From: Chloroflexota bacterium | Lineage (GTDB): Bacteria; Chloroflexota; UBA11872 | Direction of reading: 5' to 3' | Length of the DNA: 64,000 bases | NCBI GenBank assembly: GCA_028873795.1 | Contig: JAPPNP010000063.1 | Span: 1 to 64,000, forward strand | In this document: positions 1 through 64,000 of the stretch, in pieces | Position numbering within the stretch: the stretch's first letter is position 1 | Layout of the letters: each line of letters starts with the position of its first letter | The notes under the pieces: model-generated | The model's input: the letters and a program-made list of their open reading frames with translations, nothing else | Told to the model about the DNA's origin: nothing | Databases searched by the model: none | Program-made: the position numbers and the translations under genes

Positions 1-46
1 GGTGTTCACCATGTCTCCGAACACCTGTTCACCATGTGTCCGGTCT
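1..46. repeat. Insertion-sequence end-like repeat (copy 1)
   Basis: The segment contains the block TTCACCATGT twice about 20 nt apart. Its reverse complement matches 49134-49172, where GGACATGGTGAACAC is preceded by a diverged GAACACCTGTT block. Internal iterations of this type resemble transposase-binding sites in insertion-sequence ends. No transposase is visible in the window, so this is either the edge of an element lying to the left or a remnant. The family cannot be assigned. Confidence 0.5.
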
Positions 47-111
47 GGACAGAAGGGAGAGGGAGTCGGGCGGCGTCGGCGTTTCATCCGATGCGCTGAG
101 GTTGAGCGCTC

Positions 112-166
112 TAGATTCCTCGCTGCGCTCGGAATGACAGATGGTGGGCGGGTCTGAGACCCGCCC
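112..166. repeat. Dispersed palindromic repeats
   Basis: Two short repeats lie side by side. At 112-137 is a form of the GATTCC...GGAATGACA element seen again at 48878, 48968, 50691 and 53348. At 146-166 is a perfect 10-bp inverted repeat (GGGCGGGTCT / AGACCCGCCC, one-base loop) with a degraded relative at about 48908. They lie beyond the 3' end of the oxygenase gene. On the minus strand the hairpin could terminate transcription of that gene only weakly, because it has no T tract. Confidence 0.6.
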
Positions 167-185
167 CTACCGCGGGGATTTGGCG

Positions 186-1049
186 CTAGCCGCCGGCGGC
201 TTGCTGTCGTTCGGCGCGGACTTTGGCTGAGAGCGCGGCGAGGTGGCCGTCGTTCGCGAGGCGCTGCTCGAGATGGCGCATGCGCTCCGGCGAGGCCGTT
301 TGAAGCATCACGTCGCCGTAGGCGCGCTCCATCTCGTGCCGTGACAGATTGGCCACCGACTTTCGAACGGGCTCCAGGTCGTCGTCGGGTTGCCGCGCTT
401 GCATATTGATGGTGAACATGCGCCGCCGCGTGCCGCCCCCGAACGACGCGTGCTTGATCTCGTGATTGAATACCAGGACGTCGCCGGGTTCGGTTTCCAG
501 CGCAACGGACGGCACCTCGGCCCCTGACAGGCCCCAGGTCTTCTCGGGCAGCGACCCGCGCTCGTCGAGGGGCGTGCGGTAGTAGTCGACGGCGCCCAAC
601 ATCCGCCAGAAGCGGCCGCCCTTGTGGTGGCTGCCCGGAATCACTCGCAGGCTCCCGGACGCGGCGTTCAGCGGATCCAGGTAGAACGCGGTTTTGATGG
701 GGAGCTTGGCTCCCCAGCTCGTGTCGGAATGCCAGGGCGTATCGCCGCTGTAGACGTTGCCGTCGCTGGTCATGTAGTTGAAGTCCTCGCCGCAGATCGA
801 GGACCCGATGCCGAGGACCCGCGGGTCGTCGAGCAGCGAGCACAGAAACGGATGCTGGTCGATGAACGGCACCACCACCGTCAGCCGCTCGTTCAGGTCG
901 TCCGCCGCGCCGTCCAGCCCGCCGCCGTTGGCGGTCCAAACCTCACGGAAGGCGTCGTTGAGCGCGTCGACCTCGTCGCGAAAGAGGCCCCGCAACGCCA
1001 GGTAGCCAAAGGTCTTGAAGAATCGCAGTTGTTGCTCGGTGAGTTGCAT
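186..1049 (-). CDS. Phytanoyl-CoA dioxygenase (PhyH) family protein
   Basis: A 287-residue non-haem Fe(II)/2-oxoglutarate-dependent oxygenase of the PhyH fold. The facial triad is visible: HSD at about residues 107-109 (context TPWHSDTSWG) and a distal His near 200 (FNHEIKHASFGGG), followed by arginines suited to binding 2-oxoglutarate. The start is placed at an internal ATG with GGAGAGCGC just upstream; a reading 25 residues longer has no ribosome site. PhyH proteins hydroxylate lipids, secondary metabolites or small acids, and the substrate cannot be read from sequence. The gene is transcribed away from the DUF2269 gene and appears monocistronic. Confidence 0.88.
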   Translation of the reverse strand: MQLTEQQLRFFKTFGYLALRGLFRDEVDALNDAFREVWTANGGGLDGAADDLNERLTVVVPFIDQHPFLCSLLDDPRVLGIGSSICGEDFNYMTSDGNVYSGDTPWHSDTSWGAKLPIKTAFYLDPLNAASGSLRVIPGSHHKGGRFWRMLGAVDYYRTPLDERGSLPEKTWGLSGAEVPSVALETEPGDVLVFNHEIKHASFGGGTRRRMFTINMQARQPDDDLEPVRKSVANLSRHEMERAYGDVMLQTASPERMRHLEQRLANDGHLAALSAKVRAERQQAAGG

Positions 1050-1228
1050 GGCGCTCTCCGATCCGCACTCGCACACGGCCGCCCCCAAGAATGCTGCCAC
1101 CTTCGCAGGCGCCGCGCCACCCACGGTCGCACTTGGCTCGGGGGCAGTCCGCCGGTGGCCGAAATAGCCCGCCCATTCGCGGATCGCTATGCTCAGGCGT
1201 CTCCTGAGTAACGCCCGGAAGACCGGCC

Positions 1229-1789
1229 ATGCGCTACATCAGTCGAAATGAGCTGTTTGGCTACGGTTTCCTGACCGGTGCGGTGGTGGTGCTATCGCTG
1301 CCGCTGTTTCCATACCAGTGGCATGTGTTCATGCACATCGCCGGGGCGGTCGTCTTCCTGGGCAACATCATCGTCACGGGCGTGTGGATGCTGCTGGCGG
1401 AGCGGACGCGGAGCATCCCGGTGATCCACTTTTCGGCCAAGGCCGTGATCCGGGCCGACTTCCTGTTCACGCTGCCCGGCGTGCTGCTTCTCGTGATCAA
1501 CGGGGTGGTGATGGTGGTTGTCCGGTGGGGCGGGTGGGACGCGTTTCACCAGATCTCGTGGGTCACCGTTGCGCTGGGCTTGTTCATTGCGTCCGGTGTC
1601 ATCTGGGTGGGCGCTCTGCTCCCCGCCCAGCACCGCATGGCGGTGTTCTCGGACCCGTCGGCCTATCCGGACTCGCTGCCGCCCCGGTTCGTCTCGGCGA
1701 TCCGCCAGTGGTATTTCTGGGGCGTGCTGGCGATCCTGCTCCCGCTGATCTCGCTTTACCTGATGGTCCACAAGCCGGCTTTCGGCTAG
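1229..1789 (+). CDS. DUF2269-like integral membrane protein
   Basis: A 186-residue protein with about four hydrophobic segments (near residues 35-57, 76-98, 109-131 and 160-181). It matches the pattern of the DUF2269 family of predicted integral membrane proteins: a MHIAGAVVFLGNI segment early and an Arg/Trp-rich segment before the last helix. The molecular role of this family is unknown. It starts with ATG after a weak Shine-Dalgarno region. It is followed by an AT-rich gap that probably carries the promoter of the carbonic anhydrase gene. Confidence 0.75.
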   Translation: MRYISRNELFGYGFLTGAVVVLSLPLFPYQWHVFMHIAGAVVFLGNIIVTGVWMLLAERTRSIPVIHFSAKAVIRADFLFTLPGVLLLVINGVVMVVVRWGGWDAFHQISWVTVALGLFIASGVIWVGALLPAQHRMAVFSDPSAYPDSLPPRFVSAIRQWYFWGVLAILLPLISLYLMVHKPAFG

Positions 1790-1919
1790 GGTTTTGCACC
1801 GGGGGCCAGGGCGCAGGTTGGCGCAGCAGGAGTCTCGTTTATAAGCAATCGTCGTGATGTATTATTTGGCTAATTCCGACGCCCTATCTAATGTTTTTCT
1901 TACATGAGAGGAGGACGCT

Positions 1920-2417
1920 TTGACCGATATCGATGAGGTCTTGGCGAGCAACGCCAGCTATGCGGCGAGTTTTCGGAAGGGCGATTTGCCCGTCAAGCCC
2001 GCGCGGAGCCTCGCGGTCGTGGCGTGCGCGGACGCGCGCATCGACGTGCACCGAATCCTGGCGCTGGAGGAAGGCGACGCTCACGTCATCCGAAACGCGG
2101 GCGGCGTGGTCACCGACGACGTGATTCGGTCGCTCATCATCTCCCAGCGCCTGCTCGGCACCCGCGAGATCATGCTCATGCATCACACTGACTGCGGCAT
2201 GCTGAAATTCCGCGATGACGACTTCAAGGACGAGATTGAAGCCGATACGGGGATTCGTCCGGCGTTCGCGCTCGAAGCCTTCGCGGACCTCGAGCAGAAC
2301 GTGCGGCAGTCCATGGCTCGCATCCACGCCAGCCCGTTTATTCCGCACAAGGACCACATTCGGGGGTTCATCTACGATTGCGCCTCCGGAAAGCTCACTG
2401 AGGTCTTGGAAGCTTAG
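1920..2417 (+). CDS. Beta-class carbonic anhydrase
   Basis: A 165-residue enzyme interconverting CO2 and bicarbonate. The beta-class zinc ligands are visible: CADAR at about residues 36-40 (Cys plus the Asp/Arg dyad) and HHTDC near 84-88 (His-x-x-Cys). Length and the IRNAGGVVTDDVIRSL segment fit the short bacterial beta-CA subfamily. The start codon is TTG, supported by a near-perfect AGGAGG 5 nt upstream (GAGAGGAGGACGCT). The SulP transporter gene follows on the same strand after 338 bp. In other bacteria carbonic anhydrases are linked or fused to SulP permeases, which suggests a bicarbonate role for the pair. Confidence 0.9.
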   Translation: MTDIDEVLASNASYAASFRKGDLPVKPARSLAVVACADARIDVHRILALEEGDAHVIRNAGGVVTDDVIRSLIISQRLLGTREIMLMHHTDCGMLKFRDDDFKDEIEADTGIRPAFALEAFADLEQNVRQSMARIHASPFIPHKDHIRGFIYDCASGKLTEVLEA

Positions 2418-2755
2418 GCAAGTCCTGGCAGGATCTTTGGTTGCTATCTGCCAAGATACTTGATTTTTAATTCAACTGTTATCCTGTATTTTCTCGATGG
2501 GTGCATTCATCGACAATCCGAGGCTTGCTCCAGCATTGTCCGCAAAGAAGCTAGGTGTTATAGTTCGGGTTCAATAGGTTTGGCGGGGTCCGGTCGATCC
2601 GCCATGCGGCAGCGAGGGAGAGGCACGTTGCCCGCCGTAGTCCCACCCCGGCGGAAAGCATCCCTGCGGTCGGAACCCTGGCGCAGCGCGTTGAGCCACA
2701 AAGTATCCATGGCAGACTTCCTGGGCGGCCGCCGTCAGGCGACGGCGGGACGCCG
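2418..2755. other. Intergenic spacer between carbonic anhydrase and SulP genes
   Basis: No credible gene is present. The left half (about 2455-2560) is AT-rich compared with its surroundings. An imperfect stem (TGGCAG 2426-2431 / CTGCCA 2448-2453) precedes a T-rich stretch by about 10 nt and may be a weak terminator. At 2729-2748 there is a perfect 8-bp hairpin (CCGCCGTC / GACGGCGG, loop AGGC) only 7 nt before the SulP start codon, where a ribosome site would be expected. Confidence 0.5.
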
Positions 2756-4381
2756 ATGGGGCGCTCAGACGTGAGCTACACCCGCCAGGACCTTCGTGGA
2801 GACGTCTTCGGCGGCGTGACCGCTGCCGTCGTCGGATTGCCATTTGCGCTGGCCTTCGGCGTGGCCTCGGGTCTTGGACCGATGGCCGGCCTTTACGGGG
2901 CGATCGCGGTGGGCTTCTTCGCGGCGGTGTTTGGGGGAGCACGGTCCCAGATATCGGGTCCCACCGCCCCCATCGCCATGGCCATGGCGGTGGTCGTCGC
3001 CACGCATGCCGACAACCTGGCCGAAGCGTTCACCGTCGTCATCATGGCGGGCCTCATCCAGACGCTCCTGGGCGCGATTCGCGTCGGTCGCTTCGTGGAC
3101 TACGCGCCGTTTTCCGTGATCTCGGGCCTCATGTCCGGCGTGGGCATCATCATCATCCTGGTGCAGACGCTGCCCTTCGTGGGCGCCCCCGTCGCAATCG
3201 GCGGCCCCGTGGAGACGGTGCGCGCCTGGCTGGACGCCCGACACGACGTCAACTACAGCGCGCTGGCGATCGCCGTGGTCACGCTGGCGGTGGTGGTGGT
3301 GTGGCCCAAGCGGCTGCGGACCTATCTGCCGCCGACGCTTGTGGCGCTGCTGGCCGGAACGCTGCTCAGCGCGTTGTGGCTGAGCGACACGCCGGTCGTC
3401 GGCGACGTGCCAACGGGCTTGCCGCAGTTGCAGTTGCCCGACGTGTCCGTCGACGCCTTGGCCGGCGCGGTGCTGCCGGCGCTGATCATTGCTCTGCTTG
3501 GGGCGATCGACAGCCTGATGACGTCTCGGGTCGCCGACTCGATGACGCGCACGCGGCACGACCAGAACCGGGAGCTGATCGGCCAGGGCATCGGCAACAT
3601 GGCCGTGGGATTCATCGGCGGACTGCCGGGCGCCGGCGTGACGCCCGGCACCGTGGCGAACCTCCGCGCCGGGGGACGCACGCCGGTTTCCGGCGCCCTG
3701 CGCGCGGCGGTCCTGCTGGCGTTGGTCCTGGGCCTGGGGCGATTCGTCGAGTTTATCCCCCACGCGGCGCTGGCCGGAATCCTAGTCAAGATCGGCTGGG
3801 ACATCATCGATTGGCAGTTCCTCACCCGCATCCACCGCGTGCAACCCGAGCACCTGCTGGTCATGGCCGTCACGCTGGGGTTGACGCTGGTCCTCGACCT
3901 GGTGACCGCCGTGGCCATCGGCCTGATCGCCGCCGCCGTGGCAAGCGCGCGCCAATTCGAGCGCCTGGACATGGACAGCGTGGTCTCCACGCCGCTGCCG
4001 GAGCAGAGCGTTGGCGCGGAGGGCTCGGGCCAGGAGACCTCATTCGCCGAACGCATGGGCCTGGTGTCGCTCGCGGGGAGCTTCTCCGTGATCTCCGCAA
4101 GCAAGCTGATCAACACGATCAGCGCCGACGTTCGCCAGCGCGAGGTCGTGATCCTCGACTTTTCCGACACGGTCTACATGGACGACAGCGCCGCGCTGGT
4201 GCTGGAGCGGATGATCGATTTGGCGATCGCCGAGGACACCAAGTGCGTGGTGATGGGTCTGGGAGGTCGAGCCGCCATCACCCTGCACGCACTCAACGTG
4301 CTGCGGCGAATTCCCGCCGATCAGTTCGTGGCCACCCTGGACGACGCCCAGGCGACGGCGAGGCAGTTGCTAGCGAGCTAA
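2756..4381 (+). CDS. SulP/SLC26-family anion transporter with STAS domain
   Basis: A 541-residue membrane transporter. The first ~400 residues hold about 10-12 hydrophobic segments with the SulP signature regions: an N-terminal GVTAAVVGLPFALAFGVASG, then SGPTAPIAMAMAVVV, and GNMAVGFIGGLPGAG. A cytoplasmic STAS domain occupies about residues 430-540, with a VVILDFSDTVYMDDSAA core. SulP proteins carry sulfate, bicarbonate or dicarboxylates. The neighbouring carbonic anhydrase makes bicarbonate the most attractive substrate (inference). A hairpin sits directly over the translation-initiation region and could limit ribosome access. Confidence 0.88.
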   Translation: MGRSDVSYTRQDLRGDVFGGVTAAVVGLPFALAFGVASGLGPMAGLYGAIAVGFFAAVFGGARSQISGPTAPIAMAMAVVVATHADNLAEAFTVVIMAGLIQTLLGAIRVGRFVDYAPFSVISGLMSGVGIIIILVQTLPFVGAPVAIGGPVETVRAWLDARHDVNYSALAIAVVTLAVVVVWPKRLRTYLPPTLVALLAGTLLSALWLSDTPVVGDVPTGLPQLQLPDVSVDALAGAVLPALIIALLGAIDSLMTSRVADSMTRTRHDQNRELIGQGIGNMAVGFIGGLPGAGVTPGTVANLRAGGRTPVSGALRAAVLLALVLGLGRFVEFIPHAALAGILVKIGWDIIDWQFLTRIHRVQPEHLLVMAVTLGLTLVLDLVTAVAIGLIAAAVASARQFERLDMDSVVSTPLPEQSVGAEGSGQETSFAERMGLVSLAGSFSVISASKLINTISADVRQREVVILDFSDTVYMDDSAALVLERMIDLAIAEDTKCVVMGLGGRAAITLHALNVLRRIPADQFVATLDDAQATARQLLAS

Positions 4382-4450
4382 CCCGGCCGGAATTCTCGAA
4401 TCCGCCGCACCGTAACGGTCGAGGATGACGCGCCAAGTGGCGCGGGCACT

Positions 4451-7339
4451 TCACAGGCTTGGTCGGCGCCGGCGCTGCCACCGCAGCATCGAACAGCACC
4501 GAGAGAAATCGACGCCGGTGACCACGAGGCTCGCCGCCAAACCTCCGGCGGTGACGGCGGCAATGGCGATGCCGAGGTCGTACCACCGCTGGGGGGCAAA
4601 CTCGAAGATGAGCTCGGCGCCGTCGGCGACGGGCAGGAAATAGCCGTTCCAGAGGCCGTCCGCGAGCACCGGCGCGAACGCTTCGCCATCGACCCACGCC
4701 AGCCAGGCCGGATCATAGGCCCGGCGGAGAACGATGAACGCCCAGCCGTTGGCGCCGCGCGCCGTGGCTTCGAGTCGCGTCGGCTCTGCCGTCGAGACCT
4801 CCAGGCGCGGCTGGACCAGCGCGGGTGAGGCCGGCGCGACCGTGGGACGCCACTCCATAGGCGTCAGGGCCAGTGTGCTCACGGCTTCGAGTCCGGGTCC
4901 GGCGGAGACGCCGATCCGTCCGTCCGCGGCCAGGCCGACCCGCATCCAGCGCCAGCTGGTCGTCGCGGCATTGGTCGTCAGGCGCGCGACGACGGGCCCG
5001 CTCGCGACGTCGAGCCAGCTCGAGCGAGGGCTGGTGAATACCCGCAGCCAGACGGCGCGATCTCGGTCGTCGGGGACGTCAATCAGCAGCGTTTCACGTT
5101 CGCCGTCGGGTCTGGCGAAGGCCAGGCCCAGGCCGTAGTCCGACGCCCAGTCTTCGAGGTCCTCGCGCGCCAGGCGTTTGAGCCATGCCTGCCGTTCATC
5201 GGCGTAGGCGCCGCCGCGGGTCCAGCCGCCTCGCGATCCGTGGAAGCCAAACCAGCCAGTGACCGGCAGGAGGGCAACATCGCTGTCGATGGCAAAGACC
5301 GCGTCAGTGGTTGGCTGGGCGGGGAACGTCGCATCGGGCAGCGCAGGCCGCTCGCCGTGGTTGGCCAGGATGCGCGTCGTGCCGGCTGGCGCGGAGGCGC
5401 CCAGCCGGTCGCTCCAGACTGCGCGCGTGGATTCGAGCAGCGGCGCGGCGGCGCCGAGCTCAATCGCGAGTGCGTTGGGGCCGGACGCCAGAACGGTTGC
5501 GTTCGGCAGTGCGGCGAGGGCCGCGGCCAGCTCGTCACCCGCCGGTTGATCGCGCATCACCACCGCGTGGCTGAACCCCGCGCGTTGGGCGGCGTCGCGC
5601 GCGGCTAGCGGCTCGCTGCCATAGATGTACTCCATCCAACGCCCCGTAACGGGCGCGGGCGGAACCGGCGACCGCGTGTCGCCGGTGAGCGATGGGTGCG
5701 CCAGGCTTGCGGCCTCCATCAGGCGCAGGGTGCGCGCGGGGTCCCAGGGCGCGGGTCGATCATCGGAGGACACGACGAGAATCCGTCCACCGGGGCCCGC
5801 GGCCGCGTCCGCCACCCGGAGCACGTCGCGATAGTCCGCCGGCAACGAACGCGGGACGTAGCCAGGTTGATCGGTGCTCCACAGCAGCGGGATGCCGGGG
5901 ACGGCGTGAACGCCTAACGCCAGGGCGACATATCCGGCCAGCAGCGCAGCTCCGAGCGCTCGCGGCGCCCGCCATCCGGGCGCCGCGCGGCTCAGAAGAT
6001 CCGCGATCACGAAACCGGCCCCAAAGGCCTGCGCCAGAATCAGCAGGCCGACAACGCGATCCGGCTCACGGAAGACCCACAGGCCGGGCACGGTATTGAC
6101 CGCCGTCTGATAGGCATCCGCGGTGAGCGTCCAGTTCGATGCGGCCGCCACCAGTGCCGCGGTGTAGCCGCCAACGGCCACGAACAGCGCCGGCGGACCC
6201 CAGCGACGCCGCAGGACGGCCGCGAGCGGCAGCGCCGCCACAACCCACCCCGCGATCTCCCAGGGCAGCCGGTCGGCGCCCGCGGGCGCCAGCACGTCGT
6301 GCCAGTTGGCGTTGCCCGCTCCCTGCAGTGTGGTCGGGAGGTCCTGGTAGCGCGACAGCACCGTGCGCGTTTGGTCCATGAGCGTGTAGGCCGGGTCGGG
6401 GCTGCCCCCAAAGAGCTTGAGGGCGACAAACGGCGCGATCTGGTAGGCGAGAAGGGGGGCGACGGCGGCCGCCCACACCAGGACGTCGGCCAGCGCCCGG
6501 CGCCGCTTGACGGGACACTGCACCATCGTGCCGACGGCCCAGGCGGCGATCATCAGGGCAGTAAGTACCAGATAGTGCGGCTGGGCCGCACCGAGGAGAG
6601 CAAAGGCGAGCGCGGAGGCAACGGTCCAACGCCGTTGCGAGGTTCGCGTGCCTTCGAGATAGAGCCCCAACACGAGGGGCATCGCCGCCCACTGGGCCAG
6701 GAGCCAACTGTGTTCCAGGCGAGCGATGGCCCAAGGATTGACCACCAGGGCAACCCCCGCGACCATGGCGCCGACGGCGGCGCTGGTGCGGGGGATGCCA
6801 CTTCGCCAGCAGGCGACCAACGCAAAGGCGGCAAAGGCGCTGACATATCCGACGCCGGCGATCCACAGCACAATCAGCCGTGCATACGTCGCGCCGTCGA
6901 GGCCGAGCGCCTTGGCGACGCCGACGAGAGCAAGCGTGATCGGCAGCCGTCCCGTGCCGGCGATGTTGAGCGTGTCGCGCGGGGACCAGAGCGGGTAGAC
7001 GCTGTGCTCGACGACCCGATCAAGGACCAGCGACGGATAAAGGTCTCGCTGCTGCAAATCGCCAGGAGTCGTGATGACCGCCCAAAACACCGCCCCGACA
7101 GTGAGCGCGCCGGCGGTGAATGCCAGCAACCAGGGGTTCGCCAGCCACTTGACGAGCCATCGGGCAACCGCCGGCCGCGCTGGCCGATAGCCGAGGTGAT
7201 CGGTCGCTACCGATGATGACGCGGCGATTTCGGGTGGTGCCCGGGATGCTGGCGGCCGTGAGTGTAGTCGCGGCCCTGGCCGCAGTCTTGATGCTGGGGA
7301 CGGCCGAGCGCGAGTGGCCGGCCTTCCCGGCGTACGCAT
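4451..7339 (-). CDS. Giant GT-C-like membrane glycosyltransferase (paralogue 1)
   Basis: Up to 962 residues. Following a first transmembrane helix is the loop TTPGDLQQRDLYPS, which aligns with ATPGEIIQGDLGYP of the 11024-13099 protein. An acidic residue in the first outer loop is typical of GT-C enzymes that use lipid-linked sugars. About twelve further hydrophobic segments follow, then a ~400-residue periplasmic beta-rich region and a C-terminal module (YDPAWLAWVDG, then NGYFLPV) ending in one last helix, a pattern shared with YfhO/AftD-type proteins. The start is uncertain: the ATG used here overlaps the divergent gene by 127 bp, and the only other in-frame start is a TTG at 7129 that cuts into helix 1. 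The product is probably a transferase working outside the membrane; no substrate can be named. Confidence 0.75.
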   Translation of the reverse strand: MRTPGRPATRARPSPASRLRPGPRLHSRPPASRAPPEIAASSSVATDHLGYRPARPAVARWLVKWLANPWLLAFTAGALTVGAVFWAVITTPGDLQQRDLYPSLVLDRVVEHSVYPLWSPRDTLNIAGTGRLPITLALVGVAKALGLDGATYARLIVLWIAGVGYVSAFAAFALVACWRSGIPRTSAAVGAMVAGVALVVNPWAIARLEHSWLLAQWAAMPLVLGLYLEGTRTSQRRWTVASALAFALLGAAQPHYLVLTALMIAAWAVGTMVQCPVKRRRALADVLVWAAAVAPLLAYQIAPFVALKLFGGSPDPAYTLMDQTRTVLSRYQDLPTTLQGAGNANWHDVLAPAGADRLPWEIAGWVVAALPLAAVLRRRWGPPALFVAVGGYTAALVAAASNWTLTADAYQTAVNTVPGLWVFREPDRVVGLLILAQAFGAGFVIADLLSRAAPGWRAPRALGAALLAGYVALALGVHAVPGIPLLWSTDQPGYVPRSLPADYRDVLRVADAAAGPGGRILVVSSDDRPAPWDPARTLRLMEAASLAHPSLTGDTRSPVPPAPVTGRWMEYIYGSEPLAARDAAQRAGFSHAVVMRDQPAGDELAAALAALPNATVLASGPNALAIELGAAAPLLESTRAVWSDRLGASAPAGTTRILANHGERPALPDATFPAQPTTDAVFAIDSDVALLPVTGWFGFHGSRGGWTRGGAYADERQAWLKRLAREDLEDWASDYGLGLAFARPDGERETLLIDVPDDRDRAVWLRVFTSPRSSWLDVASGPVVARLTTNAATTSWRWMRVGLAADGRIGVSAGPGLEAVSTLALTPMEWRPTVAPASPALVQPRLEVSTAEPTRLEATARGANGWAFIVLRRAYDPAWLAWVDGEAFAPVLADGLWNGYFLPVADGAELIFEFAPQRWYDLGIAIAAVTAGGLAASLVVTGVDFSRCCSMLRWQRRRRPSL

Positions 7340-7962
7340 TCAACCTGGACTTCGGACCGGCATTCGCTGGGGGCAGTCTCGAGCAAGGGCTTGCCGCCCC
7401 GGCGACGCCGCTGCGCCGCGTCGAGTTGCAAGCGGTAAGCCCCTGGCCCGACACCGTCCTGGTGCGGGTGCGTGACGTCGGCGATCCGGCAGCTTCACTG
7501 CTGGTCGAGTCCAGCGTTGAAGTTGACGCCAACGGCGCGATTCGGGTTGCGATTCCGCGGACGGTGGATACAAGCCGACGGATGCTCCAAATCCAGGTTG
7601 TCAATCCGGCAGGCTCGTCCACACCGCTGGTGCTTCAGGCCAACCGCACCGATCCCTATGCTCAGGGCCGCGCCGCCATCGGCGGCGATGTCGGCACGGG
7701 ATCGGTTGACCTGGTGCTTCAGACTTGGCGGCGTATCACGCCAACGGCCCTCGGAATCGAGGTCGTGCGTGCGAACGGGCTCGGCGCCCTCTTCGCGCTG
7801 GCGTCCCTGATCGTGGTCGCTGGTCTGGCGCTGGTTTGGATCTGGCGAAGATTCGCCGGGCGATCGCGATCCGCGCTGACGTCGGCGTGCGCGCTGGTCG
7901 CCGCGGCCGGCCTCGCATTGGCGCGGGTGGGCTTTGAAGTCCTCGCGCCCTGGCTGGCGTAG
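7213..7962 (+). CDS. Membrane-anchored ectodomain protein (GT-C partner, paralogue 1)
   Basis: About 249 residues with an N-terminal helix (residues 9-30), a ~150-residue beta-rich outer domain, and two C-terminal hydrophobic segments near residues 193-215 and 225-245. The domain opens with LDFGPAFAGGSLEQ, matching FELGPLAGSVTQ and FEIGPLLPGWSLRQ in the two paralogues at 10305 and 17668. This is the jelly-roll-like pattern seen in many bacterial envelope proteins. It lies head-to-head with its GT-C neighbour, whereas the other two pairs are co-transcribed. There are alternative ATG starts at 7216 and 7246. The function is unknown; an accessory or glycan-binding role for the adjacent transferase is inferred. 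Confidence 0.65.
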   Translation: MMTRRFRVVPGMLAAVSVVAALAAVLMLGTAEREWPAFPAYAFNLDFGPAFAGGSLEQGLAAPATPLRRVELQAVSPWPDTVLVRVRDVGDPAASLLVESSVEVDANGAIRVAIPRTVDTSRRMLQIQVVNPAGSSTPLVLQANRTDPYAQGRAAIGGDVGTGSVDLVLQTWRRITPTALGIEVVRANGLGALFALASLIVVAGLALVWIWRRFAGRSRSALTSACALVAAAGLALARVGFEVLAPWLA

Positions 7963-7971
7963 GCGGCGGCG

Positions 7972-8988
7972 CTACCGACCCCACTCGGCGCGGCTGTGCG
8001 GACGCGCCGCCCCCAACAGGTGCCGCAGCATCACGGTGCCGTACACGATGAGTGTGATCCAGCAAGCCGGGACGTGAAAGAGCCAGGCGCGATCAGGCCG
8101 GCGGATCCAGCCGATCGCCGCCTGGATCAGCAGGGGCACGATCGTCAGCGTGGCGGCGGCGAATAGCAGGACGCCTCGTCGCGGCGGAGCGGCCGGCACC
8201 GTCCGAATGCCTTCCGCGCTGAAGTAGAGGAAGTCCTGCGCTCGCCGCGCTTGCTTGCGGGCGAACTGTCGCAGTGTCTGGGCATAGTGGTGCGCAATTC
8301 CGAGGTGCAGCTTGGCGACGTGGACGGACGGGCCGGTCGTGCCCAAGTGCAGGATGTCGACGTCGAAGAGATATCCGTCGCGAACGGCGGCGGCGGCAAT
8401 CGTCCGCCGCGTGAAGAAGCCGTTGGCCCCCACCGTGGGCAAACGCTCTCGACGGAACCGAACCTTCCGATGCGTTGGGGACTCTTCGTAGACCTGATGA
8501 TCCACGCCGGTCCACTTGCCGGTCACCAGGCACTCGCGGTCGTAGGTCCCAAGGAACAGGACGAGGGGATCGTTCATGCCCAGCAGGGCGAAGTAGCGGT
8601 CGAGCGCGGGCATCGTGTCGAGGGCGGCAAACTGAATGGGCTCGGCGCCCGCAATCTGTGGATCGGCCAATGCCTCGATCACAGCCTGGAAGGTCCGCGG
8701 CGACGGAAACTCGTTGTCCGAGTCGACAAAGCCGACGATTTCGTGCGACGCGTGCGCCAGGCCCGCCGCCTTGCCCGCTTCGCCTGTGACCAGCGGGTTG
8801 TCGACGACGGTGCAGCCCCAGGACCGAGCGGTCGCGCGCGTGGCGTCGGTTGAGCCCCCGTCGGCCACGATGACTTCCACCCCCTTCGCCGGATAGCGCT
8901 GGTCGCGGATAGAACGCAGGGCGATCGCCAAGCTGTCCGCGCAGTTGAGGGTGGGAATGACGATTGAGATTCCGGGGGCAGTGGCCAT
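7972..8988 (-). CDS. GT2 family glycosyltransferase with C-terminal membrane helices
   Basis: 338 residues. An N-terminal GT-A domain (ISIVIPTLNCADSLAIALRSI) carries the nucleotide-sugar motif VDSDNE near residues 92-97, in a family-2 setting (VIVADGGSTDATRA). The C-terminal third holds two or three hydrophobic segments (about residues 255-325), so catalysis is at the inner face of the membrane. The gene ends 9 bp from the convergent ectodomain gene. It is the last gene of the minus-strand run 13099 to 7972, which links it to the second GT-C pair. It probably adds a sugar to a lipid-linked intermediate. Confidence 0.88.
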   Translation of the reverse strand: MATAPGISIVIPTLNCADSLAIALRSIRDQRYPAKGVEVIVADGGSTDATRATARSWGCTVVDNPLVTGEAGKAAGLAHASHEIVGFVDSDNEFPSPRTFQAVIEALADPQIAGAEPIQFAALDTMPALDRYFALLGMNDPLVLFLGTYDRECLVTGKWTGVDHQVYEESPTHRKVRFRRERLPTVGANGFFTRRTIAAAAVRDGYLFDVDILHLGTTGPSVHVAKLHLGIAHHYAQTLRQFARKQARRAQDFLYFSAEGIRTVPAAPPRRGVLLFAAATLTIVPLLIQAAIGWIRRPDRAWLFHVPACWITLIVYGTVMLRHLLGAARPHSRAEWGR

Positions 8989-9069
8989 GGCTGGCAGTAT
9001 GCCGAAGCGCTATCGGAACCAGTCGGCTGGATTCGGCAACCGTGACCGGGTATTCGCGCGTGAGGACTT

Positions 9070-10308
9070 CTAGGCGCGGTCGCCGTCCGCGCCGCCGTTG
9101 TCGGCGTCAAATCCGTATTGGCGGACGATCACATCAGCGTTGCGCTCCGAAAACCGGCGCTCGGCGGCGGCGCGGGCTCGCCGGCTGAGCGCGGCCAGGT
9201 CGGCGCGTTCGGACAGCAGCTCCCGCAGGGCGGTCATGAAGGCCTCGGCGCTCGGCTCGACCAGCCGGCCAATATCGGCAGTCACGGCTTCTCGCAGACC
9301 GCCCAAGTTGCTGGCGACGATCGGCGTGCCGGCGGCGCTGCCCTCCAGCACGACGATTCCCGCCGCCTCTTCATACTGCGACGGCACGAGCAGGACGTCC
9401 GCAGCCGCATAGATCGTCGCGATGGTGTCGAGACGTTGGGCTGGGGCGCCCGCGGGATCCGTCATGAGGGTGAGGTTGGGGTATGTCGCGGAGGCCTGGG
9501 CAACCTCGGCTCCCATGTCGCCCTCGGCGCCCAGCATCCTGAACTGCACGTCGGGCAGCCGCCGGGCGAGATCGAGAACGATGCCGACGCCCTTCTTCCG
9601 GAGGAGTCGGCCAACAAAGAGGCAGGTGGGCGCCGATTCCGGCCACCCGAGCCGCCTGCGGGCTTCGGCCTGGCTTCGCGGCCGAAACACGTCGAGATCG
9701 ACCCAATGCTGGTGGGCGGTGACCCGATCCGGATCCAAGCCAATCGCCAGGAGCTCTTGCCGGGACGCCTCGCTCACCGTCAGCACCCGGTCTGCGCGCC
9801 CGAGCAGGGAGCGCACGCCTTGCGCCAGCACCCGGCGCTGCCGCAGGTCGTAGATCGCGTGCATGCTGACGACAATCCGCTGTCGTGCGCCGGTCCAGCG
9901 CATTCCCAAAGCCGCCACGGCGGCGGCCAATCCGTGCGCGTGAATTACGTCGAAGCCAATGGTGTGGCGGAAGCGGTGTCGAACGGCGCCGACCAGCAGG
10001 CCGGGCACGAGGTAGGCAAAAACAAGCGGCGCGTAGGGTTCGATGCGCGGATGCCAGCCCCGCCCAAACCAGGGAATGCGGATGACTTCGCCATTGGCGA
10101 GCGCCTCGTGCGATGGGGCCTGCACCGGCGCGACGAGCGGTTGGTGGGTGAGCAACGTCACCCAAATGTTCCGCCGGGCGAGGGCGGCGATGAGCGCGTC
10201 GATGTGGGTCTCGACTCCACCACGATTCGGGGAGGCGAACGGGCTCAGCATGAGAACGCGCCGCCCGGTCGGATGGCCCGTGTCTGGCGCAGCGGCGGCC
10301 GGCGTCAT
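9070..10308 (-). CDS. GT4 family glycosyltransferase
   Basis: 412 residues with a GT-B fold. The N-terminal half begins VLMLSPFASPNRGGVETHIDALI, the usual GT4 acceptor-domain start with the GGVE loop. The C-terminal half carries the E-x7-E donor motif (EEAAGIVVLEGSAAGTPIV). The start ATG overlaps the stop of the preceding ectodomain gene by 4 nt (ATGA), so an open frame that continues far upstream is not coding there. It is third in the minus-strand operon of GT-C, ectodomain protein, GT4 and GT2. It probably acts on a cytoplasmic lipid-linked acceptor; the donor sugar is unknown. Confidence 0.9.
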   Translation of the reverse strand: MTPAAAAPDTGHPTGRRVLMLSPFASPNRGGVETHIDALIAALARRNIWVTLLTHQPLVAPVQAPSHEALANGEVIRIPWFGRGWHPRIEPYAPLVFAYLVPGLLVGAVRHRFRHTIGFDVIHAHGLAAAVAALGMRWTGARQRIVVSMHAIYDLRQRRVLAQGVRSLLGRADRVLTVSEASRQELLAIGLDPDRVTAHQHWVDLDVFRPRSQAEARRRLGWPESAPTCLFVGRLLRKKGVGIVLDLARRLPDVQFRMLGAEGDMGAEVAQASATYPNLTLMTDPAGAPAQRLDTIATIYAAADVLLVPSQYEEAAGIVVLEGSAAGTPIVASNLGGLREAVTADIGRLVEPSAEAFMTALRELLSERADLAALSRRARAAAERRFSERNADVIVRQYGFDADNGGADGDRA

Positions 10309-11027
10309 AACAGCGCGGCCGGCCCGTGCATCAGGGCCAGGACGGCTGCTGCGGTCACCCCGCCGCCTACCAGCACCGCCGTCGGCCGCCCAATGCGCCG
10401 GCCGGGCAGCGAGGACCACGCGGCGGTACCGACGACCGTCCCTCCCAGCAACGCAACAGCGACACCGACGACCAGATATACCGGTGACTCCGTTGCCTGG
10501 GTTCTCAGGCGGGTGACTGGGCCCGCGTGACCATTGGCCGAGAAGGCCAAATCGACGTCGACCGGAGACTGGCCGAGGTGGTCGACCAACTGACCGCCGG
10601 CGAAGGCATCGTTTCCGGTTGCCCCAACATAGAGATTCGCCGGACTCTGCTCCGGCGCCACGACTTGCAGGGACAACGGTCCCGCAGGCAAGTCGATTGG
10701 CGAAAACGTAATCGGCACCGCCTGAAGTTCGGCGCTGTCCGGTGCTTCGAGGCGCGCGGATCGGATGGGGGAGCCGCCCTCGGCCGAGAGAAGGTGGACG
10801 TCGACATAGGCTGGAGGTCCGCCCGCGCGCCGCGCCCAAATGGTCACGGTGTCGATCGGCCCGCCGGGGAAGGCGATCGACTGCGTGACCGATCCCGCGA
10901 GCGGGCCGAGCTCGAAACTTGGCGACACTGGATTCCGGGCAGTGATCAGCGGCTTCCATCCCAGCCCGGCGGCCGCCCCCAGCGCAAGCGCCAGCGCGAC
11001 GACAACGAGCCACGTTGCGACTCTCAT
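10305..11027 (-). CDS. Membrane-anchored ectodomain protein (GT-C partner, paralogue 2)
   Basis: 240 residues with an N-terminal helix (residues 5-22), a beta-rich outer domain starting SFELGPLAGSVTQSI, and a C-terminal pair of hydrophobic segments. A segment near residues 140-165 (NDAFAGGQLVD, then VDVDLAF) matches the 'G..(20)..DLxF' ending of such jelly-roll domains. Its ATG overlaps the stop of the upstream GT-C gene by 4 nt, and its own stop overlaps the GT4 start by 4 nt. The three products are therefore likely made in step. It is a paralogue of the proteins at 7213 and 17668. The function is unknown. Confidence 0.72.
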   Translation of the reverse strand: MRVATWLVVVALALALGAAAGLGWKPLITARNPVSPSFELGPLAGSVTQSIAFPGGPIDTVTIWARRAGGPPAYVDVHLLSAEGGSPIRSARLEAPDSAELQAVPITFSPIDLPAGPLSLQVVAPEQSPANLYVGATGNDAFAGGQLVDHLGQSPVDVDLAFSANGHAGPVTRLRTQATESPVYLVVGVAVALLGGTVVGTAAWSSLPGRRIGRPTAVLVGGGVTAAAVLALMHGPAALL

Positions 11028-13099
11028 CGCCGCCCACGAATTGGTTCCGGCCGATATGGCCACAGGGCCCACGCGCCCCACGCAAAAAGCCCCGCCCACG
11101 CTATGGCGTGGCCGGCCAGCAGCGCCCGGTGCAGGCCGTACTCGAGCACCAGACGGCCCGAGGTTCCGGCTTCGGTGCGGACGCTAAGCAGGCCGCGCCC
11201 CGATGGCTTAACGGTGGCGTCAAAGCCCGGTACCTGAGCGGTCCAGAGTGGGTCCCAGTGCTCCTGCGTGACGATTTCGCCAGCATGTCCCCCGGATGGC
11301 GGCAGGTCGATGACCAAGCGATGCATGCCGTCACGCGTCCACGGTAGCTCAACAGGACCAGCCGGACTCTCGGCATAGACCCAGGGATACGGCGGATCAA
11401 TTGTGCGAAACAGCTCGTAGTAGTCCGCGGTCAGCTCCGGGGCCAGACCGTCCGCCTGGCGCAGCGCCTGGGCAAGCTGCCGACCGCGAAGGGTGCCGGT
11501 TGGCACCAGCACCCGCGCCACGCCGTGAGCTCGAAGCGTATCGGCCACGTCGGGAGCGTTGGACTCAAGCAGGGCCACGAGTCGGTCACCGACCAACGAG
11601 TTGTCCACCGCATATGGCGTAGTGACGGCAAGCGCCTCGATGGCGTGCAACACCCGGTTCTGCCGCGACCACTCGGGGAAGCGCAGCGGCCACGCGGCCA
11701 GCAGCGTGCGCGATGCTTCGGCGGCGTTACGACGGTCGATCTCCGCCGGCACCGTGCGGAACGACGCCGGGAACCGCTCCGGGACGATGCTCAGCGCTCG
11801 ATCGTCCCAGAGCATGCGATGGATTCCCGGCGCCACGAACGCCGCGAGAAGAATCACGAGCACGGCTGTTTGCATGGATGCAACCGCCGACAAACGGCGC
11901 GGCGCGTATCGAGCGAGAGTCGCCGGCGCAAGGGCCAGTCCGGGCAGATAGGCCAAGGCAAGCGCGCCGGAGAGCTTGTCGGGCTCCCTGAGCGCCCAGC
12001 CGAATGGCGCATGCTCGACGACGGCCAGGTAGCTGGGACGCAGCGCCTCGTGCCAGCTGGCAATTTGAATGCAAGCCGTCGCCGCGCCGACGATTGCGGC
12101 GAAGCCCAGCACGCGTCGCTGACCGGGTAGGCGCCAGAACGTCACCGCCAGCAGGGCGGCAGGGACCAGGGCCGCCATGCGCCATCCCGGCAAGGCCGTC
12201 GACTCGGGCATTAGACCCCGGCCGAAGAACGTGTGTCCCGTGAGGGTGAGGGTGTTGATGATGGATTGGCCACTCTCGAGCACCGCCTGCACGTCGGTTC
12301 CTTCGGCATATCTGGGTCCGGTGGGCGATCCGGCGGCCGCCGTGACCAGGAGCGGTACCAGGATGAAAGCAGCGAACAGGGCGAATCCGGCCACGAAGAT
12401 CACGGCGCTTGCGCCGATCAGGCGGCGGGGACCGCGAGTCGTGCAGGCGGCATAGACGAACCAGCCCAGACCGACGAGCAAGCCGATCGCCATGTAGTGG
12501 GGGGAGGTGGAGACGGCGAAGGCCAGCACGGCGGCCGCCGCCAACGCGCGATGCGCCCCGGCTCGGGCGCCGGGGGCGCGCGTCGCCGCCACGACGAGAC
12601 CCAGCAGGAGCGGAAGCAACACGGCGCTCACGTGCACCCCCAATTGCTCCCAGCGCGCCAGGGTCCACGGATTGAGTGCCCAGAACAGTCCCGCAAGCAT
12701 CAGGCCAAGACGCACCGCGATAGGATGCGCGCCCCGGATTTCTGGCCCCGCGAGCATTCGCGCTCCGAGATATCCGGCCAGGAACCCCAGGAGATGCCAG
12801 CTCAACCAATGGAACTTTCCGGCCACTTCCGTGGTCAGATCGAACGCCTGCACCAGATAGCCCCACGGCACATAGGTGTAGGTGCGCATGACGTTGACCA
12901 GCCCGGTGCCGTACGACGTATCCCAGGCGCTGGTGAAGCGACGAGTCCAGAACACGTCGGCGAACGGATAGCCAAGGTCGCCCTGGATGATTTCGCCCGG
13001 AGTCGCCACCACTCGCCAGCCGGCGGCGACGGTGACCGCCAGTCCCAGCACAACCCAGGTCGAGTCGCGGGCCAGCAATCGGGCCATATGGCTGGTCAT
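11024..13099 (-). CDS. GT-C-like membrane glycosyltransferase (paralogue 2)
   Basis: 691 residues. Helix 1 is at about residues 14-30, followed by the outer loop ATPGEIIQGDLGYPFADVFW, whose Asp sits where GT-C enzymes keep a catalytic acid. About twelve helices run to near residue 420. A periplasmic region follows, with a short C-terminal beta module (HWDPLWTAQVPGFDATV) and a final helix. It is shorter than its paralogues at 4451 and 18786. A second ATG at 13087 is possible. It heads a four-gene minus-strand run with 4-nt overlaps. It most likely transfers sugar from a lipid carrier outside the membrane; polymerase or side-chain transferase is not distinguishable. Confidence 0.75.
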   Translation of the reverse strand: MTSHMARLLARDSTWVVLGLAVTVAAGWRVVATPGEIIQGDLGYPFADVFWTRRFTSAWDTSYGTGLVNVMRTYTYVPWGYLVQAFDLTTEVAGKFHWLSWHLLGFLAGYLGARMLAGPEIRGAHPIAVRLGLMLAGLFWALNPWTLARWEQLGVHVSAVLLPLLLGLVVAATRAPGARAGAHRALAAAAVLAFAVSTSPHYMAIGLLVGLGWFVYAACTTRGPRRLIGASAVIFVAGFALFAAFILVPLLVTAAAGSPTGPRYAEGTDVQAVLESGQSIINTLTLTGHTFFGRGLMPESTALPGWRMAALVPAALLAVTFWRLPGQRRVLGFAAIVGAATACIQIASWHEALRPSYLAVVEHAPFGWALREPDKLSGALALAYLPGLALAPATLARYAPRRLSAVASMQTAVLVILLAAFVAPGIHRMLWDDRALSIVPERFPASFRTVPAEIDRRNAAEASRTLLAAWPLRFPEWSRQNRVLHAIEALAVTTPYAVDNSLVGDRLVALLESNAPDVADTLRAHGVARVLVPTGTLRGRQLAQALRQADGLAPELTADYYELFRTIDPPYPWVYAESPAGPVELPWTRDGMHRLVIDLPPSGGHAGEIVTQEHWDPLWTAQVPGFDATVKPSGRGLLSVRTEAGTSGRLVLEYGLHRALLAGHAIAWAGLFAWGAWALWPYRPEPIRGRR

Positions 13100-13290
13100 G
13101 GAGGCGGCCTCGGTTGGCTGGCGCGGATCCGCGCCGGCGGCAGCCAGCGGCCACGCGCGTTCAGTACTATTCCGACCACCAACCCGTCAGGGGGCCAGCA
13201 CGCTCACCGGCACGAATGCACCGCCAGGCACCTTACCTTGTGGGTTGGCGGCGGCGATGATCTCGCGGCGGTCACGCGCCGTGTTCGCGC

Positions 13291-14184
13291 ATGCACCGCA
13301 CCGCTGAGTCGGCCGCCTCGCCGGCAGCCTGGGAGCGGCTGGCCGGCGTCCTCGCCAATGTTGGCGATCTGTCCTATCGCCGCCGGGTCCAGTCCGTTGC
13401 GGAGTACCTGAACCCGCGGCCCGAGCACCGCATCCTCGATCTCGGAGCTGGCGAGGGCTTCGTGAGCCTGGCGCTGCGTGAGGCGTTTGCGTGTCGCGTC
13501 GTGGCGCTGGACGCCGCGCCACCGATTCTGCGCCAGGGTGTGGATCGCGACGTTCACGGGTCCAGGCAGGTTTGGCTGCTTGGCGACGGCGCCGAATTGC
13601 CGTTTCGCGACGAAAGCTTCGATGGCGTTGTGTGCTCCGAGGTGCTTGAGCACGTCGATGACGACGCCAGCGTCCTGCGCGAGATCGCCCGGGTGCTCAA
13701 GCCCGGCGGCGTGGCCGCGCTGACTGTGCCCTGCGCCAACTATCCGGCGCTCTGGGACCCGTTGAACTGGATGCGTGAGCGGCTTGGGCTGGGTCACTTC
13801 AGCCCGGACTCCGGCTTCTGGGGCGGGCTGTGGGCCATGCACATTCGGCTGTACCGCGCAGATGATTTTCGCGAGCTTGTGGCGGGCGAGGAGCGCCTGG
13901 AGATCACGCACTTCGAGGGGCTCACCCGCTGGTGCCTGCCGTTCAACCACATGCTGTTGTGGACCGGCAAGCAACTCTATGGACGACTGCCGGAGACATC
14001 GGCCGCCTATCGGTCGATGGAGAAATTCGAGTATGCGCACACGCCACACCGGCGTCTGAGCCTGAACCCGATCACCTGGGGCCTGCGCTTGATGCAGCGC
14101 ATCGATCGTCGCAACGACAGCCTGCGGGATCCCTTTGGGCCAAGCACCAACTTGGCCATTCGAGCGGTCAAGCGGTCACCCTAG
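13291..14184 (+). CDS. Class I SAM-dependent methyltransferase
   Basis: 297 residues. Motif I is ILDLGAGEGFVSLAL (about residues 48-62), a following acidic strand reads VVALDAAP, and post-motif DGAELPFRDESFDGVVCSEVLEHVDDD is the Methyltransf_11 hallmark, with VLKPGGVAALTVP after it. The ~120-residue C-terminal part is not one I recognise. Set among glycosyltransferases, it probably methylates a sugar or a lipid-linked intermediate, but small-molecule or quinone substrates remain possible. It reads divergently from the GT-C operon across about 190 bp and converges on the GT4 gene at 14205. Confidence 0.85.
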   Translation: MHRTAESAASPAAWERLAGVLANVGDLSYRRRVQSVAEYLNPRPEHRILDLGAGEGFVSLALREAFACRVVALDAAPPILRQGVDRDVHGSRQVWLLGDGAELPFRDESFDGVVCSEVLEHVDDDASVLREIARVLKPGGVAALTVPCANYPALWDPLNWMRERLGLGHFSPDSGFWGGLWAMHIRLYRADDFRELVAGEERLEITHFEGLTRWCLPFNHMLLWTGKQLYGRLPETSAAYRSMEKFEYAHTPHRRLSLNPITWGLRLMQRIDRRNDSLRDPFGPSTNLAIRAVKRSP

Positions 14185-14204
14185 CGAGCGGCGGCGCGGG
14201 CCGG

Positions 14205-15359
14205 CTAGCTCCGATGGCCCGCAATCTCCTCGAGTTCACGGTGCGCAATGTCGGCCCAATCGAGCGAGCGCACGCGGGCCAGACCTCGCTCGGCGAGATC
14301 ACGACGGCCTGGCTCATCCGCGAGCAGCGCCACGATCTCGCCGGCGAACGCCGACGCGTCGCCTCGTGGAACGGCGCGAAACGCCTCGCCCCAGACCTCC
14401 TGGAGCTCCGGCAGGTCAAAGGCGATCACCGGCATGCCAAGCGCCATCGCTTCGCCGATCGCAATCGCCCAGTTCTCCTTGAACGATGGGTGAAGAAACA
14501 ACCTGGCCGTGCGAAGCGTGGTGAATGCCCGAGTGGTATCGAGGATCAGCCCCAAGAAGTCGACGTTGTCCTCGAGACCGAGCGTGCGGACTCGAGCCTG
14601 GGCGGCTTCCATGTCAATGCCGCCGCCAATGACCGCCAATCTGGCTGAGGGATTCGCCGCTACCACGAGCTTCCAGGCGTCAATGAGCGCAAAAATCCCC
14701 TTCTCGGCCGAGACGCGCATGAACGCCGCCGCGTCGTACCGGCGTTCCTTGGTCGTGCGGGCAATGGCATCGAGAGCGGCCAGGTCCACGCCGCAGGGGA
14801 CGGTTGTCACGCGCCGCTTCGGAAACCCCACGCTCAGCAGCAATCGCGTCGTGGCCGGGGAAACGGCGAGCAGGCGGTTGGCGCCCAGCGCCGCCGCGAG
14901 GAGTGACAGCCGCTCGGAAACCAGAAAGGCCAGGGATTGATACCAGTGATGGCCCTCGCGCCGCCAAAACCTCCACGCCGGGATGTTGTGCGCGACCACT
15001 GCCCAGCGCACGCGCCCGCGGTACCAGAGCTTGAGCATCAAGCCGGGCAGCGTGTCGTAGAGCTGCTCGTTCGCGCTGACGATCACATCCGGTTGCAGGC
15101 GCAGGAGCGACCGCGGGAGTCGAACGCACACGGTAATGGCGCGCAGCATGAACGACCAACGACTCTCACCGCCTTGCCAGTCAACAAGGTGCGCCTGTAC
15201 GGAGAGGCCCCGCTGACGGAACAGGTCAACGCTTGCCGCACTGCCCATCAGGTGGACGTCATGCCCAGCTCGTGCCCAATGTTTGGCAATCTCGATGACT
15301 CGGATGTCACCGCCGGCCACACCGACAGCCCTTTGCCCGGCAATGCCGTTCACGATCAA
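14205..15359 (-). CDS. GT4 family glycosyltransferase
   Basis: About 384 residues with a GT-B fold. The N-terminus is VNGIAGQRAVGVAGGDIRVIEIAKHWARAGHDVHLMGS, and the donor motif is KENWAIAIGEAMALGMPVIAFDLPELQEVWG (E-x7-E). It is closely paralogous to the enzyme at 23864, whose equivalent segment is VRILLIMNGLV. Aligning the two puts the natural start 4 codons upstream of the TTG used here, but that codon is ATA. Either an ATA start is used, translation starts at the TTG, or the start was damaged. The shared IEIAKxWxxAGHDVHLMGS block suggests the same type of acceptor for both enzymes. Confidence 0.88.
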   Translation of the reverse strand: MIVNGIAGQRAVGVAGGDIRVIEIAKHWARAGHDVHLMGSAASVDLFRQRGLSVQAHLVDWQGGESRWSFMLRAITVCVRLPRSLLRLQPDVIVSANEQLYDTLPGLMLKLWYRGRVRWAVVAHNIPAWRFWRREGHHWYQSLAFLVSERLSLLAAALGANRLLAVSPATTRLLLSVGFPKRRVTTVPCGVDLAALDAIARTTKERRYDAAAFMRVSAEKGIFALIDAWKLVVAANPSARLAVIGGGIDMEAAQARVRTLGLEDNVDFLGLILDTTRAFTTLRTARLFLHPSFKENWAIAIGEAMALGMPVIAFDLPELQEVWGEAFRAVPRGDASAFAGEIVALLADEPGRRDLAERGLARVRSLDWADIAHRELEEIAGHRS

Positions 15360-15921
15360 GAGAATGCGTATGGTTCCGGGCCCCGGCTCTCCGTCAACCA
15401 GGCGAAGCTAGCAGAACGGCCGGCTGCGTCGCCAGAGATCCCCGCGGGGATCCGCGCAAGTTTTGCGACGCTCGATGAATGCCATCTCTTGATTAACTCT
15501 CATTGAGATCCTGGGATTCTTTGCAAAACCATTGTCGGACAATCACGATCTGTATTCGCACAATAATGCAATATTAATTCGATGGATATACATCATTCTC
15601 AACGAATCTCAATGTCCGAGCTCCACTTGGCGTTTCTCGGGTTGCGCCGGTGGCGGTTTGGGCCTCGGAAACACCCGCTGAACCGAATAGCGGTCCAGCC
15701 ATCACATCGGTTGCGGTGCTAGACGGGCCAACGCGGGTACGGCACGATGATGGGACGAACACCGCCGGCCGGGACGAAGTGACGCTCTCTGGCCATGGCC
15801 TCGTCTGACCGGGCGATGATCAACTCACCACATCCCAGGCATCCAGCGCCGCCCCTCGCTGAGGGTGTGCCCGGCGCAGCAATATCCGGCGCGCAGCCGA
15901 CCTGCTCCTGAAGCGCCGCGG
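15360..15921. promoter_or_regulatory. Divergent, AT-rich regulatory spacer
   Basis: This 562-bp gap separates the divergent GT4 and carbamoyltransferase genes and has no credible reading frame. About 15480-15610 is strikingly AT-rich for this genome. It contains two near-perfect inverted repeats of operator type: TCTCA-T-TGAGA (15498-15508) and ATTGTC-G-GACAAT (15531-15543). The sequence TCTCAA recurs at about 15598 and 15607. A bidirectional promoter with a regulator site is the simplest reading. No regulator gene is adjacent. Confidence 0.45.
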
Positions 15922-17721
15922 ATGACCAGCACGCCAATCGTCACGCTCGGCATTCATGACGGCATGGTGGCCGCGGCCGCGCTGGTCGTGGACGGCGAGC
16001 TCCGGGCCGCCTGTGCCGAGGAGCGACTAACCCGCAAGAAGAACCAGGCCGGGATTCCGCTTCACGCGGTCGAAGCAGTCTTGGCGACCGAGAGCCTCAC
16101 GATCGACGACGTCGACTCGATTGCGATCAGCACCCGTGACGGCGTGATGCCGACCGTCGATGACGTGCGTGCGTCACCGACGACATGGCGGTTCTATGAC
16201 GCCTATGGCGCCGCCGTGAGCCTGTTGGCGTCGATCGAGCGGCGCTGGCCGGCAAGCCGGGCGCTGACGCTGCCGTCCGACGCCGCCCGGCGGCTTGGTC
16301 GGCGGTTGCTCCAGCGCACCCGCGCCGCCGCGATCGCTCGGGCGACCGGAACCGACACGGGGCGCATGCGCTTCTACGACCATCACACCGCGCACGCCAT
16401 GGCCCTGGCTCCGCTGATCGGCCCCGAGCCAACGTTGGCCTTCACTTTGGATGGCGAGGGCGACGGCCTGAGTGGATCGGTTGCGTGGTATCGAAACGGG
16501 CAGCCGCCCGAACGTGTCGGGACCGTGTCGCGCAACGCCTCGCTCGGTCATGTCTACGCCGGAGTGACCGGCCACCTGCGCATGACGCCGCATCAGGACG
16601 AATTCAAGGTGATGGGCATGGCTCCATACGCGCATGCCAGCGCGCGCGACGCCTGCTACGACCGCCTGCGATCGCTGCTCTGGGTGGCGAAGGATCGGTC
16701 CGGTGCACCCTCCATTGCCGCGGCGCGGGGAACGCGCCTGGTGCATCGCTTCATCGACGACTACCTGCGGGAGTTCCGATTCGATGCCCAGTGCGGCGCC
16801 GTGCAACGGCTCTGTGAGGAGACCATTCTCGAGTGGATGTCCGATTGGGTTGGGCATCTGGGCCTCGACCGCGATGGCGTCGATATCGGGCTCGGCGGCG
16901 GGGTCTTCATGAACGTCAAGGCCAACATGCGAGTCGCGCAGCAACCCTGGGCTCGCACGGTCACGCCCATTCCGAGTTGCGGTGACGAGTCTTGCGCCGT
17001 CGGAGCCGCGTTTCTCGGGTACATGGACGCTTGTGCCGCTGCCGGGAGTCACCCGCAGTTTCATCAGGCCAACCACTTCTATCTCGGGCCAGGCTGGAGT
17101 GACGCCGATATCAAGCAGACCGTCGATCGAGCGGCTGGCGAGCACGGACTCCGCGTCGAACGTCCCACGGATATCGCCGACCATACCGCCGCCCTGCTCG
17201 CCGATGGTCACGTCGTCGCCCGATTCCACGGGCGCATGGAGTGGGGCGCCCGCGCCCTGGGCAATCGCTCGATCCTGGCGGACCCGTCTCGGCACGACAG
17301 CGTGCGCGAGATCAACACGCGCATCAAGAGTCGGGACTTCTGGATGCCCTTCGCCGCCACGATTCTCGCCGAGTCGGCGACGACCTATTTGCAGACACCC
17401 CCGGCCCCAAGGTCGCCGCACATGATGCTCGCCTTCGAATCCGTTCCAGAGCGTTGGCACGAGATCGCCGCGGGGACTCACCCCTACGACCGCACCTGCC
17501 GCGCTCAGATTCTTGAGCGCCAAACGAATCCGGACTACTACCGCGTGATCGAGCGCTTTCGCGTTCGCACCGGAATCGGCGCGGTGCTCAACACCAGCCT
17601 GAATCTCCACGGCGACCCGATGGTGAACTCACCGGACGACGCGCTGCGCACGTTGCTCGCTAGCGACCTAGCCTTCCTCACCCTCGGGGACTACCTCATC
17701 AGCAAGCCCGTCGCCGCGTAG
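15922..17721 (+). CDS. NodU/CmcH-type O-carbamoyltransferase
   Basis: 599 residues. The N-terminal Kae1/ASKHA-like domain has GIHDGMVAAAALVVDGEL, EERLTRKKNQAGIP, and the metal/carbamoyl-adenylate motif HHTAHAMA near residue 154. GGVFMNVKANMRVAQ follows. The C-terminal transferase domain has GRMEWGARALGNRSILADPSR and INTRIKSRDFWMPFA, both diagnostic. Such enzymes move carbamoyl from carbamoyl phosphate, via carbamoyl-adenylate, to hydroxyls of sugars (Nod factors) or antibiotics. In this locus a carbamoylated surface sugar is likely (inference). The chosen ATG gives the standard family start; a reading 19 codons longer is not conserved-looking. Its 3' end overlaps the convergent gene by 54 bp. 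Confidence 0.93.
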   Translation: MTSTPIVTLGIHDGMVAAAALVVDGELRAACAEERLTRKKNQAGIPLHAVEAVLATESLTIDDVDSIAISTRDGVMPTVDDVRASPTTWRFYDAYGAAVSLLASIERRWPASRALTLPSDAARRLGRRLLQRTRAAAIARATGTDTGRMRFYDHHTAHAMALAPLIGPEPTLAFTLDGEGDGLSGSVAWYRNGQPPERVGTVSRNASLGHVYAGVTGHLRMTPHQDEFKVMGMAPYAHASARDACYDRLRSLLWVAKDRSGAPSIAAARGTRLVHRFIDDYLREFRFDAQCGAVQRLCEETILEWMSDWVGHLGLDRDGVDIGLGGGVFMNVKANMRVAQQPWARTVTPIPSCGDESCAVGAAFLGYMDACAAAGSHPQFHQANHFYLGPGWSDADIKQTVDRAAGEHGLRVERPTDIADHTAALLADGHVVARFHGRMEWGARALGNRSILADPSRHDSVREINTRIKSRDFWMPFAATILAESATTYLQTPPAPRSPHMMLAFESVPERWHEIAAGTHPYDRTCRAQILERQTNPDYYRVIERFRVRTGIGAVLNTSLNLHGDPMVNSPDDALRTLLASDLAFLTLGDYLISKPVAA

Positions 17722-18789
17722 CCGAGAGACAGTCGACCGAGCCACCGCGGCGAGCAGCGCCCATGCGCCGGTCAGAAATGCCAAGGTCGTCGCCACGTCA
17801 TGAGCCTCCTGCATCGCGGCCGCGGCAGCGGCGCCTCCGAGGGGGATCGGAGCAAAATACCAGTGCCGGATCGCGGCGATGGACGCCAGCCACAGGCCCC
17901 GAGCGACCCGGCCGGCACTCTCGACGGCAGCCCGCGGCGCCGCGACGACGATCACGCCGAGCCCGGCGATAACGACGACGGGAAACGCGAGCAGGGCGGC
18001 GATGCCTGTCGGCGTTAGACCTTGCAGGATGCCGATGTCGGCTCCGGTGTCGAGCGGCACGCTGAGGTGGGCCGCAGCCACAAAGAGCCAAACCACGAGG
18101 GCTGCGACGCTTGCGAAAGCCGTGACACCGGTCGTAACGCGCCCGTAGACACTGACAAGCCGTATGGCGCCGGCGGCGCCCACCAGCGCGGCCAGAATGC
18201 CCGCTCCGGCTGCCGCGGCCAGGGTCCATCCCTCCAGCCGAGGCGCGACGGCATCCAGGTGGAGCGCCGGTGGCAAGCGTTGAAACATCCGGTGGCCGAG
18301 CGCCAGGAAGCCCCGCAATGGCTGCCCCATGATGGTGAGCTGAGTCTTGGCGTCAGGATCACCAATATCGACGCCGCGCAGCACGACTCCCCCGCCAGGC
18401 GAATCAAGGACGCGCACTGCCAGGATGTAGCCCGTACCGTCGATTGGCACTGGGAACGTGGCCAGGTACTCCGTCATTCCTTGACGCGTGAGGCTCAACC
18501 GGTCGGCCCAAAGCACGGTGTCGTCACGCTCGAGTCGCACTTCCAGCGTCGGTGGAGACTCGATAGACCCAGATGGACGCGCCTGAAATCCGACAAAAAG
18601 CTCTGGCCCGTGCTCGGGACTAAGCGCTTGTCGCAGGCTCCACCCCGGGAGCAGCGGCCCAATCTCAAAGGGCTCGCCCTCGACGCCGCCGACAGCCAGC
18701 GGCCCCGCGGGCCAGCCAAGGGCGGCGACAACGCTGAGGACCGCCGCGACCATCCAGGCCACCGGCGCGCTAAGCCTGCGGTGTTTCAC
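17668..18789 (-). CDS. Membrane-anchored ectodomain protein (GT-C partner, paralogue 3)
   Basis: 373 residues, larger than its two paralogues. An N-terminal helix is followed by the outer domain beginning FEIGPLLPGWSLRQALSPEHG. Instead of one or two, about four or five hydrophobic segments make up the C-terminal half (residues 190-360). The GTG start overlaps the stop of the upstream giant GT-C gene by 4 nt (GTGA), the same arrangement as at 11027. Its last 54 bp overlap the convergent carbamoyltransferase gene. The function is unknown, but fixed pairing with a GT-C protein in all three copies implies joint action. Confidence 0.72.
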   Translation of the reverse strand: MKHRRLSAPVAWMVAAVLSVVAALGWPAGPLAVGGVEGEPFEIGPLLPGWSLRQALSPEHGPELFVGFQARPSGSIESPPTLEVRLERDDTVLWADRLSLTRQGMTEYLATFPVPIDGTGYILAVRVLDSPGGGVVLRGVDIGDPDAKTQLTIMGQPLRGFLALGHRMFQRLPPALHLDAVAPRLEGWTLAAAAGAGILAALVGAAGAIRLVSVYGRVTTGVTAFASVAALVVWLFVAAAHLSVPLDTGADIGILQGLTPTGIAALLAFPVVVIAGLGVIVVAAPRAAVESAGRVARGLWLASIAAIRHWYFAPIPLGGAAAAAAMQEAHDVATTLAFLTGAWALLAAVARSTVSRLRGDGLADEVVPEGEEG

Positions 18790-21700
18790 GCCGACCGCCG
18801 CCACCACCGGCGCGGCATCGGCGCCCAGCCAAAGAGAAGCATGCCGAATAGGAACCCGAGATTCACCATCAGAATCCAGAAGTACCCGAAGTTTGGCGTG
18901 AACGTCGCCGTCACCACGTCCCCGGGCGCCAGATTCACGAACCACCCATTGAAGTGCCCGTCGACAACCACATGGCGCTCCGGGCTTACCTGCTGGTCAT
19001 TGACCTGGAGCACCCAGCGCGGGTCGAATCGTTCGTCAAGCCTGACGAGTTGCTCGCGCGGCTCGCCACGGTACTCCGCGGCTGCCCAGCCAAAGCCCTC
19101 GTCGGTCAGAGCGAGCGCGCCACCGGCGGGTGGCGGCGATTGCGGCGCATGCGCCAGGACGACGGTGAGGCTATGCGGCAGTGGGGAGACTCCAACCTCA
19201 AGCAATTCGAACTCCAGGCCGGGCAGTCCTTCGCGCAGGTGTTGCACGTCAAGCGAGGCGACGGGCGACCCGGCATCGAGCGGCACCTCGACCCGCACGG
19301 GCCTGTCGCGCTGATTGGCCAACTCGCGCTGAATCTCGTGCGCGACGTAGGGGTACGCCTGAGCGCCGATCACGTTGACGCCGTCGGCGCCGGTGGAGAC
19401 TCGACCGGCAAAGGAGACGATTCGGCCATCGGACGGCACCGACGCTTCGACTCGGACGGCGCCGGCGCACGTGGAGGTCTCGCACGGCTGGAAGTCCGTG
19501 GCCTCCGGGAGTTGATGGCTCACGCTGACCAGAGGCTCCGGCGGCGGTGCGGCCCTCAGGGTCAGGCGATGCAGTCCGGCGTCGAGCTCCGCAACCCCTT
19601 CCAAAATGTCGTAACCCAGCTCAGCTCCGCTGCGTTCCAGTGGGACCGGCGAGCCATCGATGCTGATCGCGGGTTGCAGGCCCGGCGGGGCAGCGAGGCG
19701 CACGGTGTACCCGCCGGCACGCGCCAGCTGAAAGGTGCGGTCGCCATCCGTCGTCCCCAGGTCCGGCAACACGGTGAAGACCGGAAGCTCAGCCAGCGCC
19801 CGCGCGGCCGCCCGCTCGGCTGCCTGAATTTCCGACGCCGACAGCAAGGCCAGCCGCGAAACGGCATTGAGCCCACGGCCATCGGTTCGCACCTGTACCG
19901 CATGGGGGCCCGCGCGGTCGGTCGGCGCGTCAACCCGCGTCCAGCGATAGCCGTAGCCGGCGGCCTCGCGGGTGTTGATGCGAGCCACGGATCGCCCGTT
20001 CAACACGACCTCCAGCGCACTGCCCTCGGGGCTCACAAAGTGGCGAATCCACAGCTCGTCGGTTGCGCCGGTGGTATCGACCGTAATCGTGAAGGCCGCG
20101 CCGTCGGCACGGGTGAGCAGTCCGCGCGTCATATCCGCGATCTCTGGATCGGCGTACCACCACGCGTTCTTGTAGGGCGCCACCCATTCCCGCGTAGCGT
20201 CCGGGACTTGCGGCCAGACCTGGTCCGCCGGGCTCGCCACCGTCTTCTCGGGCAGATAGTTGGCCACCAGGTCAAGCGGGTCGGCGCCCAACCAGATTTC
20301 CGTCGCGGCTCGGACGGCGCCGCCGGGCGCGCCGTCGATCCCGCGCACTCCCAGTTCGCCGCTGGCGATGGACACGGCTCTCGCGTCGGCGAACATATGC
20401 CAGGCGGTGACGAGTGGGCGCAGCGACGGCGACCCGACGATGACGCGCGCGGGCACACCCAATCGCGATGCCGGGGCGGTGGTCACTTCATACAGTTCGA
20501 CCTGGCCCACGGACAGGTCATCCAGACGGTCGAGGCCCGGCTGCGCCGCCAGGGCGAGTTGCGGGCGGGGGCGACGCTCCTGCCACGCCAACCATGGCTC
20601 GCCGGTCGGCACGATGAAGCCGGCGTGCGTGCTCTCCCAATGCGGATCGAGCATGACGTTGCGAAAGCGGCCGTACGCCAAGAGGCGGTCGACCGGATAG
20701 CGGTTCGGGCCATAGAAACCGTGATTGAGCGTGGCGGTCCAGGGGCCGTTGAGGGTGGATGCCGCCGAACCCCAGATGGAGCGTTTGGGCGGCTGCACGA
20801 CCGAGGGGGGATTCCCCTGGGTTGAGAATCGACCGGTGCTGCTCTGATAGCTGCTCGGCCAGAACATCGGCAAGTGGACCATGCGGTCGTTGTGAGGCAG
20901 CGCGCGCAGGTTGTCGAGCGCGGCGACGGTGTCGTCGTCGATCGTGTAGGGCGGCAGGTGGCCCGCCAGGTTGCCATTCCAAAACGGCAGGGTGCTGGCC
21001 GCGACCACTACCCCGACCAGAATGCCGCCCGCGCGGCGCCACACATCGGGCGGCCGCGCCGCGAGCTGGGCGACGCTTTGCCCCACCAGCAAGGCCAGCA
21101 GCAGGCCCGCCCCAACGGTGAGGTAGCGGATGTTCCTGAAGATCGCGCCCACCACCGTGTCGTCGATCGCATCCTGGATGACGGAGAACGGTTCGTTGAA
21201 TCCTTTCCCGATCAGCACCAGAGCGAGAAACCCGACCACGCCCAGCAGGGCACGCTGCCGGGCACGCCCAGACAGCAGCACCGGCGCAACCAGTGCCAGT
21301 CCCGTCATGAGGCCGCGCGCGACGAGCCGAACGCCGCTGCCGGCGGCAAGTGGACCCTCGGGATGTTGCGAGTAGTTGTAGGGAGGACCGGTCAGGGTCA
21401 GCGCCTCGGCCAGGGTCGGCGCGGCGCCCTTGATCCACTGCGCGGCAGCCTCGAGGCTCCATGCCGACATGACCTGATTGGCTGAGGGCACCACGATGAG
21501 CTGCCAGGTAATGAAGGAGATTGCCGGGTGCAACAGGATGACGCTGAGCCCCATCGCGGCGATGAGTCCCAGTCGCCGCAGGCGCTGGCCCCACGTGCCC
21601 GACGCGGTGAATGCCCGAAAGAGTGCATAGCCGCCGACCACGGCGGTCGTGATGAACGTCATGTGAACCGAGCTGGCAGCCAGGCCGATCCACAGGCTGC

Positions 21701-22319
21701 CGCGCACGAATCCGCGGACGCCCGGCGCGCGGTCGAAGGTCTCATGCGCAACCTGAAGGGCCTTGGGAAGCAGCGCCACGCTGATGAGCATGGCGGCGTA
21801 GCCGGTGATGAAGGCATCCAAGAAGAACGGCGTCGTCATGTAGACGACTGCGGCCGTGAAGGCCGCGGGCCTGCCGAACTCGAAGCGCTTGGCGGCCTGG
21901 TACATGAAGACGCCGGCCAGCCCGAGAAAGATGATCGAGACCCGCGAGGTGAACCAGCCGTCGATGCCGGGAATGAGCGTCAAGGCTCCCAAGGCGAGCT
22001 GGAGGTATTGGCTCATCGCCCGCTCTTCCTCGGATTGCCCGAAGTAGTTGGTCTGCCACGCCGAGAGCCGATCGAGGGCGAAGTCGGTGTTTTGCCAGGC
22101 GGCAAACGGAGTGGTCCAGTCGTCGCGCAGCCCGAGGTAGCCGGGATCGAAGATCAAGCCGCGGTGCCAGATCACCACCAGCAGCACGATGGCCGCGTAG
22201 GCCGCCGCGTCCGGGTGGCGGTGGATCAGCCTCCGAACCTGGGCAAATGTCCGCCGCAGCGCCTGAGACGCGACTGAAGGACCGCGGTTTGCCGCGGCCG
22301 GCATGGCGCTTGCGCTCAT
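18786..22319 (-). CDS. Giant GT-C-like membrane glycosyltransferase (paralogue 3)
   Basis: 1177 residues, the largest of the three. Helix 1 is at about residues 38-52, then GYLGLRDDWTTPFAAW gives the acidic first outer loop. Around a dozen helices run to about residue 450. A very long periplasmic portion follows with several beta domains, one matching the 4451 protein (YGYRWTRVDAPTDRAG, then GRGLNAVSRLALLS against WRWMRVGLAADGRIG, then GLEAVSTLALTP). The C-terminal YfhO-like module (FDPRWVLQVNDQQV, then FNGWFVNLAPGD) ends in a final helix. Architecture resembles mycobacterial AftD-type arabinofuranosyltransferases, with carbohydrate-binding modules after a GT-C core. The product sugar is unknown. 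Confidence 0.75.
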   Translation of the reverse strand: MSASAMPAAANRGPSVASQALRRTFAQVRRLIHRHPDAAAYAAIVLLVVIWHRGLIFDPGYLGLRDDWTTPFAAWQNTDFALDRLSAWQTNYFGQSEEERAMSQYLQLALGALTLIPGIDGWFTSRVSIIFLGLAGVFMYQAAKRFEFGRPAAFTAAVVYMTTPFFLDAFITGYAAMLISVALLPKALQVAHETFDRAPGVRGFVRGSLWIGLAASSVHMTFITTAVVGGYALFRAFTASGTWGQRLRRLGLIAAMGLSVILLHPAISFITWQLIVVPSANQVMSAWSLEAAAQWIKGAAPTLAEALTLTGPPYNYSQHPEGPLAAGSGVRLVARGLMTGLALVAPVLLSGRARQRALLGVVGFLALVLIGKGFNEPFSVIQDAIDDTVVGAIFRNIRYLTVGAGLLLALLVGQSVAQLAARPPDVWRRAGGILVGVVVAASTLPFWNGNLAGHLPPYTIDDDTVAALDNLRALPHNDRMVHLPMFWPSSYQSSTGRFSTQGNPPSVVQPPKRSIWGSAASTLNGPWTATLNHGFYGPNRYPVDRLLAYGRFRNVMLDPHWESTHAGFIVPTGEPWLAWQERRPRPQLALAAQPGLDRLDDLSVGQVELYEVTTAPASRLGVPARVIVGSPSLRPLVTAWHMFADARAVSIASGELGVRGIDGAPGGAVRAATEIWLGADPLDLVANYLPEKTVASPADQVWPQVPDATREWVAPYKNAWWYADPEIADMTRGLLTRADGAAFTITVDTTGATDELWIRHFVSPEGSALEVVLNGRSVARINTREAAGYGYRWTRVDAPTDRAGPHAVQVRTDGRGLNAVSRLALLSASEIQAAERAAARALAELPVFTVLPDLGTTDGDRTFQLARAGGYTVRLAAPPGLQPAISIDGSPVPLERSGAELGYDILEGVAELDAGLHRLTLRAAPPPEPLVSVSHQLPEATDFQPCETSTCAGAVRVEASVPSDGRIVSFAGRVSTGADGVNVIGAQAYPYVAHEIQRELANQRDRPVRVEVPLDAGSPVASLDVQHLREGLPGLEFELLEVGVSPLPHSLTVVLAHAPQSPPPAGGALALTDEGFGWAAAEYRGEPREQLVRLDERFDPRWVLQVNDQQVSPERHVVVDGHFNGWFVNLAPGDVVTATFTPNFGYFWILMVNLGFLFGMLLFGWAPMPRRWWRRSA

Positions 22320-22409
22320 GCGAACCCGAAGCTCATGGTCCCGGCGTTAGGCGGTCCGCCCGTCACTGGCGTGAGAGCTCCAACTGCCCAGACAACACGG
22401 GGGGCAAAC

Positions 22410-23792
22410 TCACGAACGGCGCGTGCCTGTCTCCACCGGCTGACGTCCCCCGCGGGCGCGGTCGCGCCGGAGCACCAGCACGGCCCAAACAAGCATCGCG
22501 ATGACCCCAGCGCCCAGGAACGCATCCAGCGTCCACGCGACCGCGGTGAGGGATTCGTGCTGCAGCCAAAGCGTCACGGCGCACGCCATGCTCAGCGGGA
22601 CGAGCACAAGCCATACCCGAAGCGTACCGGCCCCAATGTGGAAATACGTCAGGAGGGTCAAAAGCGCGAGGAGCGACCCGACCAGGGTGTATCCCCAGAC
22701 CAGCGGGGGATCAGGAACGTAGCGGTCCGCGAAGATGACCTGAAACACGAACTCGGGGGCGACCACGATGATCAGCGCCGCGCCGCCGCTGATGAGCACC
22801 GTGAATGCCGCCGTCACCGCGAAGGTGCGCGTCAGCGGCTCACCGGCGGCCACGTGTCGAATGATGTGCGGAAGCACCACCTGCGCCGCGGGCGCCGAGG
22901 CGAAGAGGACGATGCGGCCGACGAGCGCGGAGGCGGCGTAGAGCGACGCGTTGGCATCGTCAAAGAAGTGCCGTACGACCAAGACGTCAACGTTCATCAG
23001 AATCGCCAGTGACAGGCTCAACAGCCCCACCCGCACGTGGGCGGACATCCCGCTCGAATCCGGCGGGGCTTCGACCGGCGCTTCGGTGGTCGCCCGAGCG
23101 ATGTAGGGCGCGGCGATCACCACGACAAGGACCCCGACCAGACCGGACAGTGCGGACGCGGCCATGCCGCCCGCCACGCCGAAGCCAAGCGCCACCAGCC
23201 CGACGCCAATCCCCGCGCGCAGCGCTCCATCCACCAGATTGGACGCTCCGAGCAAGAGGAAGGCCCGCAGCCCGGTCAACAGGGCCTTGGTGAACGGCAC
23301 CACAAAGGCAATGGCCACCGCGCAGCCCAACCAGATGACCGCGGCTCGGTTGTCGGTTCCCAACAAGAATTCAATGGCGCCGCTTGTCGCGGCGACGACA
23401 ATCCAAGCAACCAAGCCAATCAGCGCGCTCCGGATGAGCGACCGCCGCAGGATGTCGAGAGCGGCTGTGCGCCCTCGCGCCACGACCGCGAGGCTGGTGA
23501 CGCGCGTGCCGATGGGCAGCAGGAGTTGCGAAGGCACCGACAGCACCGCGAACAGCGCCAGCACGGCGAACAAGTCGGCATAGTCGCCCGGCGACAGCAT
23601 GCGCGCCATGGCCCACTGAAACCCAAAGGATGTCAGGCTGGCGAGCAGGTTGAGGCCGCCAAGCACCACCGTGTCGCGGGCGACCACACGCGGCCCCGAG
23701 GGCCCAGCGTCATTCGAGTTCAGCGTATCGGGCGACCCGCCCTCAACGCCGCCAACATCCGATCCGGTGGGCGCCCCCGCGGCCTGACGCAC
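22410..23792 (-). CDS. Polysaccharide flippase (Wzx/MOP superfamily)
   Basis: 460 residues with 12-14 predicted helices. The segment GGLNLLASLTSFGFQWAMARMLSPGDYADLFAVLALFAVLS is the typical start of polysaccharide-synthesis MOP transporters, including the 'LSPxDYG' loop. These proteins move undecaprenyl-linked oligosaccharides across the inner membrane. The start is GTG. A ~35-residue hydrophilic N-terminal tail rich in Gly/Ser/Asp precedes helix 1 and could be shorter in vivo. It lies 90 bp upstream of the giant GT-C gene on the same strand, so flipping and outer-face transfer are probably expressed together. Confidence 0.88.
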   Translation of the reverse strand: MRQAAGAPTGSDVGGVEGGSPDTLNSNDAGPSGPRVVARDTVVLGGLNLLASLTSFGFQWAMARMLSPGDYADLFAVLALFAVLSVPSQLLLPIGTRVTSLAVVARGRTAALDILRRSLIRSALIGLVAWIVVAATSGAIEFLLGTDNRAAVIWLGCAVAIAFVVPFTKALLTGLRAFLLLGASNLVDGALRAGIGVGLVALGFGVAGGMAASALSGLVGVLVVVIAAPYIARATTEAPVEAPPDSSGMSAHVRVGLLSLSLAILMNVDVLVVRHFFDDANASLYAASALVGRIVLFASAPAAQVVLPHIIRHVAAGEPLTRTFAVTAAFTVLISGGAALIIVVAPEFVFQVIFADRYVPDPPLVWGYTLVGSLLALLTLLTYFHIGAGTLRVWLVLVPLSMACAVTLWLQHESLTAVAWTLDAFLGAGVIAMLVWAVLVLRRDRARGGRQPVETGTRRS

Positions 23793-23863
23793 GCTAGGCG
23801 AAAGTTCGCTCAGCGCTGTGCCATGTTTACGACCGCGGAGCCGTGGGTGACGGGGACGAACAC

Positions 23864-25123
23864 CTAATCGGCCGCGACGTCAGGCGCCCTGGGATTTGGC
23901 CGGTCGGAAGTTGCGCGTGACGTCGACGACGCCACCAGCCGGGGGTCCACGCCGAGCGGGTCGTCACCAGCGAGGTCTCCCATGAGCAACTGGAGCTCTC
24001 GCTCCGCGATAACGGACCAGTCAAGCTCACTCACCCGGGCTAATCCCCGCTCGACAAGCTCGCGACGGCCCGCATCGTCCGCCAATAGGCACGAAACGGC
24101 GTTGGCAAACGCCGGAATGTCGCCCTCGGGCACGGCGTGGAAAGCATCTCCCCACACCTCCAGCAATTCCGGGAGGTCATAGGCGACCACAGGAGTGCCA
24201 AGTGCCATCGCTTCCCCCATCGCGATTGACCAGCTCTCCTCGTGCGATGGGAGTGCAAAAAGCCTTGACGCGCTGATCCATCTGAACTTCTCGGTCGTAT
24301 CCAGAATCGGGCCGAGAAAATCGACCCTGTCCTCGAGGCCGTAACGCTTTACGCGATCCTTCATCGCCTCGCCGTCAGGACCGTCACCGATCACGGCAAG
24401 TTTGGCGTCTGGATTCCGGGCGACGACGAACTGCCACGCATCCATGAGATCCAACGCTCCCTTGGATGCAGCCAAGCGCCCGACCGACACCACTTCATAA
24501 GTCATGCCCACGGGACGTTGGACAGCGGCATTGATGCCAGCCAGGTCGACACCGGCGGCAACTGCGGCAGCACGGCGCATTGGGAATCCAGTTCGCCGAA
24601 GCTGACGCGCCGTGTCGCGACCTAAAGCAAGCGTGCGATCGGCGAACAGCGCCGCAAAGAGCAGTGACAGCCGCTGGGCTACGAGAAAGGCAAGCGCGTT
24701 GTACCAACGCGGCCCTTTGCGCCGCCAAAACCTCCACCGCATCATCATGGGCACAGAGACAGCCAGTCGCACGCGCGTCCAGCGTTGAATCTTGAGCATG
24801 ACGCCAGGCAACACGTCGTAGGGCTGATCGTGCGACGTGACGATCAGGTCTGGCCTCAAGCGCCAAAGGGAGAGCGGAAGAAAGAGGCAAACCGTAATCG
24901 AGTGCAGTGCCAGCCACCAGCGGCCCTCACCGCCTCGCCAACTGCTCGTATGGAGCGTCGGCACGAAACCCCACTGCTCACAGGAAGCGGCCGCTTGTTC
25001 GCTACCCATGAGATGCACGTCGTGTCCGGCCTTCTGCCACTGCTTCGCGATCTCGATGATCCGGACGCACCCGCCGTCGATTTGCTCGCGAACCAAACCA
25101 TTCATGATCAGCAGAATTCGCAC
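23864..25123 (-). CDS. GT4 family glycosyltransferase
   Basis: About 419 residues, GT-B fold. It starts VRILLIMNGLVREQIDGGCVRIIEIAKQWQKAGHDVHLMGS and has the donor motif HEESWSIAMGEAMALGTPVVAYDLPELLEVWG. The GTG chosen as start matches the usual GT4 beginning; a TTG five codons upstream is the alternative, and neither has a clear ribosome site. It is paralogous to the enzyme at 14205 along the whole length. The C-terminal ~40 residues are hydrophilic and not conserved between the two. It is likely one of the cytoplasmic assembly enzymes for the glycan exported by the flippase next to it. Confidence 0.88.
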   Translation of the reverse strand: MRILLIMNGLVREQIDGGCVRIIEIAKQWQKAGHDVHLMGSEQAAASCEQWGFVPTLHTSSWRGGEGRWWLALHSITVCLFLPLSLWRLRPDLIVTSHDQPYDVLPGVMLKIQRWTRVRLAVSVPMMMRWRFWRRKGPRWYNALAFLVAQRLSLLFAALFADRTLALGRDTARQLRRTGFPMRRAAAVAAGVDLAGINAAVQRPVGMTYEVVSVGRLAASKGALDLMDAWQFVVARNPDAKLAVIGDGPDGEAMKDRVKRYGLEDRVDFLGPILDTTEKFRWISASRLFALPSHEESWSIAMGEAMALGTPVVAYDLPELLEVWGDAFHAVPEGDIPAFANAVSCLLADDAGRRELVERGLARVSELDWSVIAERELQLLMGDLAGDDPLGVDPRLVASSTSRATSDRPNPRAPDVAAD

Positions 25124-25211
25124 GAGGGTCAGCGCCAAGGCAGCGAGCGCGCGATGCTACCACCGTCGCAGCTCGATACTGCAGCAATGCCCTCGAACTG
25201 GGTGAACGTCG

Positions 25212-26936
25212 CTAGCTGACCACGATTGCCGATTCGACCTCAGATGCGGCCGGCTCAAGCAGGCTTGCGTCGATCGGCGCCGTTGACCCGCCGGCGGTGA
25301 AGAGCCGGGCGGGAAGCTCGGCCACGCCCGTATCCGCCGACTCCGCGCCGTTCGCGGCCGCCTCCAGCTGCCCCTTCCGGAAGTCGAGCATGTGGCCCAC
25401 GATGTAGCGCGACCCGCGAACCACGTAGTAGCGGAAGTGGTCGCGGCTCTTGCCCGCGTGCAGCAGCTTGCGGGTCACGTAGCGCGGCGTGAGGAAGCTG
25501 GTGTACAGGGATTGCACCAGCCCCATGATCTCCGCCGTGGGAATCGGCGACCGCAGTACGGGTTCTCGCATGTCAAAGCGCTCCCAATGCTCCGGGCCGT
25601 CGAACCGCAGCCAATCGTGCTCGCGCGCCTGGGCGTAGAGCTGGGTGCCCGGATAGGGAATGACGATGGTGCCCTGCAGGGTGTTGATCCAGCCCCGGTC
25701 GAAGGTCTCGCGCGTGAAGTCGATGGTCCGCTTGGCCTCCTCGAACGTCTCCCACGGGTAGCCGACCATGCACGTGACGTGGGGCTCCAGCCCGGCTTCG
25801 CTGGCCCACTTCACCGATTCCCACTGCTGGCGAACCGTGGTGCCCTTGTTGAGGAGGTCGAGGCTGCGCTGATTGGCCGACTCGATGCCGTAGAGGATGA
25901 AGCGAAAGTTGCTGGCGCCGAGCATCTCGTACTCGGCCTGGGAGAGGGCGTCGGCCCGCATGTTGCAGCCCATCATCAGGACCTTGTGCAGGCCGCGTTC
26001 GCGGAATCCGGTGCAAAAGTCGGTGAGCCAGCGCCCCGCCGGGAAGGTGCCGGTGTCGTCGAACACCTCCTCGACGCCCAGATCGACGAGCTGTTCCAGC
26101 TCATCCAGGTAGTCGTCGACCGGCCGCACCGACCAGGTTGGAAGCATGCTGGTCCAGGAGCAGAAGGTGCAGCCTCCGCCGCCGCGACGCGGCCCGCCGG
26201 GCACGCGTCGCCGCCACCAGCAGTCGGCGCTGGTGGCGCCGGTGGCCCAGCCGTAGGTGCCCTTCTTCAGGAAGTTGCCGTTGCGATAGGCATAGAGCTC
26301 CCACTTCGCCAGTTGGCGATCGATGTGCGGCCGCACGGCCTCCCGCACGGGCGGGTCGGGCTCTTCGCCGGAGTTGACGATCTCGGTCTCGTCGTGCCGC
26401 CAGAACACGCCGCCCCCGAGGTCGTCGCGACCTTCGAGGAAGTCGGCGAGATTCAATATGGCGAAGTCAAACTGGCCGCCCCGGATCACGTAGTCGACGG
26501 GGCAGAAGAGGAACGGCTCTTCGGGAAACGCGGTGACGTGGTCGCCGACAAGCGCGATGGTCATCGTGGGAAACCGCGACTTGAGGTCGGTGATTGCCTG
26601 GTAGAGGGGTGGTGCGCTGGGCGTCTTGGTCTCGATCATCATCAGGTCGGGCTGGGCCAGCTCGACCTCGCGGCAATAGGTTTCCCAGTCCCAACCTTCG
26701 GCGATTCCGTCGAGCCACACGGCCTCGTGGCCATGCCGCTGCAGCAGCGTGGCCGCCAACGCCGGCAACACGGGAAAGATAACGGTCGCGTTGTCGCCGA
26801 CGAACTGATTCAGCGCGCCGACGATCCCACGGCCCTCGCTGCGACCCGTCGAGAAGACCTGGTATTGCCGGTTTTGACTCAGGAGCGGGATACCCTTGGC
26901 GCTCTCAAAGGGCGGAAAGCTGATTGCAACTCTCAC
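25212..26936 (-). CDS. B12-binding domain radical SAM protein with expanded cysteine motif
   Basis: 574 residues starting at GTG. The N-terminal ~170 residues look like a cobalamin-binding Rossmann domain (PVLPALAATLLQRHGHEAVWLDG, DLMMIETKTPSAPPLYQ). A radical SAM core follows at about residues 230-470, then a helical tail. The iron-sulfur cysteines read C-x16-C-x2-C (SADCWWRRRVP, then GGGGCTFCSWTS), not the standard C-x3-C-x2-C. The rest of the core is intact (EEVFDDTGTFPAGRWL, FILYGIESANQRSLDLLNKGT, CMVGYPWETFEEAKRTIDF). The family includes methylases of unactivated carbons, so a C-methylated sugar or lipid is plausible. A cobalamin adenosyltransferase is encoded at 57870. Confidence 0.88.
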   Translation of the reverse strand: MRVAISFPPFESAKGIPLLSQNRQYQVFSTGRSEGRGIVGALNQFVGDNATVIFPVLPALAATLLQRHGHEAVWLDGIAEGWDWETYCREVELAQPDLMMIETKTPSAPPLYQAITDLKSRFPTMTIALVGDHVTAFPEEPFLFCPVDYVIRGGQFDFAILNLADFLEGRDDLGGGVFWRHDETEIVNSGEEPDPPVREAVRPHIDRQLAKWELYAYRNGNFLKKGTYGWATGATSADCWWRRRVPGGPRRGGGGCTFCSWTSMLPTWSVRPVDDYLDELEQLVDLGVEEVFDDTGTFPAGRWLTDFCTGFRERGLHKVLMMGCNMRADALSQAEYEMLGASNFRFILYGIESANQRSLDLLNKGTTVRQQWESVKWASEAGLEPHVTCMVGYPWETFEEAKRTIDFTRETFDRGWINTLQGTIVIPYPGTQLYAQAREHDWLRFDGPEHWERFDMREPVLRSPIPTAEIMGLVQSLYTSFLTPRYVTRKLLHAGKSRDHFRYYVVRGSRYIVGHMLDFRKGQLEAAANGAESADTGVAELPARLFTAGGSTAPIDASLLEPAASEVESAIVVS

Positions 26937-27037
26937 GCGGGGGTATCGTTCCAGAAGTGGTGAAGCCGCAGCATCAATGGACTGGCGTCAAACCTGTTCC
27001 GCCGCGGAACACGTCGGCTTTATGATTCTAGAACACC

Positions 27038-28078
27038 ATGGGTGATTCCGAACCACCGCCCCCGGCGCCCGCCGCGGATCATCACGCACACCGGGCGCCG
27101 CGCGGTGCACCCTTCGTGGACGTGTCCATCATCATCGTCGCGGCGCGCGAAACCGCATGTCTCTCCGAGGCGCTGGCGGCGATTGCGACCCTGACGCGTC
27201 CGCCGCGGGAGACCATCGTCGTGCTCGATGAGGCGCCGCCGGGCAGCTTGGGCGGGGCGCGCTGCATCGTCAGTGGACCGGTTGGACCGGCGCAGAAGCG
27301 CGACATGGGGGCGGCAGCGGCCAGCGGGGCGTGGCTGGCGTTCCTCGACGACGACGCCTACCCCGATCCCGGCTGGCTCGAAGCGGCCCAGGTCCACTTT
27401 GAGAACCCAACCGCTTCGGCGATCGGCGGGCCCGGCGTCACGCCGCCAAACGACGGATTCCGCGCGCAGGTTTCGGGGTGGACCTACGCATCGTGGATCG
27501 TGTCCGGCCCCGCCCGATTCCGCTACGTTCCGGGCCGACGTCGGGCGGTGGACGACTATCCCTCGATGAACCTGATGGTGCGGCGCTCGGCGTTCGAGGC
27601 CGTCGGCGGATTCGACAGCGCCTTCTATCCCGGGGAGGACACCAAGCTATGCCTCGAGATCGTTCGCCGAGGCGGCGTCATCCTTTACGAGCCCGGCGCG
27701 CTGGTGTATCACCATCGCCGGCCCGTGATGCGCGGCCATCTCGGTCAGATCGCGCACTACGGGCGGCATCGCGGCTACTTCGCGCGCGTGTTTCCGGAAA
27801 CCTCGCGTCGACTCCAATACTTCATCCCCAGCCTGTGGCTGTTGTGGCTCGTCATCGGCGCCGTGGCGTCGGTGTGGATCGAACCAGTTCGCGCGCTGCT
27901 TCTTGCCAGCCTGGCGCTGTACGGCGTGGCGGTAGTGGGAGGCGCGTTGCTTGCAATATGGGGCTCGCGCAGCGTGGGGATCGGAGCGGCCGTTTTCCCC
28001 ACGATCATCGCCAGCCACCTCTGCTACGGCTGGCACTTCGTGGGCGGCCTGGTGCGTTCGCGGCCTCGGCCATCCTAG
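27038..28078 (+). CDS. GT2 family glycosyltransferase with membrane helices
   Basis: 346 residues. The GT-A core (VDVSIIIVAARETACLSEALAAI) carries AFLDDDAYPDPGWLEAA, the family DxD region, near residues 105-120, and YPGEDTKLCLEIVRRG as the ED acceptor-site motif. Two or three helices lie at residues 265-335. No ribosome site precedes the ATG. Instead a TATGAT hexamer lies 11 nt upstream (27021-27026), predicting a transcript with only a few leader bases. It converges on the GCS2 gene. It is likely one of the sugar transferases of the glycan locus. Confidence 0.88.
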   Translation: MGDSEPPPPAPAADHHAHRAPRGAPFVDVSIIIVAARETACLSEALAAIATLTRPPRETIVVLDEAPPGSLGGARCIVSGPVGPAQKRDMGAAAASGAWLAFLDDDAYPDPGWLEAAQVHFENPTASAIGGPGVTPPNDGFRAQVSGWTYASWIVSGPARFRYVPGRRRAVDDYPSMNLMVRRSAFEAVGGFDSAFYPGEDTKLCLEIVRRGGVILYEPGALVYHHRRPVMRGHLGQIAHYGRHRGYFARVFPETSRRLQYFIPSLWLLWLVIGAVASVWIEPVRALLLASLALYGVAVVGGALLAIWGSRSVGIGAAVFPTIIASHLCYGWHFVGGLVRSRPRPS

Positions 28079-28133
28079 CCTGAGCTTTCGTCGCGCTTGG
28101 GGGACGGCAGGGCGAATCTCGGCGGCCGCAGCC

Positions 28134-29306
28134 TCAGATTGCGTCCCCAACGCTTGCTTGGGTCTCCGAAAGCACCAGATCGACCACGCGGCGAAGGGCG
28201 TCCTCGCGCGTATCTCCTTCCAGTCGCCGCAGGCGATAGAGGTCAAGCTGCCGGTCGGCGCCGGTCCCTTCGCGGATGATGGTGCGCGCGTGGCGCAACT
28301 CGTCCTCGCAACCGAGCGCGCGGGCGTCCTCGGCCAAGTCCTCCACGAGTTCGTCCGTCAAGTCGCTGATGTCCTTCCGTCCACCGCCACGCTCGTCACC
28401 AAAGAAGGCGACCACGCCGTAGCGCTGGGCCAGCCAGCGGTTCTCGGCAATGATCTCGGTCGGTGGCTCCGGCGGTAGGGCGCCGTCCCGATGCTGCCGG
28501 AGAAGCCGCCGAATGAGGCACGCATAGATGGCCACGATGCACATGGCGTCGTCGATGCGCGTGCAGACATCGCAGATGCGAATCTCGATGGTTGGATGGG
28601 CGTGCGAGGGGCGAATGTCCCACCACAGCTCGCTGCCGTCGGTGATGAAGTCCATACGCTGATAGTCGGCCACCAGCCGGTCATACTCGGCGCGCGACCA
28701 CAGGGGGCCGGGCAGGCTGGTCCGCGGCAGGTTGCCCACCAGGTTCAGGCGGTACGACTTGAATCCGGTGTCGTGGCCGCCGTTGAACGGCGAGTTGGTG
28801 GAGAGCGCGTGCAGCAGCGGCAGGTGGCGCCGCATGGCGGTCATCACGCGAATCCGCTCATCCGGGTCGCCAAACCCGGCGTGGACGTGCATGCCGCCGA
28901 TCAGGAACCGACGGACGCTCTCCTGATAGGTGGTGGTGAAGCGTTCGTAACGCTCGCGCGGGGTGGTGGCCTGCGCCCTCCACTGCGCGAAGGGATGGGT
29001 GGAGGCGGCCATGACCGCTGCGCCATAGGTCTCAGCCGCCTGGGTGACTATCCGGCGGGTCTCGAGCAGTGCGGCCCGGATCTCGGCCACTGTCGCGCAC
29101 ACCCGGGAGATCGCCTCAACCTGCGTGCGCAGCAGCTCCCGTGAAATCTTGTGCGGCCCACTATGCGCCGCGGCAGTCTCGAAGATGCGAACGTCGGGAT
29201 CCGCGAGCAGATCACGCGACGCGGGGTCGACGAGAAAGAACTCCTCCTCGACGCCGAGCGTGATCGCCAGGCCGTCCTCCGCGTCGCTGCGCGAACCTCC
29301 CTGCAC
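28134..29306 (-). CDS. Carboxylate-amine ligase, GCS2 (YbdK) family
   Basis: About 390 residues, ATP-grasp-like glutamate-cysteine ligase type 2 fold. Key segments are LGVEEEFFLVD, HKISRELLRTQVE, IGGMHVHAGFGDPDERI, LSTNSPFNGGHDTGFKSYRL, and SHAHPTIEIRICDVCTRI. Family members have weak gamma-glutamylcysteine ligase activity or unknown carboxylate-amine ligations. The start chosen is a GTG 17 codons before the GVEEEF motif with GGAAGGA upstream; ATGs at 29408 and 29384 are alternatives that add no conserved sequence. It is not obviously part of glycan synthesis and converges with the GT2 gene. Confidence 0.85.
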   Translation of the reverse strand: MQGGSRSDAEDGLAITLGVEEEFFLVDPASRDLLADPDVRIFETAAAHSGPHKISRELLRTQVEAISRVCATVAEIRAALLETRRIVTQAAETYGAAVMAASTHPFAQWRAQATTPRERYERFTTTYQESVRRFLIGGMHVHAGFGDPDERIRVMTAMRRHLPLLHALSTNSPFNGGHDTGFKSYRLNLVGNLPRTSLPGPLWSRAEYDRLVADYQRMDFITDGSELWWDIRPSHAHPTIEIRICDVCTRIDDAMCIVAIYACLIRRLLRQHRDGALPPEPPTEIIAENRWLAQRYGVVAFFGDERGGGRKDISDLTDELVEDLAEDARALGCEDELRHARTIIREGTGADRQLDLYRLRRLEGDTREDALRRVVDLVLSETQASVGDAI

Positions 29307-29444
29307 CGCTAGTCCGATCCTTCCATAGCCGTCACTCCCGACAGCGTTGCCCACGGCCTCAAAACATACCCTGCGCTCGCGCATGCCCAAAGCAGCCCAC
29401 GACGGCACAGGTGAGAGCCTCCCGACGCCGGACCGGTCGCAGCC

Positions 29445-30218
29445 TTACTCGGGGTCGAACCTGCGCAAACGCCCGGCGACCATCAGCGTCTCGACAAACA
29501 TCGTGGCGACGGTGGCCGGTCGGATCGTACTCGGATATCGGTCGCGCACGATCACGGGCGCCTCGACGATGGTGCGGAAGCCGAGCCGGATAGCCATCGC
29601 CAGCGCCTCGATGTCGAAGGCGAATCCCGACGTGCGCACGTGGGGAAACACGCGCTCGACGACCGGCGCCGCGTAGATCTTGAGTCCGACTTGCGTATCG
29701 CGCACGGTGAGCCCGAAGAGCAGGCGCGTGAGCTGGCGATATCCCCAGCTATAGATCCGGCGCGCCAGCGGATATTCGACAACCGACCGCGCGTGGAGCT
29801 TGGACCCGACCACGATGTCGGAGCCTGACGCGAGGTGGAGACGATAGGCCTCCACGAGACACCGCGGGGGAATGTCCCCGCCGCCGTCAAGAAAGGCGCG
29901 CGCGCGCCCGCCAACCGCCAGCAGCCCGCGGCGCACGGCCTCTCCCTTGCCCGAGTTTCGCTCCTGCACGGCCACGCGAAGCCGCTCGTGCGCGATAGTC
30001 GCCAGCGCGGCAGCCGTGCAGTCCTCATCGCCGTCAACCACCACCAGAACCTCGTACTCACAGCCCAGGTCATCCAGCGCCCGGAGCACCTCGCTGACCT
30101 GTCGCCCGATCACTTCCGATTGACGGTAGGTCGGAATGACGACGGAGAGATCGGGGACCTTTCCGGTCGGCATATCGCCTTGCTCGGAGGGTTGGACGAT
30201 CGCTTCACCCGCCATCAC
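29445..30218 (-). CDS. GT2 glycosyltransferase, dolichyl/polyprenyl-phosphate hexose synthase type
   Basis: 257 residues, soluble. It follows the Alg5/DPM-like pattern: LSVVIPTYRQSEVIGRQVSEVL, VLVVVDGDEDCTAAAL, NSGKGEAVRRGLL, then GSKLHARSVVEYPLARRIYSWGYRQLTRLLFGLTVRDTQVGLKIY. The usual 'DADxD' metal loop reads FLDGGGDIPP here, an unusual but still acidic variant. Such enzymes make polyprenyl-phosphate sugars, the donors GT-C enzymes consume, so this enzyme could feed the three GT-C proteins of the locus (inference). The start is a double ATG behind AGGAGG. Confidence 0.87.
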   Translation of the reverse strand: MMAGEAIVQPSEQGDMPTGKVPDLSVVIPTYRQSEVIGRQVSEVLRALDDLGCEYEVLVVVDGDEDCTAAALATIAHERLRVAVQERNSGKGEAVRRGLLAVGGRARAFLDGGGDIPPRCLVEAYRLHLASGSDIVVGSKLHARSVVEYPLARRIYSWGYRQLTRLLFGLTVRDTQVGLKIYAAPVVERVFPHVRTSGFAFDIEALAMAIRLGFRTIVEAPVIVRDRYPSTIRPATVATMFVETLMVAGRLRRFDPE

Positions 30219-30398
30219 GCCTCCTGGCCCGGCCGGCGCGCCCGGGTCGGCGCGGGGCGCTGTTCAGCTATGGTCAATGCGCCCAGGCGTGGGGCCGGCC
30301 GTGGTTCGTCGGATGATACGCAACGGTCGCTATTGCGGCGGGCGACTGATCGTGAGAATCGATCGCGCCGGCCCTATCCAAGGTCCTCGACGCTACGA

Positions 30399-31730
30399 CT
30401 AGGATTGGCCGTTGGGCGACCGATGTCGCCACAGGATGCTGCCGGCGTTGTGCATGACCAGACGGTCATCGTGGATCGTGTCGGCCGGCGCCTCGTCGAT
30501 TTCGCGCGCCACTTCTTCGGGGCTCTCGTAGCCCACGTCGAGCGCCCGGCATTCATCCGGCGGAATTGCAGTGGCCAGTCGAACGTCGATGCGAGGCGTC
30601 TCGCGCCCGTCCACGAGGGGCGCGTCGCCCTTGATCAAGACGCCAAGCGTAAGCGCCAGGGGACTGACGCCGTGAGGCTGCCAGACCTCTGGATGGGCCA
30701 GGAGATACGGCCAACCGTGAAGTCCCACCTGGCGGATCGCGCGGCCGTGGGTGGCGGATATCTCCCGCACGGCGGGGGCGTAGAGGACAAGCTCGCCGCC
30801 GTCGGCGACCGTGTCGTCGCCGCGGAACACGCCCTTGGCGCCCGTCCAAAGCTCGGGATACATCCATGAACCGTCGGGGAGGCGGGGCGTGGCCGCGACG
30901 GCGCGCGAGACGCGGCGGGCCGTGTAGCGGATGTTGACTTCGGCGCTCAACGCCGCCGCCGCGCGGGTGACCTCGCGCCACCCATCGGGCTGCACGAACA
31001 CGCCGCGCGTCGTCCCCGTGGCGTCGTCGACCACCAGGGCAATGGTGGTGAGGGGAACCGGTACTTTGCTGGTCATGTCGTCGATCAGCTCGCGCACGGG
31101 GTTGTCGAGCACCCCCTGAATGGCCCGTGCGCCGCGCAGGCTGCCGATGGTGTGGAGCAGATTGATCATCTCGGGCCCCGAGACGCCCGGGAAGATTTGC
31201 TTGGCGCCGCCCGCGAATCCCGCGCCCTCGTGCGGCTGCACGCGCGTGATCAGGATGACGCGGTCACAGTCGAGCAGCCGGCGGTTGATCCGCACCGGCA
31301 TGTCGCGGTTGAAGCCCAGCCCCGGCGCGAGTTCTCCGTAGTCGCCAAAACGCGCCTGCTGTTCGGCCAGCGGCACGGAGCCTATTTCGACCAAGGCGTC
31401 GGATCGCCCCCATTCGTGGTCGTGGATTGGGACCGAGGGATAGGCGTCGACGCCGAATACCCACTGCCGCTTGGCGGCTTCCGGCATCGACGCGTGGGTG
31501 CCCTGCGCGATCATGACTTCGACGGAGGCGGCGCGTCCCCGGAGCGCGTGCCAGACAGCCTTGAAGGTCTGGCTGACGGGAACCTTGCGCGTGTCGTCGG
31601 GCGCCAGCACCAGCACGCGTGACGCATCGAGCGGGAGCTCGGCCAGCGCATCCGCGATCACGGCCGCGGCATCCGGCGCCGTGACCGCGGGCGGCGGCGC
31701 GGCCTGGAGCACCTGGGATCGGACGTTCAT
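30399..31730 (-). CDS. Lactate racemase (LarA)-like DUF2088 protein
   Basis: 443 residues. LarA-fold landmarks include VLVLAPDDTRKVP, MIAQGTHASMP (His of the catalytic region), HDHEW, ITRVQPHEGAGFAGGAKQIFPGVSG (the GGAK lysine position that binds the nickel-pincer cofactor in LarA), and a C-terminal DUF2088-like half. In Lactobacillus LarA interconverts L- and D-lactate; most homologues act on other 2-hydroxy acids. The larB, larC and larE cofactor genes are not in this window. Its ATG overlaps the pepF stop by 4 nt, so the two are translationally coupled. Confidence 0.85.
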   Translation of the reverse strand: MNVRSQVLQAAPPPAVTAPDAAAVIADALAELPLDASRVLVLAPDDTRKVPVSQTFKAVWHALRGRAASVEVMIAQGTHASMPEAAKRQWVFGVDAYPSVPIHDHEWGRSDALVEIGSVPLAEQQARFGDYGELAPGLGFNRDMPVRINRRLLDCDRVILITRVQPHEGAGFAGGAKQIFPGVSGPEMINLLHTIGSLRGARAIQGVLDNPVRELIDDMTSKVPVPLTTIALVVDDATGTTRGVFVQPDGWREVTRAAAALSAEVNIRYTARRVSRAVAATPRLPDGSWMYPELWTGAKGVFRGDDTVADGGELVLYAPAVREISATHGRAIRQVGLHGWPYLLAHPEVWQPHGVSPLALTLGVLIKGDAPLVDGRETPRIDVRLATAIPPDECRALDVGYESPEEVAREIDEAPADTIHDDRLVMHNAGSILWRHRSPNGQS

Positions 31731-33532
31731 GCGCCTCGGGAGGCCAGAGCCTCGGCCTGCGACACCATGTCGCCCAGGATCGCGACTCCTCCCGACCAGA
31801 AGCTCGGGTCGTTGAGATCGATGCCAACCGGGCGGACCAGCTCCTCAGGCGAGACGGAGCCCCCGCGACTGAGCATCTCCGTATAGGCCGGCGCAAAGGC
31901 CGCGCCCCGCGCGTCGTACACCTGGAGCAGCGCCAGGACCAGCAGCTCGCCGAAGGCGTAGGCGTAGACGTAGAACGGCGAGTGCACGAAGTGCGAGATA
32001 TAGCTCCACCAGCTGCGGTAGTCGTCCGTGAGCGTGACGGCGTTGCCGTGCATCGGCGCGTTGGCCTCGATCCACAACTCGCTCAGGCGCTCGGCCGGCA
32101 GCTCGCCCTCGGTGCGGCGGGCGGCATGCGCCGACTCCTCGAAGCGGTGCATGACGATCTGCCGGAACACGGTGGCGAAGCTATCCTCGATCTTGCTGGC
32201 CAGCAGCGACAGGCGCGCCGCATCGGACGGCTGAGCCTCGAGCAGCCGGCGAAAGACCAGCATTTCACCAAACACCGACGCGGTCTCGGCCGTGGTCAAG
32301 GGCGTGTGCGATTGCAAGTAGCCCACCCCGCGCGACAGAAACTGGTGCGCCGCGTGGCCCAACTCGTGGGCCACGGTCATGACGTCACGGATGCGGTCGG
32401 TGTAGTTGCAGAGCACGTAGGGGTGCGTCTGCGTCGTCGACCCGGCGCTGAACGCGCCGCCGCGCTTGCCGAGCCGCAACTCCGCGTCGATCCAGCGCTC
32501 CTCGAACGCCCGCGACGCGATGCCGCCGAGCGTGTCCGAAAAAGCGGCGTAGCTCTCGGTGACGATCTCGCGGCACCGGTCCCAGGAGTAGACGGTGTCG
32601 TCGGCCTTGATGGGGGCGTAGCGGTCGTAGTCGAATAGCTCGTCGAGGCCAAGCAGGCGCCGCTTGAGGCGGTAGTACCGCTGCACGATGCCGAAGCCGT
32701 CTTCGCAGGCGGCCACCAGCGCTTCGACTGCCGCCGGCTCGATCTCGTTGGCCAGGTTGCGGGCGGCGATGGGCGTCGGATAGTGCCGCAGCCGGTCGTC
32801 GATGGCATGGTCTTGCAGGCGCACGTTGAAGACATAGGTCAGCGGATGCTGGTGCGCCGCAAGCGCGGCGGTGAGACCGGCGGCGGCGCTGCGCCGGGTG
32901 GCCCGATCGGGGTTGTAGAGCTGGGCGAGAGTCTCGGCTTCGGTGAGCGTGCGACGCTCGCCGTCGATTTCGACCTCGCAGGTGATGCGGCTGGTGATTT
33001 CGTCGAACAAACGCGACCACGAGCGCGATCCGGTGTTGGCCTTCTCGTCCATCACCTGCTCTTCGCCCTCGGCGAGGCGGTGCGGCTTGGTGAGGCGCTC
33101 GCGCTCGAGCAGATAGGCGAATTCAGCCAACTGCGAATCCGCCATCAACTCGGCGGCGTGTTCATCGTCGAGATGCACCCACTCCAAGTCGAAGAAAATC
33201 AGGTGGCGGCGGATTTCGGTGCTGCGCGCCTGGGTGCTGTTGAGCAATCGACCCGCGGCGGGATCGTCGCTGCGCGCCGCATGCCGCAGATGCGCGTAAA
33301 TCACCGGCGCGTCCATGAGCTCGTAGATGTCTTGCAGCTCGTGGAGGGCCTCGCACAGGCCGGACGCCGACAGCTCGCCGAGCCGTCCGCGATAGCGCGC
33401 GGCAAAGTCCCGGGCGCGGGCGTCGGCGTCGTCCTGGTCGCGCTCGATGCGTGCATCGTCGAGGCCGGCGTATAGCGCGGACAAATCCCACACCACGCCG
33501 TTGGCGGAACTGGAGGGCGCGACGGCCATCAC
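31727..33532 (-). CDS. pepF: Oligoendopeptidase F, M3B family
   Basis: 601 residues, the usual length for the family. The zinc motif HELGH is in MTVAHELGHAAHQFLSRG near residue 390, with the third ligand Glu about 25 residues on in TAETASVFGEMLVFR. The N-terminal helical region WDLSALYAGLDD and the C-terminal YAFGELLVLALLQVYDARG are also typical. It is a cytoplasmic metallopeptidase cutting peptides of about 7-17 residues. It starts with a double ATG and is the first gene of a two-gene unit with the LarA-like gene. Confidence 0.93.
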   Translation of the reverse strand: MMAVAPSSSANGVVWDLSALYAGLDDARIERDQDDADARARDFAARYRGRLGELSASGLCEALHELQDIYELMDAPVIYAHLRHAARSDDPAAGRLLNSTQARSTEIRRHLIFFDLEWVHLDDEHAAELMADSQLAEFAYLLERERLTKPHRLAEGEEQVMDEKANTGSRSWSRLFDEITSRITCEVEIDGERRTLTEAETLAQLYNPDRATRRSAAAGLTAALAAHQHPLTYVFNVRLQDHAIDDRLRHYPTPIAARNLANEIEPAAVEALVAACEDGFGIVQRYYRLKRRLLGLDELFDYDRYAPIKADDTVYSWDRCREIVTESYAAFSDTLGGIASRAFEERWIDAELRLGKRGGAFSAGSTTQTHPYVLCNYTDRIRDVMTVAHELGHAAHQFLSRGVGYLQSHTPLTTAETASVFGEMLVFRRLLEAQPSDAARLSLLASKIEDSFATVFRQIVMHRFEESAHAARRTEGELPAERLSELWIEANAPMHGNAVTLTDDYRSWWSYISHFVHSPFYVYAYAFGELLVLALLQVYDARGAAFAPAYTEMLSRGGSVSPEELVRPVGIDLNDPSFWSGGVAILGDMVSQAEALASRGA

Positions 33533-33585
33533 CAGCTCCGCAGCGGGCTCTGGAGACTCACGGCTGCTGCCTCTGCCATGGCGAG

Positions 33586-35307
33586 CTATCCGGCCGGAGC
33601 ATTGGGACTGAGCGCGGCCAGCAGCGCGCCGTGTTCCGCCACCACTCTCGCGACCGCCCCCGAGGACGCCACCTGGTCCCGTTCAGTTTCATGCCGCAGC
33701 TTAATCTCGACGGCGTCCGCCCGCACCGTGCGGCGGCTCACGGTGCAGCGAATGGGAATGCCGAGCAGGTCGGCGTCGTTAAACTTGACCCCCGCGCTCT
33801 CGTCTCGGTCGTCGACCAGCACCGTGAGGCCCGCGGCTTCGAGATCGTCGGCCAGGCTTTCGGCGGCCTCCTGCACCTCGGCCTGACCCAGCTGCACGAG
33901 GTGCACGTCGTAGGGCGCCACGCTGGCGGGCCAGATGATGCCGTGATCGTCGTGGTGGAGCTCCACGATGGCCGCGGCCAGGCGCGTGATCCCGATGCCG
34001 TAGGAGCCCATCACGATGGGCTGCGGCGACCCGCCTTCCGATAGGAAGTTGGCATCCAGCTTGTCGCTGTAGTAGGCGCCAAACTTGAACGTATTGCCAA
34101 TCTCGATACCCGTCCGCAGCTCGAGCGCCGCACCGCACTTGGGGCAGGGGTCCCCGGCAGCGACATCGGCGATATCGACGACGAGGTCGGCGGTGAAGTC
34201 GCGCGGGAAGTTCACGTTCAAGAGGTGAACGCCGGGCATGTTGGCGCCGGCAACCAAGTTGGCGGCGCGCTCCACCGAGCGATCCACGACCACGATGACC
34301 TGATCGAGCCCCACCGGCGAGGCGTAGCCGGGTACGAGCCCGGCGGCAGTCAACTCCTGATCGGCGGCAAGCCGAATGTCGGGCGCGCCCAACGCGCGGC
34401 GCAGCTTGGCCTCGTTGACGTCCAGATCGCCGCGAATGGCCACGAACGCGATCTGGTCGCCGGTCCAATAGAAGACGGCCTTGAGCGTGCGCTGGGTCGA
34501 GATGCCGAGATGGCCCGCCACGGCGGCGATGGTTTCCTGTCCGGGTGTTTCGACCTTCTCCATGGGGAGCGGCTCGGCGGCGTCGGGCTCGGGCGGCCGC
34601 GTGGTCGCCACTTCCTGGTTGGCCCCGTAGTCGCCGGTGGGGCACACCACGATCGTGTCCTCGCCGGCGGACGTCAGGGCGTGGAACTCGTCGGCGTCCG
34701 AGCCGCCCATGGCCCCGGCGTCGGACTCGACCACCAGCGGCTCGATCCCACAGCGGCGAAACGCGCGCACGTAGGCCGTGACGAACTGCCGATAGGTCGC
34801 GTCCAGGCTTTCCGGCGAGGGGTCGAAGGTATAGGCGTCCTTCATGGTGAACTCGCGGGTGCGCAGCAAGCCGCCGCGCGGGCGGGGCTCGTCGCGAAAC
34901 TTGGTCTGAAAGTGGTAGACGCTGGCCGGGAGCTGGCGATAGGACCCCACGAGTCGCGCGGCGAGATCGAGGGCGATCTCCTCGTGGGTGAGGGCGAGCA
35001 CCATGTTGCGATCGGCGCGATCCTTGAAGCGCACCAGCTCGGGCCCGAGCGAGCCGAATCGGCCGGTGCGCTCCCACAGCGTGGACGGGTGCACGACGGG
35101 CATGAGGAGTTCCTGGCAGCCAATCGCATCCATTTCCTCGCGAACGACCTGCTCGATCCGCCGCAGGGTGCGCCAGCCCAATGGGAGATAGCTGAAAATG
35201 CCGGCGCCCAGGGGGCGCATGAAGGCGCCGCGCACCATGAGCCGGTGGGAGGCGACGGTGGCGTCGGAGGGGTCTTCACGCAGAGTGCGACCAAACAGCG
35301 AGGACAT
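33586..35307 (-). CDS. proS: Prolyl-tRNA synthetase (bacterial type with editing domain)
   Basis: 573 residues. The start ATG gives MSSLFGRTLREDPSDATVASHRLMVRGAFMRPL, the expected N-terminus; ten more upstream codons are non-conserved. Class II motifs include GIFSYLPLGWRTLRRIEQVVREEMD, ELLMPVVHPSTLWERTGR, and FRDEPRPRGGLLRTREFTMKDAYTF. An inserted YbaK-like editing domain runs at about residues 225-380 (TPGQETIAAVAGHLGISTQRTLKAVFY). The anticodon-binding domain closes the protein. It attaches proline to tRNA-Pro and hydrolyses mischarged Ala. It lies 57 bp after cysE on the same strand and could share its T-box transcript. Confidence 0.96.
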   Translation of the reverse strand: MSSLFGRTLREDPSDATVASHRLMVRGAFMRPLGAGIFSYLPLGWRTLRRIEQVVREEMDAIGCQELLMPVVHPSTLWERTGRFGSLGPELVRFKDRADRNMVLALTHEEIALDLAARLVGSYRQLPASVYHFQTKFRDEPRPRGGLLRTREFTMKDAYTFDPSPESLDATYRQFVTAYVRAFRRCGIEPLVVESDAGAMGGSDADEFHALTSAGEDTIVVCPTGDYGANQEVATTRPPEPDAAEPLPMEKVETPGQETIAAVAGHLGISTQRTLKAVFYWTGDQIAFVAIRGDLDVNEAKLRRALGAPDIRLAADQELTAAGLVPGYASPVGLDQVIVVVDRSVERAANLVAGANMPGVHLLNVNFPRDFTADLVVDIADVAAGDPCPKCGAALELRTGIEIGNTFKFGAYYSDKLDANFLSEGGSPQPIVMGSYGIGITRLAAAIVELHHDDHGIIWPASVAPYDVHLVQLGQAEVQEAAESLADDLEAAGLTVLVDDRDESAGVKFNDADLLGIPIRCTVSRRTVRADAVEIKLRHETERDQVASSGAVARVVAEHGALLAALSPNAPAG

Positions 35308-35364
35308 GCGTTGCACGGGCGGCCTCACGACGACCAACGGCGGTCGCTCAGTGTATCGGCCAGC

Positions 35365-35943
35365 TCAGATCACGTAGTCGGGTGGGTCGCGTCGCTCGCC
35401 GAGCTGCCGGATCGGTTGGCGCCGCACGGGCTCGCCCCGGCGCTCCACGTAGCTGGCGCGGGGCCCGACGACCGTGGAGCCCGGCGGCACGTCTTCGGTG
35501 ACGATGGCCAGCGCGCCGATGCGGCTGCCGGCGCCGACGGTGACGGGGCCGAGGATGCTGGCGCCAACGCCGATGGTCACGCCGTCCTCGACGATCGGGT
35601 GTCGCCGCTTGCCGCCGAGGCCGTCGTCGCGCCACCACCCGGTGGCGCCCAGGGTGACCTGGTGATAGAGCATGACGTCGTTGCCGATGCGCGCGGTCTC
35701 CCCGATCACCACGCCCGAGCCGTGGTCGATGAAAAAGCGCCGTCCGATCACGGCGCCCGGATGAATCTCTATGCCACCGGTTGCCAGCCGCGCGAACTGG
35801 CTGACGGCGCGGGGCAGCACGGGCACGCCGCGCCGGTAGAGCCAATGAGCGATCCGATGAAAGAAGAGCGCGTGGACGCTGGGATAGAGCAATACCTCCA
35901 GCACGTTTTTGGCAGCTGGATCCTTGTCGAGCACCACCCGCAT
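35365..35943 (-). CDS. cysE: Serine O-acetyltransferase
   Basis: 192 residues. It makes O-acetylserine from serine and acetyl-CoA, the first step of cysteine synthesis. It begins [36 protein letters not shown], then a left-handed beta-helix with [43 protein letters not shown], which contains the catalytic Asp-His and His residues. The short N-terminus is like that of CysE forms from Firmicutes/Chloroflexota rather than the ~270-residue enterobacterial form. Start ATG has GGAG upstream. A T-box leader with a cysteine specifier (36039-36302) precedes it, so expression should rise when tRNA-Cys is uncharged. Confidence 0.95.
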
Positions 35944-36038
35944 CCACTCCGGCCCGCGGCGCTGCTTGGCCGCGGCTTCCGGCGTATCGGCCGCGCCGCC
36001 GTTCCTCGCGTCGATTCTCCAACCCCCTCAAACACGTA

Positions 36039-36302
36039 GGGAGCGCCCATCCCGAAGGACGGGCGCTCCCGTGATTCCACCTTCCTGCGTTGCGGCCTCG
36101 CGACGCGCAACCTCAGCGGGTGCCCAAGCACCCTGGCCCGCTAACGGGGGCCAGCCGGCTCGACCTACACACGCCAACGCTTCGGCCGAGCGGCTCCCGA
36201 GGGCAATTCGCCGTCCGCCGCGCACCGGCCTCGCACCACCGCCGGCTCGCTGTCCACGTGAGGGACGGCTACTAGTCTCGCTCAACGCCGCACAGTTGTT
36301 TG
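36039..36302 (-). ncRNA. T-box riboswitch, tRNA-Cys specific
   Basis: Read on the minus strand. Stem I has AGTA (36273-36270) then GCCGTCC, pairing with GGACGGC (36216-36210). The opposite strand of the loop reads GAATTGCC, placing specifier TGC (Cys) at 36205-36203. The distal loop GGTGGTGCGAG between GCCGG-type arms is typical of T-boxes. The T-box sequence AGGTGGAATCACGG is at 36082-36069. Its bulge TGGA pairs with UCCA, the 3' end expected of tRNA-Cys with U73. A strong hairpin (36070-36039; GGGAGCGCCCGTCC / GGATGGGCGCTCCC, TTCG loop) overlaps the antiterminator as terminator or sequestrator. Only a weak T tract follows. The target is cysE, 96 nt downstream. Confidence 0.92.
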
Positions 36303-36309
36303 TTCCCCG

Positions 36310-36338
36310 TACTTACGTCCCCGAGCCGCGGCTGTCAA
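36310..36338 (-). promoter_or_regulatory. Putative promoter of the cysE T-box transcript
   Basis: On the minus strand a perfect TTGACA (36338-36333) is followed after 17 nt by TAAGTA (36315-36310). The -35 is consensus but the -10 is poor. The spacing to the first T-box helix fits a start near 36302. It lies divergent to the 36414 gene. Confidence 0.45.
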
Positions 36339-36387
36339 CCGTTAAGCCCCACCGGTAGCCGCCTTCGGGCTGCGTAGAATGCTCGAC

Positions 36388-36417
36388 ATGGGCACATTGG
36401 CGTCGACGCAGCAATGA
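36388..36417 (+). CDS. Nine-codon upstream reading frame coupled to the next gene
   Basis: An ATG at 36388 opens MGTLASTQQ, whose TGA (36415-36417) overlaps the ATG of the 247-residue gene (ATGA). A TAGAAT hexamer (36375-36380) lies 7 nt before this ATG, so the transcript would begin at or next to it. A leaderless leader peptide would then deliver ribosomes to the main start, which lacks its own Shine-Dalgarno sequence. This reading is inferred from spacing alone. Confidence 0.35.
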   Translation: MGTLASTQQ

Positions 36418-37157
36418 CGGCCGACGATCCGCGCCGACAGGCCGAAGCCCCGAAGCCCTCCAATGGCGGCGTGGGGGCCGTCAGCGAGCCGGAATCCATG
36501 GAGCGCTTTGCCGACGCAGGGCCGGGAGCGCCCGAGCCGTCATGGGCGGCTCCGTCGACGGCGGATTCCGACCGCCCGTTGACATTGCGCGAGACGTGGG
36601 AGGATTTTGCGCGCTGGATGGGCCGCACGCGCTGGCAGCGGCCGATTGCCGCCGTGGCGCTCATCGTCGCGGGCGCCCTGACGTGGGCGATAGTCTCGGT
36701 GGTCGTGCCGTGGCCGGAGGGAATCCTCGGCACTGTGCAGCGGGTGCTGGCCATGGACGTTGGCTGGGCGCCGCTGCCAACGCCGGATGATCCGCGCCTC
36801 GCCGCCGACTTGAGTCTCGTGATGGCGGCGTGGGTGGGAGCGCCGCTGGTCGTGAGCGCATTCTGGTTCGCCGCGGCGTATCACCTCGACCGCGAGAGTC
36901 GCCGAACGTTCGGCGTGAGCCGCATCCCCGGCGTGCGGCATTCCACCGGCTACACGGCGATCGCGATTCTGCTCGTGTTTCCGCTCATCGTGCTCGGCTT
37001 GGCCAGTGGCGCGTGGGGCGTGTTCATGCTCGGAACGTGGGCCATCACCTTCGGCGCCTGGGGACCCGCCGGGACGTTGCTGGCGCTGCTGGTGATCTTT
37101 GGGCTGGTGGTGCGGCTGGCCAACGCGGCGCTCGACCGTCGCGCGGGAGAGTCGTAG
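36414..37157 (+). CDS. Uncharacterised four-helix membrane protein
   Basis: 247 residues that I do not recognise. The first ~60 residues are hydrophilic and rich in Pro, Ala, Glu and Ser. About four hydrophobic segments follow (near residues 80-102, 135-157, 180-203 and 208-232). The residues after segment 2 (YHLDRESRRTFGVSRIPGVRHSTGYTAI) form a basic loop. No enzyme motif is visible. The start has no ribosome site of its own but overlaps the stop of a nine-codon frame. It is opposite in direction to the T-box/cysE unit. Confidence 0.7.
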   Translation: MTADDPRRQAEAPKPSNGGVGAVSEPESMERFADAGPGAPEPSWAAPSTADSDRPLTLRETWEDFARWMGRTRWQRPIAAVALIVAGALTWAIVSVVVPWPEGILGTVQRVLAMDVGWAPLPTPDDPRLAADLSLVMAAWVGAPLVVSAFWFAAAYHLDRESRRTFGVSRIPGVRHSTGYTAIAILLVFPLIVLGLASGAWGVFMLGTWAITFGAWGPAGTLLALLVIFGLVVRLANAALDRRAGES

Positions 37158-37286
37158 CCGGCCGCGGGTCACAAGCGCTCGTGAATCGACCCGCAATGGC
37201 TTGGGGGCGCACACAGCCGCGCGTGCGAGTTGCGCAAAGCCAGGACCGGGGGCGTTCGCCGATCGCCCGCTGCGCGCGGCGACGCG

Positions 37287-37610
37287 CTACTGCTCGATAG
37301 TCGGTCCGAGAACCAGCCGATCGCTTTCGGGATCTTCGACGAGCAGAAACTCGACTGTCGTATCCCTGGTGACCATCAGCCGCAGCCGGTCACCAACTCG
37401 CTCGCACCCCACGGCCTCCTCGGGCGTGACATCGACGCGACGACATGCGTCGGCGTAGAGATCACTCAGCGATACCCGACGTCGTGTGGCCAAATGAACC
37501 TTCCTCTCCGGCAGCTCGAGGGCGCGTATCGACCGCTCGCCCCTATTCTGCCCAACCATACGCCGCGCAGGCGGCTCCTTGCCACGGATGGAAGGCGGGA
37601 CGATGTGCAA
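37287..37610 (-). CDS. Small hypothetical protein
   Basis: Up to 107 residues; an internal ATG at 37559 would give 90. The C-terminal half reads as alternating strands (RVGDRLRLMVTRDTTVEFLLVEDPESDRLVL), suggesting a small beta-rich domain. I see no family match. It is opposite to both neighbours and fills most of the space between them. It is supported only by an open frame and plausible amino-acid composition. Confidence 0.4.
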   Translation of the reverse strand: MHIVPPSIRGKEPPARRMVGQNRGERSIRALELPERKVHLATRRRVSLSDLYADACRRVDVTPEEAVGCERVGDRLRLMVTRDTTVEFLLVEDPESDRLVLGPTIEQ

Positions 37611-37758
37611 GGTCGGGCGAAACTGTTACAGTGTCGCCCGGCCTCGGGCACGTGTAGAATGTCGGCAGCGTCTAGTCGACATTTGGACGCACGTACCACC
37701 GGGCGTGCGGGGTCGCTAGGCGCGGGGAGGCGTTGGGGTAGCGTTCGCTCGCCCATGA

Positions 37759-39030
37759 ATGGGGGCCTCCTTGAACAGCTTGCGTAGGTATCGGCTGTTC
37801 CTCACGTTGCTTGTCGGTCCAGCGCTTGTCATTGCCATCATCGTGGTTCTGATCATCACGTTGTTCGGCGGCGATGGCGAGACGGATACCAGCGCCGAGG
37901 CCACCGCGACGCCGGCTGCTACAACCTCACCGGGACCAGGCGGGACTCCGCCGCCCGCGACGACCACCCCGCAAACACTGCAGGTGCTCCCCACCCAAAC
38001 TCCGGTCATCGTGCGGACGCCGACGGCGCCGGCCGAGCCCACCGAAACGCCAACGCCAACCGCGACGCCGACGCCCGCGGGACCCATCGAGCACACGGTG
38101 CAGGCCGATGAAACGCTGTCGGGAATTGCCGCTGCCTATGGCGTATCCCTGGACGACATCGTGGCGTTCAACGAGCTGCCCAATGCTGAAGAGATCTTCG
38201 TGGGGCAGATCATTGAAATCCCGACCGATCCGAGCCAGCTCGCCGAGCGCCTCGACGCGCGACCGGTAGCCCTGACGGGAGTGGTGATTCCGAGCGATGG
38301 TCTGAATGTTCGCGACCAACCCAACACCGCCACCAGCACCGTGCAGTACGTCGCGCGCGCCGGATCGCAGCTGAACCTGACGGGCGTGTTCGAGGACATT
38401 GACGGCATCCGGTGGCACGAGGTCGAGGACGGCAACTGGGTGCAGAGTCAATACCTGGAGCTTGGCGCGACAGCCGCACCCGCAGCCGACGCGCCGCCCA
38501 CCGGCACCGGAACGGGCGCGGGCGGAGCGCTGACGGGCGTGGTGATTCCCGACGACGGGCTGAACGTGCGCAACGAGCCCAACACCACTACCAGCGAGGT
38601 GCAGTACGTCGCGCTGGGCGGGGAACAGCTCGACCTGACGGGCGTTGTCCAGGAGATCAACGGCATCCGCTGGCATGAGCTCGAGGATGGCAACTGGGTC
38701 CAGGGCCAGTACCTTGAATTGGGCGCCACGGCGGCTCCCGCCCCAGCGGCCACGCCGGCGCCGGCCGAGACGGCCGCTCCGGCGCCAACCCCCGCCGCAA
38801 CGGCCGTGGCCACCGAGGCCCCGAGCGACGACGAGCTCACTGCCGTGGTCGTGCCCGAAGGCGGGCTGAACGTGCGCCCCCAGCCGAGCGCCGACGCCCA
38901 GCCGGCCTATGTCGCACCCGCGGGAACTCGGCTGCAGCTGACCGGCCAAAACAGGGTCGTCGACGGCGTGACCTGGTGGGAGCTCGAGGACGGGAACTGG
39001 GTTCAGGGCCAGTTCCTCCGGTTCGGCTAG
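37759..39030 (+). CDS. Membrane-anchored LysM and triple SH3-like (SH3b) domain protein
   Basis: 423 residues. A single helix at about residues 15-36 anchors the protein. A Thr/Pro-rich linker follows, then a LysM domain near 113-155 (HTVQADETLSGIAAAYGVSLDDIVAFNEL). Three SH3b domains sit at about 172-238, 258-324 and 362-423, each with LNVR and a closing NWVQxQxL. SH3b domains 1 and 2 are a recent tandem copy at DNA level. Linkers are Ala/Pro/Thr-rich. LysM binds N-acetylglucosamine polymers and SH3b often binds peptidoglycan peptides, so this should be a cell-wall or surface-glycan binding protein. No catalytic domain is present. Confidence 0.88.
   Translation: MGASLNSLRRYRLFLTLLVGPALVIAIIVVLIITLFGGDGETDTSAEATATPAATTSPGPGGTPPPATTTPQTLQVLPTQTPVIVRTPTAPAEPTETPTPTATPTPAGPIEHTVQADETLSGIAAAYGVSLDDIVAFNELPNAEEIFVGQIIEIPTDPSQLAERLDARPVALTGVVIPSDGLNVRDQPNTATSTVQYVARAGSQLNLTGVFEDIDGIRWHEVEDGNWVQSQYLELGATAAPAADAPPTGTGTGAGGALTGVVIPDDGLNVRNEPNTTTSEVQYVALGGEQLDLTGVVQEINGIRWHELEDGNWVQGQYLELGATAAPAPAATPAPAETAAPAPTPAATAVATEAPSDDELTAVVVPEGGLNVRPQPSADAQPAYVAPAGTRLQLTGQNRVVDGVTWWELEDGNWVQGQFLRFG
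38272..38729. repeat. Tandem SH3b-domain duplication
   Basis: Two ~200-bp units (38272-38471 and 38530-38729) are offset by 258 bp, exactly 86 codons, and remain clearly alike at DNA level (for example CAGTACGTCGCGC and GGCAACTGGGT in both). They encode SH3b domains 1 and 2 of the LysM protein. The third domain is much more diverged. Confidence 0.75.
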
Positions 39031-39108
39031 CCCCGCAAGCACCGCCGGCAGTCAGGGCGTCGGGCTGACGTCAGGCCATGCCTGGCGTCCGCCCGGGTTG
39101 ATTGCCGG

Positions 39109-40137
39109 CTAGGCGCGAAGCCTCACCGCGCGCACCCACCGATCCATGAACTCGAGGGGCGCCTCGGTCAGAAACTCATGCCCCCCGTCGAACTCGTCGC
39201 GATCCAGGCGATCAGGCGCACCTGCCGCCGCGTAGATGCCCGCGAGATGCGCGTGGGCCTGCCGCGATGCCTCGATGTCGAAGCCGCGATCTGACCGTCC
39301 CGCCTGAATCAGAAGCGGCCGCGGCGCGATGCAGCCGTGGATATCGGGCACGTCGGCGATGGCATAAATGCCGGGTAGAAACTGGGAACCACAGAAATTG
39401 CCCGCGTCGAGCGCATACGAGCGAAAGGTGGTGAGGTAGCCGCTTACCACCACCGCCGCCGGGCGGTCGTCGAGCGCCGCCAGATACATCGCGCGGGTGC
39501 CGCCAAAGGAGAGTCCGGCAACGCCGATGCGGCCGGCAACCACCTCGGGCCGGGCCTGGAGGAGATCGAGGGCGCGCAGGTCGTCCCACAGGGCGAGCGC
39601 CATGATGTTGCGCCCGAAGAGGGCCAGCTTGAGAAAGTTGATATTGCAGCCGTCGCGTCCGCCGTAGCGGCGGAAGCGCTCACCACGCTCACCGAATCCG
39701 GGAGCGTCGGGAGCGAGGACCACGTAGCCACGCTGGGCGAAGCGCTGCGCGAAGGCGTGGTAGATGCCCGGGGAAACGAGATCTCCCTTGCCCCCGCCGT
39801 GACCGTGCAACGCCAAAATGGCCGGCGCCGGGTGGTCGGCATCGACGCCGTCCGGCACGAGCAGATAGGCCGGAACGTCAACGTCGGGCGCGGTACGAAA
39901 GACGAGCTTCGTTTGCACGTACCCACTGCCGATGGTGCGTTCAATCTCCACGGGCTCGGGATCGATGGGAGTGGGCAGTGGGCCGAGCAGGGTGGTCATG
40001 GCTTCCCGCAGGTCATCGCGCCAGGCACCGAACGCGAGGCCGGGCCGGAAGGCATGGCTCGGCCGATGCTCCGCATCCAGCCGCTCGACTTGATCGTCGA
40101 ATGCGAACTGCCAATCTCGGGGCGCCGGCGCACTCAA
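39109..40137 (-). CDS. Alpha/beta hydrolase, acetyl-xylan-esterase/dienelactone-hydrolase-like
   Basis: 342 residues. Landmarks are AILALHGHGGGKGDLVSPGIYH (oxyanion region), VLAPDAPGFGERGERFRRYGG, the nucleophile elbow GLSFGG (Ser near residue 210), and a C-terminal FDGGHEF supplying the catalytic His. It belongs to the 'abhydrolase_7' type of predicted esterases. No signal peptide is visible, so it is cytoplasmic. Its ATG overlaps the stop of the TIM-barrel isomerase gene by 4 nt, suggesting a shared sugar-ester or lactone pathway. Confidence 0.82.
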   Translation of the reverse strand: MSAPAPRDWQFAFDDQVERLDAEHRPSHAFRPGLAFGAWRDDLREAMTTLLGPLPTPIDPEPVEIERTIGSGYVQTKLVFRTAPDVDVPAYLLVPDGVDADHPAPAILALHGHGGGKGDLVSPGIYHAFAQRFAQRGYVVLAPDAPGFGERGERFRRYGGRDGCNINFLKLALFGRNIMALALWDDLRALDLLQARPEVVAGRIGVAGLSFGGTRAMYLAALDDRPAAVVVSGYLTTFRSYALDAGNFCGSQFLPGIYAIADVPDIHGCIAPRPLLIQAGRSDRGFDIEASRQAHAHLAGIYAAAGAPDRLDRDEFDGGHEFLTEAPLEFMDRWVRAVRLRA

Positions 40138-40916
40138 CGGCGGAGGTGCGCGCGGAGGTAGGCCAGCGCCCGCGGCGCCTGGCGACTGAAGCAGTCAAAC
40201 CGCTTGCCGTTGTCTTCGATGCTGACGCGGCCGGTGTAGTTCACCGCGGTCAGCGCACGGAGGAATTCGGGGAATCCGGCATCCGTTGACTGTGGCGGAG
40301 ACCCGGGGAGCGGCGGGACCGGCACGTGGACGTGGCGCAGTCGATCGCGTGCCTCGGCCAGGTTGGTCAGAGGCTCCCGCTCGTGCGCCATATGCCACCA
40401 ATCGGCCAAGGCGGCCACCCGGGAGCTTCCGGACTGGCGGCCAACGACCGCGGCCTCGAGGACGGTGTTGATGTTGTCGCAGACCCCGCGCCAGAGCGGC
40501 TCGATCACGATGTCCAAGTCGTAGGGCGCGACGGCGTCGGCGGCCAGCGCCAGGAACTCGAGAATCTGGCTCGGTACCTGGTGCCGATCGAATCCGCGTG
40601 GCGTAGATCTGGCCGGCCCGCTGCCAAAGACCACCCGCCGGGCGCCCAGTTCGGACATGCGGCCCATGGCGGTGTCCACGTAGGCGCGCAGCGCGGGCAA
40701 ATCGCGCCGCGGTCCGACAACCGGGTGGTGCGCCGGCACGAAGACGTTGAAGACTTCGGCGGGCAAGCCCGCGTCCTGGATGCGCCGGCGGATCGGCGCG
40801 TAGACCGCATCTTTGTCGTCGGGAACCAGGTCCACGACGCGGAGCTCGACGTAGGCGAATCCCGCACGCCGCACCGCGTCCAGCACGTCAAGCGACGCGC
40901 AGCATCCAAGCCGCAT
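40134..40916 (-). CDS. Sugar phosphate isomerase/epimerase-like TIM-barrel protein
   Basis: 260 residues, xylose-isomerase-like (AP endonuclease 2) fold. It starts MRLGCCASLDVLDAVRRAGFAYVELRVVDL, and metal-binding positions are seen in DLDIVIEPLWR (Glu), VAALADWWHM (Asp), LRHVHVPVPP (His), and VSIEDNGKRFD (Glu/Asp). The start has GAGG 8 nt upstream. It is translationally coupled to the esterase at 39109. The substrate is unknown. It reads divergently from the Nudix gene. Confidence 0.82.
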   Translation of the reverse strand: MRLGCCASLDVLDAVRRAGFAYVELRVVDLVPDDKDAVYAPIRRRIQDAGLPAEVFNVFVPAHHPVVGPRRDLPALRAYVDTAMGRMSELGARRVVFGSGPARSTPRGFDRHQVPSQILEFLALAADAVAPYDLDIVIEPLWRGVCDNINTVLEAAVVGRQSGSSRVAALADWWHMAHEREPLTNLAEARDRLRHVHVPVPPLPGSPPQSTDAGFPEFLRALTAVNYTGRVSIEDNGKRFDCFSRQAPRALAYLRAHLRR

Positions 40917-41008
40917 GCCACCACCGCCTCGCGCCACGGCCGACGTTTCGAGTTCGCAAACGCTAGAGTGCCACGCATCCCCAGGCCGTTACCGTCCGGA
41001 GTTGCTGC

Positions 41009-41710
41009 ATGGCGTTGAATCGTGCGTCCGGCGCGTCGGAAGACGACGAACAACTTGCCGTGGTGCATCCCGATGGGACGCCAACCGGACTCGTCAAGTC
41101 GCGCGCCGCGATTCACACGGATGGCGACTGGCACTGCACGCGCACCGTGTGGGCGCTCCTGTCGGCGGCTGGAGACGCCGGACCGGCGCTGGTGCTGCAA
41201 CAGCGAGGGCCGTTCAAGGCCTCCTGGCCCAATCGCCTGGATGCGAGTTCGGCCGGGCACCTGCGCGTGGGCGACCCCGACCCATGGCGAGAGGCCGAAG
41301 AGGAGCTGGGTCGGCGCCCGGGCGCGGGCGAGGCGCTGCCGTTGGGCAGGCGGCAGAGCGGCTGCCGGCTCCCCAACGGACAGATCGATCTCGAGGTCCA
41401 AGAGCTATGGCTCTGGCACTGTCCCCACGACCTGCTCGAGCTTCAGCCCCCCTATCCCGAGGTGAGGGCGCTGCTCGCCGTGGCCCCGGATGACCTTCAG
41501 CGTCTTGCCGCCGGAGTGGTTCAGCAGATTCCGGCGCTGGTGCGGCGACCCGGCGCGTCGCGCGTGGAGGCTGGAAGCGCCGCCGGGCGCCAGCTCATTC
41601 CGGGGGAAGAGCCCTACATCCGGCAAGTGAGCGAAATCACGCTTCGCATCCTGGCGGGCGAAAGCTGGACGCCGCTCGAGGTGGATCCAGAGGCTGAGTT
41701 CGAGGTGTAG
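41009..41710 (+). CDS. Nudix hydrolase-like protein with shortened Nudix box
   Basis: 233 residues. The N-terminus ELAVV-type segment (EQLAVVHPDGTPTGLVKSRAAIHTDGDWHCTRTVW) is that of Idi/YfcD-like Nudix proteins. The box reads GHLRVGDPDPWREAEEELG. The REAEEELG core is intact, but only four rather than seven residues separate the acidic position from RE, and that position is Asp. The enzyme may still bind metal through the EE pair. Family members hydrolyse nucleoside diphosphate derivatives or isomerise prenyl diphosphates; neither can be claimed here. Confidence 0.8.
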   Translation: MALNRASGASEDDEQLAVVHPDGTPTGLVKSRAAIHTDGDWHCTRTVWALLSAAGDAGPALVLQQRGPFKASWPNRLDASSAGHLRVGDPDPWREAEEELGRRPGAGEALPLGRRQSGCRLPNGQIDLEVQELWLWHCPHDLLELQPPYPEVRALLAVAPDDLQRLAAGVVQQIPALVRRPGASRVEAGSAAGRQLIPGEEPYIRQVSEITLRILAGESWTPLEVDPEAEFEV

Positions 41711-41743
41711 CGGAGCCAACGCGGTCGACCGGCGGTCTGGCAC

Positions 41744-42277
41744 TCAGCGGCGCCTCAAGACAAGGAACGCGCCGAAGGCGATCAGGATCAGCGGCCACAA
41801 CCGCCACGCATCGAACTGCGCGAAGAGCCCGAGGGAGTCCAGCAGCGCCAGGATGCCGATGACCACCAACGCCAGCCCGATGAATGCCACACCGCCCGCG
41901 CCACGGCCTCCCCTGCCGGGCGGCTGTCCAGACGCGTAAGGCTCATACGTTCGCGCGGCGTCGGGTGTCGGTGGCGCCGATTGCTGTTGCGACGCGCCTT
42001 CGCTTCCTTCGGTCTCGTCGCTCGGGTCTCCCGCGTCAGCCGATTCGTCATCACCGCCAACTGCGCCGGGTTCGATCCCGGGCGCGGGCGCCGGGGCGAC
42101 GGGCACGACCACCGCCATCACCACATACGCCAGGATGGCCACCCCGCCGGTGAAGATTGCGAGCAGCACCCAGAGCAGGCGCATGATGGTGGGATCAACC
42201 TGGAAGTAGTCCGCCATGCCACCCGCGACCCCGGTAAGCGGGCGGTCATGCTGGCTGCGGTAGAGCCGGCGTTGCAT
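41744..42277 (-). CDS. PspC domain envelope-stress protein
   Basis: 177 residues. The N-terminal PspC domain (MQRRLYRSQHDRPLTGVAGGMADYFQVDPTIMRLLWVLLAIFTGG) includes one helix. A ~70-residue acidic Ser/Gln/Pro-rich linker follows, then a C-terminal two-helix module (GVAFIGLALVVIGILALLDSLG, then LWPLILIAFGAFLVLRRR) like that of LiaI/LiaF-type proteins. PspC-domain proteins take part in membrane-stress responses; the specific partner is not encoded nearby. It is divergent from the pseudouridine synthase gene. Confidence 0.88.
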   Translation of the reverse strand: MQRRLYRSQHDRPLTGVAGGMADYFQVDPTIMRLLWVLLAIFTGGVAILAYVVMAVVVPVAPAPAPGIEPGAVGGDDESADAGDPSDETEGSEGASQQQSAPPTPDAARTYEPYASGQPPGRGGRGAGGVAFIGLALVVIGILALLDSLGLFAQFDAWRLWPLILIAFGAFLVLRRR

Positions 42278-42334
42278 GGCGGGGTTCTCGGCGCGCGTAT
42301 GCTCCGCAGGTCACTCTAAGGCGGGGGGCCAGGT

Positions 42335-43159
42335 TTGTCACCGCGCGACGGACACACGTCATCGCCCGACGCTGATCGCGAGCGAGGATCGGCCGACCGC
42401 GGCCTGCGGCTTCAGGTATTCCTAGCCCGGGCGGGGCGAGGGTCGCGGCGGACGATGGAGCAGGCGATCCGCGCCGGGCGCGTGGCGGTCGACGGTCAGG
42501 TCGTGACGACGCTCGGTGTTCGCGTCGACCCTGAGCTTCAGCAAGTCCAACTGGACGGGAAGCGGATCGAGCCAGCGCCGCGGCCGGCGACGGTGATTGC
42601 CCTGCACAAGCCTCCGCACGTGCTCACCACCACCCGCGATCCGCAGGGCCGGCCGACGGTATTGCATCTGCTGCCCAAAGCGCTGCGGCGTGAGCGGTTG
42701 TATCCGGTCGGGCGGCTCGACTTCGCCTCCGAGGGCCTGGTGTTGATGACCAACGACGGCGAGCTGGCGTTTCAGCTCATGCACCCGCGCTTCGGCCACG
42801 AGCGCGAATACCTGGTGACGGTTCGCGGACCCGAGCCGCCCGACTTGGCCCGGCGACTCAGGCAAGGCGTCGACATCGGCGACCGACGACCGGCTCGCAC
42901 TCGACGCGCGGCGCGGGTGGGGCGCGACTGGCAGCTCGTGCTGACCGAGGGACGCAAGCGCCAGGTGCGGCGCATGTTCGAGGCGGTTGGGATGCGCGTT
43001 ACCCGCCTGGTGCGGGTGCGCATAGGCTCGGTGGTTCTCGGCGACTTGGCGACCGGCGCGGCGCGAGAACTCGAGGCCGCCGAGGTGAAGGAGCTGCGGC
43101 AAGCGGTCGCCCGAGCGGCAGACAGCCAAAGGACGGGCGAGCCGCGTCAGACCCTCTAG
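42335..43159 (+). CDS. Pseudouridine synthase, RsuA/RluB family
   Basis: 274 residues. An N-terminal S4 RNA-binding domain (LRLQVFLARAGRGSRRTMEQAIRAGRVAVDGQVV) is followed by the synthase domain with catalytic Asp in PVGRLDFASEGLVLMTNDGEL and the C-terminal LTEGRKRQVRRMFEAVGMRVTRLVRVRIG. It makes pseudouridine in rRNA; RluB-like 23S activity is most likely but not proven. The start codon is TTG behind a G-rich ribosome site (GGGGGGCCAGG). Its last 4 bp overlap the convergent small membrane-protein gene. Confidence 0.92.
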   Translation: MSPRDGHTSSPDADRERGSADRGLRLQVFLARAGRGSRRTMEQAIRAGRVAVDGQVVTTLGVRVDPELQQVQLDGKRIEPAPRPATVIALHKPPHVLTTTRDPQGRPTVLHLLPKALRRERLYPVGRLDFASEGLVLMTNDGELAFQLMHPRFGHEREYLVTVRGPEPPDLARRLRQGVDIGDRRPARTRRAARVGRDWQLVLTEGRKRQVRRMFEAVGMRVTRLVRVRIGSVVLGDLATGAARELEAAEVKELRQAVARAADSQRTGEPRQTL

Positions 43160-43575
43160 GCGCCCTCCGCCGGACGCATGTTGGAGCGCCTTCGCTGGAC
43201 GAGGACGGTTATTCCCAGCGCGATCCAGGCAGGGAGCGACAGCACGAGTGGGTAGGCCACGACGCCAACCGGACCGAACAGCCCGCCGATCACTGCCCCA
43301 TAGACGGTCAGTGGGGCCAGCACCACGCCGCACACGTAGGCCAGGGCTCGCACGCGCCGATGCAGGAAGGTCACCGCCAGGGTCAGCGGGAATGCCGCGA
43401 TCCAGGCGAACAGGACCATCAGCGCAACCATCGCGACCGCGTTCGGCAGGCCCGAGATTTCCTCGCCCGGCGAAAGGGTGGCGAAGCGGATGGCCGACAC
43501 CACCAGGATCGCCAGTGGGAGCCAGAGCGGAAGAACCAGCAACTGGAGTAGCCGTTGAATCGTTGACCGTCGCAT
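43156..43575 (-). CDS. Small uncharacterised membrane protein
   Basis: 139 residues with about four hydrophobic segments (residues 8-28, 45-67, 78-100 and 103-126), a basic N-terminus and a basic C-terminus (VQRRRSNMRP). I recognise no family. Its 3' end overlaps the pseudouridine synthase gene by 4 bp in convergent orientation. Composition is ordinary for an integral membrane protein. Confidence 0.62.
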   Translation of the reverse strand: MRRSTIQRLLQLLVLPLWLPLAILVVSAIRFATLSPGEEISGLPNAVAMVALMVLFAWIAAFPLTLAVTFLHRRVRALAYVCGVVLAPLTVYGAVIGGLFGPVGVVAYPLVLSLPAWIALGITVLVQRRRSNMRPAEGA

Positions 43576-43781
43576 GTGCCCACCAGCGCGCCACGCCTGC
43601 GGAGGATTCTATCGCCGACCTGGCGGGGCTCGGCGGTGGGGTCTTTCGCCAAAGCGCCGACGCTTGGCAAGGATCGGTCCAGCCGGCCTCGCGTCGGCAC
43701 ACTCGCTCAGGCGTGTAGGCTAGGCCGCCGAGATGCCCGCCGCGCGTTGGCGGCGGCGAGGGCGCAGGGCGAGGAGTCCGC

Positions 43782-44579
43782 GTGGAGACGCAGACGGAGT
43801 ACGCAGCGGCTCTGGGACAGATCATTCTGTTCGACCTGATCCTGAGCGGCGACAACGCCGTGGTGATCGGGGTGGTGGCAAGCCGGCTGCGGGGGCGGCA
43901 ACGGCGACTGGCCATTCTCTTCGGCGCGGGCGGCGCTGTGGTGTTGCGGATCGCGTTTGCGTCCATCGCGACGCTGCTGCTGCAGTTGCCGATAATCTCG
44001 CTGGTCGGCGGGCTGGCACTGTTTTGGGTGGGCTGGCGCCTGCTCGCTCCTCACGGCGACGAGGAGCACCACGAAGCGGCCGCGACCTTCTGGCAGGCGC
44101 TGCGACTGATCATCCTGGCGGACGTGGTGATGAGTTTGGACAACGTGCTGACCATCGCCGGCGCGGCGCACGGGGACATCTCGCTGCTGGTGATCGGGTT
44201 GGCGCTCTCTATTCCGCTGCTGTTCGTGGGCGCGGGCCTGATCGCCTTCGCCACCGAGCGGCTGCCGCTGATCATCTACGTGGGTAGCGCGCTGATCTTC
44301 CGCATCGCGCTGGTCCTGATTCTGGAGGACTCGGCCTGGCACGGGGGAATCGATGTGGACTCGACTGGGCAACAGATCGTTCTGACCTGGGATGAGGCCA
44401 TGCATGGCCACTTGGCGCCCAATGCGGTGCTCGAACATGTGGCTCCATGGCTGGCGGCGTTCGCCGGTCCGGCGCTTTATGTGCTCGTGGCGCGGTGGCG
44501 GCGACGGCCCGTGATGCCGCTTTGGGCCCGTTCGTCGGCGAAGGACGAGCCGCCGCACGCACCGTCGAACGAGGCGTGA
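43782..44579 (+). CDS. TerC/YjbE-family integral membrane protein
   Basis: 265 residues with seven or so helices. The two conserved acidic helices are clear: IILFDLILSGDNAVVIGVVASRL early, and LIILADVVMSLDNVLTIAGAAHG in the second half. TerC proteins include manganese exporters (MeeF/YkoY types), so metal export is a reasonable role. The start is GTG with GAGGAG 7 nt upstream. No yybP-ykoY manganese riboswitch could be found in its short leader. Confidence 0.88.
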   Translation: METQTEYAAALGQIILFDLILSGDNAVVIGVVASRLRGRQRRLAILFGAGGAVVLRIAFASIATLLLQLPIISLVGGLALFWVGWRLLAPHGDEEHHEAAATFWQALRLIILADVVMSLDNVLTIAGAAHGDISLLVIGLALSIPLLFVGAGLIAFATERLPLIIYVGSALIFRIALVLILEDSAWHGGIDVDSTGQQIVLTWDEAMHGHLAPNAVLEHVAPWLAAFAGPALYVLVARWRRRPVMPLWARSSAKDEPPHAPSNEA

Positions 44580-44615
44580 GACCATGGACCAGCGCCGCGT
44601 GAGGAGGTCCCACTG

Positions 44616-44999
44616 ATGGCTCAACTGCTGCACACGCGCATCCGCGTCAGCGACCTTGAACGGTCGATTCGGTTCTACGAGGACTTTCTAGGCTTCAAAG
44701 TCATCAGCCGCACGGACCGCTCGCCCTCCGGCAACCACATCGTGCACCTGGAGTTGCCCGGCAACGTGCACACGATCGAGTTCACCTGGTCCGAGGACTA
44801 TGAGCTCAACGTTCCCGAAGACCTCATGCACTTCGCCATCGGCGTGCCGGACCTGATCGCGTTCTGCGACGACCTGGAGCGCCGCGGTATCGAAATCTGG
44901 CCCGACGGCTGGCGAGAGAAATTCCCGCTGGGGCGAAAGATGGCCTTCATCGACGATCCGGACGGCTACGAGATCGAGTTGCTGGAGCGCGCGGAGTGA
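44616..44999 (+). CDS. VOC family protein, lactoylglutathione lyase-like
   Basis: 127 residues, two beta-alpha-beta-beta-beta repeats. It starts LLHTRIRVSDLERSIRFYEDFLGFKVISR and ends MAFIDDPDGYEIELLER, the glyoxalase I pattern with His near 7 and Glu near 122 as metal ligands and further ligands in HLEL and HFAIGV. Length and ends match GloA. The start has GAGGAGG 6-8 nt upstream. Its stop overlaps the next gene's GTG by 4 nt, tying it to a metallo-beta-lactamase-fold hydrolase. That pairing resembles glyoxalase I/II, but the second protein is not a standard glyoxalase II. Confidence 0.87.
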   Translation: MAQLLHTRIRVSDLERSIRFYEDFLGFKVISRTDRSPSGNHIVHLELPGNVHTIEFTWSEDYELNVPEDLMHFAIGVPDLIAFCDDLERRGIEIWPDGWREKFPLGRKMAFIDDPDGYEIELLERAE

Positions 45000-45856
45000 C
45001 CGAGGCGGGGATGACGACCATTCCGCTGGAGGACGAGTTCGGCGATGTCATCGGCAAGGCGCGCCGCGGGCTCGGGCTGGAACCCGCGGACGTTGCCCGG
45101 CGGGCGGATCTCGACGCGGCCACCGTGCAAAGCATGGAGGACTATGAGCGCCAACCCACGCGCGCCGAAAGCGACCGCGTGGCGGCGGCGCTGGAACTCC
45201 ATGCGCCGAGCCTCTGGGATGTCGCGTCGGAGGCGTGGCGACCCCAGGCGCAGGCGCCCACGCTCGCGGGCGGCCTGCAGGTGCGCATGATCCCGCACCC
45301 GCCGATGCGGGTGACGATGTATATCGTCGGCGATCCGGCAACCGGCGACGCGCTGGTGGTGGACCCCGGGGCGTTGCCGGAAACCGTATTGGAAACGGTG
45401 AGCGCGTCCGGCTGGGGCGTGACGGCCTACATCATCACGCATGGCGACGCCGACCATATCGACGCGCTGGCCGCGGTCTACGCCCAAGTGCCCGCCCCGG
45501 TGTGGGTGCACGAAGGCGCACAACCCCTGGTGCACGGCGTCGACGAGGCGAACCTCAACGTGGTGACCTCTGACGGACCGTTCACGGTGGGGCCCTTTGC
45601 CCTCGAAGCGCTGGAGACGCCCGGCCACGCCCCAGGCCACATGGCCTACGCGCTGCGCGACGGGGTGCTGGTGGGCGACACGGTGTTCGCCGGATCGATC
45701 GGCGGCACGCGCACGGGCAATCTCGGGTATGCGGGGCAGCTCGACGCCATCCGGAAAAAGCTGATGATTCGCGACGACGACACGAAGTTCTTTCCCGGAC
45801 ACGGCCCGCCGACGACCGTGGGCGAGGAGAAGCTCCACAACCCGTTCTTGGCGTAG
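44996..45856 (+). CDS. HTH-metallo-beta-lactamase fold fusion protein
   Basis: 286 residues. The first ~75 residues look like a Cro/C1-type helix-turn-helix (IGKARRGLGLEPADVARRADLDAATVQSMEDYERQPTRAESDRVAAAL). A metallo-beta-lactamase domain follows. The zinc motif reads HGDADHID: H-x-D-x-D-H where HxHxDH is usual. Downstream ligands are present in ETPGHAPGHMAYAL, VGDTVFAGS and FFPGHGPPT. The GTG start overlaps the VOC gene stop; an ATG at 45011 is an alternative. A fused HTH could let the protein sense or control its own pathway, but substrate and DNA targets are unknown. Confidence 0.8.
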   Translation: MTEAGMTTIPLEDEFGDVIGKARRGLGLEPADVARRADLDAATVQSMEDYERQPTRAESDRVAAALELHAPSLWDVASEAWRPQAQAPTLAGGLQVRMIPHPPMRVTMYIVGDPATGDALVVDPGALPETVLETVSASGWGVTAYIITHGDADHIDALAAVYAQVPAPVWVHEGAQPLVHGVDEANLNVVTSDGPFTVGPFALEALETPGHAPGHMAYALRDGVLVGDTVFAGSIGGTRTGNLGYAGQLDAIRKKLMIRDDDTKFFPGHGPPTTVGEEKLHNPFLA

Positions 45857-45941
45857 GGAACGGGCCTGTAGGCCAATCTGGACGGATGCGCGACAATAGG
45901 GTGGCAGCCTGCCGTTACGGCGCGCCTCATAACGGGAATCG

Positions 45942-46691
45942 ATGTTCGTTTACGACATTTCCACCCGACTCGCGTGCTCGACGCTCTTGTTCCGCGCCCA
46001 GTCGCTGGATCGAGCGTTGGACGGCGTGAAGGCGGCCGGCATCGACCACGTCGACCTCTGGGCGGCGCCGACGGTGCTGGCTCACGTGGATCCCGCGTCC
46101 GAGAGCGCAGCGGACGTACAGGCCGAGCTCGAAGCGCGCGGGCTGCGCGCCTCGTCGGTGACGGCCATCGCCACGTCCGGCGACGACATGCTGCAGCGCA
46201 TTGGTTTCGCCGCGGAGTTGGGCGCCCGCGTGGTCATCGCCACCGCGCCGCCGCGCGACTACGACCGCCGCGAGGCCGCCGACGACGTGCGCGCCTACGG
46301 TCGCACCGCCCAGGAAGCCGGCGTCACCCTCTGCCTGGCGCACCAAGCCGACACCTGGATGGACACGCCCGAGGAGGTGGCCTCGTTCCTGGACGACGTG
46401 GGCCATCCCCGCGTGCAGTTGAGCCTGGATCCCGCGCAGGCCGCGCGCGACGGCCTCACGTTCGAGGCGCTGGCCGACGCCGCCGGGACCCGCATCGGCC
46501 ACGTGCACCTCGCCAGCGCGGATCCGAACAACGCGGACGCCCTGGCCGCCATGCTGGACCAGCTCGAGGAGCGCAACTACTACGGCATGTTCACCTTCAG
46601 CTGGGACGGCACCGACAACCTGCCGCCGGAAGAGGTGGAAGCCGGCGTGCGCGAGGCCCGGGCGCACGTGCTGGAGGTCTCCAAGGCCTGA
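45942..46691 (+). CDS. Sugar phosphate isomerase/epimerase-like TIM-barrel protein
   Basis: 249 residues, AP endonuclease 2 fold. It has a typical start (FDRALDGVKAAGIDHVDLWAAPT-like), VTLCLAHQADTWMDTPEEVASFLDD, VQLSLDPAQAARDG, and IGHVHLASADPN, which carry the usual His/Asp/Glu metal positions. It is not closely similar to the isomerase at 40134. Neighbouring genes do not reveal the substrate. Confidence 0.78.
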   Translation: MFVYDISTRLACSTLLFRAQSLDRALDGVKAAGIDHVDLWAAPTVLAHVDPASESAADVQAELEARGLRASSVTAIATSGDDMLQRIGFAAELGARVVIATAPPRDYDRREAADDVRAYGRTAQEAGVTLCLAHQADTWMDTPEEVASFLDDVGHPRVQLSLDPAQAARDGLTFEALADAAGTRIGHVHLASADPNNADALAAMLDQLEERNYYGMFTFSWDGTDNLPPEEVEAGVREARAHVLEVSKA

Positions 46692-46732
46692 TAGCGGGCG
46701 AGGGGCTCGGTCCGGCGGCCTACACTGCGCCC

Positions 46733-47023
46733 GTGCACGTGGGAACCCTGGAGCTGGTGCTGCGCATCCACGGCGCGGATTCCCTCAAGGACCGGCGCCG
46801 CGTCGTGCGGGCGCTCACGGCCCGGCTGCGCAACAAGTTCAACGCGGCGGTCGCCGACCTGGAGCAGGACCCCGAGCCCCACTCAGCACGCGTGGGGGTG
46901 GCCTGCGTCGCCAACGACGGCCGCTACGTGGACGGCCAGCTCACCGCCATCGTCAACTTCGTCGAGGCGCTGCACCTGCCGCTGGAAGTGGTGAGCGACG
47001 CCCGGGAGATCGTGCGGCTGTAG
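46733..47023 (+). CDS. DUF503 (YlxP-like) family protein
   Basis: 96 residues. It starts GTG and reads VHVGTLELVLRIHGADSLKDRRRVVRALTARLRNKFNAAVADLEQDPEPHSARVGVACV, the DUF503 pattern: a ferredoxin-like fold often found near rbfA/infB, with unknown function. The open frame extends far upstream in the shadow of the isomerase gene, but conserved sequence begins here. A TACACT hexamer (46721-46726) ends exactly 6 nt before the GTG, and no ribosome site is present, so the mRNA is probably leaderless. Confidence 0.85.
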   Translation: MHVGTLELVLRIHGADSLKDRRRVVRALTARLRNKFNAAVADLEQDPEPHSARVGVACVANDGRYVDGQLTAIVNFVEALHLPLEVVSDAREIVRL

Positions 47024-47223
47024 CGGGTGCCTTCGAGCCGCGGTGCTCCCGTAGGGGCTCTTCTCGAAGCGCCCCTACCAGACCAACTGGGCGAATCCGG
47101 TCTCTCCAGTCACGCCACCTTGCCGACGCTCCGGTACACTACGGGCCGAATTGCGGCGAAGGGGGTGGAGTTGCAGCGGTGGCCGTAGTTGCTCACCCGG
47201 GAAACCGAGGGAGCGTAGGAGGC
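47024..47223. other. Intergenic region with GTAGGGGC palindrome
   Basis: GTAGGGGC (47051-47058) and GCCCCTAC (47071-47078) form an inverted repeat directly after the DUF503 gene, a dispersed-repeat type and possible bidirectional transcription stop. The rest shows no gene before the microprotein at 47224. Confidence 0.5.
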
Positions 47224-47319
47224 ATGCCGTTGGCAGTCGAAGCCATTCTTGGTCTAGTAGCCTTTCTAGGCCTCTTCCTGATGTGGGCCGTCGTTCCGGC
47301 CCAAATCCGAAAGCGATAG
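47224..47319 (+). CDS. 31-residue single-helix membrane microprotein
   Basis: A short frame encodes MPLAVEAILG, a hydrophobic run rich in Leu, Val and Phe, then PAQIRKR at the end. The result is one transmembrane helix with a positively charged C-terminal tail. A strong Shine-Dalgarno sequence (GGAGCGTAGGAGG) ends about 2-3 nt before the ATG, which makes translation credible despite the size. Codon use is less GC-rich than in neighbouring genes. Topology suggests an outside or buried N-terminus and a cytoplasmic tail. I do not recognise a family; small helices like this commonly act as subunits or regulators of larger membrane complexes. Confidence 0.55.
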   Translation: MPLAVEAILGLVAFLGLFLMWAVVPAQIRKR

Positions 47320-47468
47320 CCGAACCGGGCACTTCCCCGTAGAAGCAGGCGCCGCACTGATGCGCGTTGGGCAATGCTTGCCCAAGCCAGCTCGATGGCA
47401 CAGAGCCTGGTGGTCGCCCCGCGACTCCACGCCCCCGCCGCATTCAAGATCCGACCGGGCCGCGACGG
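47320..47468. other. Intergenic region with no feature seen
   Basis: Between the microprotein and the antitoxin gene I find no gene, hairpin or repeat that can be supported. Confidence 0.4.
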
Positions 47469-47723
47469 CTACTTGATCAGGTCAGCGACGACTTTGTCAT
47501 GCGGAATGTACTCGGACGCATCGCCGTCTTCGAGCCGCTCGCGCACGATCGCTAGATCCGCTGCATCTTCGAGCCGCTGAAGGATCTCGGCATCCGCCAC
47601 GGAAACCAGAGCCACGACACCCTTGCCGTGGCGCGTGAACACAATCCGCTCGTTGCCGTAGGCAACGCGGTTGATGTGCTCGGAAAAGTCTCGACGAGCA
47701 TCTGAGACGCGCACCTCGATCAT
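47469..47723 (-). CDS. Phd/YefM-family antitoxin
   Basis: 84 residues. It has the Phd/YefM fold signature: IEVRVSDARRDFSEHINRVAYGNERIVFTRHGKGVVALVSVADAEILQRLE. The N-terminal part should bind DNA and the C-terminal ~30 residues should wrap the toxin. The toxin-like partner is encoded divergently 91 bp away instead of downstream in the same operon. Such antitoxins normally repress their own promoter, and the shared spacer would allow control of both genes. Confidence 0.88.
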   Translation of the reverse strand: MIEVRVSDARRDFSEHINRVAYGNERIVFTRHGKGVVALVSVADAEILQRLEDAADLAIVRERLEDGDASEYIPHDKVVADLIK

Positions 47724-47814
47724 TGACCACCCTGTCTTTCGGCGAACACTACGTACTATTTGTACTTAAATCCAATTACGTCATAATAGCGCGAAATAAG
47801 ATATCAGCACAATC
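47724..47814. promoter_or_regulatory. Divergent AT-rich toxin-antitoxin promoter region
   Basis: This is much more AT-rich than its surroundings. For the plus-strand toxin, TTGTAC (47760-47765) and CATAAT (47782-47787) are spaced by 16 nt. GTAC occurs twice, at 47753-47756 and 47762-47765, and is self-complementary, so it could form part of an operator for the Phd-type antitoxin. Confidence 0.5.
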
Positions 47815-48114
47815 ATGAGCCACGAGGTTCTTTGGCACCCGGCGGCGCGTAGAGAACTCAAACGACTTCCACGGCGCGACCAACGGCGAGTCGCCACCCG
47901 AGTGACCGGGCTGGCTGACGACCCGCGGCCACCGGGATGCGAGCGCCTAGCCGGCTTGGACAACGCCTGGCGGATTCGCATTGGTTCGTACCGCGTGCTG
48001 TATCAAGTTCGGGCGGGCGCCACGCTAGTTCTAGTCGTCCGTGTGGCTAAACGCGGAGCGGCCTACGCGCACCTTGAGACACTGCGCCAGCGACTCAACA
48101 GGCCCGATCCATAG
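47815..48114 (+). CDS. RelE/ParE-superfamily toxin
   Basis: 99 residues. It is the standard small basic fold: VLWHPAARRELKRLPRRDQRRVATRVTGLADDPRPPGCERLAGLDNAWRIRIGSYRVLYQV, then a strand rich in Val and a C-terminal basic helix. RelE members cut mRNA on the ribosome; ParE members target gyrase. The RIGSYRVLYQV strand fits RelE more, but the catalytic residues are not diagnostic here. No ribosome site is visible before the ATG. Confidence 0.88.
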   Translation: MSHEVLWHPAARRELKRLPRRDQRRVATRVTGLADDPRPPGCERLAGLDNAWRIRIGSYRVLYQVRAGATLVLVVRVAKRGAAYAHLETLRQRLNRPDP

Positions 48115-48140
48115 CGGCAGCGGCGCCAAAAGCAGAGTGT

Positions 48141-48731
48141 TTACTCGCTGCTGCTTCCCGCGTCAGGATCATCTCGGGCATTTGCAGCAGGCTCGACGGC
48201 TCCCCAACGGCGATCGGCGAGGAGGGCGCCGGCGAGGGCTAGGGCGGCGATGACGGCGCCGGCGGGGGCCGCGAGGAGGACCACGGCAGCGACGATACCG
48301 CTGGTGAGGTCGCTGTAGGCGCCCAGGACGAGGCGGCCGAAGCCGAGCATGCGCCATTGGAGTCTTTGGCGCAGATGCAGTCGCAGGCCGTGGATGGCGG
48401 CGGCCGCGGCGGCGCCGAGCACGAGGCCGCCGACGATTGCCGCCGGGTGATCGGGCATGACGGCGGCTCCGGCCAGGCCGCCGGCCACAGGCCGCAGCAC
48501 CCAGCCCACGCGGTCCATGAGCCCCCCGCTGCCGGGGAACTTGTCGGCGAAGAGATCGATGGGCAGGAGCAGGAGGGCGATGAGGAACACGGCGCTGGTG
48601 CCCACGAACTCGAAGGCGGGGTTGGGCGTGAGGAAGTCGGAGCGCCAGGCGAAGAGCGCGGTGAGGGCGACGGTGACGTACGGGTTGAGGCCGGCGGCGA
48701 CGCCGAGGGCGGGCGCTTGGAGGAACTCCAC
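48141..48731 (-). CDS. DUF4126 family membrane protein
   Basis: 196 residues with about five hydrophobic segments. The N-terminus ALGVAAGLNPYVTVALTALFAWRSDFLTPNPAFEFVGTSAVFLIALLLLPIDLFADKFPGSGGLMDRVG carries the family's 'AGLNPY' and 'DKxPxxxxxxD' features. The function is unknown. The C-terminal tail is acidic and Ala-rich. It is convergent with the toxin gene. Confidence 0.82.
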   Translation of the reverse strand: MEFLQAPALGVAAGLNPYVTVALTALFAWRSDFLTPNPAFEFVGTSAVFLIALLLLPIDLFADKFPGSGGLMDRVGWVLRPVAGGLAGAAVMPDHPAAIVGGLVLGAAAAAAIHGLRLHLRQRLQWRMLGFGRLVLGAYSDLTSGIVAAVVLLAAPAGAVIAALALAGALLADRRWGAVEPAANARDDPDAGSSSE

Positions 48732-49460
48732 CTAGGGGGTCCTGGTGTCGAGGCGGTGTCGCGTGTCCCCGGTGGCGCGGTGCCCGTTGACCCTCACCCT
48801 AGCCCTCTCCCTTCCAGGGAGAGGGAACCGGGCCGTGGTGGCGGGGTCGTTGCGGCGTGGTGCCGGTCATGAGGGGTGGATTCCCGCCTCCGCGGGAATG
48901 ACGAAGGTGGCGGGCCTGAGACCCGTTCGACGCCGGGCAACCGGCGCGCCTCCGGATTGGACCGGACTGGATTTCGGCTTCCGCCGGAATGACGGAAGGG
49001 GCGGGAGGAACGGGGAGCGATTTCCAGGCTGCGCGCAGCCTGGGGGCCACCGGACGGCCTGGGCCGCCGGGCGCGTCGTGCGGAAGGCGCGGTGCACGTT
49101 GACCCTCACCCTGACCCTCTTCCTTTGTGCGGATCGGGGACATCATGAACACCTGTTTGGGGACATGGTGAACACATTCGTGGGCTCCCAGGCTGCACGC
49201 AGCCTGGGCCACCGGGCCCTGCCGGCATCGGCAAGGGTCTATTCCAGGGAGAGGGACTGCGTCCGCTCACGCCGACTCCGTAGGTTTACCTGCTGACCGG
49301 GTCAGCCTACCGATTTACGGTTCGCATCGTGCGTGTCGATCGGACCCATCGGCGCGCCTCGACGGTGTAGGGTGGGCGCCGCCGCGGGCCGCGCCCGGCA
49401 ACGAGCCGGCCGCGCGCACGGCAACGACATTGGCCGCTAGCACGCGGAAGGAGCAGTTGG
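48732..49460. repeat. Repeat-rich intergenic spacer
   Basis: No gene is visible across 729 bp. Present are: a CCCTCACCC element ending in a perfect 10-bp palindrome (CCCTCTCCCT 48803-48812 / AGGGAGAGGG 48816-48825); GGATTCCCGCCTCCGCGGGAATGACG (48878-48904) and a diverged copy at 48968-48996; a degraded GGCGGGCCTGAGACCCG at 48909; and a second CCCTCACCC element whose two halves (49098-49125 and 49242-49256) are separated by about 116 bp that include an insertion-sequence end-like block. The last ~200 bp before 49461 show only the ribosome site of the next gene. Confidence 0.65.
49134..49172. mobile_element. Insertion-sequence end-like remnant (copy 2)
   Basis: GGACATGGTGAACAC with an upstream GAACACCTGTT block matches the reverse complement of 1-46. 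It lies inside a split palindromic repeat, suggesting that it entered as a small non-coding insertion. No transposase frame is nearby. Confidence 0.45.
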
Positions 49461-49826
49461 ATGGCGAACAGCGTGGTGCATTGGGAAATCAACGCCAAGG
49501 ACGGCCCGGCGATGCAGAAGTTCTACGGCGATCTCTTCGACTGGGAGATCACCGCCGACAACCCCATGGGCTACGGCGTGGTGAGCGCGCCCAGCGAGGG
49601 TCCCGGCATCGGCGGCGGCATCATGGGCATGGGGGACGTTGAGCCGCCCACCCGCGTCACCTTCTACGTGGGTGTGGACGACGTGACGGCGTCCTTGGAG
49701 AAGGCCGCGAGCCTGGGCGGCAGCATCGTGATGCCGGAGATGGAAGTGATGGAAGACGTGGTCATCGGGATCTTCGCCGACCCCGAGGGCCACGTGATCG
49801 GCCTGGTCAAGAACATCCCGATGTAG
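49461..49826 (+). CDS. VOC family protein (glyoxalase/bleomycin-resistance type)
   Basis: 121 residues. MANSVVHWEINAKDGPAMQKFYGDLFDWEI opens the first repeat; RVTFYVGVDDVTASLEKAASLGGSIVMPEMEV and FADPEGHVIGLVK complete the second. Metal ligand positions His 7 and a C-terminal Glu are consistent with the family, though the final acidic ligand is replaced in 'GHVIGLVK'. The ribosome site is GAAGGAG. The substrate is unknown. Confidence 0.85.
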   Translation: MANSVVHWEINAKDGPAMQKFYGDLFDWEITADNPMGYGVVSAPSEGPGIGGGIMGMGDVEPPTRVTFYVGVDDVTASLEKAASLGGSIVMPEMEVMEDVVIGIFADPEGHVIGLVKNIPM

Positions 49827-49833
49827 CCGGACG

Positions 49834-50163
49834 CTACTTGGGCGGCAGCGAGCGAGCGAACGAGACGCCCAGCTCCAACCAGCCGGCGAGGTCACCGTCA
49901 TCCGCCGTACCGTCCGGCGCCACCAGCACCCAGCCCTTCATGGGCCGGCCGCTCAGGTCGAATATGCGGGCATGGGATCGGGCCAACGCCTCGTCGAACC
50001 GATCCGGTCCCGCGCGCACCATCAACTCATCGCCCGAGACGCCCAGGGCCATGTTGCCGTCGAGCATGAAGGCGACGCCGCCGAACATGCGTCGCTCGGT
50101 CAGCCCGTGCTCGTCCGCCAGCCCGTCACGGAGACGCTGCGCGAGTCCTTCGTCATAAGCCAT
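49834..50163 (-). CDS. TfoX/Sxy N-terminal domain protein
   Basis: 109 residues from an internal ATG (MAYDEGLAQRLRDGLADEHGLTERRMFGGVAFMLDGNMALGVSGDELMVRAGPDRF). This is the TfoX N-terminal-domain pattern with the MFGG core and the RVG-like 'MVRAGPDRFDEAL'. It is a stand-alone domain; full-length TfoX regulates competence in gammaproteobacteria, but short versions elsewhere have no known role. It converges on the VOC gene with an 7-bp gap. Confidence 0.85.
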   Translation of the reverse strand: MAYDEGLAQRLRDGLADEHGLTERRMFGGVAFMLDGNMALGVSGDELMVRAGPDRFDEALARSHARIFDLSGRPMKGWVLVAPDGTADDGDLAGWLELGVSFARSLPPK

Positions 50164-50270
50164 GGGGTTCTCGTCCTGTGCTGGTGGCGTTGCGTCATTC
50201 TGCATCCCGCCCGGCGCCGTTGCCGGTGCGATACTCCACTAACCGAACGCATCGCCGACCAGGAGACCCG

Positions 50271-50573
50271 ATGGCTACCTTCATTGCACTGCTCACCCTG
50301 CCGAACGACGATTCCGCCGAGCCCGGCTCCCTCGCCCACAAACTCGAAGAAGGCGCGCCCGAGACGCGCAAGGTCTTGGAGGCGCACGGCGGGAAGCTGA
50401 TCTCGATCTACCTGACGATGGGGCAGTTCGACGGCGTGGCGGTCATGGAGTTTCCGAACACCGTGGCCTGCGCGCAGGCGATGATGGCGTTCCGCGAGCG
50501 CTTTGGCGGCGGCACGCAGACGATGGAGGCGTTCCCCGAGGGTCAATGGGCGGAGCTGGCCGCGGGGATCTGA
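50271..50573 (+). CDS. GYD domain protein
   Basis: 100 residues: MATFIALLTLPNDDSAEPG, ETRKVLEAHGGKLISIYLTMGQFDGVAVMEFPN, then CAQAMMAFRERFGGGTQTMEAF. The GYD family (ferredoxin-like fold, dimeric) has the 'MGxYDxV' core, here MGQFDGV. The start has AGGAG 5 nt upstream; a longer upstream frame is not conserved. The function is unknown. Confidence 0.85.
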   Translation: MATFIALLTLPNDDSAEPGSLAHKLEEGAPETRKVLEAHGGKLISIYLTMGQFDGVAVMEFPNTVACAQAMMAFRERFGGGTQTMEAFPEGQWAELAAGI

Positions 50574-50615
50574 GGCGTCGGGCGGGTCCGTTCTTAGCTG
50601 GCACCCTGACCCATC

Positions 50616-50722
50616 CAGAGGCCCTTGCAAGACCCGGCCGGCATTGGGAATGACCGGGTGCATCCTGTCCGCCCCGAGGTTCAGTGATAGGTGGATTCCC
50701 GCCTTCGCGGGAATGACGAAGG
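50616..50722. repeat. Long composite intergenic repeat (copy 1)
   Basis: A ~90-bp unit (GACCGGGTGCATCCTGTCCG, then GTGGATTCCCGC) ends in the GGATTCCCGCCTTCGCGGGAATGACG hairpin. The same order of blocks occurs at 53284-53413 with moderate divergence. The two copies are in direct orientation and bracket the M20 and M29 peptidase genes. Confidence 0.65.
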
Positions 50723-50843
50723 GTTACGCAACGGCCTCATCCAGGCAGAAGGGGTCGGAGCGCATCCGAGACGAAGTTCGGATGGCCTGCGCGGCCAGCT
50801 TTCCGGTTACACATTGCCCGGCGCGCGGGCCTATCATGCGGCC

Positions 50844-52031
50844 ATGCGCGGAGAGCCGGCCGTCAGTGAACAGGACGCCATCGAGCTTCTGACGGATTTG
50901 GTCAGCACGCCGAGCGTGTCGCCCGAGATTCCGGGAGGCACCGGCGAAGCGGCGATGGCGGCCAAGGTCGCGGCCTATGCCGAAGCGTGCGGCGCGGAGG
51001 TCGTCTTCCAGGAGGCGCTGCCCGGCCGCGCCAACGTGGTGGGCACGCTCGAAGGCGACGCCGGCGCGCCGATCCTGATGCTCGAGGCGCACATGGACAC
51101 GGTGGCCCTGGGCGCCATGACGCGCGGGCATGAGCCGTGGCTCGACTCGGCGGGTCTGCTGCATGGTCGCGGCGCCTGCGATACCAAGGGCTCGCTGGCG
51201 GCCATGATGCTCACGCTGCGCCGCGCATCCCGTGAATCGGTGCGGCCCTGCACGCTGGTGCTGGCGGCAACCGTGGACGAAGAGACGGGCAGCACCGGCG
51301 CCGACACCCTGGCCGCTTCCACCGTGACCGCGGACGGCGCGATCGTGGGCGAACCGACCAGCCTGGAGATCGTGCGCGCGCATCGCGGCGGACGCTTCTG
51401 GAAGATCACCACCGCCGGCAAGTCGGCGCACAGCTCGCGTCCCGACCTGGGCGTGAACGCCATCTACCACATGTCCGACGTGATCCACGTGCTGCGCGAG
51501 GAATTCACGCGGCGACTGGCCGGACGCTGGCATCCGCTGTGCGGGGATTCCACGTTTTCCGCGGGCACGATTCGCGCCGGAACCTCGTTCAACGTCGTGC
51601 CGGACCACTGCGAGCTGGTCTTCGACCGGCGCTTCCTGCCGGACGAGCAGCTCGAAGACGTGGACGCCGAGCTCGACGAGGTGCTCGACATCGCGCGCCA
51701 GAGATTCCCTGCCCTGCAGGTGAAGGCCGAGCCGGAGGTCGTCGCGGGCTCGCTGGATACGCCCGAGGACGCCGGCGTGGTGCAGGCGCTCATGGCGGCG
51801 TGCGAGCGCGTGACGGGGCGCGCCGCCATCGCCGGGGCGCCCTACGGCTCGGACGCGGCATCGTTGGCGGCCGTTGGGATTCCGAGCGTGCTGTGCGGGC
51901 CGGGCGACATCGCCGTGGCGCACAGCGAGGACGAATGGGTGCCGGTCGCCGAGGTCGTGCAGGCGTCCGAGGTGTACTACGCCGCCTGGCGCCATTTCGC
52001 CGACGTCGGAGCGAACGGGCCCGCGAGCTAG
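50844..52031 (+). CDS. M20 family metallopeptidase (ArgE/DapE-like)
   Basis: 395 residues. Zinc ligands are visible in order: EAHMDTV (His, with the catalytic Asp two on), HGRGACDTKG (bridging Asp), DEETGS (Glu pair), GEPTS (Glu region), and the C-terminal VAHSEDEW (His). A lid/dimerisation domain sits at about residues 185-300. It could deacetylate N-acetylornithine, hydrolyse succinyl-diaminopimelate or cut dipeptides. The start ATG is preceded by TATCAT exactly 6 nt upstream and no ribosome site, suggesting leaderless mRNA. Confidence 0.88.
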   Translation: MRGEPAVSEQDAIELLTDLVSTPSVSPEIPGGTGEAAMAAKVAAYAEACGAEVVFQEALPGRANVVGTLEGDAGAPILMLEAHMDTVALGAMTRGHEPWLDSAGLLHGRGACDTKGSLAAMMLTLRRASRESVRPCTLVLAATVDEETGSTGADTLAASTVTADGAIVGEPTSLEIVRAHRGGRFWKITTAGKSAHSSRPDLGVNAIYHMSDVIHVLREEFTRRLAGRWHPLCGDSTFSAGTIRAGTSFNVVPDHCELVFDRRFLPDEQLEDVDAELDEVLDIARQRFPALQVKAEPEVVAGSLDTPEDAGVVQALMAACERVTGRAAIAGAPYGSDAASLAAVGIPSVLCGPGDIAVAHSEDEWVPVAEVVQASEVYYAAWRHFADVGANGPAS

Positions 52032-52126
52032 CGCCCCTCAACAGCCGCTCATCCCCAGAGTCCGAGGTGCGGGCGCGACCACGGCCGGTGCTAGTCTGAC
52101 CCATTCCGCGCCGTGGCTGAGGCGAC

Positions 52127-53197
52127 ATGCTCAACGACCCCCGAATCGACCGTCTGGCCGAGATCCTGGTGCATCACTCGACCAAGCTGCAGACCGGCGA
52201 GCTGGTGGCGATCATGGGCCCTGCCGAGGCCAAGCCGCTGATGCTGTCCTGCTATCGCCTCGCGCTCGAGGCCGGCGCCCATCCGCGCATGAGCGTGACG
52301 TTCGAAGAGACCGAAGCGCTCTTCCTGCGCCACGCGTCCGACGAGCAGCTGAGCCACTTGGACCCGGTGCGCAAGTTCGAGGCCGACACCATCGACGCCG
52401 CCATTCGCATCCGGGCCGCCAGCAACACCCGCGCGCTCACCAGCAGCGATACCGGCAAGATCGGCGCGGTGATGACCGCCTCGCGGCCGGTGATGAACCA
52501 GATCATCGAGAACGTGCGCTGGGTGCTCTGCGACTACCCCACCAACGCCTTCGCGCAAGAGGCCGAGATGGCGCTGGACGAGTACGCCGACTTCCTGTTC
52601 GGCGCCACCAACATCGACTGGACGGCGATGGAGGCCGAGCTGACCCGCATCAAGGCGCGGCTGGAAGCGGGCAGTGAAATCCGCATCGTGGCGCCGGAGA
52701 CTGACCTCACGCTACGCGTCGAGGGGCGAATCTGGGAGCCGGCGGCCGGCACCCACAACATGCCGGACGGCGAGATCTTCACCGCGCCGATCGAGGATGC
52801 CACCGAAGGGCACATTCGCTACGAGTTCCCGGCCATCTACCAGGGGCGCGAGGTGCAAGGAATCCGGCTCGAGTTCGCCGGCGGAAAGATCGTGTCGGAG
52901 TCGGCGGACAAGGGTGCGGATTTTCTCACCGACATTCTCGATACCGATCCGGGCGCGCGACGACTGGGAGAAATCGGCATCGGCACCAACTTCGGGATCC
53001 AGCGCCACACCAAGAACATCCTGTTCGACGAGAAGATGGGCGGCACGGTGCACCTGGCGATCGGCCGGGCCTATGAGTTCACCGGCGGACGCAATGAGTC
53101 CGCCGTGCACTGGGACATGATCAAAGACTTGCGGCAGGACGGCGCACTGTATCTCGACGGCGAGCTGATCCAGCAGGATGGGCAGTTCTTGATCTAG
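52127..53197 (+). CDS. M29 family aminopeptidase (aminopeptidase T type)
   Basis: 356 residues. M29 metal ligands are seen in NMPDGEIFTAPIEDATEG (Glu), LGEIGIGTNFGIQRHTKNILFDEKMGGTVHLAIGRAYEFTGG (Glu, Glu, His), and SAVHWDMI (His, Asp). It is a cytoplasmic exopeptidase releasing N-terminal residues. It follows the M20 gene by 95 bp on the same strand, so the two may cooperate in peptide use. It starts at ATG with no strong ribosome site. Confidence 0.92.
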   Translation: MLNDPRIDRLAEILVHHSTKLQTGELVAIMGPAEAKPLMLSCYRLALEAGAHPRMSVTFEETEALFLRHASDEQLSHLDPVRKFEADTIDAAIRIRAASNTRALTSSDTGKIGAVMTASRPVMNQIIENVRWVLCDYPTNAFAQEAEMALDEYADFLFGATNIDWTAMEAELTRIKARLEAGSEIRIVAPETDLTLRVEGRIWEPAAGTHNMPDGEIFTAPIEDATEGHIRYEFPAIYQGREVQGIRLEFAGGKIVSESADKGADFLTDILDTDPGARRLGEIGIGTNFGIQRHTKNILFDEKMGGTVHLAIGRAYEFTGGRNESAVHWDMIKDLRQDGALYLDGELIQQDGQFLI

Positions 53198-53509
53198 TTC
53201 GACGGTCGCCGGAGCTTGGCGCTTGAGGTCCTGCGCGGCACGGCGCCAGGTGAGGTCGGTCGGCGAAGGGTGGATTCCCGCCCAGGGAGACCTTTACAGA
53301 ACCCAGCCGGCTCGGGGATGACCGAGTGCATCCAGTCCGCCCCCAGGATCGATGAAGGGTGGATTCCCGCGCCGTATCAAGTACGGAGCAGGCTCTTCGC
53401 GGGAATGACGGAAACCGGTGACCCGAGGAGTCCGCTTGCCGTCTAGATAATGTAGCTACAAGAGCACAATCAGCAAGTCGCCTGGGGCGCAAAACACCCC
53501 CGGCTGTGA
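53198..53509. repeat. Repeat-rich spacer with composite repeat (copy 2)
   Basis: 53284-53413 repeats the blocks of 50616-50722 (GACCGAGTGCATCCAGTCCG, then GGTGGATTCCCGC, then CTTCGCGGGAATGACGG). In this copy the palindromic end carries about 22 extra bp in its loop (CGTATCAAGTACGG and neighbours). A truncated GGATTCCCGCC half-unit lies at 53271-53281. No gene is visible. Confidence 0.6.
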
Positions 53510-53515
53510 TACCAT
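53507..53515 (+). promoter_or_regulatory. Extended -10 promoter element for gyrB
   Basis: TG, one base, then TACCAT (53510-53515) form an extended -10. Transcription would begin near 53522, immediately before the structured leader. No clear -35 is seen. Confidence 0.4.
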
Positions 53516-53521
53516 TGAGCG

Positions 53522-55650
<2,129 letters not shown>

Positions 55651-55673
55651 GCGGAGGGTGCGCTCTGCATCTT

Positions 55674-56675
55674 GTGGCTCCACGAATCGCGCTTGACGCG
55701 ATGGGCGGCGACTACGCGCCGGCGGAGACCGTGCGCGGCGCCTTGGCCGCGCAACGCGATGCCGGCGTCACGCCGCTCCTGGTCGGCGACGAAGCCGCGC
55801 TTCGCGCACAGTTGAGCGCCGAAGGCGTCGAGGCGGCGCCCTGGCAGATTGTGCACGTCCCCGAAGCCGTGGCCATGGACGAGCACGCCGTCGAGGCCGT
55901 GCGCTCGCGGCGCCCGACGTCGATCCGCAAGGCGGCCGAGATGCTCAAGGCCGACGAGGTCGATGCGGTCGTCACCATGGGCCATACCGGGGCCGCCGTG
56001 GCGGCCGGCGTGCTCATCGTCGGGCGCCTGCCCGATGTCGAGCGCCCGGGTCTGGGCGTGCTGCTGCCGGCGCACGATCCGCGCCCGCTCCTGATCGACG
56101 TGGGCGCGAACGCCGAGGCGCGCCCGCGGCACTTGGCGCAGTTCGCCGTAATGGGGAGCGTCTATCAGGAGCGCCTGCAGGGCCTCGCGAACCCCCGGGT
56201 GGGGCTGCTCAGCATCGGCGAAGAGGAGTCCAAGGGGAACACGCTGGTGCATGAGGCGTCGGCCATGCTGGCGTCTGGCAGCGTGAACTACGTCGGACAC
56301 GTGGATCCGGCCCACATCTTTCACGATGAGGCCGACGTGATCGTCTGCGACGGGTTCACGGGCAACGTCGTGATCAAGACTGCCGAGGCCACGGCGGAAT
56401 ACGCGTTTGGCGAGTTGCGGGTCGAGATTCTACGGCGTCGGCTGGCGAAGCTGGCGGCACTTGGGCTGCGGCCGGCGTTTCGCGCCCTGCGGCGGCGAAT
56501 CGACTATGCCGAGATCGGCGCGACGCCGCTGTTGGGCCTCAGGGGTCTGCTCTTGATCGGCCACGGCCGCTCCAAGGCGCCTGCCGTGACCAACGCGCTG
56601 CTGGCGGCGGACCGCGCGGTGCGGGCGCAGCTCGTGCCCACCATCGCATCCGGATTGGAAGCCGCGACGATCTAG
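55674..56675 (+). CDS. plsX: Phosphate acyltransferase PlsX
   Basis: 333 residues. It makes acyl-phosphate from acyl-ACP for phospholipid synthesis. It begins VAPRIALDAMGGDYAPAETVRGALAA and has VDAVVTMGHTGAAVAAG, RPLLIDVGANAEARPRHLAQFAVMGSVY, GLLSIGEEESKGNTLVHEA, and ADVIVCDGFTGNVVIKTAEA, all PlsX landmarks. GTG is chosen as start; a GGAGGG lies about 15 nt upstream, which would better suit a CTG at 55665. It lies 23 bp after gyrB and is probably co-transcribed with it. No fabH or acpP follows, unlike many bacteria. Confidence 0.94.
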   Translation: MAPRIALDAMGGDYAPAETVRGALAAQRDAGVTPLLVGDEAALRAQLSAEGVEAAPWQIVHVPEAVAMDEHAVEAVRSRRPTSIRKAAEMLKADEVDAVVTMGHTGAAVAAGVLIVGRLPDVERPGLGVLLPAHDPRPLLIDVGANAEARPRHLAQFAVMGSVYQERLQGLANPRVGLLSIGEEESKGNTLVHEASAMLASGSVNYVGHVDPAHIFHDEADVIVCDGFTGNVVIKTAEATAEYAFGELRVEILRRRLAKLAALGLRPAFRALRRRIDYAEIGATPLLGLRGLLLIGHGRSKAPAVTNALLAADRAVRAQLVPTIASGLEAATI

Positions 56676-56883
56676 CGGCGCTTGCCGACCGTCCCTGTTC
56701 GTCCCCGCTTGCATCGTGCGGTGAATCTGACGCATTCCGCGGCCGCGTGGTGTGTCCCTTTGCCCACGGCAACGGCGTCGTCCGCATGCCACCATGGACG
56801 CCGATCATGTGCCGGCTTTCCACCCTCAGAGACACGGCCTGGCCGCAGCACCTGCCGTCACGGCGCCCCGTGGTCCACGTTGA

Positions 56884-57873
56884 ATGAAGTCAATGGCCCC
56901 TGCACCTAGCCAGCGCCGGTCGCTGGCCCGAATCTCACGACGCCGGCTGCTCCAGGGCAGCGGTCTGGCCCTGGCGGCCACAGCCGCTCAGGCATGCGAC
57001 GCCTGGTCCGTGGTCGGCAACGCCGACGACCGCTATCCGGGCGGATCGCCGTTCGCCATCGAGGCGCTGCGCGCGCGGGATTACCGGGCCGGCGACATCC
57101 GGCTGCACCGCATGCTCAGCCAACGCCCGAGCTACTCGACCTACGCCATGACCTACCGATCCGACGAACTGCTGCTCACGGGCGTGGCCACCATTCCCAA
57201 GCGCGCCGGACCGCATCCCGTCGTGGTGCTCAATCACGGGTTCACGCTGCCGGTGCAATACCGCAGCGGCGACGGTACGCGCGCCATGGCCGCCGAGCTT
57301 TCCCAGCGCGGGTTCATCACGCTCGCCAGCGACTATCGCGGGCTGGGCGGCTCCGAGGACGACACGGGCATGAATTTCGGCGCGCGGCTCGACTTCGCCA
57401 TCGACGTCCTCAATCTGGTCGCCTCGATTCCCTCGCTGCCGGACGCCCAACACGAGCGGGTGGGCATGTGGGGCCATAGCCTGGGATGCGACCTGGCCCT
57501 GCGCGCTGCCGAGGTGGATTCGCGCGTGCAGCCCGTGGGCATGTGGGCGCCGCTGAGCGCGTGGGCTGAGGACTTGGTCGACTACTACCGGCTCCCGACG
57601 CTGAAGTCATCCCAGGACCTGCGCCATGCCATATCGCCGGGAAACTTCCTGGAATACCTGGTGGGACCGGTGACCATCCATCAGGGCGCGGCCGACCTCG
57701 CCGTCAAGCCTCGCTGGGCGGAACGCCTGCACGAAGCGCTCGGCGCGGCCGGGGTGGAAAGCGAGCTGACGATTCATCCCGGCGTCGGGCACTACCTGAC
57801 CCTGAACGCCCGGCGTGCGGTGACCTCGACGGGTGACTTCTTCGAGCGCGAGCTGCTGACGGACGCCCAGTGA
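56884..57873 (+). CDS. Exported alpha/beta hydrolase (Tat lipoprotein signal)
   Basis: 329 residues. The N-terminus carries SRRRLLQGSGLALAATAAQAC: twin arginines followed by a hydrophobic run and a cysteine in lipobox-like context, indicating Tat export and probable lipid anchoring. The hydrolase core has VVVLNHGFTLPV (oxyanion), LASDYRGLGGSEDD, and the nucleophile elbow GMWGHSLGCDLAL. Asp in HQGAADLAV and His in HPGVGHYL complete a plausible triad. It probably cleaves an ester or peptide outside the cytoplasm. Its stop overlaps the next gene's GTG by 4 nt. Confidence 0.85.
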   Translation: MKSMAPAPSQRRSLARISRRRLLQGSGLALAATAAQACDAWSVVGNADDRYPGGSPFAIEALRARDYRAGDIRLHRMLSQRPSYSTYAMTYRSDELLLTGVATIPKRAGPHPVVVLNHGFTLPVQYRSGDGTRAMAAELSQRGFITLASDYRGLGGSEDDTGMNFGARLDFAIDVLNLVASIPSLPDAQHERVGMWGHSLGCDLALRAAEVDSRVQPVGMWAPLSAWAEDLVDYYRLPTLKSSQDLRHAISPGNFLEYLVGPVTIHQGAADLAVKPRWAERLHEALGAAGVESELTIHPGVGHYLTLNARRAVTSTGDFFERELLTDAQ

Positions 57874-58409
57874 CCACGCACCACGGCGATCACGGCGAAA
57901 CCAGCCTGTTCGACGGCACCCGCGTGGAGAAGGTCGACGCGCGGATCGAGGCGCTGGGCGCGGTAGACGAGCTCAACTCGTGGCTGGGCTTCGCCGCGGC
58001 GCAGCCGGACGTGGCCAACGTGGGCGACCGGGTGCGCTGGGTCCAGGAGCGGCTGCTGGAGGTCGGCGCCGACTTGGCCAACCCGGGCGGACGCGCTCGC
58101 AGCACCTCACTGGCGCCCGGGTCACTGCAAGAGCTCGATGCCTGGCTCGCCGAGTATCGCGACGCCCTCCCGCCGCTGCGGCATTTCATCCTGCCCGGCG
58201 GGCACCCGCTCGCCGCCGCGCTGCAAGTGGCCCGTTCGGTGTGCCGCCGCGCCGAGCGCGGCGTGTGGCGCGTCGTGCCGGATCCCGCGCCGGACGGCTC
58301 GCCGGTGTTTCTCAACCGGCTGTCCGACGTGCTCTTCGAAATGGCCCGCGCGGCCAACGCCGCCGCCGGCACCGAGGACCCGCAGTGGCGGGGGCGGGCA
58401 GGCGTCTAG
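57870..58409 (+). CDS. Cob(I)alamin adenosyltransferase, PduO type
   Basis: 179 residues. Signature segments are GETSLFDGTRVEKVDARIEALGAVDELNSWLGFA (ATP and cob(I)alamin site), LLEVGADLANPGG, HFILPGGHPLAAALQVARSVCRRAER, and FLNRLSDVLFEMARAAN. It transfers adenosyl from ATP to reduced cobalamin to give coenzyme B12. GTG start overlaps the hydrolase stop (GTGA). It may serve B12 enzymes of the cell generally; the B12-binding radical SAM protein at 25212 would more likely use methylcobalamin. Confidence 0.93.
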   Translation: MTTHHGDHGETSLFDGTRVEKVDARIEALGAVDELNSWLGFAAAQPDVANVGDRVRWVQERLLEVGADLANPGGRARSTSLAPGSLQELDAWLAEYRDALPPLRHFILPGGHPLAAALQVARSVCRRAERGVWRVVPDPAPDGSPVFLNRLSDVLFEMARAANAAAGTEDPQWRGRAGV

Positions 58410-58623
58410 CGCGGCCCGTCTTTGAGCGACAGCGATACGTAGCGGTGTCGACCTTGTCGCCGCCATCGACGGCGCGGCACGACTAGCGGCTCGAGCTGGG
58501 GAATCGGCCGGGCCGGGGGATCCGTTCGATGGCTCGATCGTCTTTGGGTCTTCGCATTCCCCGGCCAGACGCGGGGAAAGCCCCTTGGACAAACAGATTC
58601 CCTTGTACCAGTATGATCCAACC
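58410..58623. other. Upstream region of the secreted giant protein
   Basis: No gene is seen. Short self-complementary pieces occur (CCCCGGCCAGACGCGGGG near 58558-58575 and GGGGAAAGCCCC directly after), so the structured leader at 58624 may extend upstream. TATGAT lies at 58612-58617 and could be a -10 element placing the transcript start near the first helix of that leader. Confidence 0.4.
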
Positions 58624-58719
58624 GGTCGTGCTCCACATTGCTCTTCCGGCAAGCGGTCGGAGGCAACCAAGCCTCCGGCGTCGGGACCGCGCTGGGCGGT
58701 GCGTCGCCCGAGCGCGACC
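58624..58719 (+). ncRNA. Candidate structured leader RNA (multi-branched)
   Basis: GGTCGTGCTC (58624-58633) pairs along its length with GAGCGCGACC (58710-58719, one U-G pair). It encloses three helices: TTGC/GCAA (58638-58641 / 58649-58652); GCGGTC/GACCGC (58653-58658 / 58685-58690) capped by GGAGGC/GCCTCC (58659-58664 / 58671-58676, loop AACCAA); and GGGCG/CGCCC (58694-58698 / 58705-58709). Nearly every base is paired, and the 3' arm ends 24 nt before the gene start. It does not match the c-di-GMP or cobalamin consensus as I know them. It is a riboswitch-like candidate. Confidence 0.45.
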
Positions 58720-58742
58720 ACTGTGCACTGGGGGTGGGCGGC

Positions 58743-60338
58743 GTGCAGAACAGGTGGCAGCCCAGCCAAGTGGCCAGCGCTTGGCGCAGCTTCCTCGGTC
58801 TGCGCTGCAGCCTGTCGACTAGCTTCCTCCGCGCGGCTGTCGTGGGCGTCGTGGCGCTTTGCGTCACGCTCATGGCGGCGCCGCGCGCGCAGGCCCAGGA
58901 TGCCCCGGACGCCCCCACCGCAGTGGCCGTTTACACCGTGGTAAGTGACGACCCGCACGTGACCGAGGGTGACGAGTTGGACGTGCGGTGGTCGTCGTCC
59001 GATACCACGGTCACCAAATTCAAGATCCAGTGGAAGTCGGGCACTCAAGAGTTCGCCTCATCGCGGGAGGACGAGGTGACGGCAAGTACGGCCCTGGTGG
59101 AGTTGTCGTCCACCGAAACGCACAAGCGGTACAAACACAGGATCGGCGAGTTGACCGACGGCACCGAATACACGGTGCGGGTCATCGCAACCAACGCTCG
59201 CGGAAATAGCGACCCGTCGTCCGAGGCGACGGGCACGCCGGACGGACGTCTGAGGCTATCCGCGCTGGCTTTTGTCCGAGACGAGGTCGTCAACGTCTAT
59301 GCCAGCGACTTCCCGTGGCTGCAGGGCACGTTGGACTACCTTGTCGCTCAGGATGCCAAGGTGGTGTTTGAATTTGGTGTAAGCGGCAACGCGGGTGTGC
59401 GGTGTTCTGGCCCAGGAGCTGACGGGCTGCAATCTTGTGATGGGTTCTATGTTGGTATTGGGCAACACGGCCAAGACGCCATCAGCACCGTCGTGCACGA
59501 GCTGGCTCACATATATACGATCTCAAACAACGTCACGACGGCCCCCGCCCCTGTGGCCGCCGCCCATCTATACGTTCACTCCCTGGGCCTGTCGATGTAC
59601 GTTGGGAGCAGCGGACTGACGGCGGCATGGCCATGCGCTCCGGGAGAGCTCTACGCCGACCTCTTGGCAATGGTCGTGCTTGGCAGCCAGGACGAGAATT
59701 CCTACTGGAACTCGTGCCCCGGAATCTCCGACGCAATCACGATGGAAGCCGATGGCGTCGCGCGGAGCGCGGTCGCGGGGACGATGCCGTCCTGGTTCTC
59801 GACCTACTACGACGCCGGCGGCGGCGAGCTTGACCTGGAGCGGGTGTGGGCCAATATCCGGGCTGTTGTTCCTCCCGACGGCCACAGCAACGCATTTCGA
59901 CTCGCGATCGTGTACCAACTCAAGGACGCCTTCGGCGGCTACTGCGACAACAGCAGGGCGAACAGCTCTGCCTTCGGGAACGGAGTAGCGAGAAATCCGT
60001 GGAGGGACGGCGGGTGCACCCCGGATGCGCCCGGCAGCGTCGTCGCCACCCCCACCGGATCCGGGAAGCTGGCCGTCTCGTGGTCGGCGCCCACCGGCGA
60101 CGGCGGCTCGCCGATCACGGGCTACAACGTGCAGTGGAAGTCCGGCGCCCAGGAGTTCGACACGTCGCGCCAACATTGGGTCAGCGACCCGACACGCCGG
60201 CAACGTGAGATTAGCGGACTCACAAATGGCGTCTCCCACACCGTCCGTCATCCGAGACGACAGCCACCACCGCGGCGTCGGATACGACTGCGCCGTCGCT
60301 GGTGGGGGCGCGGGTGGACGGCCCCACGCTCACGCTGA
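58743..60338 (+). CDS. Secreted Fn3/zincin-like protein, 5' part of a frameshifted gene
   Basis: 531 residues. GTG start, then a signal peptide with a basic n-region and hydrophobic core (FLRAAVVGVVALCVTLMAAPRAQAQ) and likely cleavage after AQA. An Fn3 domain (DAPTAVAVYTVVSDDP to SEATGTP) follows. A ~250-residue domain with a zinc-protease-like motif HELAH (59496-59510) is next, then a second Fn3 domain (DAPGSVVATPTGSGKLAVSWSAP). Reading breaks near 60249: the Fn3 strand SHTVR ends, and the next ~30 codons are Arg/Pro-rich nonsense. The natural continuation is in the frame of 60302-63571. The fragment may still be a secreted peptidase. Confidence 0.75.
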   Translation: MQNRWQPSQVASAWRSFLGLRCSLSTSFLRAAVVGVVALCVTLMAAPRAQAQDAPDAPTAVAVYTVVSDDPHVTEGDELDVRWSSSDTTVTKFKIQWKSGTQEFASSREDEVTASTALVELSSTETHKRYKHRIGELTDGTEYTVRVIATNARGNSDPSSEATGTPDGRLRLSALAFVRDEVVNVYASDFPWLQGTLDYLVAQDAKVVFEFGVSGNAGVRCSGPGADGLQSCDGFYVGIGQHGQDAISTVVHELAHIYTISNNVTTAPAPVAAAHLYVHSLGLSMYVGSSGLTAAWPCAPGELYADLLAMVVLGSQDENSYWNSCPGISDAITMEADGVARSAVAGTMPSWFSTYYDAGGGELDLERVWANIRAVVPPDGHSNAFRLAIVYQLKDAFGGYCDNSRANSSAFGNGVARNPWRDGGCTPDAPGSVVATPTGSGKLAVSWSAPTGDGGSPITGYNVQWKSGAQEFDTSRQHWVSDPTRRQREISGLTNGVSHTVRHPRRQPPPRRRIRLRRRWWGRGWTAPRSR

Positions 60339-63300
60339 CCTGGAGCGAGGCGCTGGACGAATCGTCGGAGCCGGCGTCGAGCGACTTCGCGGTGCGCGTG
60401 GACGACAGTGACCGCGGAGTGAACGGGGTCGCCGTGAGTGGAAATGCGGTGACGCTGACGCTGGCTTCGGCTGTCGGCGTGGGCGACATCGTGACGGTGA
60501 CCTACACCGTGCCGACCGGGACGGGCGCAAACCCAATCCGGGATGCGGCGAGCAACAACGCGGTCGCTCTCTCGAATCAGACGGTGCGCAACCACACCAC
60601 CGCCCTCACGGTCACGTCGGACCCGGGGACCGACATGACCTATTCGGTGCGTGACGAGTATCGCCGCCAAGACGTGATCGAGTTCACCGTCACGTTCGGC
60701 GAAACCGTAAAGGTAGCCGGGGTTCCCAAGCTCGAATTCGCCATAGACGGGAGCACCAGGGAGGCACGGTATGCCAGTGGTTCGGGCACGACGGCGCTTA
60801 CGTTCCGCTACACGGTGGCCGCGAATGAAGTGGATGACGACGGCGTAAGCATTCCGAGCGGCGAGATCGATCGCAGCCAAGGGACAGTCCGGTACTCCTC
60901 GGACCTGGTCTGGGCGCCGGGCCGCGTGGCGCTGGCCGCACAGGCCGGGCACAAGGTGAACGGCGTCCGGCCCATCCTGGTGAGCGCCGCCGCAATTGCC
61001 GGCGGCAACAAGGTGACCATGACGTTTGACCGGACGCTCGACGAGACGTCGGTGCCGGTGCTCCGGCCGCGGAGTTTCGCCCTCTTCGACACGGCGACCA
61101 ATTCAAACATCTCGGACCGAATCACCGGCATCTCGATCAGCGGGTCCGAGGTGACCTTGACGCTCAACTCGCCAATTGCGGCGGGCGAACAACTGGCGGT
61201 GCTGTATAGCGAGTGGTCAATTAGCGGACCGACGGACAGCCCGCATACGCCGCACATTCGCGACACGGTCGGGAACTATGCCCTCGACTCCGGGCGCGTT
61301 CCCGTCGTGATTCAGCGGGGGAGCGACAACGAGCCACCGGCGTTCCCGTCCAGCGAAACCGGCGCCCGCAGCGTGACCGAGAACTCCGCCGGCGGCGTGA
61401 ACATCGGCGCACCGGTCGCCGCCACCGACGCTGACAAGGACCGTCTCACCTATAGCCTCGGCGGAACCGACGCGAACAGCTTCACCATCGTGTCGAGCAG
61501 CGGACAGCTCCGGACCAAGACGGGCGTGATGTATGACCGCGAATCCAAGTCCAGCTATAGCGTGACCGTGTCGGTCCACGACGGCAAAGACATCGACGGC
61601 AATTCCAGCACGGCGATTGACGACACGATTGCCGTGACCATCACCGTGACCGAGGTGAACGAACCGCCGGTCGTCAGCGGACCGACCACCGTTCAGAACT
61701 ACGCGGAGGGCGGTACCAGCGATGTGGCCACCTACACCGCGGACGACCCCGAGGACAACACCATCATCTGGTCGGTGGCAGGGACGGACCGCAACGATTT
61801 CACCATCAGCAGCAGCGGCGTGCTCCGTTTCGCCACGCCGCCCAACTACGAGGCGCCGACAGATTCGGGAGGAAACAACGACTACCACGTGACCGTCGTG
61901 GCCACCGACGGGCCCAACACAGTGAGGCGCGACGTAACCGTCACGGTCGAGAACATCGAGGAGGCGGGGGCAACCAGCCTCTCTTCACAACAGCCGCAAG
62001 TGGGAACCGACCTGACCGCAACCCTCACGGATCCCGACGGCAGCATCTCATCGCTGTCGTGGACTTGGGAGCGATCGCAGGACCAGGCCAGCTGGACCTC
62101 GATCAGCGGGGCCACGTCCCGCCGCTACACACCCGCCGACGGCGATCTGAACCACTACCTGCGAGCCACGGCCTCCTACACCGACGGCCATGGCTCCGGC
62201 AAGAGCGCGCAGGAGACGTCCGACCACCAGGTACAGCTAAAACCGACTTCCAACGAGCCTCCGGAATTCCAGGACGGAAACACGGCACGCGAGATCGCCG
62301 AGAACTCGGCCGTGGAAACTCCCGTCGGTGCGCCGGTGTCGGCCACTGACGCCAACAACGACCAGTTGGCCTACACGCTCTCGGCCGGTGACCGGGACTC
62401 GTTCTTCGTGGACGGCGATACGGGCCAAATCCATGTGAGGAAACTCGCGAGACTGGACTACGAGGCAAGGCGGTCCTACTCCGTCACCGTCACCGCGAGC
62501 GACCCGTCTAAGGCCAGTGACAGCATCGTCGTCAACATAACCGTCACCGACGTCAACGAACCGCCGGTGGCGACCACCGACACGGCTCGAATTCTCCAGG
62601 ACACATCGGTCGTGATCCGTGTGCTTGACACTGACGACGACCCCGAAGACCAGGACCTGACCGTCTCCTGGTATTCCGCGCCCAGCAACGGCTTTGCGAC
62701 TCTGGAAGCAGACCACAGCTTCATCTACACACCTGATCCCGGATTCCTGGGTGTCGATATGTTCAGCTACCGGGCGTCCGACGGCGTTCACGAATCCGCG
62801 ACGGTGACGGTCCTCATCAGCGTTCGAAATGTGGCGAGGCCCCCGCCACCACCATCGCCGCCGCCGTCATCGCCACCGCCGTCATCGCCACCGCCGTCAT
62901 CGCCGCCGCCCCCTGGACCTCCGGTGCCTCCGGCTCCGCCGGCTCAAGAAACGCCTCCAAACGCGCCGGGCATCATTGCCGCCACCACGGCGGCCACCGC
63001 CACGGAGTTGCCGGGAAATCGCCTGCTGCTCCAGCGCCATGACGTGCCGGGCGCCGCGCTTGTGCTAACAGTCGGTTCGATTTCCGTCGACGGCGCCAGC
63101 GTGACCATGGCCGGCGTCATCCGCGACCAGACCCTGGGCCAGACCTATCTGGTCGTTCGTCGGCAGTCCGACGGCCGGATCGTCCGCCGCTGGGTGCCGC
63201 CGTATAGCCCGTTCGTCTACCAGATTCCCTGGGCCGTGGTGAACACCCAGTACACGGTCACCGTGCAAGTCGTCGCCGCCATTCCGCTGGACCACGAGTT

Positions 63301-63571
63301 TCCCGAGCCGAACATGCTGATCCGGCGCTTCGACGGCGGCGACGACCGCATCCTGGCCTTCGACGCATCCCTGCGGCAGTGGCGGCACGTGCCGGACATC
63401 GCCACCTTCCAGGCCCTGGGCTTCTATTGGTGCAACGTGACGGCGGCGGACGCGGCATTCTTTGCGCGCATCACGCCGGGGCCGCCCCATGCCGCCAGTT
63501 CAATTCCGCCGCGCGCCGACTACCCCAACTGCTTGACCAGTTCACCACGCGCCGCACAGCCGGCGGGTTGA
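60302..63571 (+). CDS. Cadherin/SwmB-type repeat protein, 3' part of a frameshifted gene
   Basis: 1089 residues from a GTG that is probably not a real start, since in-frame sequence upstream (SSETTATTAASDTTAPSL) continues the broken Fn3 domain. Two SwmB-like repeats (TLTLTWSEALDE, KVTMTFDRTLDE) flank a beta domain. Cadherin-like repeats follow (NSAGGVNIGAPVAATDADKDRLTYSL and NSAVETPVGAPVSATDANNDQLAYTL) with Ca-binding-type DxD/DxNE motifs. A Pro/Ser linker leads to a ~200-residue C-terminal domain. Overall this is an adhesin-like surface protein, probably expressed only if the frameshift is a sequencing error or is bypassed. Confidence 0.78.
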   Translation: MGARVDGPTLTLTWSEALDESSEPASSDFAVRVDDSDRGVNGVAVSGNAVTLTLASAVGVGDIVTVTYTVPTGTGANPIRDAASNNAVALSNQTVRNHTTALTVTSDPGTDMTYSVRDEYRRQDVIEFTVTFGETVKVAGVPKLEFAIDGSTREARYASGSGTTALTFRYTVAANEVDDDGVSIPSGEIDRSQGTVRYSSDLVWAPGRVALAAQAGHKVNGVRPILVSAAAIAGGNKVTMTFDRTLDETSVPVLRPRSFALFDTATNSNISDRITGISISGSEVTLTLNSPIAAGEQLAVLYSEWSISGPTDSPHTPHIRDTVGNYALDSGRVPVVIQRGSDNEPPAFPSSETGARSVTENSAGGVNIGAPVAATDADKDRLTYSLGGTDANSFTIVSSSGQLRTKTGVMYDRESKSSYSVTVSVHDGKDIDGNSSTAIDDTIAVTITVTEVNEPPVVSGPTTVQNYAEGGTSDVATYTADDPEDNTIIWSVAGTDRNDFTISSSGVLRFATPPNYEAPTDSGGNNDYHVTVVATDGPNTVRRDVTVTVENIEEAGATSLSSQQPQVGTDLTATLTDPDGSISSLSWTWERSQDQASWTSISGATSRRYTPADGDLNHYLRATASYTDGHGSGKSAQETSDHQVQLKPTSNEPPEFQDGNTAREIAENSAVETPVGAPVSATDANNDQLAYTLSAGDRDSFFVDGDTGQIHVRKLARLDYEARRSYSVTVTASDPSKASDSIVVNITVTDVNEPPVATTDTARILQDTSVVIRVLDTDDDPEDQDLTVSWYSAPSNGFATLEADHSFIYTPDPGFLGVDMFSYRASDGVHESATVTVLISVRNVARPPPPPSPPPSSPPPSSPPPSSPPPPGPPVPPAPPAQETPPNAPGIIAATTAATATELPGNRLLLQRHDVPGAALVLTVGSISVDGASVTMAGVIRDQTLGQTYLVVRRQSDGRIVRRWVPPYSPFVYQIPWAVVNTQYTVTVQVVAAIPLDHEFPEPNMLIRRFDGGDDRILAFDASLRQWRHVPDIATFQALGFYWCNVTAADAAFFARITPGPPHAASSIPPRADYPNCLTSSPRAAQPAG

Positions 63572-63750
63572 ACTCGGCCAGCGCCGGCACGGGCACGGAA
63601 AACCCGCCGTGGCACGGCCGGATGCATGGCTGACCTGCACTGACGTAGTACCTGACGACACGTTATGTCATCCAACAACAGCGTTGCCCGGATACCGAAG
63701 GTCAACCGTTGTATGATCTCGGTTCTACACGGAGGAGGCGAGGCTACATC
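63572..63750. promoter_or_regulatory. Promoter region of the DUF4395 gene
   Basis: A TATGAT hexamer (63712-63717) lies in locally AT-richer sequence, with GGAGGAGG about 13 nt downstream as the ribosome-binding region. No strong -35 at proper spacing is seen. Confidence 0.4.
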
Positions 63751-64000
63751 GTGATTACTCAGACATTTGGCACGAAGATTCCATCTCAGCTTCGCAGTAT
63801 CTTTAGCTTTCCGAATCCAGTTAATGAAGTGGCTGCAAGGATCGTAGCCGGAATGGTAGTCATCCTATCCGTTGTTGTGCTAGTAACCGGTCAGTGGTGG
63901 TTGATGTTTTTCCTTGCGTATGGCTTTCTGGCCAGAGTAGCCACCGGCCCTACGCTGAGCCCAATGGGCCAGCTGGCGACCAGGGTGATCGCGCCGCGGA
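63751..64000 (+). CDS. DUF4395 family membrane protein (partial, runs off the window)
   Basis: At least 83 residues, cut by the window end. Starting at GTG it reads ITQTFGTKIPSQLRSIFSF, then FPNPVNEVAARIVAGMVVIL and a second hydrophobic segment, then GFLARVATGPTLSPMGQLA. The PNPVNE start, the paired helices and the ARxxxGPxxSPxGxLA motif are those of DUF4395. The function is unknown. The GTG has GGAGGAGG about 12 nt upstream. Codon use is noticeably less GC-rich than that of the neighbours. Confidence 0.85.
   Translation, partial: MITQTFGTKIPSQLRSIFSFPNPVNEVAARIVAGMVVILSVVVLVTGQWWLMFFLAYGFLARVATGPTLSPMGQLATRVIAPR

Follow-up and report, generated by a model that had tools for sequence, protein, structure and literature searches.

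The mycobacterial arabinofuranosyltransferases AftD and EmbC combine a GT-C core on the outer face of the membrane with a beta-sandwich of the acceptor-binding type, in the case of EmbC a CBM (PMC3044687), and carry their CBMs in the same chain. In two other mycobacterial systems, LpqZ-AftA and FecB-AftB(-Rv3035), a separate outer-face protein binds the GT-C and has been proposed to stand in for the missing CBM (PMC12802301). Eukaryotic GPI mannosyltransferase I (PIG-M/PIG-X, Gpi14/Pbn1; PMC12653191) consists of a GT-C and a TM-anchored accessory protein with a beta-rich lumenal domain, and multi-component transmembrane glycosylation (CsbB/GtcA/YfhO) relies on a GT2 with C-terminal TMs, a flippase and a GT-C (PMC8035078). 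Rismondo et al. speculate in their review of the latter systems that, for the smaller GT-Cs, a further protein may bind the acceptor polymer, and list no such protein (PMC8035078). The question is how outer-face GT-Cs without built-in binding domains recognize a surface polymer as it grows.

We have analyzed a locus in a 3.18-Mb Chloroflexota genome (89 contigs). The window, i.e. the whole stretch of DNA that was analyzed, comprises bases 1-64000 of contig 3 (64,000 nucleotides). The genes below read as a surface-glycan locus. On a codon-based gene map, the order from left to right starts with a sulfate permease and continues as follows:

4451..7210, minus strand: GTC1, polytopic glycosyltransferase of the GT-C type, outer domain at the C-terminus, about 919 aa; orthologues in G001-G006, G017, G020 and G023
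7213..7962, plus strand: S1, TM - beta-domain - 2 TM, divergent partner of GTC1
7972..8988, minus strand: gt2a, GT2 with C-terminal hydrophobic segments
9070..10308, minus strand: gt4a, cytosolic GT4 glycosyltransferase, 4-nt overlap with S2
10305..11027, minus strand: S2, partner of GTC2 with one TM, a beta-sandwich and two more TMs, overlapping GTC2 as ATGA (AF2 model, Foldseek)
11024..13099, minus strand: GTC2, GT-C glycosyltransferase, 691 aa (AF2 model, Foldseek)
13291..14184, plus strand: SAM methyltransferase
14205..15320, minus strand: gt4b, glycosyltransferase
15922..17721, plus strand: carbamoyltransferase (tailoring), convergent with S3, 3' ends overlapping
17668..18792, minus strand: S3, divergent and longer S protein made up of a TM, a beta-domain and additional TMs, overlapping GTC3 as GTGA
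18786..22319, minus strand: GTC3, GT-C-like, 1177 aa, large C-terminal outer region
22410..23687, minus strand: polytopic protein, Wzx-like, a candidate flippase without Pfam match
23864..25138, minus strand: gt4c, glycosyltransferase
25212-26936, minus strand: B12-binding radical SAM protein, HpnJ-like below cut-off

The locus resembles AftD and EmbC in pairing an outer-face GT-C core with a beta-sandwich that may be of the acceptor-binding type, but here the beta-domain either forms a membrane protein of its own or is fused N-terminally. With LpqZ-AftA and FecB-AftB it shares a separate, presumed outer-face partner for the GT-C. The mycobacterial partners are substrate-binding lipoproteins put to a new use, whereas S is a beta-sandwich anchored by TMs; its gene is coupled to that of its GT-C, and its partners come from many GT-C families. 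The likeness to GPI mannosyltransferase I is one of architecture, and Pbn1 has a single TM compared to two or three in S. As in CsbB/GtcA/YfhO-type systems, a GT2 (gt2a, a candidate maker of the lipid-linked sugar donor) and a GT-C are encoded together. The third component, in contrast, is a Wzx-like candidate flippase (Pfam searches at E 1 with seven orthologues gave no match in any), and the YfhO family is not matched: the YfhO-like C-terminal module of the original prediction, a likeness of motifs judged by eye, has no Pfam (PF09586) or NCBIfam match.

Some minor features of the locus were recorded as well. The Wzx-like protein (22410-23687) has 80% mean column identity among its relatives, and most members of the genus retain the radical SAM gene (25212-26936) at the locus edge. 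The carbamoyltransferase (plus strand) and S3 (minus strand) genes share 54 nt at their 3' ends (17668-17721), with similar overlaps in several orthologous loci. A minus-strand ORF (13204-14049) was discarded because it is antisense to the methyltransferase gene.

The reading of the large proteins as GT-C enzymes is borne out by the AF2 model of GTC2 (pLDDT 85.0, pTM 0.87). For this model and that of S2 (below), the alignments were shallow, with 39 and 19 sequences. By Foldseek, the first match of the GTC2 model in the PDB is AftD (6w98, E 3e-10), with further matches to STT3 (E 5e-6), AglB (E 7e-5), PglB (E 5e-4) and AftA (E 6e-4), so that, judged by its modeled fold, GTC2 is a GT-C enzyme. 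GTC1 is homologous to GTC2 over about 530 columns (hhalign 100%, E 1e-50) and is assigned to the GT-Cs by this homology; GTC3, a more distant relative of GTC1 (hhalign 97.9%, E 5e-13), is termed GT-C-like by that profile match. The motifs of the first outer loop are located as predicted (TPGDLQQRDLYP in ORF 4451, TPGEIIQGDLGYP in ORF 11024, GLRDDWTTP in ORF 18786). In this loop of GTC2, D41 is invariant across 19 GTC1/GTC2 sequences, down to about 20% identity, and D67 of GTC3 is invariant in nine sequences. Searches of GTC1, GTC2 and GTC3 against Pfam and NCBIfam gave no family match, including AftD and Emb, and their profiles found no match in the PDB by sequence. The suggested profile comparison with the AftD and YfhO families was thus negative, and the AftD likeness of GTC2 is one of fold only.

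The description of the three as giants does not suit GTC2, with its 691 aa. The GTC1 ORF as listed (962 aa, ATG at 7339) is probably over-long, because this start implies a 127-nt head-on overlap with S1, and orthologues suggest a start near 7210. GTC1 and S1 lie head to head, and their candidate start codons are a few bases apart in the inspected orthologues across the genus (window 7205-7216; L106, L100, L108, L111, L112); each promoter would therefore lie within the opposite gene. The relatives of GTC1 that carry names are MAGs of uncultured Chloroflexota, several of them apparently sponge-associated to judge by their bin names. Chloroflexota are abundant in marine sponges (PMC6306507).

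The ectodomains of the small proteins open where originally proposed, with DFGP at 7348 (plus strand), ELGP at 10913 (minus strand) and EIGP at 18666 (minus strand). Their proposed paralogy holds for S1 and S2 (profile comparison 97.4%, E 1e-11). S3 is probably homologous to both, because it matches S1 (82.7%, E 1e-5); direct profile comparison of S2 with S3 gave no match (8%, E 0.004). Together with the matches among GTC1, GTC2 and GTC3, these profile matches indicate that the likeness of the three copies is more than chance. S2 also matches the C-terminal part of approximately 480-aa proteins with six TMs (6TM-S proteins; E 3e-14), which S3 does not match.

The AF2 model of S2 (pLDDT 85.7) consists of a TM helix, a beta-sandwich mostly above pLDDT 90, and two TM helices, the ectodomain spanning about residues 30-168. 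By the positive-inside rule, basic residues of the TM2-TM3 loop suggest that the beta-domain is on the outside. Foldseek reports local matches of the model to CBMs (7zvo, CBM61, CBM4, CBM36 and CBM6; E 1e-4 to 3e-3) with TM-scores to the query of about 0.3. As the two best matches, a phage baseplate and an algal-virus capsid protein, have better E-values and the CBM likeness is local, the idea of a carbohydrate-binding, CBM-like ectodomain is suggestive only. The only nearly invariant S residues are Q49 and G145 (S2 numbering). The S proteins have no matches in Pfam, NCBIfam or PHROG, the S2 profile none in the PDB by sequence, and we found no description of the family in the open literature, a coverage that leaves out most subscription papers.

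At the locus, as the original prediction had it, every small protein directly adjoins its large one; S1 is divergent from GTC1. The S2 start lies inside the GTC2 stop (ATGA) and the S3 start inside the GTC3 stop (GTGA), with overlaps of 4 nt each. All three pairs are present in five genus relatives and in G006, and partly in G017, G020 and G023. In G020, the GTC2-S2-gt2a trio is together at 28% GTC2 identity, and gt2a adjoins GTC2-S2 as far as this genome. Four genomes contain a second GTC2-S2 pair; the copies group alike in the trees of both proteins, and the two genes were thus duplicated together. A third GTC2 copy in G004 was considered as an exception to the pairing and dismissed, as an S2 remnant lies beside it. 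In G016 and G021, S-like proteins are found beside GTC3-like giants; no S was detectable in the neighborhood of their GTC1-like proteins.

The proposed neighborhood search extends the S-GT-C pairing well beyond this locus, and to gene fusions. A profile search detects the S domain in 64 of 400 Chloroflexota genomes (29 by a narrower profile), and the roughly 90 stretches that we examined around S matches show three architectures. Stand-alone S proteins are TM-S-TM(-TM), mostly of 210-330 aa. Of the 44 scored beyond the main locus, 34 abut a polytopic protein (at least six TMs by a simple count from hydrophobicity, at least 400 aa, same strand, within 100 nt or overlapping), compared to 48 of 490 control genes from these stretches (9.8%), the tally being made by hand from a table, with contig-edge and frameshifted matches excluded from the 44 and control genes taken from a stricter gene caller. 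The binomial P is about 5e-26, or 5e-13 at 25% background, values that ignore kinship among the loci. Stand-alone S genes thus occur mostly beside such polytopic proteins, contrary to the refuting condition of the original prediction that the family be found mainly elsewhere, and they often overlap the partner gene by 4 to 8 nt.

Together with GTC1-3 and the fusions, the partners form 12 BLAST clusters, and they belong to several unrelated families. Partners at six loci (L167, L195, L202, L260, L269, L275) score above the Pfam PMT or PMT_2 cut-off, the one at L085 is AftB-like, and two others are DUF2142-like below the cut-off; for several families without a match in the Pfam search, the GT-C likeness is one of topology and length only. 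In the second architecture, found in 12 proteins from 11 genomes, TM-S-TM is fused N-terminally to a GT-C-like part with at least eight TMs (approximately 780-990 aa); examples are L206 3495-5978, L167 7188-9860 and L255 1549-4527. One partner family is separate from S on one contig of G021 (C3, L165) and fused to it on another (C10, L255).

While the pairing is kept over the three copies at the locus, the term "obligate" is too strong, given solitary S genes, solitary GT-Cs and 6TM-S proteins away from GT-Cs. Nine of the 44 stand-alone S genes (L103, L170, L271, L272, L274, L279, L280, L082, L281) do not abut a polytopic partner on the same strand. L082 was rejected as a pair because its neighbor, a MatE transporter, is encoded on the opposite strand, as are the polytopic neighbors of L281, which was rejected as well; a tenth gene (L248) was left uncounted, since the adjoining GT-C-like protein already has a fused S. 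L103 (6243-13057; G001:C14) contains additional S1-like copies, two or more of them broken, which lie beside a large 1283-aa protein with repeats and have no GT-C neighbor. The third architecture comprises the 6TM-S proteins (approximately 480-513 aa, C-terminal S domain), which are mostly encoded away from GT-C genes, show conservation of acidic residues within their TM part and abound in the family to which the window belongs; examples are L084, L094, L173, L177 and L181, and L156 and L157 on contigs C5 and C8 of the window genome. In proteins of approximately 760 aa (L161 5360-7639, L162, L204, L205), an N-terminal TM and a weak S match precede a domain that reads as sulfatase-like (sulfatase/alkaline phosphatase). 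The 6TM-S class and these sulfatase-like fusions show that the use of S is not restricted to GT-Cs.

The data strongly suggest a two-subunit GT-C, and we consider it probable that each pair is an outer-face glycosyltransferase in which the GT-C catalyzes and S is accessory. The active site would lie in the GT-C protein and include the acidic residue conserved in outer loop 1. This protein would transfer a sugar from what we infer to be a polyprenyl-linked donor, which gt2a or the GT4 enzymes would make inside and the flippase would carry across. S would be a membrane-anchored subunit with its CBM-like beta-sandwich next to the outer active site, where it may either hold the acceptor glycan or stabilize and position the enzyme. 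The three pairs would probably make three different linkages of one carbamoylated, methylated surface glycan. Loose clustering, with S an independent envelope protein encoded near glycan genes and making no contact with the GT-C, would accommodate the 6TM-S class, the orphan S1 copies without a GT-C neighbor and the divergent transcription of S1, but we regard it as very improbable: direct abutment, often with overlapping genes and with partners from unrelated families, gene fusion and co-duplication fit a physical unit better.

That S is an undescribed, Chloroflexota-wide family of acceptor-binding subunits, common to unrelated outer-face GT-C families and either separate or fused, has in our view just short of an even chance. 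S could also serve only folding or stability, anchoring the GT-C in the manner of PIG-X/Pbn1 without binding glycan. The beta-rich ectodomain and TM helix of Pbn1 dock on the GT-C Gpi14 (PMC12653191), Q49 and G145 have the look of structural residues and not of a conserved binding site, and GTC1 and GTC3 have large outer domains already. Differing glycan specificities, however, would also make surfaces variable, and the local fold likeness of S to CBMs and the precedent of CBM-like acceptor binding in EmbC and AftD (PMC3044687, PMC8035078) speak against a purely stabilizing role, which we consider possible but somewhat doubtful. A different question is whether the large proteins act as ligases or polymerases of whole lipid-linked oligosaccharides (an OST-, PglB- or Wzy-like role), with S binding the acceptor. 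STT3, AglB and PglB are among the Foldseek matches, GT4 enzymes and a Wzx-like protein are encoded at the locus, and the original claim that an O-antigen polymerase or ligase is missing stands for the window, which has no Wzy_C match. It does not stand genome-wide, as three proteins on other contigs score above the Wzy_C cut-off; moreover, the best match, AftD, transfers single arabinofuranosyl residues, and gt2a accompanies GTC2-S2 as far as G020, pointing to a mono-sugar donor. We therefore find this role unlikely. The Wzy_C proteins elsewhere and the Wzx-like protein at the locus also leave the idea of a complete, undescribed glycan assembly unit without support.

If the acceptor-binding reading of S is true, the family is the second protein lacking from the multi-component glycosylation model. 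In any case, S is a concrete, sequence-defined candidate for the protein guessed at by Rismondo et al. (PMC8035078), it is directly testable because of the natural fusions and co-duplicated pairs, and as a newly named domain family without Pfam, NCBIfam or PHROG match it offers a handle on the little-known Chloroflexota envelope.

G016 and G021 contain runs of at least four adjoining giant GT-C-like genes, coding for 880-1195 aa (L116 7945-20000, L117 3211-18832, L096). In G004 and G002, GTC3 is duplicated, and an FkbM-type methyltransferase gene lies between the copies (L107 3025-3762, L110 8530-9267).
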